Source: Crossaster papposus (Eukaryota > Echinodermata > Asteroidea > Velatida > Solasteridae). Taken from it: 64,000 nt of DNA. The position numbers and the translations under genes are program-made. The notes beneath the pieces are model-generated. The model searched no databases and was not told the DNA's origin. It saw only the letters and a list, made by a program, of their open reading frames with translations. The DNA is taken from assembly GCA_037893245.1 (NCBI GenBank), contig JBAIAA010000807.1:124001-188000 (forward strand), read 5' to 3'. This document shows positions 1-64,000 of this stretch, piece by piece. Position 1 is the first letter of the stretch. Every line of letters begins with the position of its first letter.

Positions 1-250
1 TTGGGCCTAACCGGTTTTCTAAGGAGCATAAATACACGGCGGGCCTTTTCAAGTGCAGGAAAGAAAATCTAGTTTTATGATTGGCCATTTTGTATTAAGT
101 ATTTCCCCGCAATTCACTAACTATCTGTTGTCTTTCCTCTGTGGTATAGCTAATTACGTTAGTTTTACGCGAGAGCTCGGAAGCCATATTGACAAATTTC
201 CGCAAAACGCCCTCTTCGGTTGATTTTCGTCATTTCATGACAGAGGCTAA
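1..250. other. No gene seen
   Basis: AT-rich unique-looking sequence upstream of the first R repeat. No conserved reading frame or RNA signature was recognised. Confidence 0.4.
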
Positions 251-421
251 TGTGCAATGAACGTCCCGCACGTTTGCAATTTAATAAATTCGACAACGGG
301 ACAGGTTTTTTTAGTTGGAGAATAACAACGCCAGCGGTGTTTACAATAATGGTGAATATACTTCCGCGTTCAGCATTACATGTATATCCAGGGAACTGGC
401 CTATTATATTGTGCAAAATAT
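251..421. repeat. R repeat, copy 1
   Basis: About 170 bp that recur almost unchanged at 2065-2233 in the same orientation. Both copies stop matching at the same point, just after a shared TTGTGCAAAATA. Reading frames stay open across it on both strands, but I recognise no protein. It is probably a piece of an unknown mobile element or the outer part of a local duplication. Confidence 0.7.
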
Positions 422-861
422 TGCCCATAGTCTATAGGCCATATTCCTGAAAATGTTACTTGAAGAGGAATTGTTTGTAGAAGTTGGTATCCTAGCAATA
501 TGAATAAATTTGGGGGCGCTGAATCCGAAAATGGTGGATACAAAGTCGAATTCCTAGTTTAAAGGGGTATTTCTGCAGAAATATTTTATTAAATGGATAA
601 AATCCCCGTAAGTTTACGGGAATTCGTTGGCACTTAATGGCTGCTATAGTGCTAGGTAATAATAGTCGTCTATTCGCGACCAACCTACCGCGGTAGATCG
701 CGCTGTTTACCAATAGCAAAATTGCCACAACAAATGGCAGATAACGACAACTTCACTGTGCAAACTGGCATACACTTTTTCCAGTTATATAATAGTTTGT
801 GATTCTGTCACTTTTGTCACTTTATGATAAAAACGGCAGCCTTATATCATTTACACAATTA
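422..861. other. No gene seen
   Basis: AT-rich intergenic sequence without a recognisable coding, RNA or repeat signature. Confidence 0.35.
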
Positions 862-907
862 CTATTTCGGGTGTAAATTAACTGTAATATCGTGCTGAAC
901 AATTGTT

Positions 908-1213
908 TTGTCAAAGGATAAACGTGCGATGACCCTATCCAAATAGCTTTCTCGTGACATATATACTGACTGTATCATCAAAGGCACAATCCCATCACAT
1001 ATCTGCCGTACTAGTACATGCTCATTAATACGCTCGAAGCACTTCTCCAAAATGAATCGACTCGAGTCACAAACTGACTCGTTACAACTCTGACTGTACC
1101 AATTGATGATACCTGAAAATGCATTATTGTACTCCATTATATATACACACAATAGGATGCTAAAATACAAACACGGCGGACGCAGCAAAATATCGACGCT
1201 GCTAGCTGTGCGA
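908..1213. repeat. S repeat, copy 1
   Basis: About 300 bp with a diverged direct copy at 1579-1908; both contain the strings GTGCGATGACCCTATCC and CGACGCTGCTAGCTGTG. A minus-strand frame of about 90 codons (roughly 1131 down to 862, MEYNNAFSG to NLHPK) is open in this copy but full of stops in the other. It may be a remnant exon of an unrecognised gene or element. Confidence 0.6.
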
Positions 1214-1254
1214 GAATCTTAAAACATTCATTAACCCATTTTATCTTCCATTGG

Positions 1255-1432
1255 ACCCCATGGGATCCTTCATGGGATCCTTCATGGGATCCTTCATGGG
1301 ATCCTCCATGGGATCCTCCATGGGATCCCATGCAGGATCCCATGGGATACCCATGCAGGCCCATGGGATACCCATGTCCAATTCACCATGGAAATCCAAT
1401 GGGAAAATTTCCCATGGGATTTCCATGGGATA
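1255..1432. repeat. 12-bp CATGGGATCC minisatellite
   Basis: Tandem TTCATGGGATCC-type units (about six good copies from 1255 to 1330), then a degenerate stretch still built on CCCATGGGAT. The unit is itself near-palindromic (NcoI-like CCATGG and BamHI-like GGATCC cores). It sits between the two S repeats. Because the unit is a multiple of three, several frames are open on both strands; these are not genes. Confidence 0.85.
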
Positions 1433-1578
1433 TTTCTGTAAGGGATGTCATGAGAAATACATTTTAGCTATAGGGCTATCGCAAATTGTCCTTTAAAGAA
1501 ATATAGGAAGGAGAACAAGCAATTTTTGAGAATTTTCAAAATGGCTGCCATTGCTTGTTTATAATATTATACCTATTT

Positions 1579-1908
1579 CTTTCAAAGGACAAATGTGCGA
1601 TGACCCTATCCAAATAGCTTTCTCGTGACATATATACTATGACTGTGTGCCAAAAATCCATGCCTGTATCATTAAAGGCACAATCTCATCACCTATCTGC
1701 CGTACTAGTACATGCTCATTAATGCGCTCGAGTCACAAATGACTCGACTCGAGTCACAAAAATATGTGACTCGTTACAACTCTGACTACACCAATCGATA
1801 CCTGAACATGCACAATATATTATACTCCATTATATATATACATGTAGTTACGATGCTAATATACAAACACGGCGGACGCAGCAACATATCGACGCTGCTA
1901 GCTGTGCA
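1579..1908. repeat. S repeat, copy 2
   Basis: Diverged direct copy of the 908-1213 repeat, with extra GACTCGACTCGAGTCAC stuttering near 1735-1755. No open reading frame survives. Confidence 0.6.
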
Positions 1909-2064
1909 TACTGAGATTCATATTCCACATTAAAGTGGATGTGTACAACCGCGGACGTGTGGTTTTTCATGCACCACCATCAAACATCGTATTTAACTTG
2001 CCTACCTTGCTTCCTGTAAAAGGTACTAGTCTCTGTATAGAATCCTATAGCTGTTTACTTTCCA

Positions 2065-2233
2065 TGTGCAATGAACGTCCCGCACGTTTGCAATTTAATA
2101 AATTCGACAACGGGACAGGTTTTTTTAGTTGGAGAATAACAACGCCAGCGGTGTTTACAATAATGGTGAATATACTTCCGCGTTCAGCATTACATGTATA
2201 TCCAGGGAACTGGCCTATTATATTGTGCAAAAT
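2065..2233. repeat. R repeat, copy 2
   Basis: Near-identical direct copy of 251-421. With the S repeats it gives the order R-S-minisatellite-S-R. Confidence 0.7.
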
Positions 2234-2456
2234 AACAAATGAAATACTCGATTTTTTTTACAGCAGACCCTCGGAGTGAGTGAGTAGCATCAAAATATCA
2301 ATTATAATTTATCCAAATATCAAAATATCGGATCAAAATAACTTTAATATGTACAGCATCAGTAGGCCTAACTGTATCTTGGTCACTTCTGCATGGAATT
2401 CGACAAAGAAGCGACTCGTACAGGTCTATGCAGGATTTGACACTTTTTGATATAGA

Positions 2457-2580
2457 CCAGGGCCGATATTCATAAAAGCCTGCTAAGCCTAGTTGGCTGC
2501 TAAAATGGCTCCTTGTTGACAGCTAAGCCTAGTTGGAAGCTAAGTGGTATTCATAACACTTTGCTAATCTTAGTTGGTTG
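2457..2580. mobile_element. Possible Harbinger-type element end
   Basis: Begins GGGCCGATATTCATAAAAG and continues with repeated GCTAAGCCTAGTTGG and TATTCATAA motifs. The design resembles PIF/Harbinger ends in invertebrates and the Harbinger end at 38668 (CCTTATTCACGAAGC). No matching opposite end was found downstream, so this is a fragment into which the 8-kb element inserted. The family call is an inference. Confidence 0.25.
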
Positions 2581-3400
2581 CTGATAGTCTGGTGGAAAGT
2601 GGGGGTTCCCATGCACCACATGGATACCTTTTTCTAACTTACTTTTTTGTAATCCTTATGGTGTCTAGTTAATGAAATTTGGTGTTCCCAAGATTAAATA
2701 TTGTCTCATGGGGTCCTTTGGCGGCCATCTTTGGCGGCCATCTTGGATTCCCGAAAGAAATTGATATTCGGCATAACTTTTGAACCAGACATCACACAGA
2801 GACAAATGAACCCATTTTCAGATCAATGTTACATCACGAATAATTATAGATGGTTATTTGTATGAATCAGACAAGTTGGATACATGAAAACTGGCAAAAT
2901 ATGAAAAAATCAGTAGAATTTATACTCAAATTCTTGTAAAATATTATTTTGTGTGATATTTTTAATGAATAAACATCTTAAATCCGTTTCAATTTTTTAA
3001 ATCCTGCATTTAGTTTAAAGCTTAGGAAGTACTCTTTAATTTGATACCAAGATGAATCTCCTAAGATATATAATAAACCAGTGGCGGCCATCTTGGATTT
3101 CCGAACAAAATCAATTATCAGCATAACTTTTGTACTTGACATCGTAGAGAGACAAATAAGCACATTTTCTAGACTGATTTTGCACAATAAATCAATTGTG
3201 AATGTTATTTCCGTTATTCAAACAAATGGGATAAGTGAAAACTTTAATATTAAGGAAAAATGTATAAGTTTAAAATCACAATCTTTCAAAACATCAATCT
3301 CAGGTGGGTTGTTAACCAAAATAATAAACAAGTCATTCATTGCAGTCACTATTACATTGATGTCAAAGCATTGAAAGTACTCTTAATTCGATACCTAAAT
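2581..3400 (+). repeat. Left long TIR
   Basis: Matches the reverse complement of about 9825-10641 over its length; the innermost recognisable match is TGTCAAAGCATTGAAAGTACT-like sequence near 3360-3380. It contains three imperfect units of about 350 bp starting near 2720, 3084 and 3431, each headed by GGCGGCCATCTTGG or GCCGCCATCTTGG, then an ACTTTT-type stretch and an AGAGACAAAT-type stretch. Confidence 0.8.
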
Positions 3401-3573
3401 ATATTTTCTTGAATTTTAAAAGAAAACTTTGGCCGCCATCTTGGCGGCCATCCAGGAATTCCTAAGAAAATTAATGTTTGGAACAATTTTTGGACTACGC
3501 ATCTTACACAGACTTTCGGCAAATGTTTCTTTTTACTATTTTAAAAAAAATTGTCAAATATATGTCTACTCAC

Positions 3574-4175
3574 GACGCCATCTGCTGAGACCATCCGATA
3601 CGCCTTGCCATCCACCACTGTCATTGCTGTCCCACTTTTTTCGAGGCGAAGCGCTGCACCTTTACTACTCCATACCTGTAGTATTAGCTGACAGAGCTGA
3701 GATTTGTTGCTATCGTTTGCCAGAAATAATTTGAAGTCGCTTGGCTTACGCGTTGCCGGTCCGTCCAGGATGTAACGTTGAGAGTAGCCACGGCGCAATC
3801 GTTCCTGGGCTTTAATGGAGTCGGCGTGGTATGAATCAGTTGAAAAGACAAAGTTCTTCTTTGCAACCATCTGATCTAGCAACTTGAGGAAAATTTCACC
3901 AAACGTGGGAGGGAGGTTCGTCAGGGTGTGAAAAAGTGCATTACAAAAAAGTGTATCTTTGGGATAAGGCACATTCTCAGGAGCATCTTCCGTCAGGAAA
4001 TGAAGCACTGCGGCCTTGTTTGTCTTATTGAAGAATCCATCAGCCGTGCCAAGACTATGAGGGACAGGGGTGAGTGAGTACCGCATCAACTCATCAAGGT
4101 TCAGGGCTCTGCCAGGTGCTGGGACTTGATGAGCAGCATGAAAGCAAGATCACTCTGCTCACGGTATTGGATGAC
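3574..4175 (-). pseudogene. Exon 6: last exon present
   Basis: Begins VIQYREQSDLAFMLLIKSQ, shifts frame near 4105, then continues ALNLDELMRYSLTPVPHS to VSADGV. A consensus donor (GTGAGT) follows, so the gene should continue, but only about 170 bp remain before the left TIR. Confidence 0.6.
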
Positions 4176-4281
4176 CTGCAACGATGAACATGTGTACTAT
4201 GTCAAACCTTAATTCGAATTTGTTTGGTATACATTTCAACAATATTTATCTTATAATTTATTATAGTATAATTGTGCATAC

Positions 4282-4745
4282 CTTTCCCTGTGATGCAGTG
4301 AGCTTTATTGTTTTGTTTGAGGCCTCCATCGTCTTGAGTTTCAGCTTCTTGACTGGATCAAAAAACTGCGTAGAGCCTTTCACAAATCGATCTTTGATGA
4401 ATGCTTCATTTGCCTTCTTGCCAGCTTCTTCAGCACGAAGCACATCAAACTCTACCTCTGGGGAAGCAGGAGCACCAGACGCCAAGCTGTAGAGGTGGTC
4501 TTTGTCAACTATGGAGAAAGGATTGGTGAAGTTGCGAATAGCAGATATGGTTTGTTGAACTGCTTCTTCGGACTTTCTTATCTCTGCTTTCTCCAGTTCA
4601 CGGTGTTTCCCAGCTTTTGGGCAGTCAGGGTCGTCGATCAAGCCACATATATCAAGCATCTTCTCATAGTACTGAGCACGGGTTGACGTTGTACGGCACC
4701 ATCGCTGGTAGGCACCATACATGGTATAAAGCCATGTGAATCCAC
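4282..4745 (-). pseudogene. Exon 5
   Basis: Reads GGFTWLYTMYGAYQRWC through a charged helical stretch (ELEKAEIRKSEEAV) to FFDPVKKLKLKTMEASNK. Intact within the exon; donor GTATGC. Confidence 0.6.
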
Positions 4746-4942
4746 CTGGAGAGATAGTTGATGGAGAGACACAAGAATAATATTAGTACGGCTGTTTGTC
4801 ATTTCAAACAAAGAAGTTGCAATGTTACTGTCCAAAAGAGGAAGGTATTCTGTCAAAATATCCTAAACTGGTCAGTCTCCCAAGGGCGCCCACTGACTTC
4901 AGTATGACACAAAATATGTGTGCTGTAAAAGCAATTCAATAC

Positions 4943-5115
4943 CTGTTGATTTAGCAAACTTCATGAAAGTCTCCTCCATGGTCTTGTCCACCGCACTGAG
5001 AGCACCGGGGATGACAGAACGTGCAACTGCAATGCCACCCTTCTTCAGCAACCCTTTGGCGCCAGGATGAGACTTATCAATATTCGTCAGAAACACATCC
5101 AACCATGTCAAGTAC
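4943..5115 (-). pseudogene. Exon 4
   Basis: Small exon reading YLTWLDVFLTNIDKSHPGAK and ending FAKSTG. Acceptor CCACAG, donor GTATTG; phases fit its neighbours. Confidence 0.6.
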
Positions 5116-5225
5116 CTGTGGAAAGACAAAATGTGTTGCATCAAGACTACAAAATCAGGCAAGGAAATCAATTCTACCAGTTAATTCATCCTATCATAGT
5201 TCATAAGTACTTTAATGTGAATTAC

Positions 5226-6605
5226 CTTGAGTAGTTTGGCCCGTCATATGCAAAGAAAAGATATGCCATATCACCGTAGCATTTGTGAAAAAGGTCCAAG
5301 TTGTTCGTCTTAACAGAGTAATGTAGCATAAGGAGCAGTCTGGTGTGGTCAATGACACTGAGCCAGAACTTAGCTGTTTTGCCGAGGTGACCATTGCGCA
5401 CTTTGTCCTCATAGGTGTCATGCTTCTCAAGGATGGTAAGGGTGGAAGGATCTTGCAATGCAAGGTCTAGAGTCTCACGACTACAGCTTTGGATGAGGTT
5501 GAACAAGGCCTTTGGGTTGGTGACATCAACGTTCTCCTCCTCAATGAATCTCTCAATCAGCAACCGCTGCATGGCTTCACTTACTGTTTTCAGACAGAAC
5601 AGGGCTTTAGCGAACGCCTTCCCTTTTAGCACACTACCCAGGCAGCCACTTGTAACCAGTCCAGCCTCAATGAGGATTTCAGAGTAGCCTGAGCCTCTGC
5701 ATTTGTGACCAGTCAACATGTTTATGTAGTTCATCCCGGTGTGGAATGGCCCTGGGGTGATAACATGCTTCTTGTACTCGTCTGGGAATTTCCAAATAAG
5801 GGGTAGGGCCTTCATGCACCCACCGAGATCGAAGGTGTTCAGGACATACTCCTCACCCACCTCCATGGTGGCCTCCTCTGACTGCTTTAGCAAATCCTTA
5901 ATGACTGCATACTCGGTGAAGGGCTGATTGATGGGGGTGAAATAGTCAATAGTTGACCTTCGGGAGGGTTTGGTACCCGTTGAAGAGGTGAAGCCACCAA
6001 ATCCTGGGACAAGTTGCTTCTGTGCGCTGCTGCCCACAACGCGAGCAAGTAACCATACACGATACTCATGGATGCATTTCGAGTACACTTTACTGTTTAT
6101 GGCTGGTGGGGTGAACACAGATCCCTTGGGAAACTTGGGCCCGACTCGGCCAAATATATGGACAGGAGCCAGTGTCTCTGGTGTATTCACATTAACTGAC
6201 CGTGTATTACTGCGCTTGTAGAGAGGAAGTGTCCGATTTTGGTTGGAGCTATCAAACTATCAAGCTATCTGGTTTCACCTCCTGGATCATGATCCCACCA
6301 GTGCTGTTTACCACGTTTGAGCCATGGATGTTCGTTGTTATTTTGTTGAGATTATCCCACTCTGTATGAAATACATCATTGCCCTCTCCTGTAATTATCT
6401 GGGGAGTTAGGGAAGAAGATACCTCATCAATAGCCTTTACCAGCGCTGTTTCAAGCTCCAAGCTGAAATTATATGTCTCGCAGTGTCCCAGTCTACTGAG
6501 GATAGTGGTGAGATTCGTACTGCGATAAAGGTGCCTTATGCTGGTACAGAGAAGAATGTGTTTTGGCATTTTCCACTCTCCCTTCGTCACAGCACAGCAG
6601 ATGTC
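5226..6605 (-). pseudogene. Exon 3: conserved core, 16-bp frameshifting insertion
   Basis: The longest exon. It runs from DICCAVTKGEWKMPKHILL to AYDGPNYS. The frame breaks near 6245-6262, where a TTGATAG-containing 16-bp duplication separates EVKPDS from the continuation SNQNRTLPLYKR in another frame. Confidence 0.65.
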
Positions 6606-6733
6606 CTGAGGAGCAAAGAAATGGATGATCATGATTACAGAAGAGCAACTAAAATGATACAACAATTGTTACTACAGCATAAGTGTTTAACTGACACTAA
6701 ACGTTACTTTAAAAAGCTAAGCACATAACATAC

Positions 6734-7337
6734 CTGGCCTATAGAGAGCAGGACACGTCTAGTTTTCTCCTCACACTTCTCCGCATCGGCATCACCCGAT
6801 ATGACAAAATTTAGGAACTTCAAGAGGTCAGGTGGGAGGAGTTCATCTGACGATGACTTGATCATAAGATCGTCAGCTGTTGGAGGCTAGGGAAGTGCTG
6901 TTGACTCTTTGAATGCCCGCTGGATTATACCTCGGAGAAAAAGGGCTGCGTCTTCATATTTATATTGGGATCCCAGCTTATAGGCGTATGTCACTGCATC
7001 TGCTACAGAGAGGCTGGCACTGTAGACCAGGTTAAATTGTCTAAACCCTTGGTCACCTGGATTGAATTTGACAAAGGCGATGCACTTTTGAATATCATGG
7101 TTCTCAAGTCGGGATTTCAGCTTCTCACTTCTGTACGCTGGATTAGGAAAGTCGTTTCGCTCCAACTCTTGTATGTAGAGGCGACGAAGCGATGCAAGCT
7201 GCACAACTTCTTTCTGCCCAATCACATGGTCTTGAATAAAATTAAGAACAGCAGTAAATGCTTTCAGATGTGCAGCAGCCTTACGTTTTTGGTCTGTGTC
7301 GATATCACGGTTGCTATCTCTCTCTTTATCGCGCACA
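6734..7337 (-). pseudogene. Exon 2: helical region with in-frame stop
   Basis: Acceptor TTTGCAG at 7338 and donor GTATGT at 6733. The frame is open except for one TAG at 6887-6889; coding resemblance continues straight through it (SSSDELLPPDLLKFLNF follows), so this is a nonsense mutation and not the natural end. Confidence 0.65.
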
Positions 7338-8787
7338 CTGCAAATCTTATTGGTCAAAGTTTATCCAACATTGTTAACCAACGTTGGGTCAAATATCAAC
7401 TGTTCACAAAATTGGGCAAAACTCTAACCAACATTTGTTGGGCAATAGGTCTATGCAACTACTGGGTAAAAAAATGACAAAACGTGTTGGTGAAAAACAT
7501 TGTCCAACTATTGGGTAAAAACTAATGACCAACTGTTGGGCTAGTTATTGACAAAAATGTTGGTTAAAAATTACCCAAGAATTGAGGCAGTTGATATTTT
7601 ACCCAACATGTGGCAATAGTGTTGGTTAAAGACTTTTATCGAACGAGTTGGGACGACTGAAATAATAACAGTTTTCATAATTGTATTCATTCTTTTTTAC
7701 CTCAATTTTATTCAGCAAATTCATTAAATTAACGCAGTACATACACGTACACACGTAGTATGCAGTTATGGAATACATTGATGTTAAAGATCTCCTCCGG
7801 GAATGGGGCCTGGGAAGCCTCAATGAAACGTTCTCACTGTAATGTAAGAACTAAGACAGTTGTTTATGTTAACATAGAACTATCCAGGTGCACGGATTGA
7901 CTTTAGCGTTTTCACGAAGAGGCAAATTTGGGGCGCAGTGGCAACCACAATGTAAACATGGTCAAAATTGCAAAAACGGTAATTTTGTACACAATTTGTC
8001 TCATAACCCTCCGGTTTTCGGCCATCGGGAGGATGGTGGGTTACGATTATCGTAACTAGTTCATCCAAACTCAATATGATTTTGCACACACCCTAGGGAG
8101 TTATGAGTACTGTTTCTCTTTGATGAATATGACAAGACAATAATGACACACCTGGCCTGGATAGTTCTATGTTAACAGAAACAACATTCTAAGTTCTTAC
8201 ATTACCTGAGAACGTTTCAGTGAGGCTTTCAAGGCCCTATTCCCAGAGGAGATCTCCAACATCAATGTCTACTACGTGTGTACATGTACGTGTATGTACT
8301 GCGTACGTACGGTTTGGATGTACAATGTACATACATGTACTAGCTATGTGCACGATTGGCCGGCGGTGCGGGAACTTTGCTTTTGTGTTAGTTAAAAACC
8401 TAGTAGACTTTGTCCAAGTCCGCCAAATAAGAAAAAAGCAAACAACGGCCTAGCATTTTGCAATTCAAATGCAAAAACAATTCAAGTAATGAAAATTACT
8501 TTAAAGATAATCTAAAGTACACTTTAATATAAGGTTTAGATGCATATCACTCGTGGCAAATTGCATGCACCTTTTGCAGGTAGATTTGGGCATGGGCAAG
8601 TCTATGTTCATGCCGCACTCCCGTTGACCAATTCTTGGGTAATAAATTCATTGACCAATAATTTAGTAAAAGACAAAGATATGTGTTGGGCAAATAATAA
8701 TGTTTACCAACATTCAGCATTTTTGAACAACGAGTGGTGAAAACGGTTTACCCAACATTATAATTGACCAATAAATTTGCAGTGCAG
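7338..8787. mobile_element. Nested TIR element forming intron 1
   Basis: Inverted ends read CACTGCAAATCTTATTGGTCAA at the left (7336-7357) and its near complement at the right (8764-8787). Both subterminal regions are full of short CCAAC / GTTGGGTAA words in both orientations. No coding capacity was seen. It fills almost the whole first intron of the minus-strand gene, and its left end contains the TTTGCAG used as splice acceptor. The exact ends and target duplication are unresolved. Confidence 0.55.
7745..8300. repeat. Foldback repeat inside the intron element
   Basis: Arms at about 7789-7890 and 8157-8265 are inverted copies (CTGGATAGTTCTATGTTAACA and complement). Both arms are edged by alternating purine-pyrimidine ACATACACGTACACACG-type microsatellites. 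The centre holds GCGTTTTCACGAAGAGGCAAAT, a motif also repeated near 12870-13370. Confidence 0.65.
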
Positions 8788-8800
8788 GTGATTAATATAC

Positions 8801-9459
8801 TTGAGATTAAATGATTTTAGACAAGAGTTGTGGAACATTGCTTCTCTCGCAAACAAGTCCTCTCCTTGTACCATACAATGTAGACTGTGTAGTCTTAGTT
8901 CTAGGGCTCGAGGTTCAATTTGTTTCCAAGTAGGATCTCTCAAATTTTCATCCTCATCCTTGAATACTGGAAACTTACTGCATCGAGTAGTCTTTCCAAA
9001 CACTTTCTGTTCAAGCTTTCCACAGAAGATACATTTTTGAGGGAACAGCTGTTTGGAAGAGGAAAATGACAGGCTACGAAGGCAACGTGAGGTTGAGGCT
9101 TCACTAGATTTTCCACTACACTTCAAACGATTCAGAGTTTTAGTAAAGTTTTGATAGCATCCTCGGTGATAGCCAATTGCTTTTAAGTCTGCACCAGCAA
9201 GACTCTCCGGAATGCGATTACATACATCCTCCAAGCGATAGGGTGAATTTTCAGGTTCGCAGAGTCGTCTGTCACGAATATTGTGTAGCTGTGACAGCTT
9301 GTCAGCAGCAGATCCCTGGATTTCACTGAATGGTGTGAATTCTAGATGCTGAATGCCACTCGCATGTAAAATACAGACAGACCCACTATGATGAGATTTC
9401 TGTAGTTTTACTGACCCCCCACCCTTATCCGTGTTACTGCGTTTTGCTGACTTTGGCAT
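8801..9459 (-). pseudogene. Exon 1: Cys/His-rich N-terminal region
   Basis: Starts at the ATG at 9459 (MPKSAKRSN). It carries two YHRGC/FHNSC-type His-Cys pairs and a CxxC (CIFC), probably a metal-binding module. The exon ends CTCAA before GTATAT, phase 2. Confidence 0.65.
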
Positions 9460-9824
9460 GTCTATCCACCACTACTTTTTACTATTATATGATCATTATA
9501 GATTCTTGTCACCTTTACAGCTCTAACGTAGACCTTCACCAAGAAAATACGAGTGTTGAAGTAGCTAATATTATAATTTTAAAACCGCGCACTTGCTACA
9601 ATTGAAGGAAGAGAGTGGGATACAGCCAGCAATGGCTGGCATGTATGTTGGGCATTATGGTTAAGATGGTCGCAATAAATTGTGGGCTTGGCAGGACCAA
9701 CAGCTTTTATGTTCTGTTTTTTTTTCAATCGGGTGTACAAGTTGTCGCATATCTGTGGCCATGTATTGTTTTGATTTGTTAATCACACGATTTTGGGGAT
9801 TTCAAAATTATTCAGAACATATAT

Positions 9825-10641
9825 TTTGGTATCAAATTTCAGAGTACTTTCAATGCTTTGACAAAATGCAAATTTCATTAAATTGTAACAAATTTAATTT
9901 GTTTCTTTTAATAACATTCCTGAGATTGAGGTTTTGCAATTTTGTTAGCGTAAATAATACATTTTCCCTTATTTTTAATATTTTTTTAAATATCCTAATT
10001 ATTTGAATAACGGAAATAACATTCACAATTGATTTATTGTGCAAAATCAGTCTAGAAAATGTGCTTATTTGTCTCTCTACGATGTCAAGTACAAAAGTTA
10101 TGCTGATAATTGATTCTGTTCGGAAATCCAAGATGGCCACCACTGGTTTATTTTATATCTTAGGAGATTCATCTTGGTATCAAATTAAAGAGTACTTCCT
10201 AAGCTTTAAACTAAATGCAAGATTTACAAAATTGAAACGGATTTAAGATGTTTATTCATTAAAAATAGCACACAAAATAATATTTTACAAGAATTTGGGT
10301 ATATATTTTACTGATTTGTTCATATTTTGCCAGTTTTCATGTATCCAACTTGTCTGATTCATACAGATAACCATCTATAATGATTCGTGATGTAAAATTG
10401 ATCTAAAAATGGGTTCATTTGTCTCTGTGTGATGTCTGGTTCAAAAGTTATGCCGAATATCAATTTTTGTCGGGAATCCAAGATGGCCGCCAAAGATGGC
10501 CGCCAAAGGACCCCATGGGACAATATTTAATCTTGGGAACACCAAATTTCGTTAACTAGACACCATAAGGATTACAAAAAAGTAAGTTATAAAAAGGTAT
10601 CCATGGGGTGCATGGGAACCCCCACTTCCCACCAGACTATG
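9825..10641 (-). repeat. Right long TIR
   Basis: Inverted partner of the left TIR, with CAAGATGGCC-containing heads near 10130 and 10480. It is slightly diverged from the left copy by scattered substitutions and small indels, so the element is not a very recent insertion. Confidence 0.8.
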
Positions 10642-10650
10642 AGTTGGTTG

Positions 10651-12015
10651 TTTACATTGGATAACATGGTTCTTAGATTCAGATTTGAGTTTTGAGAGCC
10701 AATTTGTTAGGTCTTCCAATGTTCTATTGGTTGTGGGGAATCTAGCCCTATGCTGGGTGAGGATAGCTTCCCGAGTATGACCGGTTGACCTGGTTGGTCA
10801 CCTGGTCCCTCCACTATTTACAATTCTGGAGCGCGGCTAGTGAATTTTAGTTATGTGGCCCCTCCATAAACTTTCATCTCATACTTGTGCACTGTGAACA
10901 GTAACGATGAATTTGCATTGTTAGTGCGCTGTGTTTCTTTTGTTGGATGTTTAGCGGTAGTTTCTTATATATACCTGTGTACATACCAAACATACCTTTG
11001 CATTGTTATACCAGTATTGGAGATGCAGCGCCATCTTAGTTGTTATGCAACCTGTATAGTATTTTGTGAATGCCTCTGCTTTTCTTTTTTATTGTTACAT
11101 ATATGCAGTGTGCTGAATTATACTCTTCGTATTAGATACAAGGTTTTGGGGGTGTTGGCTGGATAAATGTTTTTAGTCATTCCGTCAGCGAGCTCCCGTC
11201 GAGCGAACATCATAATGTTCTCTCGCTATACATTTATAGCCAGTTTGCCTAGACACGTAATAATATAACTTGCTGTATTACTCTATCGGCTGGCACAAGT
11301 TGGGGGACGTCACCCGGTAAGTAAAATAATATTTACTATCAATGTATTGTACACTGTATTTTGGTAAACTTGTGGTTTAGTTGGATACTGAAAACTGACC
11401 TTAACACACTTTATATTAATTAATATGAACACAAATATTTATCAATTCCAATTAATACTTGTGGAAGTTTAATAGTTTCTAATTGTTCAAACTATATACG
11501 TTTGTATTAATTACTTATAGTATTTTCTCTCTTTTATTTACTTGCAGACATCCTTGACTGTCGTTTTTTTAAAAATATATATGAAAATCTGTGTACAGTC
11601 TACTGAAACTTTTAATAAACTGAACATACTGCGAGAGCGCTGGACTCTTGTTTAAGAACACCCCTTCTGTTTACTGATTTTTGTTAATATTGTTGTGACC
11701 AAACCACCACTCGGTTACACGAGTATCTTTCTTCTGGCGATTGGTGTTAGCGTCTTTGTGCTTACTCTCAAGAACGTCTTTCAATTCATCAAACCTTTCC
11801 GCTAGAATAAGTTACTATATTTGGCTTTACGTTTCTTCCCTTTAACCCTTTCAATCCAAGCGGCTCCAAAAAAGAGCCTTTGTTGTGATACGCTTCGATT
11901 CCGTGGGCTACAAAAAGTCCCGGAATTTGCCATGCGCTTGACACCCAAGGCGACTTATTTCACCAGCTCAAAAAATACTTGAGAGTTCTTTGTTTGGCGC
12001 CCTCTGTTGACGAAA
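10651..12015. other. No gene identified
   Basis: AT-rich sequence with a consensus splice donor (CCCG/GTAAGT, 11314), an acceptor (TTTACTTGCAG, ending 11547) and an AATAAA near 11613, but no conserved reading frame. A non-coding transcript or an LTR-like R/U5 region (AATAAA followed by about 100 bp ending GGTTACAC) are both possible; neither is shown. Confidence 0.25.
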
Positions 12016-12023
12016 ATATTTGT

Positions 12024-12668
12024 TTTGAATGAAGTTTTTGATTTTTGATTTTTGATTTGTTTTGAATGCCTGTTCTTTGTGAATTGCACAGGTTACCTAT
12101 TGTCTACAGGATCAGGTTCAAAATCATTTTATTAACTTTTAAGGCACTTCATGGGCAATCTCCAATGTACATAAATGATCTCATTACTGTCAACAAAGGG
12201 TCTCGTTACAGTTTAAGGTCTTCTAACAACGGCACTCTCTTAGAATATCCCAAAGGTAGAATGCTAATTACACTTGGTGCAAGGGCTTTTTCCACAGCAG
12301 CACCGACACTGTGGAATTCACTTCCCAGTCATTTAAGAGAAGAACGTAGTCTCGTAGTTTTTAAACGTAAGTAAAAGACATTTCTTTTTACTGACGCTTT
12401 TGCAAAGTAACTATTTTTATTCTGTATTTTTATACTGGTACTGGTATGAATCTTAAATTTGTAGCTATTTTTAAGGAGATCATTAATTGTGCTAAATAAA
12501 TGTTACATGTATTATACTTAGATTGTAGTATTTTTAGTAGGTTTAATTTAATTGTAAAGCATTTAAAAAAAAGTTGTACATGTACCTGTTATGCGCTATT
12601 GATCATTTTTTATAATGGAAATAGCGCAATATAAATGTCAAATTATTATTAAATTATTATTATTAAGT
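12024..12668 (+). mobile_element. CR1/L2-like LINE 3' end
   Basis: The C-terminal tail of a non-LTR retrotransposon ORF2 is followed by a 3' UTR ending GCGCAATATAAATG and a (TTA)n tract, the usual tail of CR1/L2-group LINEs. The 5' part is missing, as expected from incomplete reverse transcription. Confidence 0.65.
12066..12425 (+). pseudogene. LINE reverse transcriptase C-terminal fragment
   Basis: Reads LHRLPIVYRIRFKIILLTFK, then GARAFSTAAPTLWNSLP, matching the tail shared by CR1/jockey/Rex-type ORF2 proteins (LPVxxRIxFKxxxLTFKxLHG; RAFSxAAPxLWNSLP). A stop interrupts after VFKRK, with coding-like sequence (TFLFTDAFAK) beyond it. The catalytic RT palm is absent. Confidence 0.7.
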
Positions 12669-12867
12669 AAGCGCGCCATAATCGTGCAGGCTGTGTGCAT
12701 AGGTTGCGCCGCCGGTCACGTGGCTGACGTAGCGTCACTTTGCGGTGAGCAATGCGCGCGTATGCATTCAGTCGATGAGTCAGCCGGAGGTAGCAGTGTC
12801 TGTTTTTTTGCAATCAGGATGGAAATGGCACTAAATAATGAGATTTTGGCTGAGATTTGTTTTGCCG

Positions 12868-13200
12868 ATATTCGTCTCTTTGTGAATGCATATACAATGT
12901 ATATGCATTGTACGCGCGTTTTTTTTGCACTCGGAGCAGCGTTATTTCTATCTACGCAGGGACAAATTATAATTCGTCTGTTCGTGAAAATTCAAAATCT
13001 ACGGTGGTGGCTTGTTTGCCCATAGCGCGCGGAATTCGTCTGTTCGTGAAAACTCAAAAACTTGTTTTGCCTTATTCGTCTCTTCGTGAATGTATACAAT
13101 GTATATACATTGTACGCCCGTTGTTTTAGCATTCGGAGCAAGGTTATTTCTATCTACGCAGGGACAAATTATAATTCGTCTCTTCGTGAAAACTGAAAAC
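12868..13200 (+). repeat. Tandem pair with TTCGTCTCTTCGTGAA motifs
   Basis: Two direct copies (about 12868-12990 and 13072-13190) share TACAATGTATATGCATTGTACG, a perfect-dyad-like core, then GCAGGGACAAATTATAATTCGTCT. The word TTCGTCTnTTCGTGAA recurs at about 12868, 12972, 13036, 13075, 13172 and 13350. It looks like the subterminal repeat region of an unidentified DNA element. Confidence 0.55.
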
Positions 13201-13375
13201 GATTTGGGTTAAATTTCCCCCTGTATGATTTCCGTAATCTTACTGATTCAAACTGATTTTGACAATATTAACCTCGCCAGAATGTTCGTTGCTATCCACT
13301 TAATCGATTTCAGCCCAAAAACGAATTTCGAAAAAATAATGATTTTGGCCAAATTCGTCTCTTCTTGAAAACGCT

Positions 13376-13835
13376 GACGATATGCTCGTCGACGAGACTA
13401 ATCGCTATGCGCAGCAAACAATGGACTCAAATCCTGAACAACATTTCTCCTGGCACCCAACAACGTTCCCGAAATGATGGCATTTGTAGCACTTATCATT
13501 GCTATGGGCATAAACAAATCACCTCAATACAGGATGTACTGGTCCACGTCAGACATTTTGCAAATTCCATTTTATCCGTCGGTAATGTCGATAAATCGTT
13601 TCAGTTCAATTCTTCGGTTTTTCCACATCTCCAATAACCAAATCCCTTGTGAATCCTCGCCTAAACAGGACAAACTTTCCAAAGTTCGGCCCTTGATAGA
13701 AGTCATTATCCCGAAGTTTCTCAACCTGTATAAACCTGCGCAGAGTCTGTCTCCAGACGAGAGTATGTTGAAATTCAAGGGACGCTTCAGTTTTTGTTCA
13801 GTACATGCTAAAAGAAACCAGTAAAACGTGGTATT
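13376..13835 (+). pseudogene. piggyBac-like transposase fragment
   Basis: Reads VDETNRYAQQTMDSNP, then MAFVALIIAMGINKSPQYRMYWS, INRFSSILRFFHISNN, KVRPLIEVIIPKF and SPDESMLKFKGR, in the order of the piggyBac (PGBD, DDE_Tnp_1_7) core. The DESM aspartate is the first catalytic position. The frame shifts before PEMMAF and again after FKGR (QYMLKE follows in another frame). Similarity ends near 13835, so the other catalytic residues are missing. About 480 of the usual 1,700 coding bases remain. Confidence 0.75.
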
Positions 13836-14379
13836 AACCCTGCGGGAGTTGAGGCCCACGGTTGCAACCTCCTGTTTTCACTAATTAGTAAATATGTTTT
13901 TATTAATGGCTCATTTATTGCCATTTTTTAAAGTTCCTACAGAAGACACTGCTTAACCCCATAGAGCGATCCCGTTAGTGTGGCTGCATAGCGTGACCCA
14001 GAAAAAAATTACCGCAACAGGGCACTCGGGCAGACTGCCATTGGTTTGTGTACAAATCCCTTTGATAGCGGTCCCTTTGGAGTCGTTTGAGAAACCTGGC
14101 CGACCGCCAGAGAGCAGTAAAGTTTGTTTGACAGTCTCTGGCCTTGGTAAACCATAACAGACATGGCACTTGTTGTTTTATCGGAGCCAAAATGGTATAC
14201 AACTAGTATTTATTCATGTATTGGAGAATAAGCAAACTGAGGGGGCATAAAAAAAATTAATTAGAAACGTCACTGCAGTAACGCTTCTCAGATTCAAATT
14301 TGTGGGGATAAAAAGTGATATCTTTTTCCATAACCGCAGTAGGCCTACTTCGAAGTGAAAAGTTTCTAAAAATGCATTA
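13836..14379. other. No gene identified
   Basis: Sequence between the piggyBac fragment and the Tc1 element. Weak open frames on both strands near 13975-14202 could be further transposase debris, but no motif was recognised. Confidence 0.3.
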
Positions 14380-14381
14380 TA

Positions 14382-15916
14382 CACTACTCAAAAAAGGTTA
14401 AGGAACTCTTTTTATTGTGTGTATACCTTTTTTATATGAGATATTTTACTGCTGAAAATACCCCAGTTCAACTGTCCTGAATGACCTCAAACACACTGTA
14501 ATCAATTTCACAGGTGGTTGGTTTCAGTTGTTGCATAATGTCTCTTGCATCGTTGCACATCCTGAAATGTGGGCTTTTAGGGGTATCAGCTGATCACATG
14601 AAATGGTACAAAAGTGGGTGCAAGAGCATTTTCTGTCATTGGTCTCCACAATCAGACAACTTAGTGACAGCAGCAATGCCAAGACGCCACCTGAGTGAAC
14701 CAGAGGTTGCCAGAGCCCTAGGAATGCTGGAAGCTGGCTTCAGTCAGCGAAGATAAGCCGAAATGATGGGTGTGTCTAACAGTGTCATCAGCAGAGCTAA
14801 CCAACGACACCGGGAGACAGGGCTGTACTCGGAGAGACCCCGCAGTGGCCGACCAGCCGCAACAACCCCAAGAGATGATAGCTACTTGACGAATATCTGC
14901 CTCCGCAACCGCTTCCACAGTGCACGTCGACTCGATAATGACTTCGCTGCTGCCACTGGAGTGACTGTTTCCACTCAAACAATCCGTAACTTCACAGAGC
15001 CAATATGCAAGCCAGAAGGCCAGCACAGTGCGTCCCACTCACCCCTGCTCACAGAAGAATCCGTCTCAACTGGGCTCGGGAGCATGTCGGATGGACCCAA
15101 CAGCAATGGCGCCGTGTTCTGTTCACAGATGAGAGCAGATTCTCCTTCGACCACAATGATGGACGTGTGAGAGTCTGGAGGCGAGCAGGAGAGAGATTTT
15201 CCGACCCCTGTATTGCAGAACATGACCGTTATGGCGGAGGCAGCATCATGGTGTGGGGAGGCATCGCCTATGGCAACCGTACTCGTCTCTACCTGGTCCC
15301 AAGGGGATCAATGACAGGAGTGAGGTACAGGGATGAAGTCCTTGAACCTATCGTGGTGCCCGTGATGCCCGTCCCCACCGAGCAAGGGTGGTGACACAGT
15401 TCCTGGAGAACCATGGGATCGAGCGCATGGACTGGCCAGCGAGATCCCCAGACTTGAATCCCAGAAAACATGTCTGGGACATGATAGGGAGGAGTATCGA
15501 GCAGCTGGAAGCACAGCCACGTGGACTGCAGCAGCTGGGTGTAGCTCTGGAGGCTGCATGGGATGCGCTGGCCGTCAGAGACGTCAATCGCCTCATTAAC
15601 TCCATGATACAGCGGTGTGAGGCCATTATTGCGGCAAGAGGAGGCCATACTCGCTACTGAGTCGATTGAAAGACATTCAGACTGAACATTTTTAAAAATT
15701 GTCGTTTGACTTTCCCCTGAAACTGTCCATTTTGTGATTGCCCAAGTTCTCATCATAAAAATGTGCATTTGAAGTTTTGAATCATTTCTTAAATTTTTTA
15801 TTCCAATGAGAACACCATCTAGACTAACAAAAAATGAAAGAACTAGACCTCACTCATTGCTTGAAAAAACAATTACAAGTTAAGAAAAAAGTGTTCCTTA
15901 ACTTTTTTGAGTAGTG
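14382..15916 (+). mobile_element. Complete Tc1/mariner element
   Basis: Inverted ends CACTACTCAAAAAAGGTTAAGGAAC (left) and its near complement (right, ending TTGAGTAGTG) are flanked by TA on both sides (14380-14381, 15917-15918), the Tc1/mariner target duplication. Length 1,535 bp is usual for Tc1. Both ends are intact although the transposase is dead, so the copy could in principle have been mobilised in trans. Confidence 0.9.
14676..15660 (+). pseudogene. Tc1-like transposase, inactivated
   Basis: Order of parts: N-terminal paired-type helix-turn-helix (MPRRHLSEPEVARALGMLEA to SERPRSGRP), then the DDE domain (TDESRFSFDHNDGRVRVWRR; GGGSIMVWGGI; WPARSPDLNP). Lesions: TAA at 14754-14756; a frame change near 14995 (TIRN to LHRANMQARRP); and a deletion near 15365 that removes the block before ARPHRARVVTQF, including the second catalytic Asp. 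The third catalytic position reads K (DLNPRKHVWD) where the family has E. The first Asp (FTDE) remains. Start chosen at the ATG of MPRRH, which fits family length. Confidence 0.85.
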
Positions 15917-16006
15917 TACTATCCAAAGCTGCTGTACTTCTTACCAAGTAAGTTTGTATTGCCATTCAATTTTGAAGTAATTACCAAACGTATACGATCC
16001 CTTTAA

Positions 16007-16255
16007 CCCTAACCATCTCAAATACTCCAAAATCCTCTTTGCAAATTGCAGGATTTTGCAGGATTGAGGTCACTTGGAAGTTGATACATCGCAGGAATTG
16101 AGGATTAAGGGCGTTTAGGGTTTTGCCCCTGGATGATATATGCAGATTCTGCAGGTCGTAAGGCCTAAACTAATGCTGGCTGAATTTGCAGGATTGAGGT
16201 TACTTGGAAATGTATCCTAATGAGGATTTTGGAGGATTGAGATTATTTTGTCTAT
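16007..16255 (+). repeat. TTAA-flanked MITE, 5' half
   Basis: Begins TTAA/CCCTAACCATCTC at 16003 and follows the reverse complement of 30303-30060 with scattered changes, including GCAGGATTTTGCAGGATT and AAGGCCTAAACTAATGCTGG. The 3' half is absent. Confidence 0.75.
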
Positions 16256-16398
16256 CCGTCAATGACCTGTCTACCAAGATATCCGGGGAGATATGTCTGA
16301 GAGTGGTTTTTTCGCATTTGCATTTCGCAGGTGTCACCTGTCCAACGTTGAGTGCAGCCACCTCCTGGAGACGGAGGGATCTCTATGGCGTGTCCAGT

Positions 16399-16565
16399 GG
16401 GGGGGGGGGGCTTTTGGGGCTGAAGCCCCCCGCACGCGCGGATCCCCCAAAAAAAAATGAAAGAGAAAAAAAGAAGGAAAGGAGGAAAGAAAAAACGAAA
16501 GAAAAAACGAAAACAAAAAATATATATATATAAACGAAAAAGGAAAGAAAGAGAGAAAGAAAGAA
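16399..16565. repeat. G-run hairpin and polypurine tract
   Basis: An 11-bp G run, then an inverted GGGGCTTTTGGGGCTGAAGCCCC stem-loop, CGCGCGGATC, and about 110 bp of almost pure A/G. Related GGATCTAGGATTTCTGG sequence next to C/G runs occurs at 18367-18436 on the other strand, so this is probably one end of a dispersed repeat. Confidence 0.5.
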
Positions 16566-17635
16566 AAATTATTAAATCGGCAGAAACTGGTGATCAAACC
16601 AATCGGCTTTGACTGAACATGATGATCCAATTGGTTGATAGTTTTAATTGGCGACGTGCTGGCTATAATGACGTTAATACGAGCTGAATGATTTTCATTG
16701 TTCAACGTGTTTTCATCGTTGTCACATGGTTGTAAGGTGTCAAGGAGATTTGGAACTTAACTTGATCATAGCTACAAAAGATTCTCCGAAATATAGCCAC
16801 TTGCTTCGAAACATTCTATTCAAGCAAGCGTTAAACGGTAAGTAAAACAACTGTTTTAATCATTATAGGGGGGCCTACCTCTTTCCATATAACAAATTAG
16901 TGAGTATGTGTATGCCTTGACATAAATGATGTTAGACCTAGATCCCACCGAGCAGAAGACCTTCACTCATTCGGATTGCATCCGATGAAATTGTTTAAAC
17001 TTGTAGGCCTAGAGTATACATAAAACGTTGCCGTATAATATTGTGTGGAAATGGGTTATATGACATGTGGGCCTACATGTAGTTCCTTAAGCGCAACGAG
17101 CACAAACTACCCATGTAAGCTGTTTACAACGTACGGATCACAACGGGTGCGGTGGTGGCCCTCCGCTAAAAATAACCTAGGTACAGGGTCTTATTGTATG
17201 TTCTAACTCATTCTGTTGAATAGTTTATTCCTCGGTTAGATCTGAAGGGGGTTGAAACGATTATATGTAATTTAGCTTTGTCTGAATGTATATTTGGCCA
17301 CTCGGAAAACGGCCCATAGATATAGAAGTCGATTGAGTAATCCGGCCTCAGCTTTTCCAGAGACGCGACAGGTCGAGGGCCCACGATGAGAGGTAATTTC
17401 CCTCAATTACCTGTAATTATTGGATTCCCAACTCCTCAAGTGTTTGAGAGTATCATATAACACTGATCTCTAGAACTTAGTGCAGTTTCGTTGGCGTTCT
17501 GAACTTAGCCCCGAGTTTAGTTCAGAAAATAATTGTAATTGTGCGGGAGTGCGCTGGCCATGTGAACTATTTTAGCTGCCACCATGAGCGAGAGCCAAAC
17601 TCTCACTGGTCCATTCACCACCACGTGCCATCTTC
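16566..17635. other. No gene identified
   Basis: Unique-looking sequence with a possible donor (ACGGTAAGTAAAAC near 16838). No coding similarity recognised. Confidence 0.3.
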
Positions 17636-17642
17636 GGGGGGT

Positions 17643-17698
<56 letters not shown>
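17636..17698 (+). repeat. Poly-G tract, 63 bp with one T
   Basis: Near-uninterrupted guanine run, with a second 13-bp G run at 17763-17776. It could form G-quadruplexes, or its length may be an assembly or sequencing product. Glycine-rich frames crossing it are not genes. Confidence 0.95.
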
Positions 17699-17730
17699 CT
17701 CGGACACATGCCCCCCCACCTCCCAATATT

Positions 17731-18575
17731 TTTTGCTCGTTTACCACCAGCACCAGCACCAGAGGGGGGGGGGGGGTGAACTACAACAACATTCCTTCAG
17801 TTTGACTGTAACATTATCGCTGCTAGCGAGCCGCGACCGGAAACCACAATACAGACACAACAGAGGTTCATCAACTGGTACGTACGGTGCGCTTTTTTCT
17901 ATGTTAATGGTGTAGGCACGTTGATGACGTTCGCAATGTCAACGAATTAGTACTGGTAGACCCCTGCCGTACTACTGAAATCCAGATTCCTGAACTAGAA
18001 AACATTCAAGGATACTGCGACTATTTTTTGTGCACTTTCACTCGGACCCGAGTACAAACGTAACAGCTCGGCTGACTATGCAGTGACTTGGCGACAATGG
18101 GACAGGTATTTATTTTTCTTAATTGTCATGTTACTCTGTGCAATTTGCTTGTGATGTCTTGTCTATTCTCCAGCACAGACCATCACGCATAGCTTATGAC
18201 ATAGAAGTGATGACCTAACGGCCTCAATATAAACCCACTGAGCTCAATTGCAAGTATAGGAAAAACGCCACTTTAACTTTAATTTCGACGTTTCCTCCCG
18301 ATACTCTGACATGTAGGTAACTTGGTAGGCCTGCAGATTAAACCCACCTCGGAGCCACCAATTTGTGCAGCACGCATGAGACAACGCCCCCCCCCCCTCC
18401 CCCCCCCCCCCCAGAAATCCTAGATCCGCGCCTGACATTTTGAATATCGGCTTTCCCCCCTTTTTAACAAACAGCCTCAGAGATCAAAGAACCCGGCACG
18501 TAAGCGAACTCAGCAACAGACCATCTTGGAAAGCTTTGGGGTTGTGGTGCCTGGTGCTGGTGGTAAACGAGCAAG
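17731..18575. repeat. Short inverted copies around a CACCAGCACCAG word
   Basis: TTGCTCGTTTACCACCAGCA (17731-17762) recurs inverted at 18546-18575. Between them lie the C run at 18387-18413 and CTAGATCCGCGCCTGAC (18420-18436). This may be a degraded element bounded by G/C runs; low confidence. Confidence 0.3.
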
Positions 18576-18669
18576 AGCTGAAAATGAAGGTCGATTCGTT
18601 GTCAACAACCGTTTTCTTTAATAGTAGCCATATTATACAAATATTGACTGCTTTGAGTGGTGTATATAT

Positions 18670-18790
18670 TGTAGTAAAACTAGCCTCCCGAGGTGATCCA
18701 TGGAGCATAACCCCATTCTATCTTCCGGAGGCGAAGCCGAGGTAAAATAGAATGCTCCATGGATCACCGAGGGAGGCTAGTTTTACTACA
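18670..18790. repeat. Long hairpin (foldback) sequence
   Basis: TGTAGTAAAACTAGCCTCCC at the left is the complement of the right end, and the stem continues through GTGATCCATGGAGCAT with one 20-bp loop. Stem length is about 50 bp. Likely a small foldback MITE. Confidence 0.8.
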
Positions 18791-18818
18791 CCACGAGATA
18801 AAGCAGTAAATATTTGTT

Positions 18819-19122
18819 TTATAACACCTCACCCACAGATTCTGCTTAATTTTCAAATGTTGACATAATTTAAATTTAATTTCAGTAAAAATAACTTTTA
18901 ATTCAATACTAAATTTGTGGAAAACTGTTTTGCTCTTTTCCAAACCACCCCTTCACGAAATGGTTGAACCCAGCCATGGTATAGTACTTTTGGATAGTAC
19001 TTTTGGATAGTACTTTGGCATAGTAGTTTTGGCTTTGCCCAGGAAGATGGCAAAAATGGAAAATGCCATGTGACTCGCTCTCTGCCAATCAAGACACCGA
19101 ATTTGTGGGTGAGGTGTTATAA
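18819..19122. mobile_element. 304-bp MITE
   Basis: Perfect 19-bp inverted ends TTATAACACCTCACCCACA (18819-18837) and complement (19104-19122). The interior holds three TAGTACTTTTGGA repeats (18975-19015). No coding sequence. The family was not identified. Confidence 0.8.
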
Positions 19123-19471
19123 TAATGATTAATCACATGCTTAGGCCAATAACAACATTCTTTGTCTTGCGTCAACCTCGCGTATAATAATAATACCTAC
19201 AAGCCAAAAATATCAGTTTTGCAAAACAATACACATAACTACACATGAAAAAGTCAAAGGAGTTGGTAACCTTGCTGAATTGAATGTGTTAATAGAACTG
19301 AATTTGTCCCAGCGTCATTTATGTTTTGATCTTGACTTAAATTTTTCCAGTAATATGTATGTGGTGTAAAATATGTCTTGTCTTGTTCTTCGTGTCATTT
19401 CCCTTGGAAACAGATATGTTTAATGTTAAGAGCGGGTATGTCAAGAAGTTCCAGAATGTTCAAGAATGTCA

Positions 19472-19896
19472 GCAACGTTCCCCGTGACGAGCTGCGAATG
19501 TGAGCGCTCATTCAGCTCACTGCGTCGTCTGAAAACATTCAACAGGTGAGCATATTTTATGCACATTTGTGTAACCTAACTTTCGAGCATTATATCCGCG
19601 GAGTATAGGCGAAAAATGCATAATTATTAGTGGCAGATATTAATGTAAAAATGCTTAAACTGTACAATATCATCATATAAAAGTATTTAAAAAAAGATAC
19701 AATAAATGAGATGATAGAGCTGATACGTTTCCAATCATGTTTTCTTGCAGAACAACAATGACAGATGAGAGGCTGAATAGGTTGGCCATGCTGGCAATTC
19801 ACAGGGACATCCCTGTTGACTTGGACGAGGCAGTAAACAGATTTGCCTCTGCAAAACCAAGAAGATTGCAGTTTGGTTACTTTCTACGTAACTAGG
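19472..19896 (+). pseudogene. hAT transposase C-terminal dimerisation domain, two exons
   Basis: Exon 19472-19545 reads ATFPVTSCECERSFSSLRRL, and exon 19751-19896 reads TTMTDERLNRLAMLAIHRDI to FGYFLRN and a stop. The junction (CAACAG/GTGAGC ... TTCTTGCAG/AAC) restores the frame. The C-E-R-S-F-S motif and the TMTDERL-LAMLAIH stretch are the hAT dimerisation block. No upstream catalytic domain or TIRs were found, so this is the 3' remnant of an element or of a domesticated gene. Within the remnant there is no stop or frameshift. Confidence 0.8.
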
Positions 19897-20619
19897 ACTG
19901 CGGTCCAAACTGGTGAAGATATCTTGAGAATATCACATTATAGAACTCATTGTAGAACTCACTCTTGGAAATATTCTGTTTGAAAAATCCAAAAATATAT
20001 TTCAGCTTTCAATCTCATAGCTTGATCAGGAAATGTTCATTTACTCTACAATCCGACCAATGCATTATTATTTATACAGAACTCATTATCTTTCAGTGCT
20101 TTTAACATTCATTTATCAATGGCAGTTAACTTATTCAATGACACATTTTTATACATCAAATCCCAGGAGTGCAAATAAACGGAAGTTGTAAATACCAGCC
20201 TGTCGTAGCTATAACTTATTGCACAAACTTCAAAGTTACAACGCATGGGGGCTCTCTTCGTAATGTCCTTCTCCGTAGTCATGGCGGGGTGTAATCTGAA
20301 AAGCTTATGCAACCCATGCGATCGATATTCTTGACAGTAATGGTACCCAACAAACTTTTGCTGACAGAATGAATATTTGGCCATATGGCACACGAGTAAC
20401 CTCTATAACTGAGTCCTTACATCATATATCAACTGATTTTGCAGCAAAACTTGTCTGAAAATTGAAAGAAAAGGCGATTTCAGGTCTTAAAATCCTGGAC
20501 CCCCACCGAGGCCCAGACCTCCTGGACCAAACGCTGTTAGACTCTCCGCTCGCTTCGCTCTACCGAAACGATTTTGATTCAGCCCCCCGCAGGAAAAAAT
20601 CCTGCACACGCCTCTGGAT
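19897..20619. other. No gene identified
   Basis: AT-rich sequence without recognised features. Confidence 0.3.
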
Positions 20620-20634
20620 CATCTCAAGACTTGG

Positions 20635-21540
20635 TCTCCAAATCTTTCTTGCCATTCAGGTAACCCAGTGTGCGCTTCACTCCCGCCTTGAAAGCTGAGT
20701 GCGCCATTTCTGTTGGATTTGAGAATGGCGAGTAGGGGGAAGCAGTTTGATGGTAACATTGTCAGTATCGGGGGGTAGTTGAACTCAGACATGAGGACGA
20801 GCGTTGTCATATATCAGATATAATGCGTTCACCTGCGGGGTAGAGCTAGCGTAGACATTATTGTGCAGTTGTCGCTAAGAACTCCTCAAAAGTCGCTCTC
20901 GTCACGGTCTCTGATGCTATTCTGTGAGCCACAAGTCCAACCTCACCAGAAATTGCAAATGTCATATTGACTTGCCTGCCTCTCTGGATATGAACGACAT
21001 GTCTCACTGGCACTCCACGAGCAGCGCGACCATAAGACCGACAGGTCCAAACGTTGTAGCCAGTCTCATCAATGTACACAGTGTGTCCAAAGACACCATG
21101 CCGGATAAACCAGTTTGCAAAGACAACTCTTGCATCTAATACTCGTGGCGAATTTCTCTGTTCTGGAACATCTTCAGCTAGTTTAAACATGCCATCTAGA
21201 GTTCTAGCTATGGTGCTAGTCGTCACAAAAGGCTTATTATGAAGATCAGCTCGCAGTTTAGCATTAGGTTGAACCAAAGTCACCAGGGGGTTATCATCTG
21301 TAGATGTCGTCGAAGGTCATATCTCATGTCGTCGTCAACCTTCCGGTTTATTGGTCCTCCTTTCGGCAGCCTGTTACCACAACCATCTCGGAGATATATG
21401 CCAACGATTGATCTGGCCATTGAGTGGTTGATGTCCAGTCTATTTGCTACATCACGGTCGGCGTCGTCAGCCTCAAAGGCATCGATAAGACGATTTCAGT
21501 CAACGTCTGAGACTCGTCTGTATTCCCCTCTTGCAGCCAT
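20635..21540 (-). pseudogene. Tc1/IS630-type DDE transposase, inactivated
   Basis: Minus strand from ATG at about 21540: an N-terminal helix-turn-helix (MAARGEYRRVSDVD, DADRDVANRLDINHSMARS), then TLDGMFKLAEDVPEQRNSP, the first catalytic block VYIDETGYNVW, then YDNARPHV and PPYSPFSNPTEMA, giving all three D-D-E residues. Lesions: TGA replacing the expected Trp codon after VSDVD (about 21499), a frameshift near 21290 (DNPLVTLVQPN resumes), a stop after FLATTAQ (20858), and further frame changes before DNARPH. No TIRs were identified. Confidence 0.75.
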
Positions 21541-21804
21541 TATTGTTTAATTTTAAGAGGCATAAAATACAATCTAGCTATGCGATCTTCGCAAATGCTG
21601 AGCAAATAAAGAATGATTTTCTTCAACTTGGGTGTTTATTTAGCATTTATTTGGTATGTTTTGAAAGACGGGGCCACCTGGTTTAATTCCCCATAATGTT
21701 ACTTTTGATAACACATACATGAATTCCAATGCTTGACCAGGCATAAAATCGGCTGCACATTTAGCGAAATTCATTGTTGATAAATTAAAAGGAAAACACG
21801 ATTG

Positions 21805-22325
21805 CGGGTGTGCATTCAAATTCGCGCGAAAATAAATTATCAATATATTATATTCAGTGCACATTGGGGAAATCGTGCGCTGATTTTTTTACGACTGATG
21901 CACTATAATGGAAAAAAGAATTATCAATTGTTAAATAGAAAACGGGAATGTGAACGTTCATACTATTTCGCACGAAAACGAATGCACCAGTTACAAATTT
22001 ATGTGCACATTTTGCGATATCGTGCAGATTTTTTTAAAATTAATATACTATTGAAGTATAAAGTTCATTTATAACCCAGGTATTTGATTTATTATAGGTT
22101 TTCCCGGACGATATCGGAAAATGTGCACATTAACTTGTAAAAGATGGATTTGTTTTCGTGCGAATTAGTATGAACGTTAACAATCCCGTTTTCTAATTAA
22201 CAATTAATAATTATTTTTCCATGAATTTGCATTCAGTCGTAAAACATCAGCGTACGATTTCCCGAATGTGCACTGAATTTCGTATCGATAATTTAATTTA
22301 GCGCGAATTCAAATGCACACCCGCC
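21805..22325. repeat. 520-bp foldback element
   Basis: Arms 21805-22025 and 22102-22325 are inverted copies (GCGGGTGTGCATT; TTCGCACGAAAACGAAT; GTGCACATTTTGCGATATCG), about 80% alike by eye, around a short AT-rich centre. Confidence 0.8.
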
Positions 22326-22748
22326 ATACTGTATTTCTTTAAATTTATAAACATGACTTGTGTTAACCCAAGTAGCATATGGGGAACTGAACAAGGGGTT
22401 AATGTTATGGAGCTATTAAGCACAACAATTTGCTTAGCACAAACATGTCTTGCTCAGCCAGAATCTGGTTACCACCCAAAACGTCATGTGCTTTTCATGC
22501 TAAGCAATAACCCGCTAAAGATCAGTCACAAACAATATACATTTCCTGAAAGTTTAGTTCGTAACCCTGTTTTTGCAAAGGAACAATAATGGTATGCTAA
22601 GCAACCGTTTTGGGCTCCATGAAAAGGCCCAAGGTGGTCTAGTCTTTTGAAACATTGAAGAAGTGACACCTGCGAAACGCACTGCATGCATGGTACATAC
22701 ATACATCCCCAATGTGTTGAAAATGAGAGAGAAGAGACATTCAAATAC
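22326..22748. other. No gene identified
   Basis: Sequence after the foldback arm, with repeated GCTAAGCA/GCTTAGC words near 22410-22600 but no recognised gene. Confidence 0.3.
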
Positions 22749-23539
22749 AATGGACCGATCCGGATTTGACCATAAGCCCCGCCCACCTTAGCAACGGCAT
22801 GGCGACGCCATTACCTCGGTCAAGTTGCCCACACGTGAACGTGTATAGTACATGTACGTGTAGGCTAGGCGTAGAACACGTACAACGAACATATTGATTT
22901 GAACTTTAGGCGGGGACAAAATTACTATCACTAGTATCAGTAAGCTAGCGGGCGAACTAAAAGGATGACCATTATTTTAAGGAACGGTATGAACAGTACA
23001 TGGAGGATGGTTAAGTTGCAGTTGGGGGAAATGAAGCATGCATGCATGTAAATTTATATGGACGGTGTACACGCAGTGTTGCTTCGTAAGTCACTACCGG
23101 TACTGGAATAAATCGCGTATTTTTTCACAACAGGATTAAACCATAGCCTAATTAATATACTGCTATACATGTAGAGCATTACTATTAACTCTACATAGGC
23201 CCCTGTCCTACCTTAGACTGCACTGTCCTTGACCTTGCAATGTTTATCTTCTTGACATTCCCGCCGTTCACGTCACACGAGTTCAACGCGGTAATTCTCA
23301 TTTTCGAGATTTGTTTTGGTATTTAACGGGAAAAAATGATGTCGTAATCCGAGTACCAGCGTGTTATTTACATATTTCATGACCATTTCATGCATATTTT
23401 TGACAATTTTTTAAACTCCATATAGCCGTATTTTGATTGACAAATACGGTGCTTTTTCGTACCGAAGCCATTTGTTTGTGTACACGTTTGTAACCACATG
23501 TGATAGTTTGTAGTGATTGACAGGCCGGATCGGTCCATT
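22749..23539. mobile_element. Possible 0.8-kb TIR element
   Basis: AATGGACCGATCCGG at 22749-22763 and its complement at 23525-23539. The interior is non-coding. No clear target duplication. Confidence 0.35.
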
Positions 23540-23984
23540 CATAAATATCAGACAGTTTCCTATTGTTCGACTATTTTGTAGTCTAAATTCCTATTTTTAA
23601 ACAGCCGATAAAACATGGCTTAGCCGGTGTTTTAAACGTTTAGTTTTAGTGTCACATTGAATGAAGTCTGGTACATAACCCTTTCATTGGTAGAAACATC
23701 CCACAGCATGCACTATACAACCAAATTGTTTGCAGAATGTGCGAATTTAAATTATAACAAATGAACCCGAATATTCAAAATAGATTACATTACACATTCT
23801 TAATAATCGGCCACGCATCCGTTAAACCGAAAGCCTAATCATTTTGTAACCCCTGAAATGAAACGTTATGCACATTCATTCATTTGAATGAAACAAAATG
23901 AAACCGAATGCTCGTTTTTGCACAAATTAATGAAACCCGGATATTCGTCATTACCAAAATCAGCGCGAAATTGAATGTATCTTT
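23540..23984. other. No gene identified
   Basis: AT-rich sequence with AATGAAAC / ATTCATT words; no recognised function. Confidence 0.3.
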
Positions 23985-24037
23985 TACAAATGAATGTGCA
24001 CATTTTCCGATATCGTCCGGGAAAACCTATATTATTA
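23985..24037 (-). repeat. Partial third copy of the foldback arm
   Basis: ATGTGCACATTTTCCGATAT followed by CGTCCGGGAAAACCTATA is the inverted match of 22093-22140. It may be the other end of a larger element that starts at 22093, with TATAGGTTTTCCCGGACG as its inverted end. Confidence 0.55.
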
Positions 24038-24074
24038 TAAGCTGTGTCAGGCTCACGCCGTATAAAGAGAGCTG

Positions 24075-24098
24075 CTTTATTTATTTATTTATTCCATT
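24075..24098. repeat. (TTTA)n microsatellite
   Basis: TTTATTTATTTATTTATT-type run near a possible LINE 3' end read on the minus strand. Confidence 0.6.
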
Positions 24099-24322
24099 TC
24101 TTTACCCAGTGTGTGCCCAAACAGTTTAAAACTGGTTTTCATTATGGCCCTGCATACATCATTAAATAAAATAGCGGTACGTATAATAACAACAACATTT
24201 ACAGAAAGTTACAAACATAATATTTACAGACGTACAATAAGAATATTTACAGGAATCCAAAACATTGATACTAATTCTGATTTACGAGATATTACGAAAA
24301 CCCGCAAAAATAACTGTAAGTG

Positions 24323-24560
24323 TCATTTCGTTGAGACTTTTGAAGACAAGAATAGCCTTTTTTGACTTAACTCTTTTTGAAAAAGAAGCCCAATTAAGAC
24401 GAGCAAACATATCCTCTGAAGGGGTGAGGAAGGTACATCAATTTTGAGGATTATCAGCGCGGCTATTTTGAGATTTTGTTTAACATAATTATTATCGTGA
24501 GATATGTACCTTCCTCTCCACACCGTACAACAATACTCTAATGTTGGCATAACTAAACTT
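24323..24560 (-). pseudogene. LINE ORF2 C-terminal fragment
   Basis: Minus-strand frame reads LVMPTLEYCCTVWRG, then VKQNLKIAALIIL and PSSPLQRI, the post-RT region of CR1/jockey-type ORF2 (LxxPxLEYCxxVW...LQxxxxRAARII). About 75 codons remain. Its upstream side abuts the 42-bp satellite at 24575. Confidence 0.55.
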
Positions 24561-24574
24561 ACAAATAGTGCCGA

Positions 24575-24969
24575 TTTCTGCGATATTGCAGATTTTATCG
24601 CACATTTCTGCGCCGATTTCTGCGATATTGCAGATTTTTTTCGCACATTTCTGCGCCGATTTCTGCGATATTGCACATTTTATCGCACATTTCTGCGCAG
24701 AAATCTGCGATATTGCAGATTTGATCACACATTTCTGCGCCGAGTTCTACGATATTGCAGATTTTATCACACATTTCTGCGCCGATTTCTGCGATATTGC
24801 AGATTTTATCGCACATTTCTGCGCCGATTTCTGCGATATTGCAGATTTTATCGCACATTTCTGCGCAGAAATCTACGACATTGCAGATTTTATCGCACAT
24901 TTCTGCGCAGAAATCCACGATATTGCACATTTTATCGCACTTTCTGCGCCGATTTCTGCGATATTGCAC
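24575..24969 (+). repeat. 42-bp satellite, block 1
   Basis: Tandem 42-bp units containing TTCTGCGCCGATTTCTGCGA or TTCTGCGCAGAAATCTGCGA, then TATTGCAGATTTTATCGCAC. The unit contains dyads (TTCTGCGCAGAA; ATCTGCGATATTGCAGAT) and, being 14 codons long, leaves many frames open on both strands. About nine units. Confidence 0.95.
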
Positions 24970-24973
24970 ATTT

Positions 24974-25774
24974 CGTCACAGACACCATACACGAACTGAC
25001 ATCCAGTGGTCGCCGTTACAGAAATACAATTCGGAGAAAAACGCTTTTAAAGGTTTGACACGAGTTTACTCAGTCAACAAATCCGTCTACTTGAGGGTTT
25101 TTGGTATCATTAAACGTAACAATTCGTTAACTGCTGAAACACAATTTTTATATTGTGAAAATATGCTTTTATAATTAAATGATTAAGACGGGTGTCAGTT
25201 CGTGAAAACGAAAACTGTCGCGTTTTCGGAGAGTGCGCGCATACATTGCCGTGAGTGAGTGTCAGTTCGTGAAAACAAAAATTGACGCGTTTTCGGGGAG
25301 TGCGCGCACACAGTGCTGGGTGTCAGTTCGTGAAAACGAAAACTGTCGCGTTTTCGGGGAGTGCGCGCACACAGTGCTTGGGTGCCGCCGTGTTGACAAC
25401 ATCGAGTTATATTTATTTCGTAGACAAACGTGATACGTATACACGGCGTAATACAACATTGCCCTGGGTACGTTGTATAGACAGTGCTAGTTCGTGAAAT
25501 CTTTTTCACAGCGCGCCCTCGCAATTCCGTTTTCACGAACTGACACTGAGTGCAGTGTCACTTCGTGGAACCAAAAAACGCCAGAATGGACTAATTTCTG
25601 CAAAACTCCCCAATAAAAATTGGCAAATTAAGATGATTCCAGAAAAAAAAACTTCGTCATGTTATACTTCATGGTACAAAATGATATATTCGGCAATAAT
25701 TTTTAGTTTCGAATTTCTTGAATTTTTTGTACACATTGTGATGCAGAGGGTGTCAGTTCGTGCTGTCGGTGACG
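24974..25774. mobile_element. 801-bp TIR element splitting the satellite
   Basis: Starts CGTCACAGACACC and ends as its near complement (GCTGTCGGTGACG); ACGAACTGACA follows just inside both ends. ATTT flanks it (24970-24973 and 25775-25778), and joining the flanks restores the satellite sequence CACATTTTATCGC. Contains the three-unit minisatellite at 25193-25385 and no clear gene. Confidence 0.8.
25193..25385. repeat. About 65-bp minisatellite, three units
   Basis: Each unit starts GTGTCAGTTCGTGAAAAC and continues ACTGTCGCGTTTTCGG and GAGTGCGCGC. An inverted partial unit (CCGTTTTCACGAACTGACAC) ends near 25548, so the block also looks like a foldback. The CAGTTCGTG word is shared with the ends of the enclosing element. 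Confidence 0.8.
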
Positions 25775-25778
25775 ATTT

Positions 25779-26213
25779 TATCGCATATTTCTGCGCAGAA
25801 ATTTACGATATTGCACATTTTTATCGCACATTTCTGCGCAGAAATCTGCGATATTGCACAATTTATCGCACATTTCTGCGCCGATTTCTGCGATATTGCA
25901 CATTTTATCGCACATTTCTGCGCAGAAATTTACAATATTGCACATTTTATCGCACATTTCTGCGCAGAAATCTACGATATTGCAGATTTTATCGCACATT
26001 TCTGCGCCGAGTTCTACGATATTGCAGATTTTATCGCACATTTCTGCGCCCATTTCTGCGATATTGCAGATTTTATCGCACATTTCTGCGCCGATTTCTG
26101 CGATTTTGCAGATTTTATCGCACATTTCTGCGCAGAAATCTACGATATTGCAGATTTTATCGCACAGTTCTGCGCAGAAATCTGCGATATTGCAGATTTA
26201 ATCGCACATATCT
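25779..26213 (+). repeat. 42-bp satellite, block 2
   Basis: About ten units, same orientation as block 1 and once continuous with it. The right edge abuts the truncated MITE at 26215. Confidence 0.95.
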
Positions 26214-26214
26214 T

Positions 26215-26567
26215 AGTTTGTACTTATACACTGCTCATGCTCTATGCACAATCTCCATAGAGCTTCAGTCAAGGTGTTAAGTTATGTGACAAGGATAGAA
26301 AACGTTAACATACCAAGGGTCATGTGCAGACCCTTGTTGTAATACTGCACTTAGCACCTGTTTGTTCCATGTTTGGGTGCTTGTATTTCAATGATAAACC
26401 CACTCAGTTCAGGATTTTGCAGGATTCAGGCAGTGGCTGGTCACCAGTAACAAATATTGTAGGATTTGGCAGGATTCAGGTTACATGGAGTTTTCACACT
26501 TTGGAATTGCAGGATTTTGCAGGATTCAGGTTATGTGTAAGAAAAATGGGGTAGGGAGTTAGGGTTA
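26215..26567 (+). repeat. TTAA-flanked MITE, 3' half
   Basis: Follows the reverse complement of 30060-29775 (CTCCATAGAGCTTCAGTCAAG; GCAGGATTTTGCAGGATTCAGG) and ends GAGTTAGGGTTA. The 5' half was lost at the border with the satellite. Confidence 0.75.
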
Positions 26568-28250
26568 CAAAATTCAAATTACTTTTATACTGGAAGATTT
26601 ATGTTTTAACCTCTCTAATTACAAGATTAATCGTCATGCAAATTCACGATTACATTTAGTCAGTACTACTAGAGTTTTGAAAATTATAGAATTTAATGTA
26701 AGGCCTATTTTATGCATTTGTAGCGTTATTCCTAATTTAATTCATAGTGATCGGAATGGGTTTTATAAATTGGTGTGAATTATCTTAGATATTATGGATT
26801 TTACTAATATCCCCGGTATTTGTTATTCCGTAATTTTGAGAAAGCATTTTATTCTTTAGAATGTCATGATTTATTCCGTACACTAGTTAGAATGTATGTT
26901 GGCATAAAATTAGTTAATTTCGTGAAAGTATTATGTAGCCCTGTAACAGCTCCCTCATTCAGTTAGAGTGGACCAGTTAGAAAAGCATGCTGAACAATTG
27001 CATGGAGGCAGCCATCTTATTCAACAACGTGTTCATGTGATCTGAGATTAACAAGAGCCCAAAAGTTGTTTAAGGGCCAGATATGATACAAGTAATTGCA
27101 TGTAAAATCATCGTTGTGAAGTTTTGCATGTTCGGTTTGTGTGGATGTGAGTGACACAGACACTGTTGCTCTCAGGTAAGAATTGAAACATTATTTGACA
27201 GTACATTGTGTAATCGTTTAATTCAAAGCCATGTGATCATCATGTAAAATTCACATGCTGTGCCAGTATGTTGGATGCAATTGGGTTTCAGTAATGAGTT
27301 AACAGTTATTCAAGGGGTATATTATTCAAGATATATTTTATCCTGAAAATGTAACTGTCATAGTTCATTTACTCAATGATAGATAAAACTTGGGACATTT
27401 GTAGAAGTTTTGATAATAATGTTGATGATCTACATTCATAATTACTGTCTGGGATTCAGAAATTCCTTCCTCGCTTTTGATTATACTCACCAACTTAATT
27501 TGTAGGTTACATTTGGGGTGAAACTAGAATGCTAGGAGATAAACACAAGTCGTGTTATGTCCAGTTATTCCTTTTTGTAATAGTTCAAATTAACAATAAT
27601 GGCAGTGAAAGACAATTAGCATCTAGGCAATTAGGCTATGTTTGTGATTCATTTATTTCTAAAGTTATAATAATGCTGAACAAAAGGATTTATTGCATTG
27701 TTGGTACAAAATCCAAGTGTGGATGACAACTGTTGCTACTTGTTAGTTCTGATCATGTTTATGATACAAACATGAGTTGTACATGTAGATGCTGATTTAA
27801 TAATGTTACTGGTGAATTATAATCTTGGGTATTATGAACATTTCTTATGCTAACATTTGTGAAAGAAGTAAGCATGTTTGCCCATATTGTACTAGGCCTA
27901 TATCAAATGGTTTTATTTGGCTTTCAGGTTTTAACCAAGGAATTTCCCTGTCTGCTTGGGCCAGCTCCCAGGCCGGGTGCAGAGGGATTTAGTCGCTGCT
28001 AGTCGGAAGTTCTCAAATAAACACACACAGGATTCGTAGTCCTTGGGGACAGATTTTGGTCCCCCGGGACGGCTAAGAATCACCGAAACCACAGAATACC
28101 TGTCCGGATTTCCTTCCTGTGTGTGTGTGTCGACCCCAGAGAACGGTTTTCGTTACAATACTTATAAATGTGCACAACCACACCAGGCCTGGCTTTGTAA
28201 CGAGCTGGTTCTTGCTAAAAATGACGGCCCTTTGAGGGGTGCGTAGCTAT
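26568..28250. other. No gene identified; possible solo LTR
   Basis: AT-rich sequence. A stretch from TGTAACAGCTCC (26942) to TTTTCGTTACA (28157) has LTR-like ends and an AATAAA at 28017 about 140 bp from its end, but the flanking bases (AGCCC and ATACT) do not form a duplication, so a solo LTR is only a guess. Confidence 0.25.
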
Positions 28251-28252
28251 GT

Positions 28253-28418
28253 TCCCCAGTCCCTATGTTCCCCAGTCCCTATGTTCCCCAGTCCCTATGT
28301 TCCCCCATAGTTGTTACAATCAGTAATGTAATAAAATAGGACGTGTAAGTTAACATCGAGAACGTACGAGACTTTACGAACGTACGAGATTATTACGTAC
28401 ATAGGGACTGGGGAACAT
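28253..28418. repeat. 18-bp repeat with inverted partner
   Basis: Three to four copies of ATGTTCCCCAGTCCCT (28253-28305) and one inverted copy (ACATAGGGACTGGGGAACAT, 28398-28418), enclosing paired ACGTACGAGA words. Likely a small foldback element. Confidence 0.7.
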
Positions 28419-29319
28419 CGGGTTGACCCCGTTTATTACACTACTTCTCCGGTCACAAACACTGACATGAAGCTTACCGCTATCGCGCGGCCCTGGAACT
28501 CGTCTAAATCGGTTCAGTGTGACCACTCATTATTTTCATTTCTTTCAAGATCAGCACCCAAAATCTTTCAAGATCTTTCAAGCCTATGTAAATCAGTAAA
28601 CAACCTAGTGTAAACTTAATAAAATACATGTACATGTACATGCACATTCACATTATGCATGTACATGCTGCTCACTGACCTAAAGGTCAGTGATGCTGCT
28701 ACATCATAAAACGGTACAGTAAACTGGCGCCATTTTATGAATGAAATTGCACATGTTGTACGGCAAAGCTGATAAGTTGGCTACTATACAATAGCCTCCC
28801 ATCGCAAAATTAAAATAATACATTTAAGATAAAAATCCCATAACCGTTAAAAAGTCAAATTTATTGGAAAATGTATCAAAATTTGCATGAAATTCAATAT
28901 TTTTGCACTTTTGGGAAATCTTTCAAGAAGTGTGGCTTTTTCAGATCTTTTTTTCAAGCTTTCAAGGTAGGTGCCAATCTTTCAAGATCTTGAAAGATCT
29001 TTCAAGGAGTGGCAACGCTGAACCGGTTCGGCGTATGCGCTATCTAGAACGGGTTTCCCGGGCGTACCGTCAGGAAGCACCAGGCGATTACACCATGGAA
29101 TCGCTCTAGTGCCCTCTATCGACCAACCGGCACAAACGTTACAGTATTGTACTTTAATTACATTTTTTATTGAGCGCTCGTGTACTAGTACTGTTATTGA
29201 TTTTCACTTTACAAAGTTTATTGTTTCAAAGTTAAAAGCAACAAAAAGAAAGACAATAAAGCAGAATATAGGATTAAAGAAGAAAGCCAAATATATCTCT
29301 GATCAAAGTTCAACTTGGG
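28419..29319. other. No gene identified
   Basis: Contains several ATCTTTCAAGATC words (28545-28585, 28915-29005), a TACATGTACATGTACATG run (28627) and the dyad CTCACTGACCTAAAGGTCAGTGA (28672). No coding similarity. Confidence 0.35.
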
Positions 29320-29329
29320 TCTAGTCTCT

Positions 29330-29766
29330 ATTTATTAGGTGTGTTACAATTATATCGGAATATTAGTAGTTGTGTAATGAACAATGGTCTGAACTTCACA
29401 ATATTTTCTGTTCAAAGAGGTGTCCATATTTATTTAATTTGGCTCAGGAATTTATATTGTCATGTTCAGTTCGAGAAGATCCTGATATTAAAGGTATTTT
29501 AGTGAAAGATAAAGAAATTAAGATCATTCAATATGCAGATGACACAAGTTGCGTTATAACAGATGACCATCTGCAAATTAATAATTTGTTTTTACTCTTT
29601 TAGTCATTTAGGAGAGTTTCAGGTCTTAAATTAAATGTAAGTCTAAGACATTATTTAATCGTGAATTTGACATTCATAAAGAGGAATGGAGTAAGATTTA
29701 TTCTTTGACTTTTAGATCTTGTAAAACGGTTAAAACATAAATCTTCCAGTATAACATTAATATGAT
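29330..29766 (+). pseudogene. Tx1/L1-like LINE RT fragment, 5' part
   Basis: Reads RCPYLFNLAQEFIL, then KIIQYADDTSCVITD, the YADD catalytic motif of L1/Tx1-type reverse transcriptase, then (after a stop) FRRVSGLKLN. Only the palm end is left. The same LINE resumes at 30308 beyond the inserted MITE. Confidence 0.7.
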
Positions 29767-29774
29767 TTCTTTAA

Positions 29775-30303
29775 CGCTAACCCCATTTTTCTTGCACATA
29801 ACTTGAATCCTGCAAAATCCTGCAATTTCAAAGTGTTAAAACTCCATGTAACATACATTATTTGTTACTGGTGACGACTGCCTGAATCCTGCAAAATCCT
29901 GCAGTGGGTTTATCATTGAACTATAAGCACCCAAACATGGAACAAACAGGTGCTAATAAGTGCAGTATATAGTATGTTAACGTTTCCTATCATTGTCACA
30001 TAACTTACACCTTGACTGAAGCTCTATGGAGAATGTGCACAGAGCATGAGCAGTGTGAAAGTGCAAAGTAACAAATAACCTGAATCCTTCAAAATTATCA
30101 TTTGGATAAAAACCCAAGTAACCCTAATCCTGCAAAATCACCCAGCATTAGTTTAGGCCTTATGACCTGGATCCTGCTTTATCCTCCAGTTGCAAAAACC
30201 CCAAAAGCCCTCAATCCTGCAAATTCCTCTGATGCATCAACTTCCAAGTGACCTCAGTGATCATTTTGCAAAGAGGATTTTGGAGGATTTGAGATGGTTA
30301 GGG
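29775..30303 (-). mobile_element. 529-bp TTAA-flanked MITE, full length
   Basis: Flanked by TTAA (29771-29774 and 30304-30307). Ends read CGCTAACCCCAT and (inverted) CCCTAACCATCTC. The interior repeats AATCCTGCAAAATCCTGCA several times. TTAA targeting suggests piggyBac- or Kolobok-type mobilisation. It is inserted in a Tx1-like LINE; partial copies lie at 16007-16255 and 26215-26567. Confidence 0.85.
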
Positions 30304-30307
30304 TTAA

Positions 30308-30770
30308 TGACAAATGTTAGACTTTTCCAAATGAAAATTGTGGATGATGATTTTTACTTTTTTTGTTCAAATCTTCCTGAGACAATGAAGCATATTTTGT
30401 TTGATGGTGAACAAGTTAAAAGGAATGGAGTTAATTTAAAAACTGGTGGGAAAGCCATGCTCATGTGCTTTTAAACATAATTTTGTTAAAATCTATTGTT
30501 TTTGATACAATATTGATCATCCTGATTTTATTTTGAATCTTTGCATTATTTTGTTATTATTTGTAACTGTAGATTTAAGCATCGGATGCCTACACTTGAG
30601 TATTTATTCAGATTCAATAATATGTGGGAAAAAATAGCCTTTGCCACTATAAATACTGTGCATAAGTTTGTATCTAAATTGCAAATTCTTAAAAGGTTTG
30701 TGCAGATTGAATAATAACAATTATTTAATTTGTTTTGTTTTGTATATTTTGTTGGGTTAATAATAAAATA
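30308..30770 (+). pseudogene. Tx1/L1-like LINE ORF2 C-terminus
   Basis: Reads NVRLFQMKIVDDDFYFFCSN, LPETMKHILFD (a decayed zf-RVT block: FYFFC for CxxC, then H and lost Cys), and later PTLEYLFRFNNMWEKIAF, typical of Tx1 ORF2 ends. Several stops. A purine-rich AAAAGAAAAGAAAAC tail follows. Confidence 0.6.
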
Positions 30771-31034
30771 AAAGTGGAAAAGAAAAGAAAACAATTAAGA
30801 ATGGACATTTATCTCCCTGGTGGTTCGTTTTATTTGAATATTTTTCAATAGTTATAGTTATAGTATTCTGCATTCGAAATGAAGTGATTTTGTGTGGTAA
30901 CAGATAGAAAAGGTCAAAATCTGAACGTTACTGTACGAAGCTGTTTGCACGTTTCTCGTTCGACGTTCAATATTCATACTTCCAGCTCCTTATTCGACAT
31001 TCAAATGCCAAACACACGTTCGAATGTTGAATAA
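30771..31034. other. No gene identified
   Basis: Short AT-rich stretch between the LINE tail and satellite block 3, with repeated TTCGACATTCAA / TTCGAATGTTGAA words. Confidence 0.35.
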
Positions 31035-31478
31035 AATGTGCGATGAAATGTGCGATAAAATGTGCGATATTGCAGATTTCTGCGCAGAAATGTGCGATAA
31101 AATCGGCGATATTGCAGATTTCTGCGCAGAAATGTGCGATCAAATTTGCAATATTGCAGATTTCTGCGCAGAAATGTGCGATATAATCTGCATTATCGCA
31201 GATTTCTGTGCAGAAATGTGCGATAAAATCTGCAATATCGCAGAAATCTGCGCAGAAATGTGCGATCAAATTTGCAATATTGCAGATTTCTGCGCAGAAA
31301 TGTGCGATATATTCTGCAATATCGCAGATTTCTGTGCAGAAATGTGCGAAAAAATTTGCAATATCGCAGATTTCTGCGCAGAAATGTGCGATAAAATCTG
31401 CAATATCGCAGAAATCTGCGCAGAAATCTGCGATAAAATGTGCAATATCGCAGAAATCGGCGCAGAAATGTGCGATTA
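31035..31478 (-). repeat. 42-bp satellite, block 3
   Basis: Same unit as blocks 1 and 2 but in the opposite orientation (TGCAGATTTCTGCGCAGAAA, TGTGCGATAAAATC). About ten units; several lack the usual symmetry through TGTGCAG or ATCGGCG changes. Confidence 0.95.
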
Positions 31479-31734
31479 AATGTGCGAAAAACAGAGTCTA
31501 AAAATATGATTTAAGGCACAAAGAATCAAATACAATAATTATTAAAAATGTCCACAACTCATAAATATCCATAATCAAGGTGTCCAAAATTACCGCCATT
31601 TTTCAATTTGTATTAGTACTGGGGGAATCCTGGTTAGTGTCTTTTCCTCTGCTTAGTTATATGCTTAAATCCAGCGGGTCCTCTCGCCCGACCTGATGTC
31701 CCTGTGTTGTCATGTTTTTGTTTTTTATCTCTCG

Positions 31735-31850
31735 CTTTCTGGGTGTGTGTCCTGGCCCACTATGTGTGTTCGAAATGCCTATGATCACTGCGTTCTGCAA
31801 TTCACACTGGTTTGGTGCAAGAGCCGAGTGATCCACTGCCAAGAATTGTC
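31735..31850 (-). rRNA. 5.8S rRNA fragment (pseudogene)
   Basis: Minus strand matches the 5' part of 5.8S rRNA: complement of GAGCCGAGTGATCCACTGCC (family CGGCTCGTGC...GGTGGATCACTCGGC) and TGCAATTCACACTGG. About 35 nt between these blocks, including the AGAACGCAGC region, are missing, and the rest is diverged. Confidence 0.75.
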
Positions 31851-32229
31851 ACTGTGTGGGTTTCGTCTGTCGATCAAACCAAGATGACCGTGCTGAGATC
31901 AGTACAAAATAGCCACCGGGACAGGAGCCGGAGCAACGGGGGACCGCTTGCCTCTACCGCGATCCCCGCCCTCCATTCGTAACCGAGCCGCGGCTTCCCG
32001 GGGCCCCGGTTTTCCGTACTGTCGGTCCCCGCCGCGGCCGTGCGGTCTCCCTGCAGGGCACTAGCACGGACTGAGCGTGGGCGCGGCAGGCCGCCGCAGG
32101 ACCCCGGTGTTGGGTCACTCCCACCTACACCCAGAATACTGCATGGTGGCCGGCCCTACCGGAGCGGGGACCGGCCGGGGACATCCGACCAGCCCCCTCC
32201 CTCCCCCCTGTCCCGCGGGTCTCGCTCGG
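31851..32229 (-). other. ITS1-like spacer
   Basis: GC-rich sequence (CCGCGGCCG, GGGGCCCCGG) exactly between 5.8S and 18S, so most simply ITS1. Confidence 0.65.
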
Positions 32230-32612
32230 CAATGATCCTTCTGTAGGTTCACTTCCTCTAAATGATCAAGTTCGATCGTCTTCCGGGCGCACGAGCGAGG
32301 CAGGGGTCCTTCAGTGTAGCACGCGTGCGGCCCCGGACATAATATTAACGGCATCATAGACCTGTAATTGCTCAATCTCGCGTGGCTGAACGCCACTTGT
32401 CTCTTTAAGAGGTCTGCGCCCGGCGCGGCGTCCGACGCAACTATTTAGTAAGCCAGAGTCTCGTTCGTTATCGGAATTAACCAGACAAATTGCTCCACCA
32501 ACTAATAACGGCCATGCACCACCACCCCCAAATCAAGAAAGCCCTCTCAATATGCCAATCCCACTGTGTCCGGGCCAGGTGAGTTTCCCCGTGCTGAGTC
32601 AAATTAAGCCGC

Positions 32613-32647
<35 letters not shown>

Positions 32648-33275
32648 ATGTAATGTTCAGCTTTGCAACCATACTTCCCCCGGAACCCAACGACTTTGGT
32701 TTCTCGCAGACTGCCCGCGCGTCATTGGAGTAACACCGGCGGATCGCCAGTCGGCATCATTTATGGTTAGAACTAGGGCGGTATCTGATCGCTAACTTCT
32801 AACTTTCCTTCTTGATTAATGAAAACATTTTTGGCGAATGCTTTTGCAGTTGGTTGTCTTGCGGCGATCCAACAATGTCACCTCTCGAAACCGCAGTACG
32901 AATGCCACCGCCATGAATTCCCTCTTAATCATTACCTCGAGTTCCGAAAACCGACGCAATAGAACCGAGGCCCATTTCTATTATTTCATGCAGTGCTGTC
33001 AAGGCAGCCAGCCTGATTTGAATACTCCATTTTTTACAAAGTAAACGTTTCGGCCGAGCTCGGCACTCAGTCAAGAGAACTGGGCGGAAACTGAGAGGGA
33101 GGCCACGCGGGCAGTGGCGCGCCTTGCGGTGGACCGTCAGCCTGCGCCCAAGATCAAACTATGAGATTTAAAACTGCAGCAATTTGTATACGCTATTGGA
33201 GCTGGTATTACCGCAGCTGCTGGCACCAGACTTAAGTTGCCCTCCAATAGATCCTCGTTAAAGGATTTAAGGTAC
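32230..33275 (-). rRNA. 18S rRNA 3' part (pseudogene)
   Basis: Antisense 18S. It starts at the 3' end (AATGATCCTTCTGTAGGTTC) and passes TCGCGTGGCTGAACGCCACT, GAGTCAAATTAAGCCGCAGG, CTTGATTAATGAAAACATT and GGTATTACCGCAGCTGCTGG. Two deletions near the 3' end remove the GTAGGTTCACCTACGG to TTACGAC stretch (about 30 nt) and then roughly 200-250 nt. It stops near GATCCTCGTTAAAGGATTTA, so about the first third of 18S is missing. Many changes hit universally conserved bases, so it cannot be functional. Confidence 0.9.
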
Positions 33276-33796
33276 CTCACTGTGATGTGGAGGGGGTACC
33301 TTCCGTCTCATATCGTGCTTCAAATGTACATGTATAGTCATCCACTTAGGGATTTATCAACTTAGGGTTTTATCAAACTTGATGCAAATTATATATGTTT
33401 TCAGAAATGGGCAATAGAGCAACACACAGTGACCATTGTAATCTTTACAAAGCCTGCCCTATCTTATTTTTTTAGATGTTTTAAGACTTGTTTATGGATT
33501 TGCCAAACTTGATTTGCAAATATAGAGCTGCTTTCGTCGCTGATACAATAGTCTGTATACAATCCTGTAATCCTCTTACACATTGACTACTCCGACCCTC
33601 CACATTCATTAAACAATCCTCCTAGGACACATTCAAAATTCGGGAAAATGTTGATGCTAGATGCTCTGTGGTGCAAACTGAGGTAATTTATGGCCACTTT
33701 ACTCTGAAATTTCGTTATACATGTACATCGATACTACCGATTTTCGGGGGTTTCAGTTGTTTTGTGCAATGAAAACAAATTTGCTCAGCAGCCAAA
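33276..33796. other. No gene identified
   Basis: AT-rich sequence following the truncated 18S. Confidence 0.3.
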
Positions 33797-34028
33797 TAGT
33801 CTGGGAGCCAAGTTCGAAAAGAAGCTTATTTTTTTAGTTCGTTTCACTTCTAAAGGGGAAAAGGTTTGGCACTTGTACATGGAAGGGGGTGTCTCTGGAG
33901 TATAAGACCGGGTGTAGGAACAAAGTATATGCTGAGTAAAATAAATTACACACCATAAACAGGTGCTTACACAATCGCAATGTTTAGTTCCACTTTAATG
34001 AAATTTAGAATAGCCGGACATTGTGGGC

Positions 34029-34113
34029 ACACTTATTAAATTTCTGAGAAAATGACTTTGATGTATTTCTTTAAATACTATTCGTTCTTACAAAAGGGGG
34101 TGGGGGGGGTACT
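34029..34113 (+). repeat. Direct repeat left of the GC-rich insert
   Basis: CACACTTATTAAATTTCTGA through GTACTTAGA; a near-identical copy lies at 34536-34627. The pair brackets the GC-rich segment like a long target duplication or a filler duplication. Confidence 0.8.
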
Positions 34114-34316
34114 TAGACCCGCACCACTTTGCGGCCCGTCAGCGCGGGCTATCGCCTCTCACCGCTGGCTCAAAACAAACCGTCTCTGTCTCGCCTCTAA
34201 CCGACGCACTTGTCTCATACTATCGTCGCGCGGTGCGGCTGCCGGCGGCCCTCGGTCCGAGAGGCCCGTAAATCGCTCCCCTCTATCGAGACGGGGGCGG
34301 GACAACCAGCCACCGT

Positions 34317-34356
<40 letters not shown>

Positions 34357-34535
34357 CGGATACTAAGCGTCGACCGGCCACGACACGGCGGATTCCCTCT
34401 GGGAGCGACCCGGACGATCGCGGTCAACCCGAGCCGGTGCCGCCCGCGACGGGCGGGGGGAAAGCGGGACCGTCCCGTCTCGATCTGCCCACGGGTTAAA
34501 ATATTTTTCTCTTTCCACCTGACACCTCTCTTCGC
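34114..34535. other. GC-rich insert, rDNA-spacer-like
   Basis: Sharp jump in GC content, with CCGGCGGCCCTCGGTCCGAG and CGACGGGCGGGGGG, and a 40-bp G run at 34317-34356. The composition resembles rDNA spacer and an rDNA fragment lies 0.8 kb away, but no rRNA domain was recognised. Open frames across it reflect lack of AT-rich stops. Confidence 0.5.
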
Positions 34536-34627
34536 ACACTTATTACATTTCTGAGAAAATGACTTTGATGTATTTCTTTAAATATTATTCGTTCCTACAA
34601 AAAAAAAGGGGGGAGGGGGTACTTAGA
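34536..34627 (+). repeat. Direct repeat right of the GC-rich insert
   Basis: Second copy of 34029-34113, differing by a longer A run and a few substitutions. Confidence 0.8.
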
Positions 34628-34900
34628 GAGATTGGTGAATTAAAGTACCTTGCTGCCACCTGGGATGCTTACACCCGGTCTTAAATTACTCCAGAAACAC
34701 CCCCCTTCAAAATACAAGTACCAAACCCTTTTCCCTTTAGGGGTGAAACGAAACGACAGATTCCAGGAGCTGGCTTCCAGACTATTGCCAAACCTCAGTA
34801 TTGATGAGCTTCAAATTCACCAAGTTGCTTACTGGCACAGTTACCATATTAAAACATTATGGAAAATCATATGAACAATGATAAAAAGTAGGTGACGGGT

Positions 34901-36345
34901 TAGCCTTGGTCAAGGCGAGTTCGTCGTTATCCGTCCGTCGTTATCCGTCCAGAAATACACTGTACGCGCGCCCCGCATATGCTGCATGCTAGCTTGCGCC
35001 CCGTGCAAAGATACAGCGCGAACAGCGACCTCATACGGCCACTATTTATGCAAATCAACTGAGGCTACTTTTTCGCCTTGGATCATTGGGTTTTTGAAAT
35101 CTTATGTTTTTCCTATATTTTGCGCCACATTTGTGGCGCATGACCTTGTATGCGAATACAGATAAGTATAGGCGGGGCTAAGATGTGAAGTGTCCAATCA
35201 CAACGCGGTTGAAACCCGACGTCATCAAATTTGATGCAGCATGACATTTAAGACAAAATGGCAGATATTCAGCGTCGTCTTTCGTCCGAAGATCTGTCGT
35301 GTTGTTTGAATTTTACAGCGAAAATATTATCCCTCGAAGATTTTAGGCCCGAGCAGCGAAAGGCCATTAGAATCCTTTCTTCGTGGTCTTTGTGAATTGG
35401 CCGACAGGTTATGGGAAATCCGTCATTTTTCAGGCAGCCTGAGCCCCATTTTGCTCGGAGCTCGCACGTACGACCAGGTACTCAGCGTCAGTTTTCAGCG
35501 TGTTCGGTCAGTTTATTATTGCCGCATAATCGGCATTAACCCAGGCATGCTGGTCTGTGCGGTATCGCCACATTGTGGTTCAAGCATGGTCCAACGCTGT
35601 GGGGAGGGGGCATGTTTACGGCTGCAGAACCAACCTTCAAAGTGATTGCAATATCGTAATTTAAACAGGGACAAGTGTCTTATATCCCCAATAACTCCTC
35701 AGATTATTTTCTTGGCAAAATTCAGCCGGCAAGGCATTTCATTATCAGAGTTCCGCGTTTTACCGAGCCACGGTTTTCAGATCAGCTGGATTAGATGTGT
35801 GCGACATAATGTGAGCCGAGTTCGACACGTTTCAATAGAGTCGCGGCCTTCTCCAGTCACCGCGGTTGAAAACTCAAAACTAAGCAGCTAAACACAACTA
35901 GTTTTGACCATAACATTGTCAACATTCAAGAAAATACCCAGCAAAACGAGCGAAGATAACTGCGACCCTCACCAATCAAGCAAGACAGTTCAAATCTTCA
36001 TGTGTAATTCCTACAAGCCTTCGTAAAAATCACTCAACTTTCTCCGATAAAATATGTCAACGATGGCGGTGTTCGTAAACACTTGCGAGCTAGCTATGAC
36101 CTTTCACCGCTAGCTCAAATTATGCAGTTTCTACGCAACGATCGACCAATAAGAAAACGACTATAAAGGTCAGCTTAATATATTAGCATAATGAGCACCG
36201 CCCCCAAAACCTAATGATCCAAGGCGTTCAAGTAGCCTCAGTTAGTTTGCATATAATAGTGGCCGCGTGAGGTCGTTGTTTGAGCTCAGATTACCGCTGC
36301 GCTGTACGTACGGACGGGTAACGATGAACGCCTTGACCAAGGCTA
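34901..36345. mobile_element. 1,445-bp TIR element with 9-bp duplication
   Basis: Inverted ends TAGCCTTGGTCAAGGCG (left) and complement (right) begin arms of about 200 bp that share GGCCACTATT, TGCAAATCAACTGAGGCTAC and CGCCTTGGATCATT. GTGACGGGT flanks both sides (34892-34900, 36346-36354). No transposase; it carries a RecQ-like segment at 35258-35460. The 9-bp duplication and long arms suggest a Mutator-like non-autonomous element. Confidence 0.85.
35258..35460 (+). pseudogene. RecQ-like helicase N-terminal fragment
   Basis: From an ATG at 35258: MADIQRRLSSEDL, then LEDFRPEQRKAI (the RecQ Q-motif pattern FRxxQxxAI), and, in another frame, VFVNWPTGYGKSVIFQAA (Walker A, GYGKS). The frame shifts between the two blocks, and a TGA follows the second. 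Nothing of motifs Ia-VI was seen after 35460. It is probably a captured exon fragment inside the TIR element. Confidence 0.5.
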
Positions 36346-36354
36346 GTGACGGGT

Positions 36355-36939
36355 TGCCTGACGTGGGAGACTTTAAGCAAGTTCAAGAAAAATGTTTGCT
36401 TACCAATAATTTGGGGGATTTTCTGGAACTTCACACACAACATCTATCCGATCGGAGCACGAAGCGCATCGGAGCTTCCAAACTCCCAGTATGGGCGGTA
36501 GGACCAACCGAATCGACCACCGAGCTAGAGGGCGCCAGGGTTGGCTTGCAGGCCGATTCGAATTTGATAATTGCGTTTTTGGTGTTTATAACCAAACAAT
36601 GGTTCAGTTATTTCTCTTTGGTTATCGTTTTGGGGGATTGGAGTATTGCACGATTGTGTGTAATTCTCGCCGGTTAGAAATTCATCTACAAAAAACTACC
36701 GAACCAGTTATTGGTTATGACTGTGCCGCGACACGTAATACGTAATATTTTATCGTTTTGGCCGACTATACCCTTTGCATTTTATTGTGGGAAAACACTT
36801 AATACCAACCCGCGTAGCGCTTCGCGATTTATTTTGTTAGCAGCTGGGTGTGCGTGAAGGTATATTCCTAAGAAAGAACAATGGCAACTTATACATTAAA
36901 GAACTATAAAGAATTATAAAGAAGGGCTTTCCCAAACCA
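36355..36939. other. No gene identified
   Basis: Open frames here (36267-36745) show no recognised motif. Sequence between the TIR element and a SINE-like head. Confidence 0.3.
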
Positions 36940-37015
36940 ACTCGACAATAGCCTAGTTGGTAGAGAGGTAATCTATGGATCGAAAGGTCTGTGATTCCCA
37001 TCCCGCTATCGTTAA
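36940..37015 (+). other. tRNA-like SINE head
   Basis: TAGCCTAGTTGGTAGAG matches the Pol III A box and TCTGTGATTCCCATCC a decayed B box, spaced about 35 nt apart as in tRNA-derived SINEs. No complete cloverleaf. Confidence 0.4.
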
Positions 37016-37311
37016 CGTTTATATTTGTCTTCGCAAATTTACCTTGTGCATCATTTTAACCATAGAGCAAGGCTGAAGGGAAATATAAATATGTTCGGTT
37101 GAACAACCAGGGTGAATTAGAACATATTTGTTTTCTTCACAGTGTATAGGCACGCTATTCGATGACAATAGCGTGGTGGTGAGGGGCCATCATGGTATGC
37201 AAATAGGAATTCCAGCTACAGGGTGGAATTCCTGGTATAGGGTGTGGTAGGAAAGACACTTTTTAAAATAAATAAAAAAAATCAATAATGAACGATTGTA
37301 ATTGTATTTGT

Positions 37312-38560
37312 TACAGAGAGGTTAGAGAGCTGATTCAAGCGGCTAACGAAAAATTAGCGGAGCCCGTCGCTACGACGGAGGTGGAGATACAAGCTACCCT
37401 AACGGAAGCCTTGGAGACAATCGACAAGCGTCAAAGGTTGACTAGACTGGCAGATTCCAGTACGTATGGGTGGGCCACAGTGACGGAGTACGTGGCGCAC
37501 CAGTTAGCAGACAACCAAGATGACGACAACAAGATTACAAGAAAGTTAAGTGTAACTTAGATCAGGTAATCAAAGCTATAGATGCCTCGTTGAGCTGCGT
37601 TGTTGAATATTACTTTGAGTATGAACTAAATGATGGTATAGCAAATATCAAGGTTGCCGGTAAATTAAGAAGCCATAGTGCTTTTTGGCGGTCCCTTTCC
37701 CCAATAAAAATAACAAATCTGCCTTTAATAACAGTGAGTTTGTTAATACAGCTATTAATGAGTTAATGCAGCTGGGTACAATAGAGAAAACAACGTGGCA
37801 ACCCAAGGTGGTGAGCCCTTTGACTGTCTCTGTTCAAGGGATTAATGATATTATAAGCGTTTGATTCTGGACTTGAGATTACCTAACGAATATTTGGAAA
37901 AGGTATCTGTAAAATATGAAGATATGCGCACTGCACTTCTATTTTGAATAAGGGTGGGTATGTTTATAAGTTTGACCTCAGATCAGGTTACCACCATGTG
38001 GATATATGCACAGAACATGTAAATTGTAAAATACCTGGGATTCGCTTGGATAGAGCAGGGTGTGCAGTAATTGTACACGTTTAAGCAGCTACCGTTTGGC
38101 CTATCTACAGCTCCATATATATTCACCAAAATTGTAAGACCCCTTGTAAAAAAGTGGCGAGGTGAAGGAAAATCTATTGTAGTCTACCTGGACGATGGTA
38201 TGGGGTTTGGCACCCACATTTGGATAAGCGCTGGCAGCTATAGTGGAGCGGTGAAAGGGGACATTATTAGTTCAGGATTTATTCCTAACGTCCAAAGAGT
38301 GTTTGGATACCAACAAGGTGTATCGAATGGTTGTGATATGAAATACATTTAGACAAGGTACATTTTGTGTACCACAGAGACGCACCAAGGCAATAAAGCA
38401 AGCCATTCAAAGCATGAGAACAGACACAATAAGAGCAAGGTCAGTGGCGAAGCTGGTCGGACAAGTAATGTCGGCTATAGTTGGGTCTAAAACATATGTT
38501 CCGTGACCATTCTCTGGCTAGGATGGTTTGACGATGGATTTGACTTCTATGGACCATTTA
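37312..38560 (+). pseudogene. DIRS-type gag/RT/RNase H fragment
   Basis: A gag-like end (IDKRQRLTRLADSSTYGWAT; compare RQKLIKVADRSLQGWATVKE in the minus-strand element at 45689-46348) is followed, over many frame changes, by KVAGKLRSHSAFW, YKFDLRSGYHHVDI, TFKQLPFGLSTAPYIFTKI, VVYLDDGMGFG and GDIISSGFIPN. These are DIRS/Ngaro RT motifs, with the YLDD box. The recombinase end is absent. At least six frameshifts or stops. Confidence 0.75.
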
Positions 38561-38667
38561 TAAAGAAATTAGCCCCCCGGTCCCTCCCAAAAATCTCGGC
38601 ATTTTTCGTTAGAGGGCCAAATCCAAGAGGGCCGCCGGCGCCATCTTGACAAATTTACTTTCGAACC
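38561..38667. other. Unassigned
   Basis: Short stretch containing GAGGGCCGCCGGCGCCATCTTG before the Harbinger end. Confidence 0.3.
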
Positions 38668-40309
38668 AGGGACCTTATTCACGAAGCATCCGCTATTACC
38701 GGGTCCGTAACAGCCTTTGCGGATAGCCTAACGGATACGTTAGAATTGCGCTACGCCGTATTCACGAAAGGTTCCGTTAGGTATCGGTAAAATTGCGGAG
38801 CTCCGCTAATAATGGGGGTGTCGTTCAACGAGCTGTACGGGTGAATGAAGCGCCTGCGTGAATATATAACAAATGTAGTCGAATTGTTATGAATCCAAAA
38901 TACATCTGGTAGCTGATTGCGGCCTATCTTTTAAATTCTTTGCGAAAAAAAGCTGAATTTCCACAGTGCACTGGTTATTTTCTCAAACTAAGGAACGATT
39001 TCGTGAACTTCTTCTGTGAAAGGCATCATACCAATCTATTCCTTTTTTGGTTAAAAAACATGTGAAATTAAGAAGTTGACTTAAATCACAGCATTTATAA
39101 ACAGCATTTTACGGGAAGGTCGGTATAATGAACAACAAATTATTAGCAAAACCACATCAATTGATTTCTTGCCAACGCGGAGCAATTCATATTTTACCTA
39201 GACTGTTTATACCATGGCCTATTGTCAAACAGATTTCAAAGGCAGTTTTTTCGAGGGTGGTGTACATCTTACACTATCGGAAACAGTTTTCGATTAACAC
39301 AATCCGGCATCCAAACGAATTTACAGTCATCACAAACACATTTTCGTGCATTAGTTAATAATCAATGCATCATCATCATCGGGTTGTGCTACTGGTGTTA
39401 GCAGCCATGATCGAAGGGGGTACGCAGAATCGCCTATAAGTTGACCATCGTTTGCAAGACCGTTGGCTAGTTGGTGGTTGAGGCTTGAGTGAGTCCACAT
39501 AAACAAATCATGGGTCAAGCCTGGCCACTTGGCAACAATATTGCTGAACTTCTTCTGGTGGTCGCAAACCCCCTGGACATTTATAGCGTGTAAGTGGTAG
39601 TTATGTCTGCATATGTATAGGCACATTCGTCACGTGCAGGACATTTAATCTGGCTCATCAAGGCATCCCAAAACGTTTGGAATCCGACGATGACGTTTAT
39701 CGTAGAAACCTTCTTTGATCAGATTCTGACTGGCTATATGTTCCTCGGAATTCGAATTATTTGTGGCGAAATTTTTTGAAGGACAGTTGCGACCCGGGTA
39801 ACAATTCGAGAAGTTAGACGGATGACAAATTCAACTTAAATCTCCATTTGTTAATTGGAAAGAACCTTCGGCGAAAAAATCGGAGGGCTGTTATGATCTG
39901 CGTGGCGGGTATTGCATGCGACCTCTGTGTCGGATGTTCAACTTAATCACGGATTAAATCTTTCACCTCCAACAGTACATGCCTTGGCATTTGTACCTAT
40001 TTATCAGTTCCACATCGTCGTAAATGTCCAGTGGCTGTAACCTATCACGAAATACTCGCTGGCGGCGAAGAGTACGCCTGTTTTCCTCCTCCAGCAGAAC
40101 CACAAACACTGCAGCCATTTCATTTTAGCGCTATGCGGAGATCCGTAAGCTTTTACGGGAACGCTGGAGTTCCCGCAAAACGATTGCCCTTTTACGGACG
40201 TGTTCTGCGGATTCGCTATTATGCGGATACTTCGTGAATATGACGTAAACCATAACGGAGGCTTAACGGATCCGTTAAAGCGTGCGGATGCTTTGTGAAT
40301 AAGGTCCCT
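38668..40309 (-). mobile_element. PIF/Harbinger element
   Basis: Inverted ends AGGGACCTTATTCACGAAGC (left) and near complement (AAGCATCCGC...GGTCCCT, right). Subterminal GGATCCGTTA / TAACGGATCC words occur in both orientations. Encodes the minus-strand transposase remnant. No clean 3-bp duplication was found. The right two thirds are repeated in the tandem duplication that follows. Confidence 0.7.
39200..39690 (-). pseudogene. Harbinger (HARBI1-like) transposase remnant
   Basis: Minus strand: GFPNVLGCLD (first catalytic Asp block; a frameshift and stop follow), then CRHNYHLHAINVQGVCDHQ, FSNIVAKWPGLTHDLFMW and QLIGDSAYPLRSWLLTPV, the DDE_4 order of PIF/Harbinger nucleases. The E-containing C-terminal part is only weakly visible (CVNRKLFPIV near 39270). 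The second unit of the tandem duplication repeats the central part (40841-40996). Confidence 0.75.
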
Positions 40310-40838
40310 TGTCTTTAAATTGACTGTAAGCCAAGGACCCTGTGGGCTAGAATTGTCAGTTATTAAATTTGGAATGAATCAATGAAACTAGAAGTATGGA
40401 ATGATCTCAAACAATCAAACTTTAGTTTTATTTATTTCTTAGAACAACTCTCACAACAAACGTACATATAAAAATGCAATACAATGTTTCAAAAAAAAAG
40501 GATATGGTCGACCAGGCCCTATAGTTGTTTGTTCCCGGGGACTCCCTCGACGTGTGTGCACACTAAAGCAAATGTTCGGGACCGGTTAAAAGTCTGGAAG
40601 TCCTCAGTTCAAAACTGAGACGATCCCAATAGTTAGTGGAACTTCTGAGAGTTCAGTTGACGGGTGTCAATGTTTGGTCTCACTCCCCGTAGCTCTGGAC
40701 GGGCTGGAGACTATCGATGAATCCTCTTCATCCACATGTCACACGACAGTCATCTACTGCTGACCTGTAACCATGGTAACTCAGTGTCTACTGAAGTCGT
40801 CGCACAAAGTGAAGCCAGTACTTGGGTTGGCCTCCGTC
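39469..40838 (+). repeat. 1,370-bp tandem duplication, unit 1
   Basis: Starts AGTTGGTGGTTGAGGC inside the Harbinger transposase and runs past its right end to GGCCTCCGTC. Unit 2 follows directly. I see one difference in the whole unit (AACTTAATCAC versus AACTTGATCAC). Confidence 0.95.
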
Positions 40839-42208
40839 AGTTGGTGGTTGAGGCTTGAGTGAGTCCACATAAACAAATCATGGGTCAAGCCTGGCCACTT
40901 GGCAACAATATTGCTGAACTTCTTCTGGTGGTCGCAAACCCCCTGGACATTTATAGCGTGTAAGTGGTAGTTATGTCTGCATATGTATAGGCACATTCGT
41001 CACGTGCAGGACATTTAATCTGGCTCATCAAGGCATCCCAAAACGTTTGGAATCCGACGATGACGTTTATCGTAGAAACCTTCTTTGATCAGATTCTGAC
41101 TGGCTATATGTTCCTCGGAATTCGAATTATTTGTGGCGAAATTTTTTGAAGGACAGTTGCGACCCGGGTAACAATTCGAGAAGTTAGACGGATGACAAAT
41201 TCAACTTAAATCTCCATTTGTTAATTGGAAAGAACCTTCGGCGAAAAAATCGGAGGGCTGTTATGATCTGCGTGGCGGGTATTGCATGCGACCTCTGTGT
41301 CGGATGTTCAACTTGATCACGGATTAAATCTTTCACCTCCAACAGTACATGCCTTGGCATTTGTACCTATTTATCAGTTCCACATCGTCGTAAATGTCCA
41401 GTGGCTGTAACCTATCACGAAATACTCGCTGGCGGCGAAGAGTACGCCTGTTTTCCTCCTCCAGCAGAACCACAAACACTGCAGCCATTTCATTTTAGCG
41501 CTATGCGGAGATCCGTAAGCTTTTACGGGAACGCTGGAGTTCCCGCAAAACGATTGCCCTTTTACGGACGTGTTCTGCGGATTCGCTATTATGCGGATAC
41601 TTCGTGAATATGACGTAAACCATAACGGAGGCTTAACGGATCCGTTAAAGCGTGCGGATGCTTTGTGAATAAGGTCCCTTGTCTTTAAATTGACTGTAAG
41701 CCAAGGACCCTGTGGGCTAGAATTGTCAGTTATTAAATTTGGAATGAATCAATGAAACTAGAAGTATGGAATGATCTCAAACAATCAAACTTTAGTTTTA
41801 TTTATTTCTTAGAACAACTCTCACAACAAACGTACATATAAAAATGCAATACAATGTTTCAAAAAAAAAGGATATGGTCGACCAGGCCCTATAGTTGTTT
41901 GTTCCCGGGGACTCCCTCGACGTGTGTGCACACTAAAGCAAATGTTCGGGACCGGTTAAAAGTCTGGAAGTCCTCAGTTCAAAACTGAGACGATCCCAAT
42001 AGTTAGTGGAACTTCTGAGAGTTCAGTTGACGGGTGTCAATGTTTGGTCTCACTCCCCGTAGCTCTGGACGGGCTGGAGACTATCGATGAATCCTCTTCA
42101 TCCACATGTCACACGACAGTCATCTACTGCTGACCTGTAACCATGGTAACTCAGTGTCTACTGAAGTCGTCGCACAAAGTGAAGCCAGTACTTGGGTTGG
42201 CCTCCGTC
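40839..42208 (+). repeat. 1,370-bp tandem duplication, unit 2
   Basis: Direct repeat of unit 1. The near-perfect identity means either a very recent duplication or an assembly error. Confidence 0.95.
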
Positions 42209-42848
42209 GACAACAGCCTCTCAGCTTGTCTCTGCTGATATGGACACGGACACTGCTACCTCAGGTCTTATGACTTCCTCCTCGTATTCTGAGAGATTAC
42301 AATCAATAGAACACACAAATCTAAGTGCTCAAGCAAAAACATTTGACTCACAATTTAAGATGCCAAACTACATTGGTCTAAGGCAGTAAACACCATTTGT
42401 TTGTTGGATGTTTCATTTGTTTTTAAAACAACAACATACACAACATGTCAATCAACATGCACAACAAATTGCATGTCAACAAATACAAATATCAAATAGG
42501 CATAACATCTTGTTACATAATTAGAAAGTGCTTATCACATGTATACTATTGGATAAAATCTAGTGCCTGCCTGCATAAACAGAAACATAGCACAATGCAT
42601 GTTTATCCCCCCCAAAAAACAGTTCCAGAAAGTCCCAAGTTTTATAATGAGAAACTATCATCAAGTCACAGGTTTTATAAACGGAAATAATCCACTTTGG
42701 ATCAGTTTGAGAGTAACTAATAAATCTATTTCTCCACTGGTAAGTATTAACAGTTCCTGATTATTTTATGCGAAAACCCTACCATAACATATTGTCATTT
42801 ACACATGTACATGTACAATTACATGACACAATATTTATGTAAAAATCC
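42209..42848. other. No gene identified
   Basis: AT-rich; an open frame (MDTDTATSGLMTSSSYSERL) crosses the duplication border but has no recognised relatives. Confidence 0.3.
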
Positions 42849-42855
42849 CTTTCTT

Positions 42856-42997
42856 ACTTCATTCTTCCGTTAGAAAATTCTTTTATTTTCTATATCTTCC
42901 TCATGATAATCATAATTTCTAAGCAAAAACAAAAAACTGACAATATACATAAGTTTGGAGAACATTGGAATGGCGGAGCTACTTGCCTCGCATAATT
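42856..42997 (-). repeat. B2 repeat of the DIRS-type element
   Basis: 142 bp, identical by eye to 44050-44191 (ACTTCATTCTTCCGTTAG to CTCGCATAATT). Confidence 0.9.
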
Positions 42998-43078
42998 TAT
43001 TTATCTCATTTCTTATTCATTTCACCTCTTTTTACGGCTGCAAAAGCCGAACACTCAATATTATAACAATTACACCGC

Positions 43079-43430
43079 TTAAATTGGCCATTTCAAATAC
43101 CTAGTGCCGTTGAAGGAATCAAAGATGTTTGTGGATCGGTCTTGATATTGTATAACAAGTCTGTCACTCATAATGTTGCAGTCAGTTCGACTTATATTGC
43201 TGATAACGTTGAAACAGAGGAATCCGGCATAACAGACAAAGCATGTAAATAATATGCGCAGATCATCTAAACCTGCGTCGGGTTGCCCATGTGCGTTATA
43301 CAGTTTTGCCATTATTTCTGGAGTTACCGGCTCTTTTCTATTTGGGGCAGACGATGTCAGTCTCCCAGGGTCCCGAGGGCCAGTTGCTGAAGTTGGGGGT
43401 CGGTCACCGAATTGGCGATTGCTAACCATC
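43079..43430 (-). pseudogene. Tyrosine recombinase fragment
   Basis: Reads RKEPVTPEIMAKLYNA, then LDDLRILFTCFVCYAGFLCF and SDRLVIQYQDRSTN, matching the start of the catalytic domain of DIRS/Ngaro recombinases. The position normally Arg in AGFLRxxE is Cys (codon TGT), consistent with a CpG transition. The HxxR and Tyr motifs are missing. Confidence 0.65.
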
Positions 43431-43814
43431 TATCTGAAACACAAATAAGGAACAAAAACAGCAAATGTGCACAAAACTATACATAGCGCTAAGGCAATAT
43501 GTAATGCAAAAAGCTTCATGGTGTAAAAAACACTCAAGTAGGCCAAGTGCCACATGGAAAAGACAACCATTATCATGGAATAAGAGCCACGAAATGAGCT
43601 CAAAATACAGTGTATGCCACTGGTGTAAATAACCATGCGTAATACTGTTTATTTCAGAGGTGATATCATTCATGTCCAATGCTTGCTCGGCGTCCAACAC
43701 CAGTCCGGCATTGTATGCCGGCACTCGGTGGCCACGTAAAACCCCAACTTTGGAGGAACCGTGGGCGCGATCAGGGTATTGGACGTAGGTCGCGCTCCTT
43801 GCTCCGAGCGTCAT
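43422..43814 (-). other. Unrecognised open frame upstream of the recombinase
   Basis: Frame starting MTLGARSATYVQYPDRAHGS, about 65 convincing codons to DITSEINSITHG, then low-complexity. It lies between A2 and the recombinase remnant. No family recognised. Confidence 0.25.
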
Positions 43815-43900
43815 TGGAACAAGACAGGAAATAGTTTAGTTAAATAATTTATATATTTTGATTTGTTTGTTTTTATTAATGGGTTTAGGGAGGGTGGGTG

Positions 43901-44042
43901 AGCGAGGTTAAGTTGCTCAACCGAGAGTGTGGTCAAGCGGTTAACAACCCGCTTTATACCAATGATGGTACAATGGGTTATGTAACAAGGCACGCTCTTA
44001 TGAGCGTGCTCACCTGTTGTACGATAACGTAAATAAAAGTAA
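43901..44042 (-). repeat. A2 repeat of the DIRS-type element
   Basis: 142 bp, one difference from 46420-46561. Contains TGGTCAAGCGGTTAA, a good Pol III A-box shape, and the dyad TACCAATGATGGTA. Confidence 0.9.
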
Positions 44043-44049
44043 CTTTCTT

Positions 44050-44191
44050 ACTTCATTCTTCCGTTAGAAAATTCTTTTATTTTCTATATCTTCCTCATGA
44101 TAATCATAATTTCTAAGCAAAAACAAAAAACTGACAATATACATAAGTTTGGAGAACATTGGAATGGCGGAGCTACTTGCCTCGCATAATT
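44050..44191 (-). repeat. B1 repeat of the DIRS-type element
   Basis: Copy of B2, directly next to A2 with only the CTTTCTT core between them. Confidence 0.9.
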
Positions 44192-44519
44192 GAGAAACGC
44201 CAAAGAAAGGGCAAAGGGGACTACGTAATTGTTAATATAAATAGGGTATTACATGTAACACAATGACAATGCTGGTTATAATAACCATTATCCCGTGATG
44301 CACGCAAATCGGCATCGGCTTATAAAAAGCCATGTGCAATAAACTGCACCTTGCAATCATCTCAGGAACATGACATGATATGGTTCAAGTACCATAAATG
44401 CAGTTAGGACATTTCCCCATTTTTGCCAGGCAGAAACCTGCGTTCGACATTCGAGGAGATTGTAAAAAATCAAATCTCAATGCCAGACATGAAAAACTGG
44501 GAATTGGTTGAAAAACCGA
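44192..44519. other. Non-coding internal part of the DIRS-type element
   Basis: No reading frame recognised between B1 and the RNase H-linked frame. Confidence 0.35.
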
Positions 44520-45017
44520 TCAGGAACCCAAAGAAGGAGGGCTGAAAGATATATGCAACAATCTCCAATCGATGATTGTACGATTTAAGTGAGTGCCATC
44601 TTGGCAAATGAAAGGCCAAAAAGCTGATGTTGGCCAGTCCGGAACTATCAGTGTGCCTGTTGCACGGACTGCAATAATGTGTTTGATAACCTGTACAAGC
44701 AGTGAGACGGGGGGACAAAAATAGTTGTTGTCGTGTGCCCAACTTTGACAAAAAGCATCCACACCACTTACACCTTTACACCAGAACCTAGCATTGAATT
44801 GGGGAAGTTTAGCATTGTGCGGTGACGCAAATCGATCTATGGAATGGGGTCCCCATATGTCTTCTATAGTGTTGAATGAAACAGAATCGATTGCCCAATC
44901 GTCAAAGTCTTGGAATTTGCTAATTTTATCTGCGAGTTTGTTCTGAATTCTCGGCAACCACTCGGGAAAAATAATGCATTCGTGTTTTCTAGACAATGTA
45001 TATATGGAAACTGCCAA
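44520..45017 (-). pseudogene. DIRS RNase H C-terminal region
   Basis: Reads EWLPRIQNKLADKISK, FDDWAIDS, WGPHSIDRFASPHNAKLPQF, RFWCKGVSGVDAFCQSW and GTLIVPDWPTSAFWPFI, the conserved tail after RNase H in DIRS elements. The RNase H active-site part is missing between this and the RT frame at 45050. Confidence 0.75.
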
Positions 45018-45049
45018 GTCCTGTAGATCAGGTTTAACACTACCGCATG

Positions 45050-45700
45050 TTATGATTTTTGGTACGTTAGAATTGTCGCTCTGTAGGAATTGCGAGTCAT
45101 TAATCTAGCGATTGGACCGAGGGCCAGGTACATAGAGATTATCTGGCCTGTGAAACGAGCCAACTGTTTCACTGGCACGACTTTTTTGTCGTGGTGGGTT
45201 GTAAGTATTGTTGATATGGTCGACAGAACAGTTTCCAATTTACTTTGTGGGACGCGGAATTTGAAATCATTAGAGTCAATAATTAGACCCAAGTATTTAT
45301 ATTTTACTTGCAGGTTTCCAAACACATTTTGTTTTGTTAGGAACGAAGCCGGCATTGATAATCGTATTCTGCACGATGACTGTGCTATTTTGTGCTGAAG
45401 CAAGGTCTGGAGATATGATGAGACCGTCATCTATGTATATATACGACACAATGCCTTGAGCTCGCCAGTAGTATACTAGCGGCCTGATCTAAACTCGATT
45501 TGTTATTTTTCAAGATAACAGGAGGGGGGTTTGAATAAAATGGAATTTTATAACCCGATTCTATAACATCCAATATGAATTGACTTGCTCTAAGAACATT
45601 TCGCCAATATGGAACACATGGTTTAAGTTTACCTTTCACTCCATTGGGTGCGCGTTCATGGCGTTCTATTTCAGCCGATTCCCAATCTCTAAAGTCCTGA
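45050..45700 (-). pseudogene. DIRS reverse transcriptase with internal deletion
   Basis: The N-terminal RT part (KPCVPYWRNVLRASQFILDV, GYKIPFYSNPPPV, NNKSSLDQA) joins abruptly, in a changed frame, to YWRAQGIVSYIYIDDGLIIS (YIDD box), then NAGFVPNKTKCVW and KQLARFTGQIISMYLALGP. The FDLxSGYHHV and LPFGLSxAP blocks between them are deleted near 45480, so the enzyme is dead. Confidence 0.75.
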
Positions 45701-46348
45701 AGTGTCGAGGACTCCGGTGGTGGGGGGAGGGGCCTGGAATCTCCGTGGTGGCTGTCCGAGTGCTCGAAGGGAGGGGCAGCTTGTTCGTACGTGGCCGGCG
45801 ATACCGCATTGAAAACATACGCGGTTGTCCGATGGTCGATAGGGGCTGTACTGGTTGCCGATGAAAGGGCGAAAAGAATAAGCAGGAGATGGGCGAGCCG
45901 AGGCCCGGGTCTTGACTTTGGATTTCTTTGAGTTTTCGGCCTTTTTGCTTGCTGCAGATTTCTCTGCTTTTTTAAGTCTCTTTTCATCGTCGGAGTTATC
46001 GGCGAGCTCGTCTGTGACGTATTCTTTAACTGTTGCCCAGCCTTGTAAAGATCGGTCGGCCACTTTTATCAGCTTTTGGCGCTGCTTGACGAGTTCGAGA
46101 ATTTGACCGACTAGCTCAATTCCCGAGTTGGTGTCCCCGACTCTCAATGATGCTAGTGCAGATTCAGCAAGGGCGGCGAGCTTTTCCGTGTGCCGAAACT
46201 GGTCCTTATTGCCAGCACTTTTGAACTCGTACTGCGAGTCTGCAGAAGTACGTTGCTTCTTGATGGCCGAATCCACTTTTGTGTCAATTGAATTAGACAA
46301 TGTTTGGATTGCCAGGAGTATGTCTTGGTTAGAAGCGTCTGGATTCAT
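45689..46348 (-). CDS. DIRS-type gag-like protein
   Basis: A 219-codon intact frame starting MNPDASNQDILLAIQTLSNS. A helical middle part (HTEKLAALAESALASL, KVADRSLQGWATVKEYV) is followed by a Lys-rich linker and a CCHC zinc knuckle CFQCGIAGHVRTSC (about residues 183-196), then a Pro-rich end. The frame overlaps the start of the RT frame. The GWATVxEYV block is shared with the DIRS fragment at 37312. Confidence 0.65.
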   Translation of the reverse strand: MNPDASNQDILLAIQTLSNSIDTKVDSAIKKQRTSADSQYEFKSAGNKDQFRHTEKLAALAESALASLRVGDTNSGIELVGQILELVKQRQKLIKVADRSLQGWATVKEYVTDELADNSDDEKRLKKAEKSAASKKAENSKKSKVKTRASARPSPAYSFRPFIGNQYSPYRPSDNRVCFQCGIAGHVRTSCPSLRALGQPPRRFQAPPPTTGVLDTSGL

Positions 46349-46419
46349 CGTTTCGCCTGCTGTACATGTACGAGTACATGTAAACGGTACGTGAAGTATA
46401 TGGCGATAACAACGTGGCT

Positions 46420-46561
46420 AGCGAGGTTAAGTTGCTCAACCGAGAGTGTGGTCAAGCGGTTAACAACCCGCTTTATACCAATGATGGTACAATGGGTTAT
46501 GTAACAAGGCACGCTCTTATGAGCGTGCTCACCTGTCGTACGATAACGTAAATAAAAGTAA
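46420..46561 (-). repeat. A1 repeat of the DIRS-type element
   Basis: 5' end of the element on the minus strand; copy of A2. Joined through CTTTCTT to the tRNA satellite. Confidence 0.9.
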
Positions 46562-46661
46562 CTTTCTTGGTCAGTACCCGAGAGTTTGGTTGACCACAAC
46601 CTCGGTCTGCTCAGGATAATTATTTTCTTGAAAGTGATTTCATTTTCATTACAAATAGTTA

Positions 46662-46734
46662 TGCAGAGTGGTGAAGTGGGAGCGTGATGGGCCCATAACC
46701 CAGAGGCCCGAGGATCGAAAACCTCGCTCTGCTA
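46662..46734 (+). tRNA. tRNA-iMet-like (CAT), class B
   Basis: First copy of the array. TGCAGAG 5' end and 8-nt T loop (ATCGAAAA). Confidence 0.5.
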
Positions 46735-46838
46735 ACGAGGTATTTTTGCTTCACTGTTATTCAAATTTAATAATTATTTTAGAATGTTTTTAGAATGTCT
46801 GCTTTTATTTTGTTTGTTGTTTTTCTAAATTTACATGA

Positions 46839-46910
46839 GGCATGGTGGCGCAGTGGAAGCTTGCTGGGCCTATAACCCAGAGTGCCGAGGATCAAAACCT
46901 CGTTCTGCTG
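46839..46910 (+). tRNA. initiator-like tRNA (TAT), class C
   Basis: Left arm unit 1; reference copy of class C. Discriminator G. Confidence 0.5.
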
Positions 46911-47065
46911 CTAATACGTTTTTGGTATGACTTGAAGTACTCGACTCGGAGTGACAAAGTAGACCCTTTATTATTCAGTAACCGAGAGTTCGGATGATCA
47001 CAACCTCGGTCTGCTCAGGATAATTTTGTATTTGATAGGGATTTCATTTTCATTAAAAATAGTTA

Positions 47066-47137
47066 CGCAGAGTAGTGCAGCGGGAGCGTGATGGGCCCAT
47101 AGCCCAGAGGTCCGAGGACCAAAACCTCGCTTTGCTA
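47066..47137 (+). tRNA. tRNA-iMet-like (CAT), class D
   Basis: Left arm unit 1; reference copy of class D. A box TAGTGCAGCGGG fits consensus. Confidence 0.5.
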
Positions 47138-47239
47138 ACTAGGTATTTTTGCTTCACTGCTATTCACATTTAATAAATATTGTAGAATGTTTTTAGAATG
47201 TCTGCTTTCATTTTGTTTGCATTTTCTAAATTTACATGA

Positions 47240-47311
47240 GGCATAGTGGCGCAGTTGAAGCGTGCTGGGCCCATAACCCAGAGGTCCGAGGATCGAAACC
47301 TCGCTCTGCTA
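47240..47311 (+). tRNA. tRNA-iMet (CAT), class A
   Basis: Reference copy of class A. Keeps the three G-C pairs of the anticodon stem and ATCGAAA T loop typical of eukaryotic initiators; G1-T72 and one T5-C68 mismatch in the acceptor. T5 at 47317-47321. Confidence 0.7.
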
Positions 47312-47463
47312 ACAAGTTTTTGGTATGACATGAGGTACTCGACTCGGAGTGACAAAGTAGACACTTTCTTGGTCAGTACCCGAGAGTTTGGTTGACCACA
47401 ACCTCGGTCTGCTCAGGATAATTATTTTCTTGAAAGTGATTTCATTTTCATTACAAATAGTTA

Positions 47464-47535
47464 CGCAGAGTGGTGAAGTGGGAGCGTGATGGGCCCATAA
47501 CCCAGAGGCCCGAGGACCGAAACCTCGCTCTGCTG
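47464..47535 (+). tRNA. tRNA-iMet-like (CAT), class B
   Basis: 7-nt T loop ACCGAAA; discriminator G. Confidence 0.5.
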
Positions 47536-47639
47536 AAGAGGTATTTTTGCTTCACTGTTATTCAAATTTAATAATTATTTTAGAATGTTTTTAGAATGTC
47601 TGCTTTTATTTTGTTTGTTGTTTTTCTAAATTTACATGA

Positions 47640-47711
47640 GGCATGGTGGCGCAGTGGAAGCTTGCTGGGCCTATAACCCAGAGTGCCGAGGATCAAAACC
47701 TCGTTCTGCTG
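47640..47711 (+). tRNA. initiator-like tRNA (TAT), class C
   Basis: Left arm unit 2; trailer TAATAAG before T5. Confidence 0.5.
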
Positions 47712-47866
47712 CTAATAAGTTTTTGGTATGACTTGAAGTACTCGACTCAGAGTGACAAAGTAGACCCTTTCTTGGTCAGTAACCGAGAGTTCGGATGATC
47801 ACAACCTCGGTCTGCTCAGGATAATTTTGTATTTGATAGGGATTTCATTTTCATTAAAAATAGTTA

Positions 47867-47938
47867 CGCAGAGTAGTGCAGCGGGAGCGTGATGGGCCCA
47901 TAGCCCAGAGGTCCGAGGACCAAAACCTCGCTTTGCTA
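47867..47938 (+). tRNA. tRNA-iMet-like (CAT), class D
   Basis: Left arm unit 2. Confidence 0.5.
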
Positions 47939-48040
47939 ACTAGGTATTTTTGCTTCACTGCTATTCACATTTAATAAATATTGTAGAATGTTTTTAGAAT
48001 GTCTGCTTTCATTTTGTTTGCATTTTCTAAATTTACATGA

Positions 48041-48112
48041 GGCATAGTGGCGCAGTTGAAGCGTGCTGGGCCCATAACCCAGAGGTCCGAGGATCGAAAT
48101 CTCGCTCTGCTA
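48041..48112 (+). tRNA. tRNA-iMet (CAT), class A
   Basis: Left arm unit 2; one T-stem pair weakened to G-T. Confidence 0.65.
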
Positions 48113-48264
48113 ACAAGTTTTTGGTATGACATGAGGTACTCGACTCGGAGTGACAAAGTAGACACTTTCTTGGTCAGTACCCGGGAGTTTGGTTGACCAC
48201 AACCTCGGTCTGCTCAGGATAATTATTTTCTTGAAAGTGATTTCATTTTCATTACAAATAGTTA

Positions 48265-48337
48265 CGCAGAGTGGTGAAGTGGGAGCGTGATGGGCCCATA
48301 ACCCAGAGGCCCGAGGATCGAAAACCTCGCTCTGCTA
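48265..48337 (+). tRNA. tRNA-iMet-like (CAT), class B
   Basis: Left arm unit 3; 8-nt T loop. Confidence 0.5.
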
Positions 48338-48441
48338 ACGAGGTATTTTTGCTTCACTGTTATTCAAATTTAATAATTATTTTAGAATGTTTTTAGAATG
48401 TCTGCTTTTATTTTGTTTGTTGTTTTTCTAAATTTACATGA

Positions 48442-48513
48442 GGCATGGTGGCGCAGTGGAAGCTTGCTGGGCCTATAACCCAGAGTGCCGAGGATCAAAA
48501 CCTCGTTCTGCTG
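48442..48513 (+). tRNA. initiator-like tRNA (TAT), class C
   Basis: Left arm unit 3. Confidence 0.5.
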
Positions 48514-48668
48514 CTAATACGTTTTTGGTATGACTTGAAGTACTCGACTCAGAGTGACAAAGTAGACCCTTTCTTATTCAGTAACCGAGAGTTCGGATGA
48601 TCACAACCTCGGTCTGCTCAGGATAATTTTGTATTTGATAGGGATTTCATTTTCATTAAAAATAGTTA

Positions 48669-48740
48669 CGCAGATTAGTGCAGCGGGAGCGTGATGGGCC
48701 CATAGCCCAGAGGTCCGAGGACCAAAACCTCGCTTTGCTA
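48669..48740 (+). tRNA. tRNA-iMet-like (CAT), class D
   Basis: Acceptor G7 is T (CGCAGAT), losing a pair. Confidence 0.4.
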
Positions 48741-48842
48741 ACTAGGTATTTTTGCTTCACTGCTATTCACATTTAATAAATATTGTAGAATGTTTTTAGA
48801 ATGTCTGCTTTCATTTTGTTTGCATTTTCTAAATTTACATGA

Positions 48843-48914
48843 GGCATAGTGGCGCAGTTGAAGCGTGCTGGGCCCATAACCCAGAGGTCCGAGGATCGAA
48901 ACCTCGCTCTGCTA
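48843..48914 (+). tRNA. tRNA-iMet (CAT), class A
   Basis: Left arm unit 3; as reference. Confidence 0.7.
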
Positions 48915-49066
48915 ACAAGTTTTTGGTATGACATGAGGTACTCGACTCGGAGTGACAAAGTAGACACTTTCGTGGTCAGTACCCGAGAGTTTGGTTGACC
49001 ACAACCTCGGTCTGCTCAGGATAATTATTTTCTTGAAAGTGATTTCATTTTCATTACAAATAGTTA

Positions 49067-49139
49067 CGCAGAGTGGTGAAGTGGGAGCGTGATGGGCCCA
49101 TAACCCAGAGGCCCGAGGATCGAAAACCTCGCTCTGCTA
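49067..49139 (+). tRNA. tRNA-iMet-like (CAT), class B
   Basis: Left arm unit 4; 8-nt T loop. Confidence 0.5.
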
Positions 49140-49243
49140 ACGAGGTATTTTTGCTTCACTGTTATTCAAATTTAATAATTATTTTAGAATGTTTTTAGAA
49201 TGTCTGCTTTTATTTTGTTTGTTGTTTTTCTAAATTTACATGA

Positions 49244-49315
49244 GGCATGGTGGCGCAGTGGAAGCTTGCTGGGCCTATAACCCAGAGTGCCGAGGATCAA
49301 AACCTCGTTCTGCTG
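49244..49315 (+). tRNA. initiator-like tRNA (TAT), class C
   Basis: Left arm unit 4. Confidence 0.5.
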
Positions 49316-49470
49316 CTAATACGTTTTTGGTATGACTTGAAGTACTCGACTCAGAGTGACAAAGTAGACCCTTTCTTATTCAGTAACCGAGAGTTCGGAT
49401 GATCACAACCTCGGTCTGCTCAGGATAATTTTGTATTTGATAGGGATTTCATTTTCATTAAAAATAGTTA

Positions 49471-49542
49471 CGCAGATTAGTGCAGCGGGAGCGTGATGGG
49501 CCCATAGCCCAGAGGTCCGAGGACCAAAACCTCGCTTTGCTA
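49471..49542 (+). tRNA. tRNA-iMet-like (CAT), class D
   Basis: Same CGCAGAT acceptor change as 48669. Confidence 0.4.
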
Positions 49543-49644
49543 ACTAGGTATTTTTGCTTCACTGCTATTCACATTTAATAAATATTGTAGAATGTTTTTA
49601 GAATGTCTGCTTTCATTTTGTTTGCATTTTCTAAATTTACATGA

Positions 49645-49716
49645 GGCATAGTGGCGCAGTTGAAGCGTGCTGGGCCCATAACCCAGAGGTCCGAGGATCA
49701 AAACCTCGCTCTGCTA
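49645..49716 (+). tRNA. tRNA-iMet (CAT), class A
   Basis: Left arm unit 4; T loop ATCAAAA as in class C. Confidence 0.6.
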
Positions 49717-49868
49717 ACAAGTTTTTGGTATGACATGAGGTACTCGACTCGGAGTGACAAAGTAGACACTTTCTTGGTCAGTACCCGAGAGTTTGGTTGA
49801 CCACAACCTCGGTCTGCTCAGGATAATTATTTTCTTGAAAGTGATTTCATTTTCATTACAAATAGTTA

Positions 49869-49941
49869 CGCAGAGTGGTGAAGTGGGAGCGTGATGGGCC
49901 CATAACCCAGAGGCCCGAGGATCGAAAACCTCGCTCTGCTA
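49869..49941 (+). tRNA. tRNA-iMet-like (CAT), class B
   Basis: Left arm unit 5; 8-nt T loop. Confidence 0.5.
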
Positions 49942-50045
49942 ACGAGGTATTTTTGCTTCACTGTTATTCAAATTTAATAATTATTTTAGAATGTTTTTAG
50001 AATGTCTGCTTTTATTTTGTTTGTTGTTTTTCTAAATTTACATGA

Positions 50046-50117
50046 GGCATGGTGGCGCAGTGGAAGCTTGCTGGGCCTATAACCCAGAGTGCCGAGGATC
50101 AAAACCTCGTTCTGCTG
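50046..50117 (+). tRNA. initiator-like tRNA (TAT), class C
   Basis: Left arm unit 5. Confidence 0.5.
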
Positions 50118-50272
50118 CTAATACGTTTTTGGTATGACTTGAAGTACTCGACTCAGAGTGACAAAGTAGACCCTTTCTTATTCAGTAACCGAGAGTTCGG
50201 ATGATCACAACCTCGGTCTGCTCAGGATAATTTTGTATTTGATAGGGATTTCATTTTCATTAAAAATAGTTA

Positions 50273-50344
50273 CGCAGAGTAGTGCAGCGGGAGCGTGATG
50301 GGCCCATAGCCCAGAGGTCCGAGGACCAAAACCTCGCTTTGCTA
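50273..50344 (+). tRNA. tRNA-iMet-like (CAT), class D
   Basis: Left arm unit 5; normal CGCAGAG. Confidence 0.5.
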
Positions 50345-50446
50345 ACTAGGTATTTTTGCTTCACTGCTATTCACATTTAATAAATATTGTAGAATGTTTT
50401 TAGAATGTCTGCTTTCATTTTGTTTGCATTTTCTAAATTTAAATGA

Positions 50447-50518
50447 GGCATAGTGGCGCAGTTGAAGCGTGCTGGGCCCATAACCCAGAGGTCCGAGGAT
50501 CGAAACCTCGCTCTGCTA
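50447..50518 (+). tRNA. tRNA-iMet (CAT), class A
   Basis: Left arm unit 5; as reference, with AAATGA leader instead of ACATGA. Confidence 0.7.
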
Positions 50519-50670
50519 ACAAGTTTTTGGTATGACATGAGGTACTCGACTCGGAGTGACAAAGTAGACACTTTCTTGGTCAGTACCCGAGAGTTTGGTT
50601 GACCACAACCTCGGTCTGCTCAGGATAATTATTTTCTTGAAAGTGATTTCATTTTCATTACAAATAGTTA

Positions 50671-50742
50671 CGCAGAGTAGTGAAGTGGGAGCGTGATGGG
50701 CCCATAACCCAGAGGCCCGAGGACCGAAACCTCGCTCTGCTA
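50671..50742 (+). tRNA. tRNA-iMet-like (CAT), class B
   Basis: Base 9 is A (AGTAGTGAAG); 7-nt T loop. Confidence 0.5.
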
Positions 50743-50846
50743 AAGAGGTATTTTTGCTTCACTGTTATTTAAATTTAATAATTATTTTAGAATGTTTTTA
50801 GAATGTCTGCTTTTATTTTGTTTGTTGTTTTTCTAAATTTACATGA

Positions 50847-50918
50847 GGCATGGTGGCGCAGTGGAAGCTTGCTGGGCCTATAACCCAGAGTGCCGAGGAT
50901 CAAAACCTCGTTCTGCTG
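50847..50918 (+). tRNA. initiator-like tRNA (TAT), class C
   Basis: Last C of the left arm. Confidence 0.5.
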
Positions 50919-51073
50919 CTAATAAGTTTTTGGTATGACTTGAAGTACTCGACTCAGAGTGACAAAGTAGACCCTTTCTTGGTCAGTAACCGAGAGTTCG
51001 GATGATCACAACCTCGGTCTGCTCAGGATAATTTTGTATTTGAGAGGGATTTCATTTTCATTAAAAATAGTTA

Positions 51074-51145
51074 CGCAGAGTAGTGCAGCGGGAGCGTGAT
51101 GGGCCCATAGCCCAGAGGTCCGAGGACCAAAACCTCGCTTTGCTA
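51074..51145 (+). tRNA. tRNA-iMet-like (CAT), class D
   Basis: Last D of the left arm. Confidence 0.5.
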
Positions 51146-51247
51146 ACTAGGTATTTTTGCTTCACTGCTATTCACATTTAATAAATATTGTAGAATGTTT
51201 TTAGAATGTCTGCTTTCATTTTGTTTGCATTTTCTAAATTTACATGA

Positions 51248-51277
51248 GGCATAGTGGCGCAGTTGAAGCGTGCTGGG
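51248..51277 (+). pseudogene. Class A tRNA 5' half at the palindrome centre
   Basis: Runs from GGCATAG to the CTGGG anticodon stem and then turns into the inverted arm. Confidence 0.9.
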
Positions 51278-51314
51278 TTATGGGCCCATCACGCTCCCGC
51301 TGCACTACTCTGCG
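51273..51314 (-). pseudogene. Class D-like tRNA 5' half at the palindrome centre
   Basis: Minus-strand CGCAGAGTAGTGCAGCGGG to CCCATAACCCAG; shares the CTGGG at 51273-51277 with the left half. A38 as in A/B instead of G38. Confidence 0.9.
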
Positions 51315-51469
51315 TAACTATTTTTAATGAAAATGAAATCCCCATCAAATACAAAATTATCCTGAGCAGACCGAGGTTGTGATCATCCGAACTCTCGGTT
51401 ACTGACCAAGAAAGGGTCTACTTTGTCACTCTGAGTCGAGTACTTCAAGTCATACCAAAAACTTATTAG

Positions 51470-51541
51470 CAGCAGAACAAGGTTTTGATCCTCGGCACTC
51501 TGGGTTATAGGCCCAGCAAGCTTCCACTGCGCCACCATGCC
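51470..51541 (-). tRNA. initiator-like tRNA (TAT), class C
   Basis: CCTTG in the T stem costs a pair. Confidence 0.4.
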
Positions 51542-51645
51542 TCATGTAAATTTAGAAAAACAACAAACAAAATAAAAGCAGACATTCTAAAAACATTCTA
51601 AAATAATTATTAAATTTGAATAACAGTGAAGCAAAAATACCTCTT

Positions 51646-51717
51646 TAGCAGAGCGAGGTTTCGGTCCTCGGGCCTCTGGGTTATGGGCCCATCACGCTCC
51701 CACTTCACCACTCTGCG
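51646..51717 (-). tRNA. tRNA-iMet-like (CAT), class B
   Basis: 7-nt T loop ACCGAAA, as most of the right arm. Confidence 0.5.
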
Positions 51718-51869
51718 TAACTATTTGTAATGAAAATGAAATCACTTTCAAGAAAATAATTATCCTGAGCAGACCGAGGTTGTGGTCAACCAAACTCTCG
51801 GGTACTGACCAAGAAAGTGTCTACTTTGTCACTCCGAGTCGAGTACCTCATGTCATACCAAAAACTTGT

Positions 51870-51941
51870 TAGCAGAGCGAGGTTTCGATCCTCGGACCTC
51901 TGGGTTATGGGCCCAGCACGCTTCAACTGCGCCACTATGCC
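51870..51941 (-). tRNA. tRNA-iMet (CAT), class A
   Basis: First A of the right arm; as reference. Confidence 0.7.
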
Positions 51942-52043
51942 TCATGTAAATTTAGAAAATGCAAACAAAATGAAAGCAGACATTCTAAAAACATTCTACA
52001 ATATTTATTAAATGTGAATAGCAGTGAAGCAAAAATACCTAGT

Positions 52044-52115
52044 TAGCAAAGCGAGGTTTTGGTCCTCGGACCTCTGGGCTATGGGCCCATCACGCTCCCA
52101 CTTCACCACTCTGCG
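52044..52115 (-). tRNA. tRNA-iMet-like (CAT), D/B chimera
   Basis: 3' half of class D, 5' half of class B (GTGAAGTGGG). Confidence 0.45.
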
Positions 52116-52267
52116 TAACTATTTGTAATGAAAATGAAATCACTTTCAAGAAAATAATTATCCTGAGCAGACCGAGGTTGTGGTCAACCAAACTCTCGGG
52201 TACTGACCAAGAAAGTGTCTACTTTGTCACTCCGAGTCGAGTACCTCATGTCATACCAAAAACTTGT

Positions 52268-52339
52268 TAGCAGAGCGAGGTTTCGATCCTCGGACCTCTG
52301 GGTTATGGGCCCAGCACGCTTCAACTGCGCCACTATGCC
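52268..52339 (-). tRNA. tRNA-iMet (CAT), class A
   Basis: In a 398-bp short unit. Confidence 0.7.
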
Positions 52340-52441
52340 TCATGTAAATTTAGAAAATGCAAACAAAATGAAAGCAGACATTCTAAAAACATTCTACAAT
52401 ATTTATTAAATGTGAATAGCAGTGAAGCAAAAATACCTAGT

Positions 52442-52513
52442 TAGCAAAGCGAGGTTTTGGTCCTCGGACCTCTGGGCTATGGGCCCATCACGCTCCCGCT
52501 GCACTACTCTGCG
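52442..52513 (-). tRNA. tRNA-iMet-like (CAT), class D
   Basis: In a 398-bp short unit. Confidence 0.5.
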
Positions 52514-52665
52514 TAACTATTTTTAATGAAAATGAAATCCCTATCAAATACAAAATTATCCTGAGCAGACCGAGGTTGTGATCATCCGAACTCTCGGTTA
52601 CTGACCAAGAAAGTGTCTACTTTGTCACTCCGAGTCGAGTACCTCATGTCATACCAAAAACTTGT

Positions 52666-52737
52666 TAGCAGAGCGAGGTTTCGATCCTCGGACCTCTGGG
52701 TTATGGGCCCAGCACGCTTCAACTGCGCCACTATGCC
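52666..52737 (-). tRNA. tRNA-iMet (CAT), class A
   Basis: As reference. Confidence 0.7.
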
Positions 52738-52839
52738 TCATGTAAATTTAGAAAATGCAAACAAAATGAAAGCAGACATTCTAAAAACATTCTACAATAT
52801 TTATTAAATGTGAATAGCAGTGAAGCAAAAATACCTAGT

Positions 52840-52911
52840 TAGCAAAGCGAGGTTTTGGTCCTCGGACCTCTGGGCTATGGGCCCATCACGCTCCCGCTGC
52901 ACTACTCTGCG
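52840..52911 (-). tRNA. tRNA-iMet-like (CAT), class D
   Basis: As class reference. Confidence 0.5.
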
Positions 52912-53066
52912 TAACTATTTTTAATGAAAATGAAATCCCTATCAAATACAAAATTATCCTGAGCAGACCGAGGTTGTGATCATCCGAACTCTCGGTTACT
53001 GACCAAGAAAGGGTCTACTTTGTCACTCTGAGTCGAGTACTTCAAGTCATACCAAAAACTTATTAG

Positions 53067-53138
53067 CAGCAGAACAAGGTTTTGATCCTCGGCACTCTGG
53101 GTTATAGGCCCAGCAAGCTTCCACTGCGCCACCATGCC
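53067..53138 (-). tRNA. initiator-like tRNA (TAT), class C
   Basis: Shares the CCTTG T-stem change with 51470. Confidence 0.4.
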
Positions 53139-53242
53139 TCATGTAAATTTAGAAAAACAACAAACAAAATAAAAGCAGACATTCTAAAAACATTCTAAAA
53201 TAATTATTAAATTTGAATAACAGTGAAGCAAAAATACCTCTT

Positions 53243-53314
53243 TAGCAGAGCGAGGTTTCGGTCCTCGGGCCTCTGGGTTATGGGCCCATCACGCTCCCAC
53301 TTCACCACTCTGCG
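53243..53314 (-). tRNA. tRNA-iMet-like (CAT), class B
   Basis: As the right-arm form. Confidence 0.5.
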
Positions 53315-53466
53315 TAACTATTTGTAATGAAAATGAAATCACTTTCAAGAAAATAATTATCCTGAGCAGACCGAGGTTGTGGTCAACCAAACTCTCGGGT
53401 ACTGACCAAGAAAGTGTCTACTTTGTCACTCCGAGTCGAGTACCTCATGTCATACCAAAAACTTGT

Positions 53467-53538
53467 TAGCAGAGCGAGGTTTCGATCCTCGGACCTCTGG
53501 GTTATGGGCCCAGCACGCTTCAACTGCGCCACTATGCC
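53467..53538 (-). tRNA. tRNA-iMet (CAT), class A
   Basis: As reference. Confidence 0.7.
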
Positions 53539-53640
53539 TCATGTAAATTTAGAAAATGCAAACAAAATGAAAGCAGACATTCTAAAAACATTCTACAATA
53601 TTTATTAAATGTGAATAGCAGTGAAGCAAAAATACCTAGT

Positions 53641-53712
53641 TAGCAAAGCGAGGTTTTGGTCCTCGGACCTCTGGGCTATGGGCCCATCACGCTCCCACTT
53701 CACCACTCTGCG
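53641..53712 (-). tRNA. tRNA-iMet-like (CAT), D/B chimera
   Basis: Same exchange as 52044. Confidence 0.45.
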
Positions 53713-53864
53713 TAACTATTTGTAATGAAAATGAAATCACTTTCAAGAAAATAATTATCCTGAGCAGACCGAGGTTGTGGTCAACCAAACTCTCGGGTAC
53801 TGACCAAGAAAGTGTCTACTTTGTCACTCCGAGTCGAGTACCTCATGTCATACCAAAAACTTGT

Positions 53865-53936
53865 TAGCAGAGCGAGGTTTCGATCCTCGGACCTCTGGGT
53901 TATGGGCCCAGCACGCTTCAACTGCGCCACTATGCC
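53865..53936 (-). tRNA. tRNA-iMet (CAT), class A
   Basis: In a 398-bp short unit. Confidence 0.7.
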
Positions 53937-54038
53937 TCATGTAAATTTAGAAAATGCAAACAAAATGAAAGCAGACATTCTAAAAACATTCTACAATATT
54001 TATTAAATGTGAATAGCAGTGAAGCAAAAATACCTAGT

Positions 54039-54110
54039 TAGCAAAGCGAGGTTTTGGTCCTCGGACCTCTGGGCTATGGGCCCATCACGCTCCCGCTGCA
54101 CTACTCTGCG
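54039..54110 (-). tRNA. tRNA-iMet-like (CAT), class D
   Basis: In a 398-bp short unit. Confidence 0.5.
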
Positions 54111-54262
54111 TAACTATTTTTAATGAAAATGAAATCCCTATCAAATACAAAATTATCCTGAGCAGACCGAGGTTGTGATCATCCGAACTCTCGGTTACTG
54201 ACCAAGAAAGTGTCTACTTTGTCACTCCGAGTCGAGTACCTCATGTCATACCAAAAACTTGT

Positions 54263-54334
54263 TAGCAGAGCGAGGTTTCGATCCTCGGACCTCTGGGTTA
54301 TGGGCCCAGCACGCTTCAACTGCGCCACTATGCC
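54263..54334 (-). tRNA. tRNA-iMet (CAT), class A
   Basis: In a 398-bp short unit. Confidence 0.7.
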
Positions 54335-54436
54335 TCATGTAAATTTAGAAAATGCAAACAAAATGAAAGCAGACATTCTAAAAACATTCTACAATATTTA
54401 TTAAATGTGAATAGCAGTGAAGCAAAAATACCTAGT

Positions 54437-54508
54437 TAGCAAAGCGAGGTTTTGGTCCTCGGACTTCTGGGCTATGGGCCCATCACGCTCCCGCTGCACT
54501 ACTCTGCG
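54437..54508 (-). tRNA. tRNA-iMet-like (CAT), class D
   Basis: Variable loop reads AGAAGTCC. Confidence 0.45.
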
Positions 54509-54660
54509 TAACTATTTTTAATGAAAATGAAATCCCTCTCAAATACAAAATTATCCTGAGCAGACCGAGGTTGTGGTCAACCAAACTCTCGGGTACTGAC
54601 CAATAAAGTGTCTACTTTGTCACTCCGAGTCGAGTACCTCATGTCATACCAAAAACTTGT

Positions 54661-54732
54661 TAGCAGAGCGAGGTTTCGATCCTCGGACCTCTGGGTTATG
54701 GGCCCAGCACGCTTCAACTGCGCCACTATGCC
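54661..54732 (-). tRNA. tRNA-iMet (CAT), class A
   Basis: As reference. Confidence 0.7.
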
Positions 54733-54834
54733 TCATGTAAATTTAGAAAATGCAAACAAAATGAAAGCAGACATTCTAAAAACATTCTACAATATTTATT
54801 AAATGTGATTAGCAGTGAAGCAAAAATACCTAGT

Positions 54835-54906
54835 TAGCAAAGCGAGGTTTTGGTCCTCGGACCTCTGGGCTATGGGCCCATCACGCTCCCGCTGCACTAC
54901 TCTGCG
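54835..54906 (-). tRNA. tRNA-iMet-like (CAT), class D
   Basis: As class reference. Confidence 0.5.
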
Positions 54907-55061
54907 TAACTATTTTTAATGAAAATGAAATCCCTATCAAATACAAAATTATCCTGAGCAGACCGAGGTTGTGATCATCCGAACTCTCGGTTACTGACCA
55001 AGAAAGGGTCTACTTTGTCACTCTGAGTCGAGTACTTCAAGTCATACCAAAAACTTATTAG

Positions 55062-55133
55062 CAGCAGAACGAGGTTTTGATCCTCGGCACTCTGGGTTAT
55101 AGGCCCAGCAAGCTTCCACTGCGCCACCATGCC
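55062..55133 (-). tRNA. initiator-like tRNA (TAT), class C
   Basis: T stem intact (CGAGG/CCTCG). Confidence 0.5.
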
Positions 55134-55237
55134 TCATGTAAATTTAGAAAAACAACAAACAAAATAAAAGCAGACATTCTAAAAACATTCTAAAATAATT
55201 ATTAAATTTGAATAACAGTGCAGCAAAAATACCTCTT

Positions 55238-55309
55238 TAGCAGAGCGAGGTTTCGGTCCTCGGGCCTCTGGGTTATGGGCCCATCACGCTCCCACTTCAC
55301 CACTCTGCG
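55238..55309 (-). tRNA. tRNA-iMet-like (CAT), class B
   Basis: As the right-arm form. Confidence 0.5.
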
Positions 55310-55461
55310 TAACTATTTGTAATGAAAATGAAATCACTTTCAAGAAAATAATTATCCTGAGCAGACCGAGGTTGTGGTCAACCAAACTCTCGGGTACTGA
55401 CCAAGAAAGTGTCTACTTTGTCACTCCGAGTCGAGTACCTCATGTCATACCAAAAACTTGT

Positions 55462-55533
55462 TAGCAGAGCGAGGTTTCGATCCTCGGACCTCTGGGTTAT
55501 GGGCCCAGCACGCTTCAACTGCGCCACTATGCC
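55462..55533 (-). tRNA. tRNA-iMet (CAT), class A
   Basis: As reference. Confidence 0.7.
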
Positions 55534-55635
55534 TCATGTAAATTTAGAAAATGCAAACAAAATGAAAGCAGACATTCTAAAAACATTCTACAATATTTAT
55601 TAAATGTGAATAGCAGTGAAGCAAAAATACCTAGT

Positions 55636-55707
55636 TAGCAAAGCGAGGTTTTGGTCCTCGGACCTCTGGGCTATGGGCCCATCACGCTCCCGCTGCACTA
55701 CTCTGCG
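55636..55707 (-). tRNA. tRNA-iMet-like (CAT), class D
   Basis: As class reference. Confidence 0.5.
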
Positions 55708-55862
55708 TAACTATTTTTAATGAAAATGAAATCCCTATCAAATACAAAATTATCCTGAGCAGACCGAGGTTGTGATCATCCGAACTCTCGGTTACTGACC
55801 AAGAAAGGGTCTACTTTGTCACTCTGAGTCGAGTACTTCAAGTCATACCAAAAACTTATTAG

Positions 55863-55934
55863 CTGCAGAACGAGGTTTTGATCCTCGGCACTCTGGGTTA
55901 TAGGCCCAGCAAGCTTCCACAGCGCCACCATGCC
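55863..55934 (-). tRNA. initiator-like tRNA (TAT), class C
   Basis: Changes in the 3' acceptor (TGCAGC) and D loop (GGCGCTGTGG); start of a C-D duplication. Confidence 0.4.
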
Positions 55935-56038
55935 TCATGTAAATTTAGAAAAACAACAAACAAAATAAAAGCAGACATTCTAAAAACATTCTACAATATT
56001 TATTAAATGTGAATAGCAGTGAAGCAAAAATACCTAGT

Positions 56039-56110
56039 TAGCAAAGCGAGGTTTTGGTCCTCGGACCTCTGGGCTATGGGCCCATCACGCTCCCGCTGCA
56101 CTACTCTGCG
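56039..56110 (-). tRNA. tRNA-iMet-like (CAT), class D
   Basis: Follows C directly, where B is normally found. Confidence 0.5.
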
Positions 56111-56265
56111 TAACTATTTTTAATGAAAATGAAATCCCTATCAAATACAAAATTATCCTGAGCAGACCGAGGTTGTGATCATCCGAACTCTCGGTTACTG
56201 ACCAAGAAAGGGTCTACTTTGTCACTCTGAGTCGAGTACTTCAAGTCATACCAAAAACTTATTAG

Positions 56266-56337
56266 CAGCAGAACGAGGTTTTGATCCTCGGCACTCTGGG
56301 TTATAGGCCCAGCAAGCTTCCACTGCGCCACCATGCC
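56266..56337 (-). tRNA. initiator-like tRNA (TAT), class C
   Basis: As class reference. Confidence 0.5.
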
Positions 56338-56441
56338 TCATGTAAATTTAGAAAAACAACAAACAAAATAAAAGCAGACATTCTAAAAACATTCTAAAAT
56401 AATTATTAAATTTGAATAACAGTGAAGCAAAAATACCTCTT

Positions 56442-56513
56442 CAGCAGAGCGAGGTTTCGGTCCTCGGGCCTCTGGGTTATGGGCCCATCACGCTCCCACT
56501 TCACCACTCTGTG
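56442..56513 (-). tRNA. tRNA-iMet-like (CAT), class B
   Basis: CACAGAG acceptor and discriminator G. Confidence 0.4.
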
Positions 56514-56665
56514 TAACTATTTGTAATGAAAATGAAATCACTTTCAAGAAAATAATTATCCTGAGCAGACCGAGGTTGTGGTCAACCAAACTCTCGGGTA
56601 CTGACCAAGAAAGTGTCTACTTTGTCACTCCGAGTCGAGTACCTCATGTCATACCAAAAACTTGT

Positions 56666-56737
56666 TAGCAGAGCGAGGTTTTGATCCTCGGACCTCTGGG
56701 TTATGGGCCCAGCACGCTTCAACTGCGCCACTATGCC
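56666..56737 (-). tRNA. tRNA-iMet (CAT), class A
   Basis: T loop ATCAAAA. Confidence 0.6.
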
Positions 56738-56839
56738 TCATGTAAATTTAGAAAATGCAAACAAAATGAAAGCAGACATTCTAAAAACATTCTACAATAT
56801 TTATTAAATGTGAATAGCAGTGAAGCAAAAATACCTAGT

Positions 56840-56911
56840 TAGCAAAGCGAGGTTTTGGTCCTCGGACCTCTGGGCTATGGGCCCATCACGCTCCCGCTGC
56901 ACTACTCTGCG
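56840..56911 (-). tRNA. tRNA-iMet-like (CAT), class D
   Basis: As class reference. Confidence 0.5.
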
Positions 56912-57066
56912 TAACTATTTTTAATGAAAATGAAATCCCTATCAAATACAAAATTATCCTGAGCAGACCGAGGTTGTGATCATCCGAACTCTCGGTTACT
57001 GACCAAGAAAGGGTCTACTTTGTCACTCTGAGTCGAGTACTTCAAGTCATACCAAAAACTTATTAG

Positions 57067-57138
57067 CAGCAGAACGAGGTTTTGATCCTCGGCACTCTGG
57101 GTTATAGGCCCAGCAAGCTTCCACTGCGCCACCATGCC
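57067..57138 (-). tRNA. initiator-like tRNA (TAT), class C
   Basis: Downstream spacer switches to the A-type. Confidence 0.5.
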
Positions 57139-57242
57139 TCATGTAAATTTAGAAAAACAACAAACAAAATAAAAGCAGACATTCTAAAAACATTCTACAA
57201 TATTTATTAAATGTGAATAACAGTGAAGCAAAAATACCTCTT

Positions 57243-57314
57243 CAGCAGAGCGAGGTTTCGGTCCTCGGGCCTCTGGGTTATGGGCCCATCACGCTCCCAC
57301 TTCACCACTCTGCG
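57243..57314 (-). tRNA. tRNA-iMet-like (CAT), class B
   Basis: Discriminator G. Confidence 0.5.
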
Positions 57315-57466
57315 TAACTATTTGTAATGAAAATGAAATCACTTTCAAGAAAATAATTATCCTGAGCAGACCGAGGTTGTGGTCAACCAAACTCTCGGGT
57401 ACTGACCAAGAAAGTGTCTACTTTGTCACTCCGAGTCGAGTACCTCATGTCATACCAAAAACTTGT

Positions 57467-57538
57467 TAGCAGAGCGAGGTTTCGATCCTCGGACCTCTGG
57501 GTTATGGGCCCAGCACGCTTCAACTGCGCCACTATGCC
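57467..57538 (-). tRNA. tRNA-iMet (CAT), class A
   Basis: As reference. Confidence 0.7.
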
Positions 57539-57640
57539 TCATGTAAATTTAGAAAATGCAAACAAAATGAAAGCAGACATTCTAAAAACATTCTACAATA
57601 TTTATTAAATGTGAATAGCAGTGAAGCAAAAATACCTAGT

Positions 57641-57712
57641 TAGCAAAGCGAGATTTTGGTCCTCGGACCTCTGGGCTATGGGCCCATCACGCTCCCGCTG
57701 CACTACTCTGCG
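57641..57712 (-). tRNA. tRNA-iMet-like (CAT), class D
   Basis: T stem reads CGAGG/TCTCG. Confidence 0.45.
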
Positions 57713-57867
57713 TAACTATTTTTAATGAAAATGAAATCCCTATCAAATACAAAATTATCCTGAGCAGACCGAGGTTGTGATCATCCGAACTCTCGGTTAC
57801 TGACCAAGAAAGGGTCTACTTTGTCACTCTGAGTCGAGTACTTCAAGTCATACCAAAAACTTATTAG

Positions 57868-57939
57868 CAGCAGAACGAGGTTTTGATCCTCGGCACTCTG
57901 GGTTATAGGCCCAGCAAGCTTCCACTGCGCCACCATGCC
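57868..57939 (-). tRNA. initiator-like tRNA (TAT), class C
   Basis: As class reference. Confidence 0.5.
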
Positions 57940-58043
57940 TCATGTAAATTTAGAAAAACAACAAACAAAATAAAAGCAGACATTCTAAAAACATTCTAAA
58001 ATAATTATTAAATTTGAATAACAGTGAAGCAAAAATACCTCTT

Positions 58044-58115
58044 TAGCAAAGCGAGGTTTTGGTCCTCGGGCCTCTGGGTTATGGGCCCATCACGCTCCCA
58101 CTTCACCACTCTGCG
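58044..58115 (-). tRNA. tRNA-iMet-like (CAT), B/D chimera
   Basis: Class D 3' end (CCAAAACCTCGCTTTGCT) on a class B body. Confidence 0.45.
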
Positions 58116-58267
58116 TAACTATTTGTAATGAAAATGAAATCACTTTCAAGAAAATAATTATCCTGAGCAGACCGAGGTTGTGGTCAACCAAACTCTCGGG
58201 TACTGACCAAGAAAGTGTCTACTTTGTCACTCCGAGTCGAGTACCCCATGTCATACCAAAAACTTGT

Positions 58268-58339
58268 TAGCAGAGCGAGGTTTCGATCCTCGGACCTCTG
58301 GGTTATGGGCCCAGCACGCTTCAACTGCGCCACTATGCC
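58268..58339 (-). tRNA. tRNA-iMet (CAT), class A
   Basis: As reference. Confidence 0.7.
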
Positions 58340-58441
58340 TCATGTAAATTTAGAAAATGCAAACAAAATGAAAGCAGACATTCTAAAAACATTCTACAAT
58401 ATTTATTAAATGTCAATAGCAGTGAAGCAAAAATACCTAGT

Positions 58442-58513
58442 TAGCAAAGCGAGGTTTTGGTCCTCGGACCTCTGGGCTATGGGCCCATCACGCTCCCGCT
58501 GCACTACTCTGCG
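58442..58513 (-). tRNA. tRNA-iMet-like (CAT), class D
   Basis: As class reference. Confidence 0.5.
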
Positions 58514-58668
58514 TAACTATTTTTAATGAAAATGAAATCCCTATCAAATACAAAATTATCCTGAGCAGACCGAGGTTGTGATCATCCGAACTCTCGGTTA
58601 CTGACCAAGAAAGGGTCTACTTTGTCACTCTGAGTCGAGTACTTCAAGTCATACCAAAAACTTATTAG

Positions 58669-58740
58669 CAGCAGAACGAGGTTTTGATCCTCGGCACTCT
58701 GGGTTATAGGCCCAGCAAGCTTCCACTGCGCCACCATGCC
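58669..58740 (-). tRNA. initiator-like tRNA (TAT), class C
   Basis: As class reference. Confidence 0.5.
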
Positions 58741-58844
58741 TCATGTAAATTTAGAAAAACAACAAACAAAATAAAAGCAGACATTCTAAAAACATTCTAA
58801 AATAATTATTAAATTTGAATAACAGTGAAGCAAAAATACCTCTT

Positions 58845-58916
58845 TAGCAAAGCGAGGTTTTGGTCCTTGGGCCTCTGGGTTATGGGCCCATCACGCTTCC
58901 ACTTCACCACTCTGCG
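58845..58916 (-). tRNA. tRNA-iMet-like (CAT), B/D chimera
   Basis: As 58044, with extra changes in T stem (CCAAGG) and D loop. Confidence 0.4.
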
Positions 58917-59068
58917 TAACTATTTGTAATGAAAATGAAATCACTTTCAAGAAAATAATTATCCTGAGCAGACCGAGGTTGTGGTCAACCAAACTCTCGG
59001 GTACTGACCAAGAAAGTGTCTACTTTGTCACTCCGAGTCGAGTACCTCATGTCATACCAAAAACTTGT

Positions 59069-59140
59069 TAGCAGAGCGAGGTTTCGATCCTCGGACCTCT
59101 GGGTTATGGGCCCAGCACGCTTCAACTGCGCCACTATGCC
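59069..59140 (-). tRNA. tRNA-iMet (CAT), class A
   Basis: As reference; spacer has one substitution. Confidence 0.7.
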
Positions 59141-59242
59141 TCATGTAAATTTAGAAAATGCAAACAAAATGAAATCAGACATTCTAAAAACATTCTACAA
59201 TATTTATTAAATGTGAATAGCAGTGAAGCAAAAATACCTAGT

Positions 59243-59314
59243 TAGCAAAGCGAGGTTTTGGTCCTCGGACCTCTGGGCTATGTGCCAATCACGCTCCAGC
59301 TGCACTACTCTGCG
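59243..59314 (-). pseudogene. Class D tRNA with broken anticodon arm
   Basis: Anticodon arm reads ATTGGCACATAGCCC; stem pairing is lost. Confidence 0.7.
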
Positions 59315-59469
59315 TAACTATTTTTAATGAAAATGAAATCCCTATCAAATACAAAATTATCCTGAGCAGACCGAGGTTGTGATCATCCGAACTCTCGGTT
59401 ACTGACCAAGAAAGGGTCTACTTTGTCACTCTGAGTCGAGTACTTCAAGTCATACCAAAAACTTATTAG

Positions 59470-59541
59470 CAGCAGAACGAGGTTTTGATCCTCGGCACTC
59501 TGGGTTATAGGCCCAGCAAGCTTCCACTGCGCCACCATGCC
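59470..59541 (-). tRNA. initiator-like tRNA (TAT), class C
   Basis: First of a C-C duplication with 176-bp spacing. Confidence 0.5.
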
Positions 59542-59645
59542 TCATGTAAATTTAGAAAAACAACAAACAAAATAAAAGCAGACATTCTAAAAACATTCTA
59601 AAATAATTATTAAATTTGAATAACAGTGAAGCAAAAATACCTCTT

Positions 59646-59717
59646 TAGCAAAGCGAGGTTTTGATCCTCGGCACTCTGGGTTATAGGCCTAGCAAGCTTC
59701 CACTGCGCCACCATGCC
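59646..59717 (-). tRNA. initiator-like tRNA (TAT), C with D-type 3' end
   Basis: 3' end CTCGCTTTGCTA from class D/B; one change in the anticodon stem (GCTAGGCC). Confidence 0.4.
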
Positions 59718-59821
59718 TCATGTAAATTTAGAAAAACAACAAACAAAATAAAAGCAGACATTCTAAAAACATTCTAAAATAATTATTAAATTTGAATAAC
59801 GGTGAAGCAAAAATACCTCTT

Positions 59822-59893
59822 TAGCAGAGCAAGGTTTCGGTCCTCAGGCCTCTGGGTTATGGGCCCATCACGCTCCCACTTCACCACTCTGCG
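59822..59893 (-). tRNA. tRNA-iMet-like (CAT), class B
   Basis: T stem changed on both sides (TGAGG/CCTTG), partly unpaired. Confidence 0.4.
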
Positions 59894-60045
59894 TAACTAT
59901 TTGTAATGAAAATGAAATCACTTTCAAGAAAATAATTATCCTGAGCAGACCGAGGTTGTGGTCAACCAAACTCTCAGGTACTGACCAAGAAAGTGTCTAC
60001 TTTGTCACTCCGAGTCGAGTACCTCATGTCATACCAAAAACTTGT

Positions 60046-60117
60046 TAGCAGAGCGAGGTTTCGATCCTCGGACCTCTGGGTTATGGGCCCAGCACGCTTC
60101 AACTGCGCCACTATGCC
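60046..60117 (-). tRNA. tRNA-iMet (CAT), class A
   Basis: As reference. Confidence 0.7.
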
Positions 60118-60219
60118 TCATGTAAATTTAGAAAATGCAAACAAAATGAAAGCAGACATTCTAAAAACATTCTACAATATTTATTAAATGTGAATAGCAG
60201 TGAAGCAAAAATACCTAGT

Positions 60220-60291
60220 TAGCAAAGCGAGGTTTTGGTCCTCGGACCTCTGGGCTATGGGCCCATCACGCTCCCGCTGCACTACTCTGCG
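60220..60291 (-). tRNA. tRNA-iMet-like (CAT), class D
   Basis: As class reference. Confidence 0.5.
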
Positions 60292-60446
60292 TAACTATTT
60301 TTAATGAAAATGAAATCCCTATCAAATACAAAATTATCCTGAGCAGACCGAGGTTGTGATCATCCGAACTCTCGGTTACTGACCAAGAAAGGGTCTACTT
60401 TGTCACTCCGAGTCGAGTACTTCAAGTCATACCAAAAACTTATTAG

Positions 60447-60518
60447 CAGCAGAACGAGGTTTTGATCCTCGGCACTCTGGGTTATAGGCCCAGCAAGCTT
60501 CCACTGCGCCACCATGCC
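60447..60518 (-). tRNA. initiator-like tRNA (TAT), class C
   Basis: As class reference. Confidence 0.5.
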
Positions 60519-60622
60519 TCATGTAAATTTAGAAAAACAACAAACAAAATAAAAGCAGACATTCTAAAAACATTCTAAAATAATTATTAAATTTGAATAA
60601 CAGTGAAGCAAAAATACCTCTT

Positions 60623-60694
60623 TAGCAGAGCGAGGTTTCGGTCCTCGGGCCTCTGGGTTATGGGCCCATCACGCTCCCACTTCACCACTCTGCG
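60623..60694 (-). tRNA. tRNA-iMet-like (CAT), class B
   Basis: As the right-arm form. Confidence 0.5.
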
Positions 60695-60846
60695 TAACTA
60701 TTTGTAATGAAAATGAAATCACTTTCAAGAAAATAATTATCCTGAGCAGACCGAGGTTGTGGTCAACCAAACTCTCGGGTACTGACCAAGAAATTGTCTA
60801 CTTTGTCACTCCGAGTCGAGTACCTCATGTCATACCAAAAACTTGT

Positions 60847-60918
60847 TAGCAGAGCGAGGTTTCGATCCTCGGACCTCTGGGTTATGGGCCCAGCACGCTT
60901 CAACTGCGCCACTATGCC
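60847..60918 (-). tRNA. tRNA-iMet (CAT), class A
   Basis: As reference. Confidence 0.7.
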
Positions 60919-61020
60919 TCATGTAAATTTAGAAAATGCAAACAAAATGAAAGCAGACATTCTAAAAACATTCTACAATATTTATTAAATGTGAATAGCA
61001 GTGAAGCAAAAATACCTAGT

Positions 61021-61092
61021 TAGCAAAGCGAGGTTTTGGTCCTCGGACCTCTGGGCTATGGGCCCATAACGCTCCCGCTGCACTACTCTGCT
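61021..61092 (-). tRNA. tRNA-iMet-like (CAT), class D
   Basis: 5' end AGCAGAG, the canonical initiator acceptor with A1; base 26-27 changed (CGTTATGGG). Confidence 0.5.
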
Positions 61093-61247
61093 TAACTATT
61101 TTTAATGAAAATGAAATCCCTATCAAATACAAAATTATCCTGAGCAGACCGAGGTTGTGATCATCCGAACTCTCGGTTACTGACCAAGAAAGGGTCTACT
61201 TTGTCACTCTGAGTCGAGTACTTCAAGTCATACCAAAAACTTATTAG

Positions 61248-61319
61248 CAGCAGAACGAGGTTTTGATCCTCGGCACTCTGGGTTATAGGCCCAGCAAGCT
61301 TCCACTGCGCCACCATGCC
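61248..61319 (-). tRNA. initiator-like tRNA (TAT), class C
   Basis: As class reference. Confidence 0.5.
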
Positions 61320-61423
61320 TCATGTAAATTTAGAAAAACAACAAACAAAATAAAAGCAGACATTCTAAAAACATTCTAAAATAATTATTAAATTTGAATA
61401 ACAGTGAAGCAAAAATACCTCTT

Positions 61424-61495
61424 TAGCAGAGTGAGGTTTCGGTCCTCGGGCCTCTGGGTTATGGGCCCATCACGCTCCCACTTCACCACTCTGCG
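61424..61495 (-). tRNA. tRNA-iMet-like (CAT), class B
   Basis: T stem CGAGG/CCTCA, one pair lost. Confidence 0.45.
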
Positions 61496-61647
61496 TAACT
61501 ATTTGTAATGAAAATGAAATCACTTTCAAGAAAATAATTATCCTGAGCAGACCGAGGTTGTGGTCAACCAAACTCTCGGGTACTGACCAAGAAAGTGTCT
61601 ACTTTGTCACTCCGAGTCGAGTACCTCATGTCATACCAAAAACTTGT

Positions 61648-61719
61648 TAGCAGAGCGAGGTTTCGATCATCGGACCTCTGGGTTATGGGCCCAGCACGCT
61701 TCAACTGCGCCACTATGCC
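61648..61719 (-). tRNA. tRNA-iMet (CAT), class A
   Basis: T stem CGATG/CCTCG, one pair lost. Confidence 0.55.
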
Positions 61720-61821
61720 TCATGTAAATTTAGAAAATGCAAACAAAATGAAAGCAGACATTCTAAAAACATTCTACAATATTTATTAAATGTAAATAGC
61801 AGTGAAGCAAAAATACCTAGT

Positions 61822-61886
61822 TAGCAAAGCGAGGTTTTGGTCCTCGGACCTCTGGGCCCATCACGCTCCCGCTGCACTACTCTGCG
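61822..61886 (-). pseudogene. Class D tRNA without anticodon loop
   Basis: Seven bases of the anticodon arm are deleted (GATGGGCCCAGAGG). Confidence 0.85.
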
Positions 61887-62041
61887 TAACTATTTTTAAT
61901 GAAAATGAAATCCCTATCAAATACAAAATTATCCTGAGCAGACCGAGGTTGTGATCATCCGAACTCTCGGTTACTGACCAAGAAAGGGTCTACTTTGTCA
62001 CTCTGACTCGAGTACTTCAAGTCATACCAAAAACTTATTAG

Positions 62042-62113
62042 CAGCAGAACGAGGTTTTGATCCTCGGCACTCTGGGTTATAGGCCCAGCAAGCTTCCACT
62101 GCGCCACCATGCC
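62042..62113 (-). tRNA. initiator-like tRNA (TAT), class C
   Basis: As class reference. Confidence 0.5.
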
Positions 62114-62217
62114 TCATGTAAATTTAGAAAAACAACAAACAAAATAAAAGCAGACATTCTAAAAACATTCTAAAATAATTATTAAATTTGAATAACAGTG
62201 AAGCAAAAATACCTCTT

Positions 62218-62289
62218 TAGCAGAGCGAGGTTTCAGTCCTCGGGCCTCTGGGTTATGGGCCCATCACGCTCCCACTTCACCACTCTGCG
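62218..62289 (-). tRNA. tRNA-iMet-like (CAT), class B
   Basis: T loop ACTGAAA. Confidence 0.45.
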
Positions 62290-62441
62290 TAACTATTTGT
62301 AATGAAAATGAAATCACTTTCAAGAAAATAATTATCCTGAGCAGACTGAGGTTGTGGTCAACCAAACTCTCGGGTACTGACCAAGAAAGTGTCTACTTTG
62401 TCACTCCGAGTCGAGTACCTCATGTCATACTAAAAACTTGT

Positions 62442-62513
62442 TAGCAGAGCGAGGTTTCGATCCTCGGACCTCTGGGTTATGGGCCCAGCACGCTTCAACT
62501 GCGCCACTATGCC
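62442..62513 (-). tRNA. tRNA-iMet (CAT), class A
   Basis: Leader switches to the class C spacer, so the next gene is B. Confidence 0.7.
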
Positions 62514-62617
62514 TCATGTAAATTTAGAAAAACAACAAACAAAATAAAAGCAGACATTCTAAAAACATTCTAAAATAATTATTAAATTTGAATAACAGTG
62601 AAGCAAAAATACCTCTT

Positions 62618-62689
62618 TAGCAGAGCGAGGTTTCGGTCCTCGGGCCTCTGGGTTATGGGCCCATCAGGCTCCCACTTCACCACTCTGCG
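62618..62689 (-). tRNA. tRNA-iMet-like (CAT), class B
   Basis: D-stem change (GGAGCCTG). Confidence 0.45.
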
Positions 62690-62841
62690 TAACTATTTGT
62701 AATGAAAATGAAATCACTTTCAAGAAAATAATTATCCCGAGCAGACCGAGGTTGTGGTCAACCAAACTCTCGGGTACTGACCAAGAAAGTGTCTACTTTG
62801 TCACTCCGAGTCGAGTACCTCATGTCATACCAAAAACTTGT

Positions 62842-62913
62842 TAGCAGAGCGAGGTTTTGATCGTCGGACCTCTGGGTTATGGGCCCAGCACGCTTCAACT
62901 GCGCCACTATGCC
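62842..62913 (-). tRNA. tRNA-iMet (CAT), class A
   Basis: T stem CGACG/CCTCG and loop ATCAAAA. Confidence 0.5.
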
Positions 62914-63015
62914 TCATGTAAATTTAGAAAATGCAAACAAAATGAAAGCAGACATTCTAAAAACATTCTACAATATTTATTAAATGTGAATAGCAGTGAA
63001 ATAAAAATACCTAGT

Positions 63016-63087
63016 TAGCAAAGCGAGGTTTTGGTCCTCGGACCTCTGGGCTATGGGCCCATCACGCTCCCGCTGCACTACTCTGCG
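63016..63087 (-). tRNA. tRNA-iMet-like (CAT), class D
   Basis: As class reference. Confidence 0.5.
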
Positions 63088-63242
63088 TAACTATTTTTAA
63101 TGAAAATGAAATCCCTATCAAATACAAAATTATCCTGAGCAGACCGAGGTTGTGATCATCCGAACTCTCGGTTACTGACCAAGAAAGGGTCTACTTTGTC
63201 ACTCTGAGTCGAGTACTTCAAGTCATACCAAAAACTTATTAG

Positions 63243-63314
63243 CAGCAGAACGAGGTTTTGATCCTCGGCACTCTGGGTTATAGGCCCAGCAAGCTTCCAC
63301 TGCGCCACCATGCC
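63243..63314 (-). tRNA. initiator-like tRNA (TAT), class C
   Basis: As class reference. Confidence 0.5.
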
Positions 63315-63418
63315 TCATGTAAATTTAGAAAAACAACAAACAAAATAAAAGCAGACATTCTAAAAACATTCTAAAATAATTATTAAATTTGAATAACAGT
63401 GAAGCAAAAATACCTCTT

Positions 63419-63490
63419 TAGCAGAGCGAGGTTTCGGTCCTCGGGCCTCTGGGTTATGGGCCCATCACGCTCCCACTTCACCACTCTGCG
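63419..63490 (-). tRNA. tRNA-iMet-like (CAT), class B
   Basis: As the right-arm form. Confidence 0.5.
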
Positions 63491-63642
63491 TAACTATTTG
63501 TAATGAAAATGAAATCACTTTCAAGAAAATAATTATCCTGAGCAGACCGAGGTTGTGGTCAACCAAACTCTCGGGTACTGACCAAGAAAGTGTCTACTTT
63601 GTCACTCCGAGTCGAGTACCTCATGTCATACCAAAAACTTGT

Positions 63643-63714
63643 TAGCAGAGCGAGGTTTCGATCCTCGGACCTCTGGGTTATGGGCCCAGCACGCTTCAAC
63701 TGCGCCACTATGCC
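63643..63714 (-). tRNA. tRNA-iMet (CAT), class A
   Basis: As reference; last complete A in the window. Confidence 0.7.
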
Positions 63715-63816
63715 TCATGTAAATTTAGAAAATGCAAACAAAATGAAAGCAGACATTCTAAAAACATTCTACAATATTTATTAAATGTGAATAGCAGTGA
63801 AGCAAAAATACCTAGT

Positions 63817-63888
63817 TAGCAAAGCGAGGTTTTGGTCCTCGGACCTCTGGACTATGGGCCCATCACGCTCCCGCTGCACTACTCTGCG
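63817..63888 (-). tRNA. tRNA-iMet-like (CAT), class D
   Basis: Anticodon stem GGG/TCC, one pair lost. Confidence 0.4.
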
Positions 63889-64000
63889 TAACTATTTTTA
63901 ATGAAAATGAAATCCCTATCAAATACAAAATTATCCTGAGCAGACCGAGGTTGTGATCATCCGAACTCTCGGTTACTGACCAAGAAAGGGTCTACTTTGT

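Follow-up and report, generated by a model that had tools for sequence, protein, structure and literature searches.

The window, a stretch of 64,000 nucleotides of Crossaster papposus DNA (contig JBAIAA010000807.1, hereafter C807, positions 124,001 to 188,000), is filled from position 46,569 to its end by a tandem array of 801-bp units. Each unit consists of two half-units, of 403 and 398 bp, and each half-unit holds, in this order, a half-tRNA relic (R), a tRNA-like gene of class B and one of class A; the stretch 46974..47774 on the + strand is an example, reading R2-B2-A1-R1-B1-A2. Tandem Repeats Finder returned a period of 398 at 46,562-51,277, 51,273-59,689 and 59,645-64,000. A consensus scan of the window found 131 modules, namely 87 tRNA-like copies (23 A1, 20 A2, 19 B1 and 25 B2, the last counting the half gene at an inversion junction) and 44 relics (22 R1 and 22 R2). 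An earlier note, made from the letters alone, had described a satellite built from initiator-tRNA-like genes, with a period of 801 bp, each unit bearing four such genes and two half-tRNA relics, and in this it was correct.

That note missed three things: the array changes direction, A2 has the anticodon TAT, and every class has defects. The satellite is not a single direct array. The tRNA sense lies on the + strand in 46569..51277, with 11 complete half-units plus parts, and on the - strand in 51278..64000, from where the array runs on past the window, to position 198,000 of C807 at least. The inversion junction (51248..51314, with the switch at 51,277/51,278) falls inside the anticodon stem and loop: the 5' part of A1 (30 nt, as far as the anticodon-stem GGG) abuts a class-B 5' part in reverse complement. 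Among the 42 complete half-units of the window, R1-B1-A2 accounts for 17 and R2-B2-A1 for 19, the other 6 being hybrids or bearing a duplication. One half-unit of 579 bp (59407..59985, - strand) has an extra 176 bp and a middle gene that is A2 on its 5' side and B on its 3' side; it is the product of unequal exchange inside a tRNA. The break points of hybrid and duplicated half-units fall inside tRNA.

The left edge of the array is the end of a DIRS/Ngaro-like retroelement (42849..46568, - strand). It has split direct repeats in the arrangement A1...B1A2...B2 (letters of the element, not of the tRNA classes), and its Pfam matches, to zf-CCHC (E 0.009) and Dam (E 0.003), are weak and under the cut-off. 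An Rfam match to eukaryotic small-subunit rRNA was recorded as well; like the initiator sequence, it would fit an animal.

Structure of the tRNA-like genes

In functional eukaryotic initiator tRNAs the acceptor stem is fully paired and includes A1-U72, the anticodon is CAT and its stem has three G-C pairs, and the T loop carries A54. Much of what the earlier note read from the letters held up when all copies were counted. C33 is present in 86 of the 87 copies, and 83 keep the anticodon stem's three G-C pairs; a T5 lies shortly downstream in 86, the sole exception being the inversion junction. A is the first base of the T loop in every class's commonest form, also in A1 and A2, for which an A54-type loop had been claimed. 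The anticodon is CAT in A1 (23/23), B1 (19/19) and B2 (24/25), and TAT in A2 (20/20). The A1-U72 pair and the fully paired acceptor stem are absent from the commonest form of every class. Structural defects are fixed per class, and every class has them: in their most frequent form, A1 and A2 combine G.U at 1-72 with U5xC68, and B1 and B2 show CxU at 1-72; one B2 copy in 25 starts with A.

The example unit, all on the + strand, illustrates these defects. After the relic R2, a tRNA 3' half (46974..47023), comes a B2 gene (47066..47137) with mismatches C1xU72 and A27xG43 and the T loop ACCAAAA. Next stands the best copy of the window, an A1 gene of 49.8 bits (47240..47311) with a G1.U72 wobble, a U5xC68 mismatch, an intact B box and a D loop AGTTGAA where the canonical gene has AGTGGAA. 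The relic R1 (47372..47421) is followed by a B1 gene (47464..47535), a class with three mispaired stem positions in its commonest form, and by an A2 copy (47640..47711) with the anticodon TAT, two mispaired positions and four wobble pairs. Elsewhere, a B2 copy (61815..61886, - strand) has a short deletion in the anticodon loop and stem.

With the gathering score of 29 bits as threshold, the Rfam tRNA model passes 61 of the 87 copies: all 23 A1 (39.5-49.8 bits), 19 of the 20 A2 (33.9-36.6 bits) and 19 of the 44 class-B copies (29.4-35.6 bits for those that pass). Scores below threshold in all classes, which the earlier note had named as a mark of an inert satellite, are thus not what we found. 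The passing copies nevertheless score some 9 to 29 bits lower than the canonical initiator gene (58.7 bits, against 49.8 for A1 and 35.5 for A2). ARAGORN called 21 tRNA-Met in the window. As to the relics, R is a genuine tRNA 3' half (alignment scores of 44 and 56 versus a shuffle maximum of 27); the flanks of A and B align no better than shuffles.

The two internal promoter boxes, said earlier to be kept, are kept in part. The B box is canonical in 19/23 A1 copies and the A box in 19/20 A2 copies, but the commonest B1 and B2 forms are altered in both boxes. Given its good score, its canonical B box and a T5 in 23/23 copies, A1 could, from its sequence, be transcribed by Pol III.

Variation within the array

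The tRNA stretches of the window's dialect show no visible constraint. Half-units I and II differ at 14/141 tRNA sites and at 21/207 spacer sites (p = 1.0). When changes were polarised by the consensus of related units on C146, tRNA and spacer had changed at 10/144 versus 8/204 sites in one lineage and at 5/144 versus 13/204 in the other, and in neither lineage were tRNA changes significantly fewer. Among 121 pure half-units of C807 and C13, tRNA and spacer do not differ significantly in variable sites (p = 0.42 and 0.41), in copies that homogenisation makes non-independent and to which conversion between classes adds variants. A alone is variable at 4/72 sites in half I, versus 24/209 in spacer (p = 0.18), and at 13/72 in half II, versus 36/204 (p = 1.0).

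B is the most variable part both in the window and in half I of C807 and C13, where it exceeds the spacer (17/72, p = 0.019). We considered B as a hot spot of transcription-driven mutation but do not claim this, as some of its variants are the base of the other class, i.e. conversion, and CpG sites add to them. Likewise, R and the spacer that follows it are the least variable part of the 801-bp dialect, which might suggest a conserved functional hairpin; this was set aside, as between the halves R differs at 4/50 sites and the following spacer at 7/42. Transitions are concentrated at CpG, with 19/54 variable sites versus 35/286 at other C/G (p = 0.00013); for transversions the figures are 6/54 and 30/286. 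In the window's half II alone the CpG signal is absent (3/30 versus 19/368, p = 0.22).

The satellite family in the genome

We searched a genome of roughly one billion bases. A 34-base pattern of class A was matched at 9,915 places and its reversed control at 0, which excludes chance. A 25-mer of the relic has 18,736 occurrences, corresponding to about 7 Mb, and a 34-mer of A2 has 6,029; the 801-bp dialect comprises about 6,000 units. The family is present on C13, C146 and C807, each read in part, in differing dialects, orientations and hybrids. Neither the class-A pattern nor the canonical 5' pattern has an exact match in viral_contigs, where records near this genome are possibly excluded.

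The closest source of the tRNA parts is the genome's own canonical initiator tRNA, whose 72-mer has 1,281 exact occurrences; among the matches listed (100 of the 1,281), all positions are on C146, the site of the sister dialect. Separate canonical genes, which the earlier note would have taken as a sign of an inert satellite if they did all the work of initiation, do exist: at least five stand-alone genes on C885 are canonical at 72/72 positions. Over their 72 nt these five do not differ in any of the ten pairings, and their 100-base flanks are 58-91% identical. The gene is thus more conserved than its flanks on C885, and not so in the window's dialect. The C885 genes are probably the working initiator genes.

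Perfect canonical copies also occur inside the C146 arrays, in the stretches read, and canonical 5' halves lie in tandem spacing on C262, known there by position only. The A consensus of C146 units is canonical at 72/72 positions in 62 units, which include loci fetched by a canonical match, and at 71/72 in 28 units of four longer stretches; B has 7 changes from canonical. This hints at past or present selection on A in these units. Yet in the 62 units A varies as much as the spacer or more (pi 0.084 versus 0.039-0.062), and 17 of 107 C146 genes with A-type flanks are perfect, in a sample enriched for canonical-match loci.

Origin and fate of the satellite

We think it probable that an initiator gene became a satellite whose dialect in the window has decayed, is homogenised by recombination between tRNA copies and is no source of initiator tRNA. 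An initiator-tRNA gene would have been duplicated into a unit of about 398 bp holding A, a good gene, B, a decaying one, and the half-gene relic R. This unit would then have turned into a satellite, whose form nearest to the start would persist on C146. Two diverged half-units would have fused into the 801-bp dialect, with damage to both A genes. Unequal exchange and conversion would make, swap and equalise copies, with the tRNA stretches as the homology and the GC-rich anticodon hairpin perhaps as the break point. The window copies would most likely be pseudogenes, CpG-methylated in the germline and unused for protein starts, which the stand-alone C885 genes would serve.

Supply of translation-initiation tRNA, one of three roles proposed in the earlier note, is unlikely for the window's own copies because of their structural defects and their spacer-like rate of evolution; their lower Rfam scores and the existence of the C885 genes also leave it unsupported. 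Among the three, a Pol III-derived satellite, inert or selfish, suits the window best. The supply idea survives for other arrays of the family, given the perfect copies that they hold. In that case dosage would have been amplified: intact copies on C146, and probably on C262, would supply initiator tRNA when demand is very high, for instance during egg growth, as a maternal set next to a few somatic genes, and the window's dialect would be its decayed margin. The excess of perfect copies over the five known stand-alone genes speaks for this, as does the near-canonical A beside a much changed B on C146. So do two precedents, each from the consulted part of its source: in zebrafish, 5S genes are split into maternal and somatic sets and the tRNA genes of chr4 are proposed to be maternal (PMC11075544), and root-cap cells of Arabidopsis activate a heterochromatic tRNA array (PMC12308677). 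But the high variation of A and the rarity of perfect genes on C146 are at odds with such a role, and the dialect with damaged genes is the more numerous. We thus regard dosage amplification as unlikely. That more than 1,000 intact genes in the arrays of C146, and probably C262, might form a germline or maternal initiator store, with the family shedding decaying selfish dialects, we hold to be rather unlikely. If there were a maternal store, the size of the satellite would set the egg's capacity to start translation, and a housekeeping gene would have become a live satellite.

The third proposed role, a Pol III/TFIIIC chromatin domain, would make the copies binding sites for boundary function, clustering or nucleation of heterochromatin, so that the boxes would matter and the cloverleaf would not. 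The B boxes of A1, the A boxes of A2 and the nearly universal T5 are what one would expect; yet both boxes carry changes in B1 and B2 as most often found, and the tRNA stretches overall are no less variable than the spacer, which makes this role quite unlikely. Satellites born from SINEs are documented in reptiles, in the part of PMC10702118 consulted, and the unit might likewise descend from a tRNA-headed SINE and not from a tRNA gene. This is very unlikely: the other 46.5 kb of this window hold no dispersed copy of the unit (best E 0.18) and none of SINE type with body and tail, a T5 directly follows each full tRNA with no SINE body in sight, and A on C146 is canonical or one base off. Finally, misassembly could create repeat number or inversion, since long tandem arrays are error-prone, the junction was seen once and haplotype copies are maybe counted twice, but the recurrence of the family on three contigs in differing forms, and the tandem spacing on C262, render an artefact highly improbable.

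On the reading that we favour, the satellite is caught between gene and repeat, with stand-alone genes, an intermediate dialect that holds exact genes and a decayed, more numerous one in a single genome. Two questions arise: can an essential translation function be borne by satellite arrays, and does the amplification of Pol III genes track use, or recombination alone? In practical terms, tens of thousands of tRNA-like repeats can swell the tRNA counts of a genome annotation.

Relation to known tRNA arrays

The tandem 3.18-kb tDNA repeat of Xenopus laevis includes initiator tRNA genes within a functional set of several tRNAs, whereas only initiator-type sequence is seen here, decayed in the window. 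The Arabidopsis SYY cluster has far fewer genes than this satellite. In the part of PMC12308677 consulted, SYY is a tandem cluster of tRNA(Ser) and tRNA(Tyr) genes, highly methylated and silent in most tissues; it differs from our array in its serine and tyrosine tRNAs and in its demonstrated use by specific root cells. Nematostella, zebrafish and stickleback have large tDNA clusters with many tRNA genes and pseudogenes; according to the sections consulted (PMC2888827, PMC11075544), those of Nematostella and zebrafish hold many isoacceptors in mostly heterogeneous neighbour pairs, whereas here one isoacceptor forms a satellite.

tRNA-derived satellites are already known, and several named ones are reported to be transcribed by Pol III in vivo or in vitro. 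The array described here is of this kind, being long, tandem and near-identical, with a unit that descends from a tRNA gene; we found no satellite built from initiator tRNA among the open PMC papers that our searches listed. As far as the consulted part of PMC10702118 goes, OAX or 'satellite I' of Xenopus and PolIII/TAN of the newt Cynops are tandem families with a tRNA-derived stretch in the unit, which in PolIII/TAN is about 360 nt long and, by the title of a work cited there, of tRNA-Glu origin. Our satellite shares with both the tandem organisation and the tRNA-derived stretch; within the same limits of that source, it differs in its initiator origin, in having three tRNA-derived pieces per half-unit and a higher-order unit of two halves, and in the sister dialect that carries exact genes.

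An initiator tRNA gene turned satellite

The array of the window is a decayed tRNA-derived satellite, and the family to which it belongs is an initiator tRNA gene turned satellite. It occupies positions 46,569-64,000, with a period of 398 bp (TRF), and parsing with class consensus sequences resolved it into 131 modules, 87 tRNA-like genes (classes A1, A2, B1 and B2) and 44 half-tRNA relics (R1 and R2), in the order R-B-A in the tRNA sense. The 42 complete half-units comprise 17 R1-B1-A2 (403-404 bp), 19 R2-B2-A1 (398 bp, one of 391) and six others: three R1-B2-A1 and one each of R1-B1-A1, R2-B2-A2 and R1-B1-A2-A2. Two half-units, whose consensus sequences are about 90% alike, make up the 801-bp unit; the unit of tRNA-like genes and relics described in the earlier note is real.

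Several features which that note had read as conserved are indeed so: C33 is present in 86 of the 87 tRNA-like copies, the three G-C pairs of the anticodon stem are intact in 83, and a T5 terminator follows 86, the sole exception being an inversion junction. Its claim that the internal promoter boxes are kept holds for the canonical B box in 19/23 A1 copies and the canonical A box in 19/20 A2 copies, but not for the commonest B1 and B2 forms, which are changed in both boxes. The Rfam tRNA model scores 61/87 copies above its threshold, and ARAGORN calls a tRNA at 21. Over 21 pairs, the commonest form of each class has Watson-Crick/wobble/mismatch counts of 18/2/1 for A1 (G1.U72 and U5xC68; D loop AGTTGAA), 15/4/2 for A2 (anticodon TAT in 20/20 copies), 16/2/3 for B1 and 16/3/2 for B2; human and fly initiator tRNAs have 20/1/0 and 19/2/0. 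The T loop is one base longer in 4/19 B1 copies. These four, with an extra A, lie at window positions 46662, 48265, 49067 and 49869, all in the + segment.

In the module parse the tRNA sense is + through 51,277 and − from there on. At the switch A1 breaks off after 30 nt, with the GGG of its anticodon stem, and what follows is a class-B gene in reverse complement; letters of that stem belong to both. A B2 copy (61,815-61,886) lacks a few bases near the same anticodon region, and an extra 176 bp at 59,407-59,985 is accompanied by a gene with an A2 front and a B back. Since the breaks of the inversion, the deletion and the duplication all fall inside tRNA sequence, the array is reshaped by exchange within it. 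On contig C885, near the stand-alone genes described below, one partial copy starts with the anticodon, and a second is missing seven bases next to it. These few cases suggest that the anticodon hairpin may play a particular part in the breaks.

Copies across the genome

The satellite is larger than the earlier note could see from the window alone (C807:124,001-188,000). Exact pattern matches on both strands of the assembly (1.02 Gb, 1,841 contigs; reversed-pattern control 0 for each) numbered 9,915 for a class-A 34-mer with two free places, 6,029 for an A2 34-mer, 2,655 for the 5' 34-mer of the canonical gene (the intact genomic initiator, 72 nt) with two free places, 1,281 for its whole 72-mer and 18,736 for a relic 25-mer. 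Multiplying the relic count by ~400 bp per half-unit gives some 7 Mb, or 0.7% of the assembly, an estimate that counts exact matches alone and includes some shorter R-R spacings. All 100 canonical 5' halves among the matches listed (100 of 2,655) lie on contig C146 at 4.3-4.4 Mb, and all 100 canonical 72-mers among the matches listed (100 of 1,281) on C146 at 4.3-4.4 and 5.4-5.9 Mb. More canonical 5' halves occur on C146, as far as 6.7 Mb, and on C262 (0.99-2.55 Mb), where tandem spacings such as 174 bp point to probable arrays. The C146 arrays come in blocks, since stretches at 4.80 and 5.30 Mb held no satellite unit.

C146 carries a sister dialect of the satellite. Its consensus, from 62 standard ~398-bp units out of 64 kb that include loci fetched by canonical-gene match, contains an A identical to the canonical gene, a B at 65/72 and R; 28 C146 units from four longer stretches (L061, L062, L063, L069) give A 71/72 and B again 65/72. 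B thus has seven changes from canonical and A none or one. This is somewhat unlikely under free drift of both from one ancestor (one-sided 0.008 for 0 vs 7, 0.035 for 1 vs 7), so until recently the A gene may have been maintained or seeded anew. Single C146 copies are not visibly guarded, because diversity in the 62 units is no lower in A (0.084) and B (0.076) than in the spacers (0.040, 0.062, 0.039); perfect genes are 17/107 among those with A-type flanks. In the dialect of C807 and C13 both A genes are damaged, and the units are more uniform than on C146.

A canonical initiator elsewhere in the genome, which the earlier note had proposed to seek, exists as at least five stand-alone genes on C885. 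Canonical 5' halves preceded by a base other than A number four, and those preceded by A without a G before it 84 (36 on C146, 44 on C262, 4 on C885). Five of these 88 are C885 copies at 563-574 kb that stand apart from the satellite; of the other 83, the six loci that were read (three from each set) are all inside arrays. Five is a minimum, as any gene preceded by GA would hide among satellite copies. The cluster (L082 590-7934 and L068 1502-1573) also holds partial copies, and an upstream stretch is common to four of the genes. Each gene is 72/72 canonical with its own flank: the genes are identical in all ten pairs while their 100-base flanks are 58-91% identical, the signature that a working gene under selection would leave. 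An initiator pseudogene nearby (L068 573-644, minus strand; 92% to canonical) is altered in acceptor stem and anticodon.

Constraint and CpG variation

In the C807/C13 dialect, neither the 121 half-units nor the comparison of halves I and II showed slower evolution of tRNA than of spacer. The halves differ at 14/141 tRNA and 21/207 spacer sites (p = 1.0). Polarised by the C146 consensus, changes in tRNA and spacer were 10/144 vs 8/204 in half I only, 5/144 vs 13/204 in half II only and 5/144 vs 3/204 in both (p > 0.2 for each). Among 121 pure half-units from C807 and C13 (27 of 148 parsed were omitted because their length differed or their class was mixed), variable sites were 21/144 in tRNA vs 24/209 in spacer for half I (p 0.42) and 31/144 vs 36/204 for half II (p 0.41). 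Against spacer, A alone had 4/72 in half I (p 0.18) and 13/72 in half II (p 1.0), and B alone 17/72 in half I (p 0.019, B more variable) and 18/72 in half II (p 0.23). Weak constraint on A2 would be compatible with these counts.

In the same half-units C-to-T or G-to-A variants affect 19/54 CpG vs 35/286 other C/G sites (p = 0.00013), and transversions 6/54 vs 30/286 (p = 0.81). The 62 C146 units give 16/28 vs 45/144 (p 0.016) and 8/28 vs 43/144 (p 1.0). When variants of every kind are counted in the window by itself, half I shows an excess at CpG (7/22 vs 11/381); half II shows none (3/30 vs 19/368, p = 0.22). The transition excess hints at germline CpG methylation, whose trace it matches.

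Known relatives

Published papers describe tandem families with a tRNA-like stretch in Xenopus, Cynops, Rana and, doubtfully, Hydromantes (PMC10702118), tRNA-derived parts in Harttia catfish satellites (PMC11955569), big tDNA clusters (PMC2888827) and Pol III arrays that are silent or active at certain stages in Arabidopsis (PMC12308677) and zebrafish (PMC11075544). No satellite built from initiator tRNA was found in the open-access literature searched.

Array edge and neighbouring elements

The array starts at the end of a DIRS/Ngaro-like retroelement (window 42849-46568, minus strand) with split direct repeats (46420-46568/43901-44049 and 44034-44191/42840-42997) and weak zinc-knuckle and Dam-like matches. 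The satellite unit shares CTTTCTT with the element's two ends and with the joint inside it, and no satellite module was found left of it within the window, which suggests that a recombinase-type insertion, then loss or exchange, may have set the edge. Farther left, inverted arms of 661 nt, 96% complementary and 6.7 kb apart (2581-10643), perhaps delimit a large DNA transposon; of the ORFs between them (3541-9471), the four tested had no Pfam match. The window also holds three arrays of a 42-bp repeat (24570-24973, 25774-26213 and 31045-31485, the third in the opposite orientation to the first two), a shortened eukaryotic small-subunit rRNA relic (32230-33348, minus strand; Rfam, 546 bits, 1.1 kb vs a 1.8-kb model) and a DDE_3 transposase fragment (20858-21316, minus strand; Pfam E 1.5e-7).
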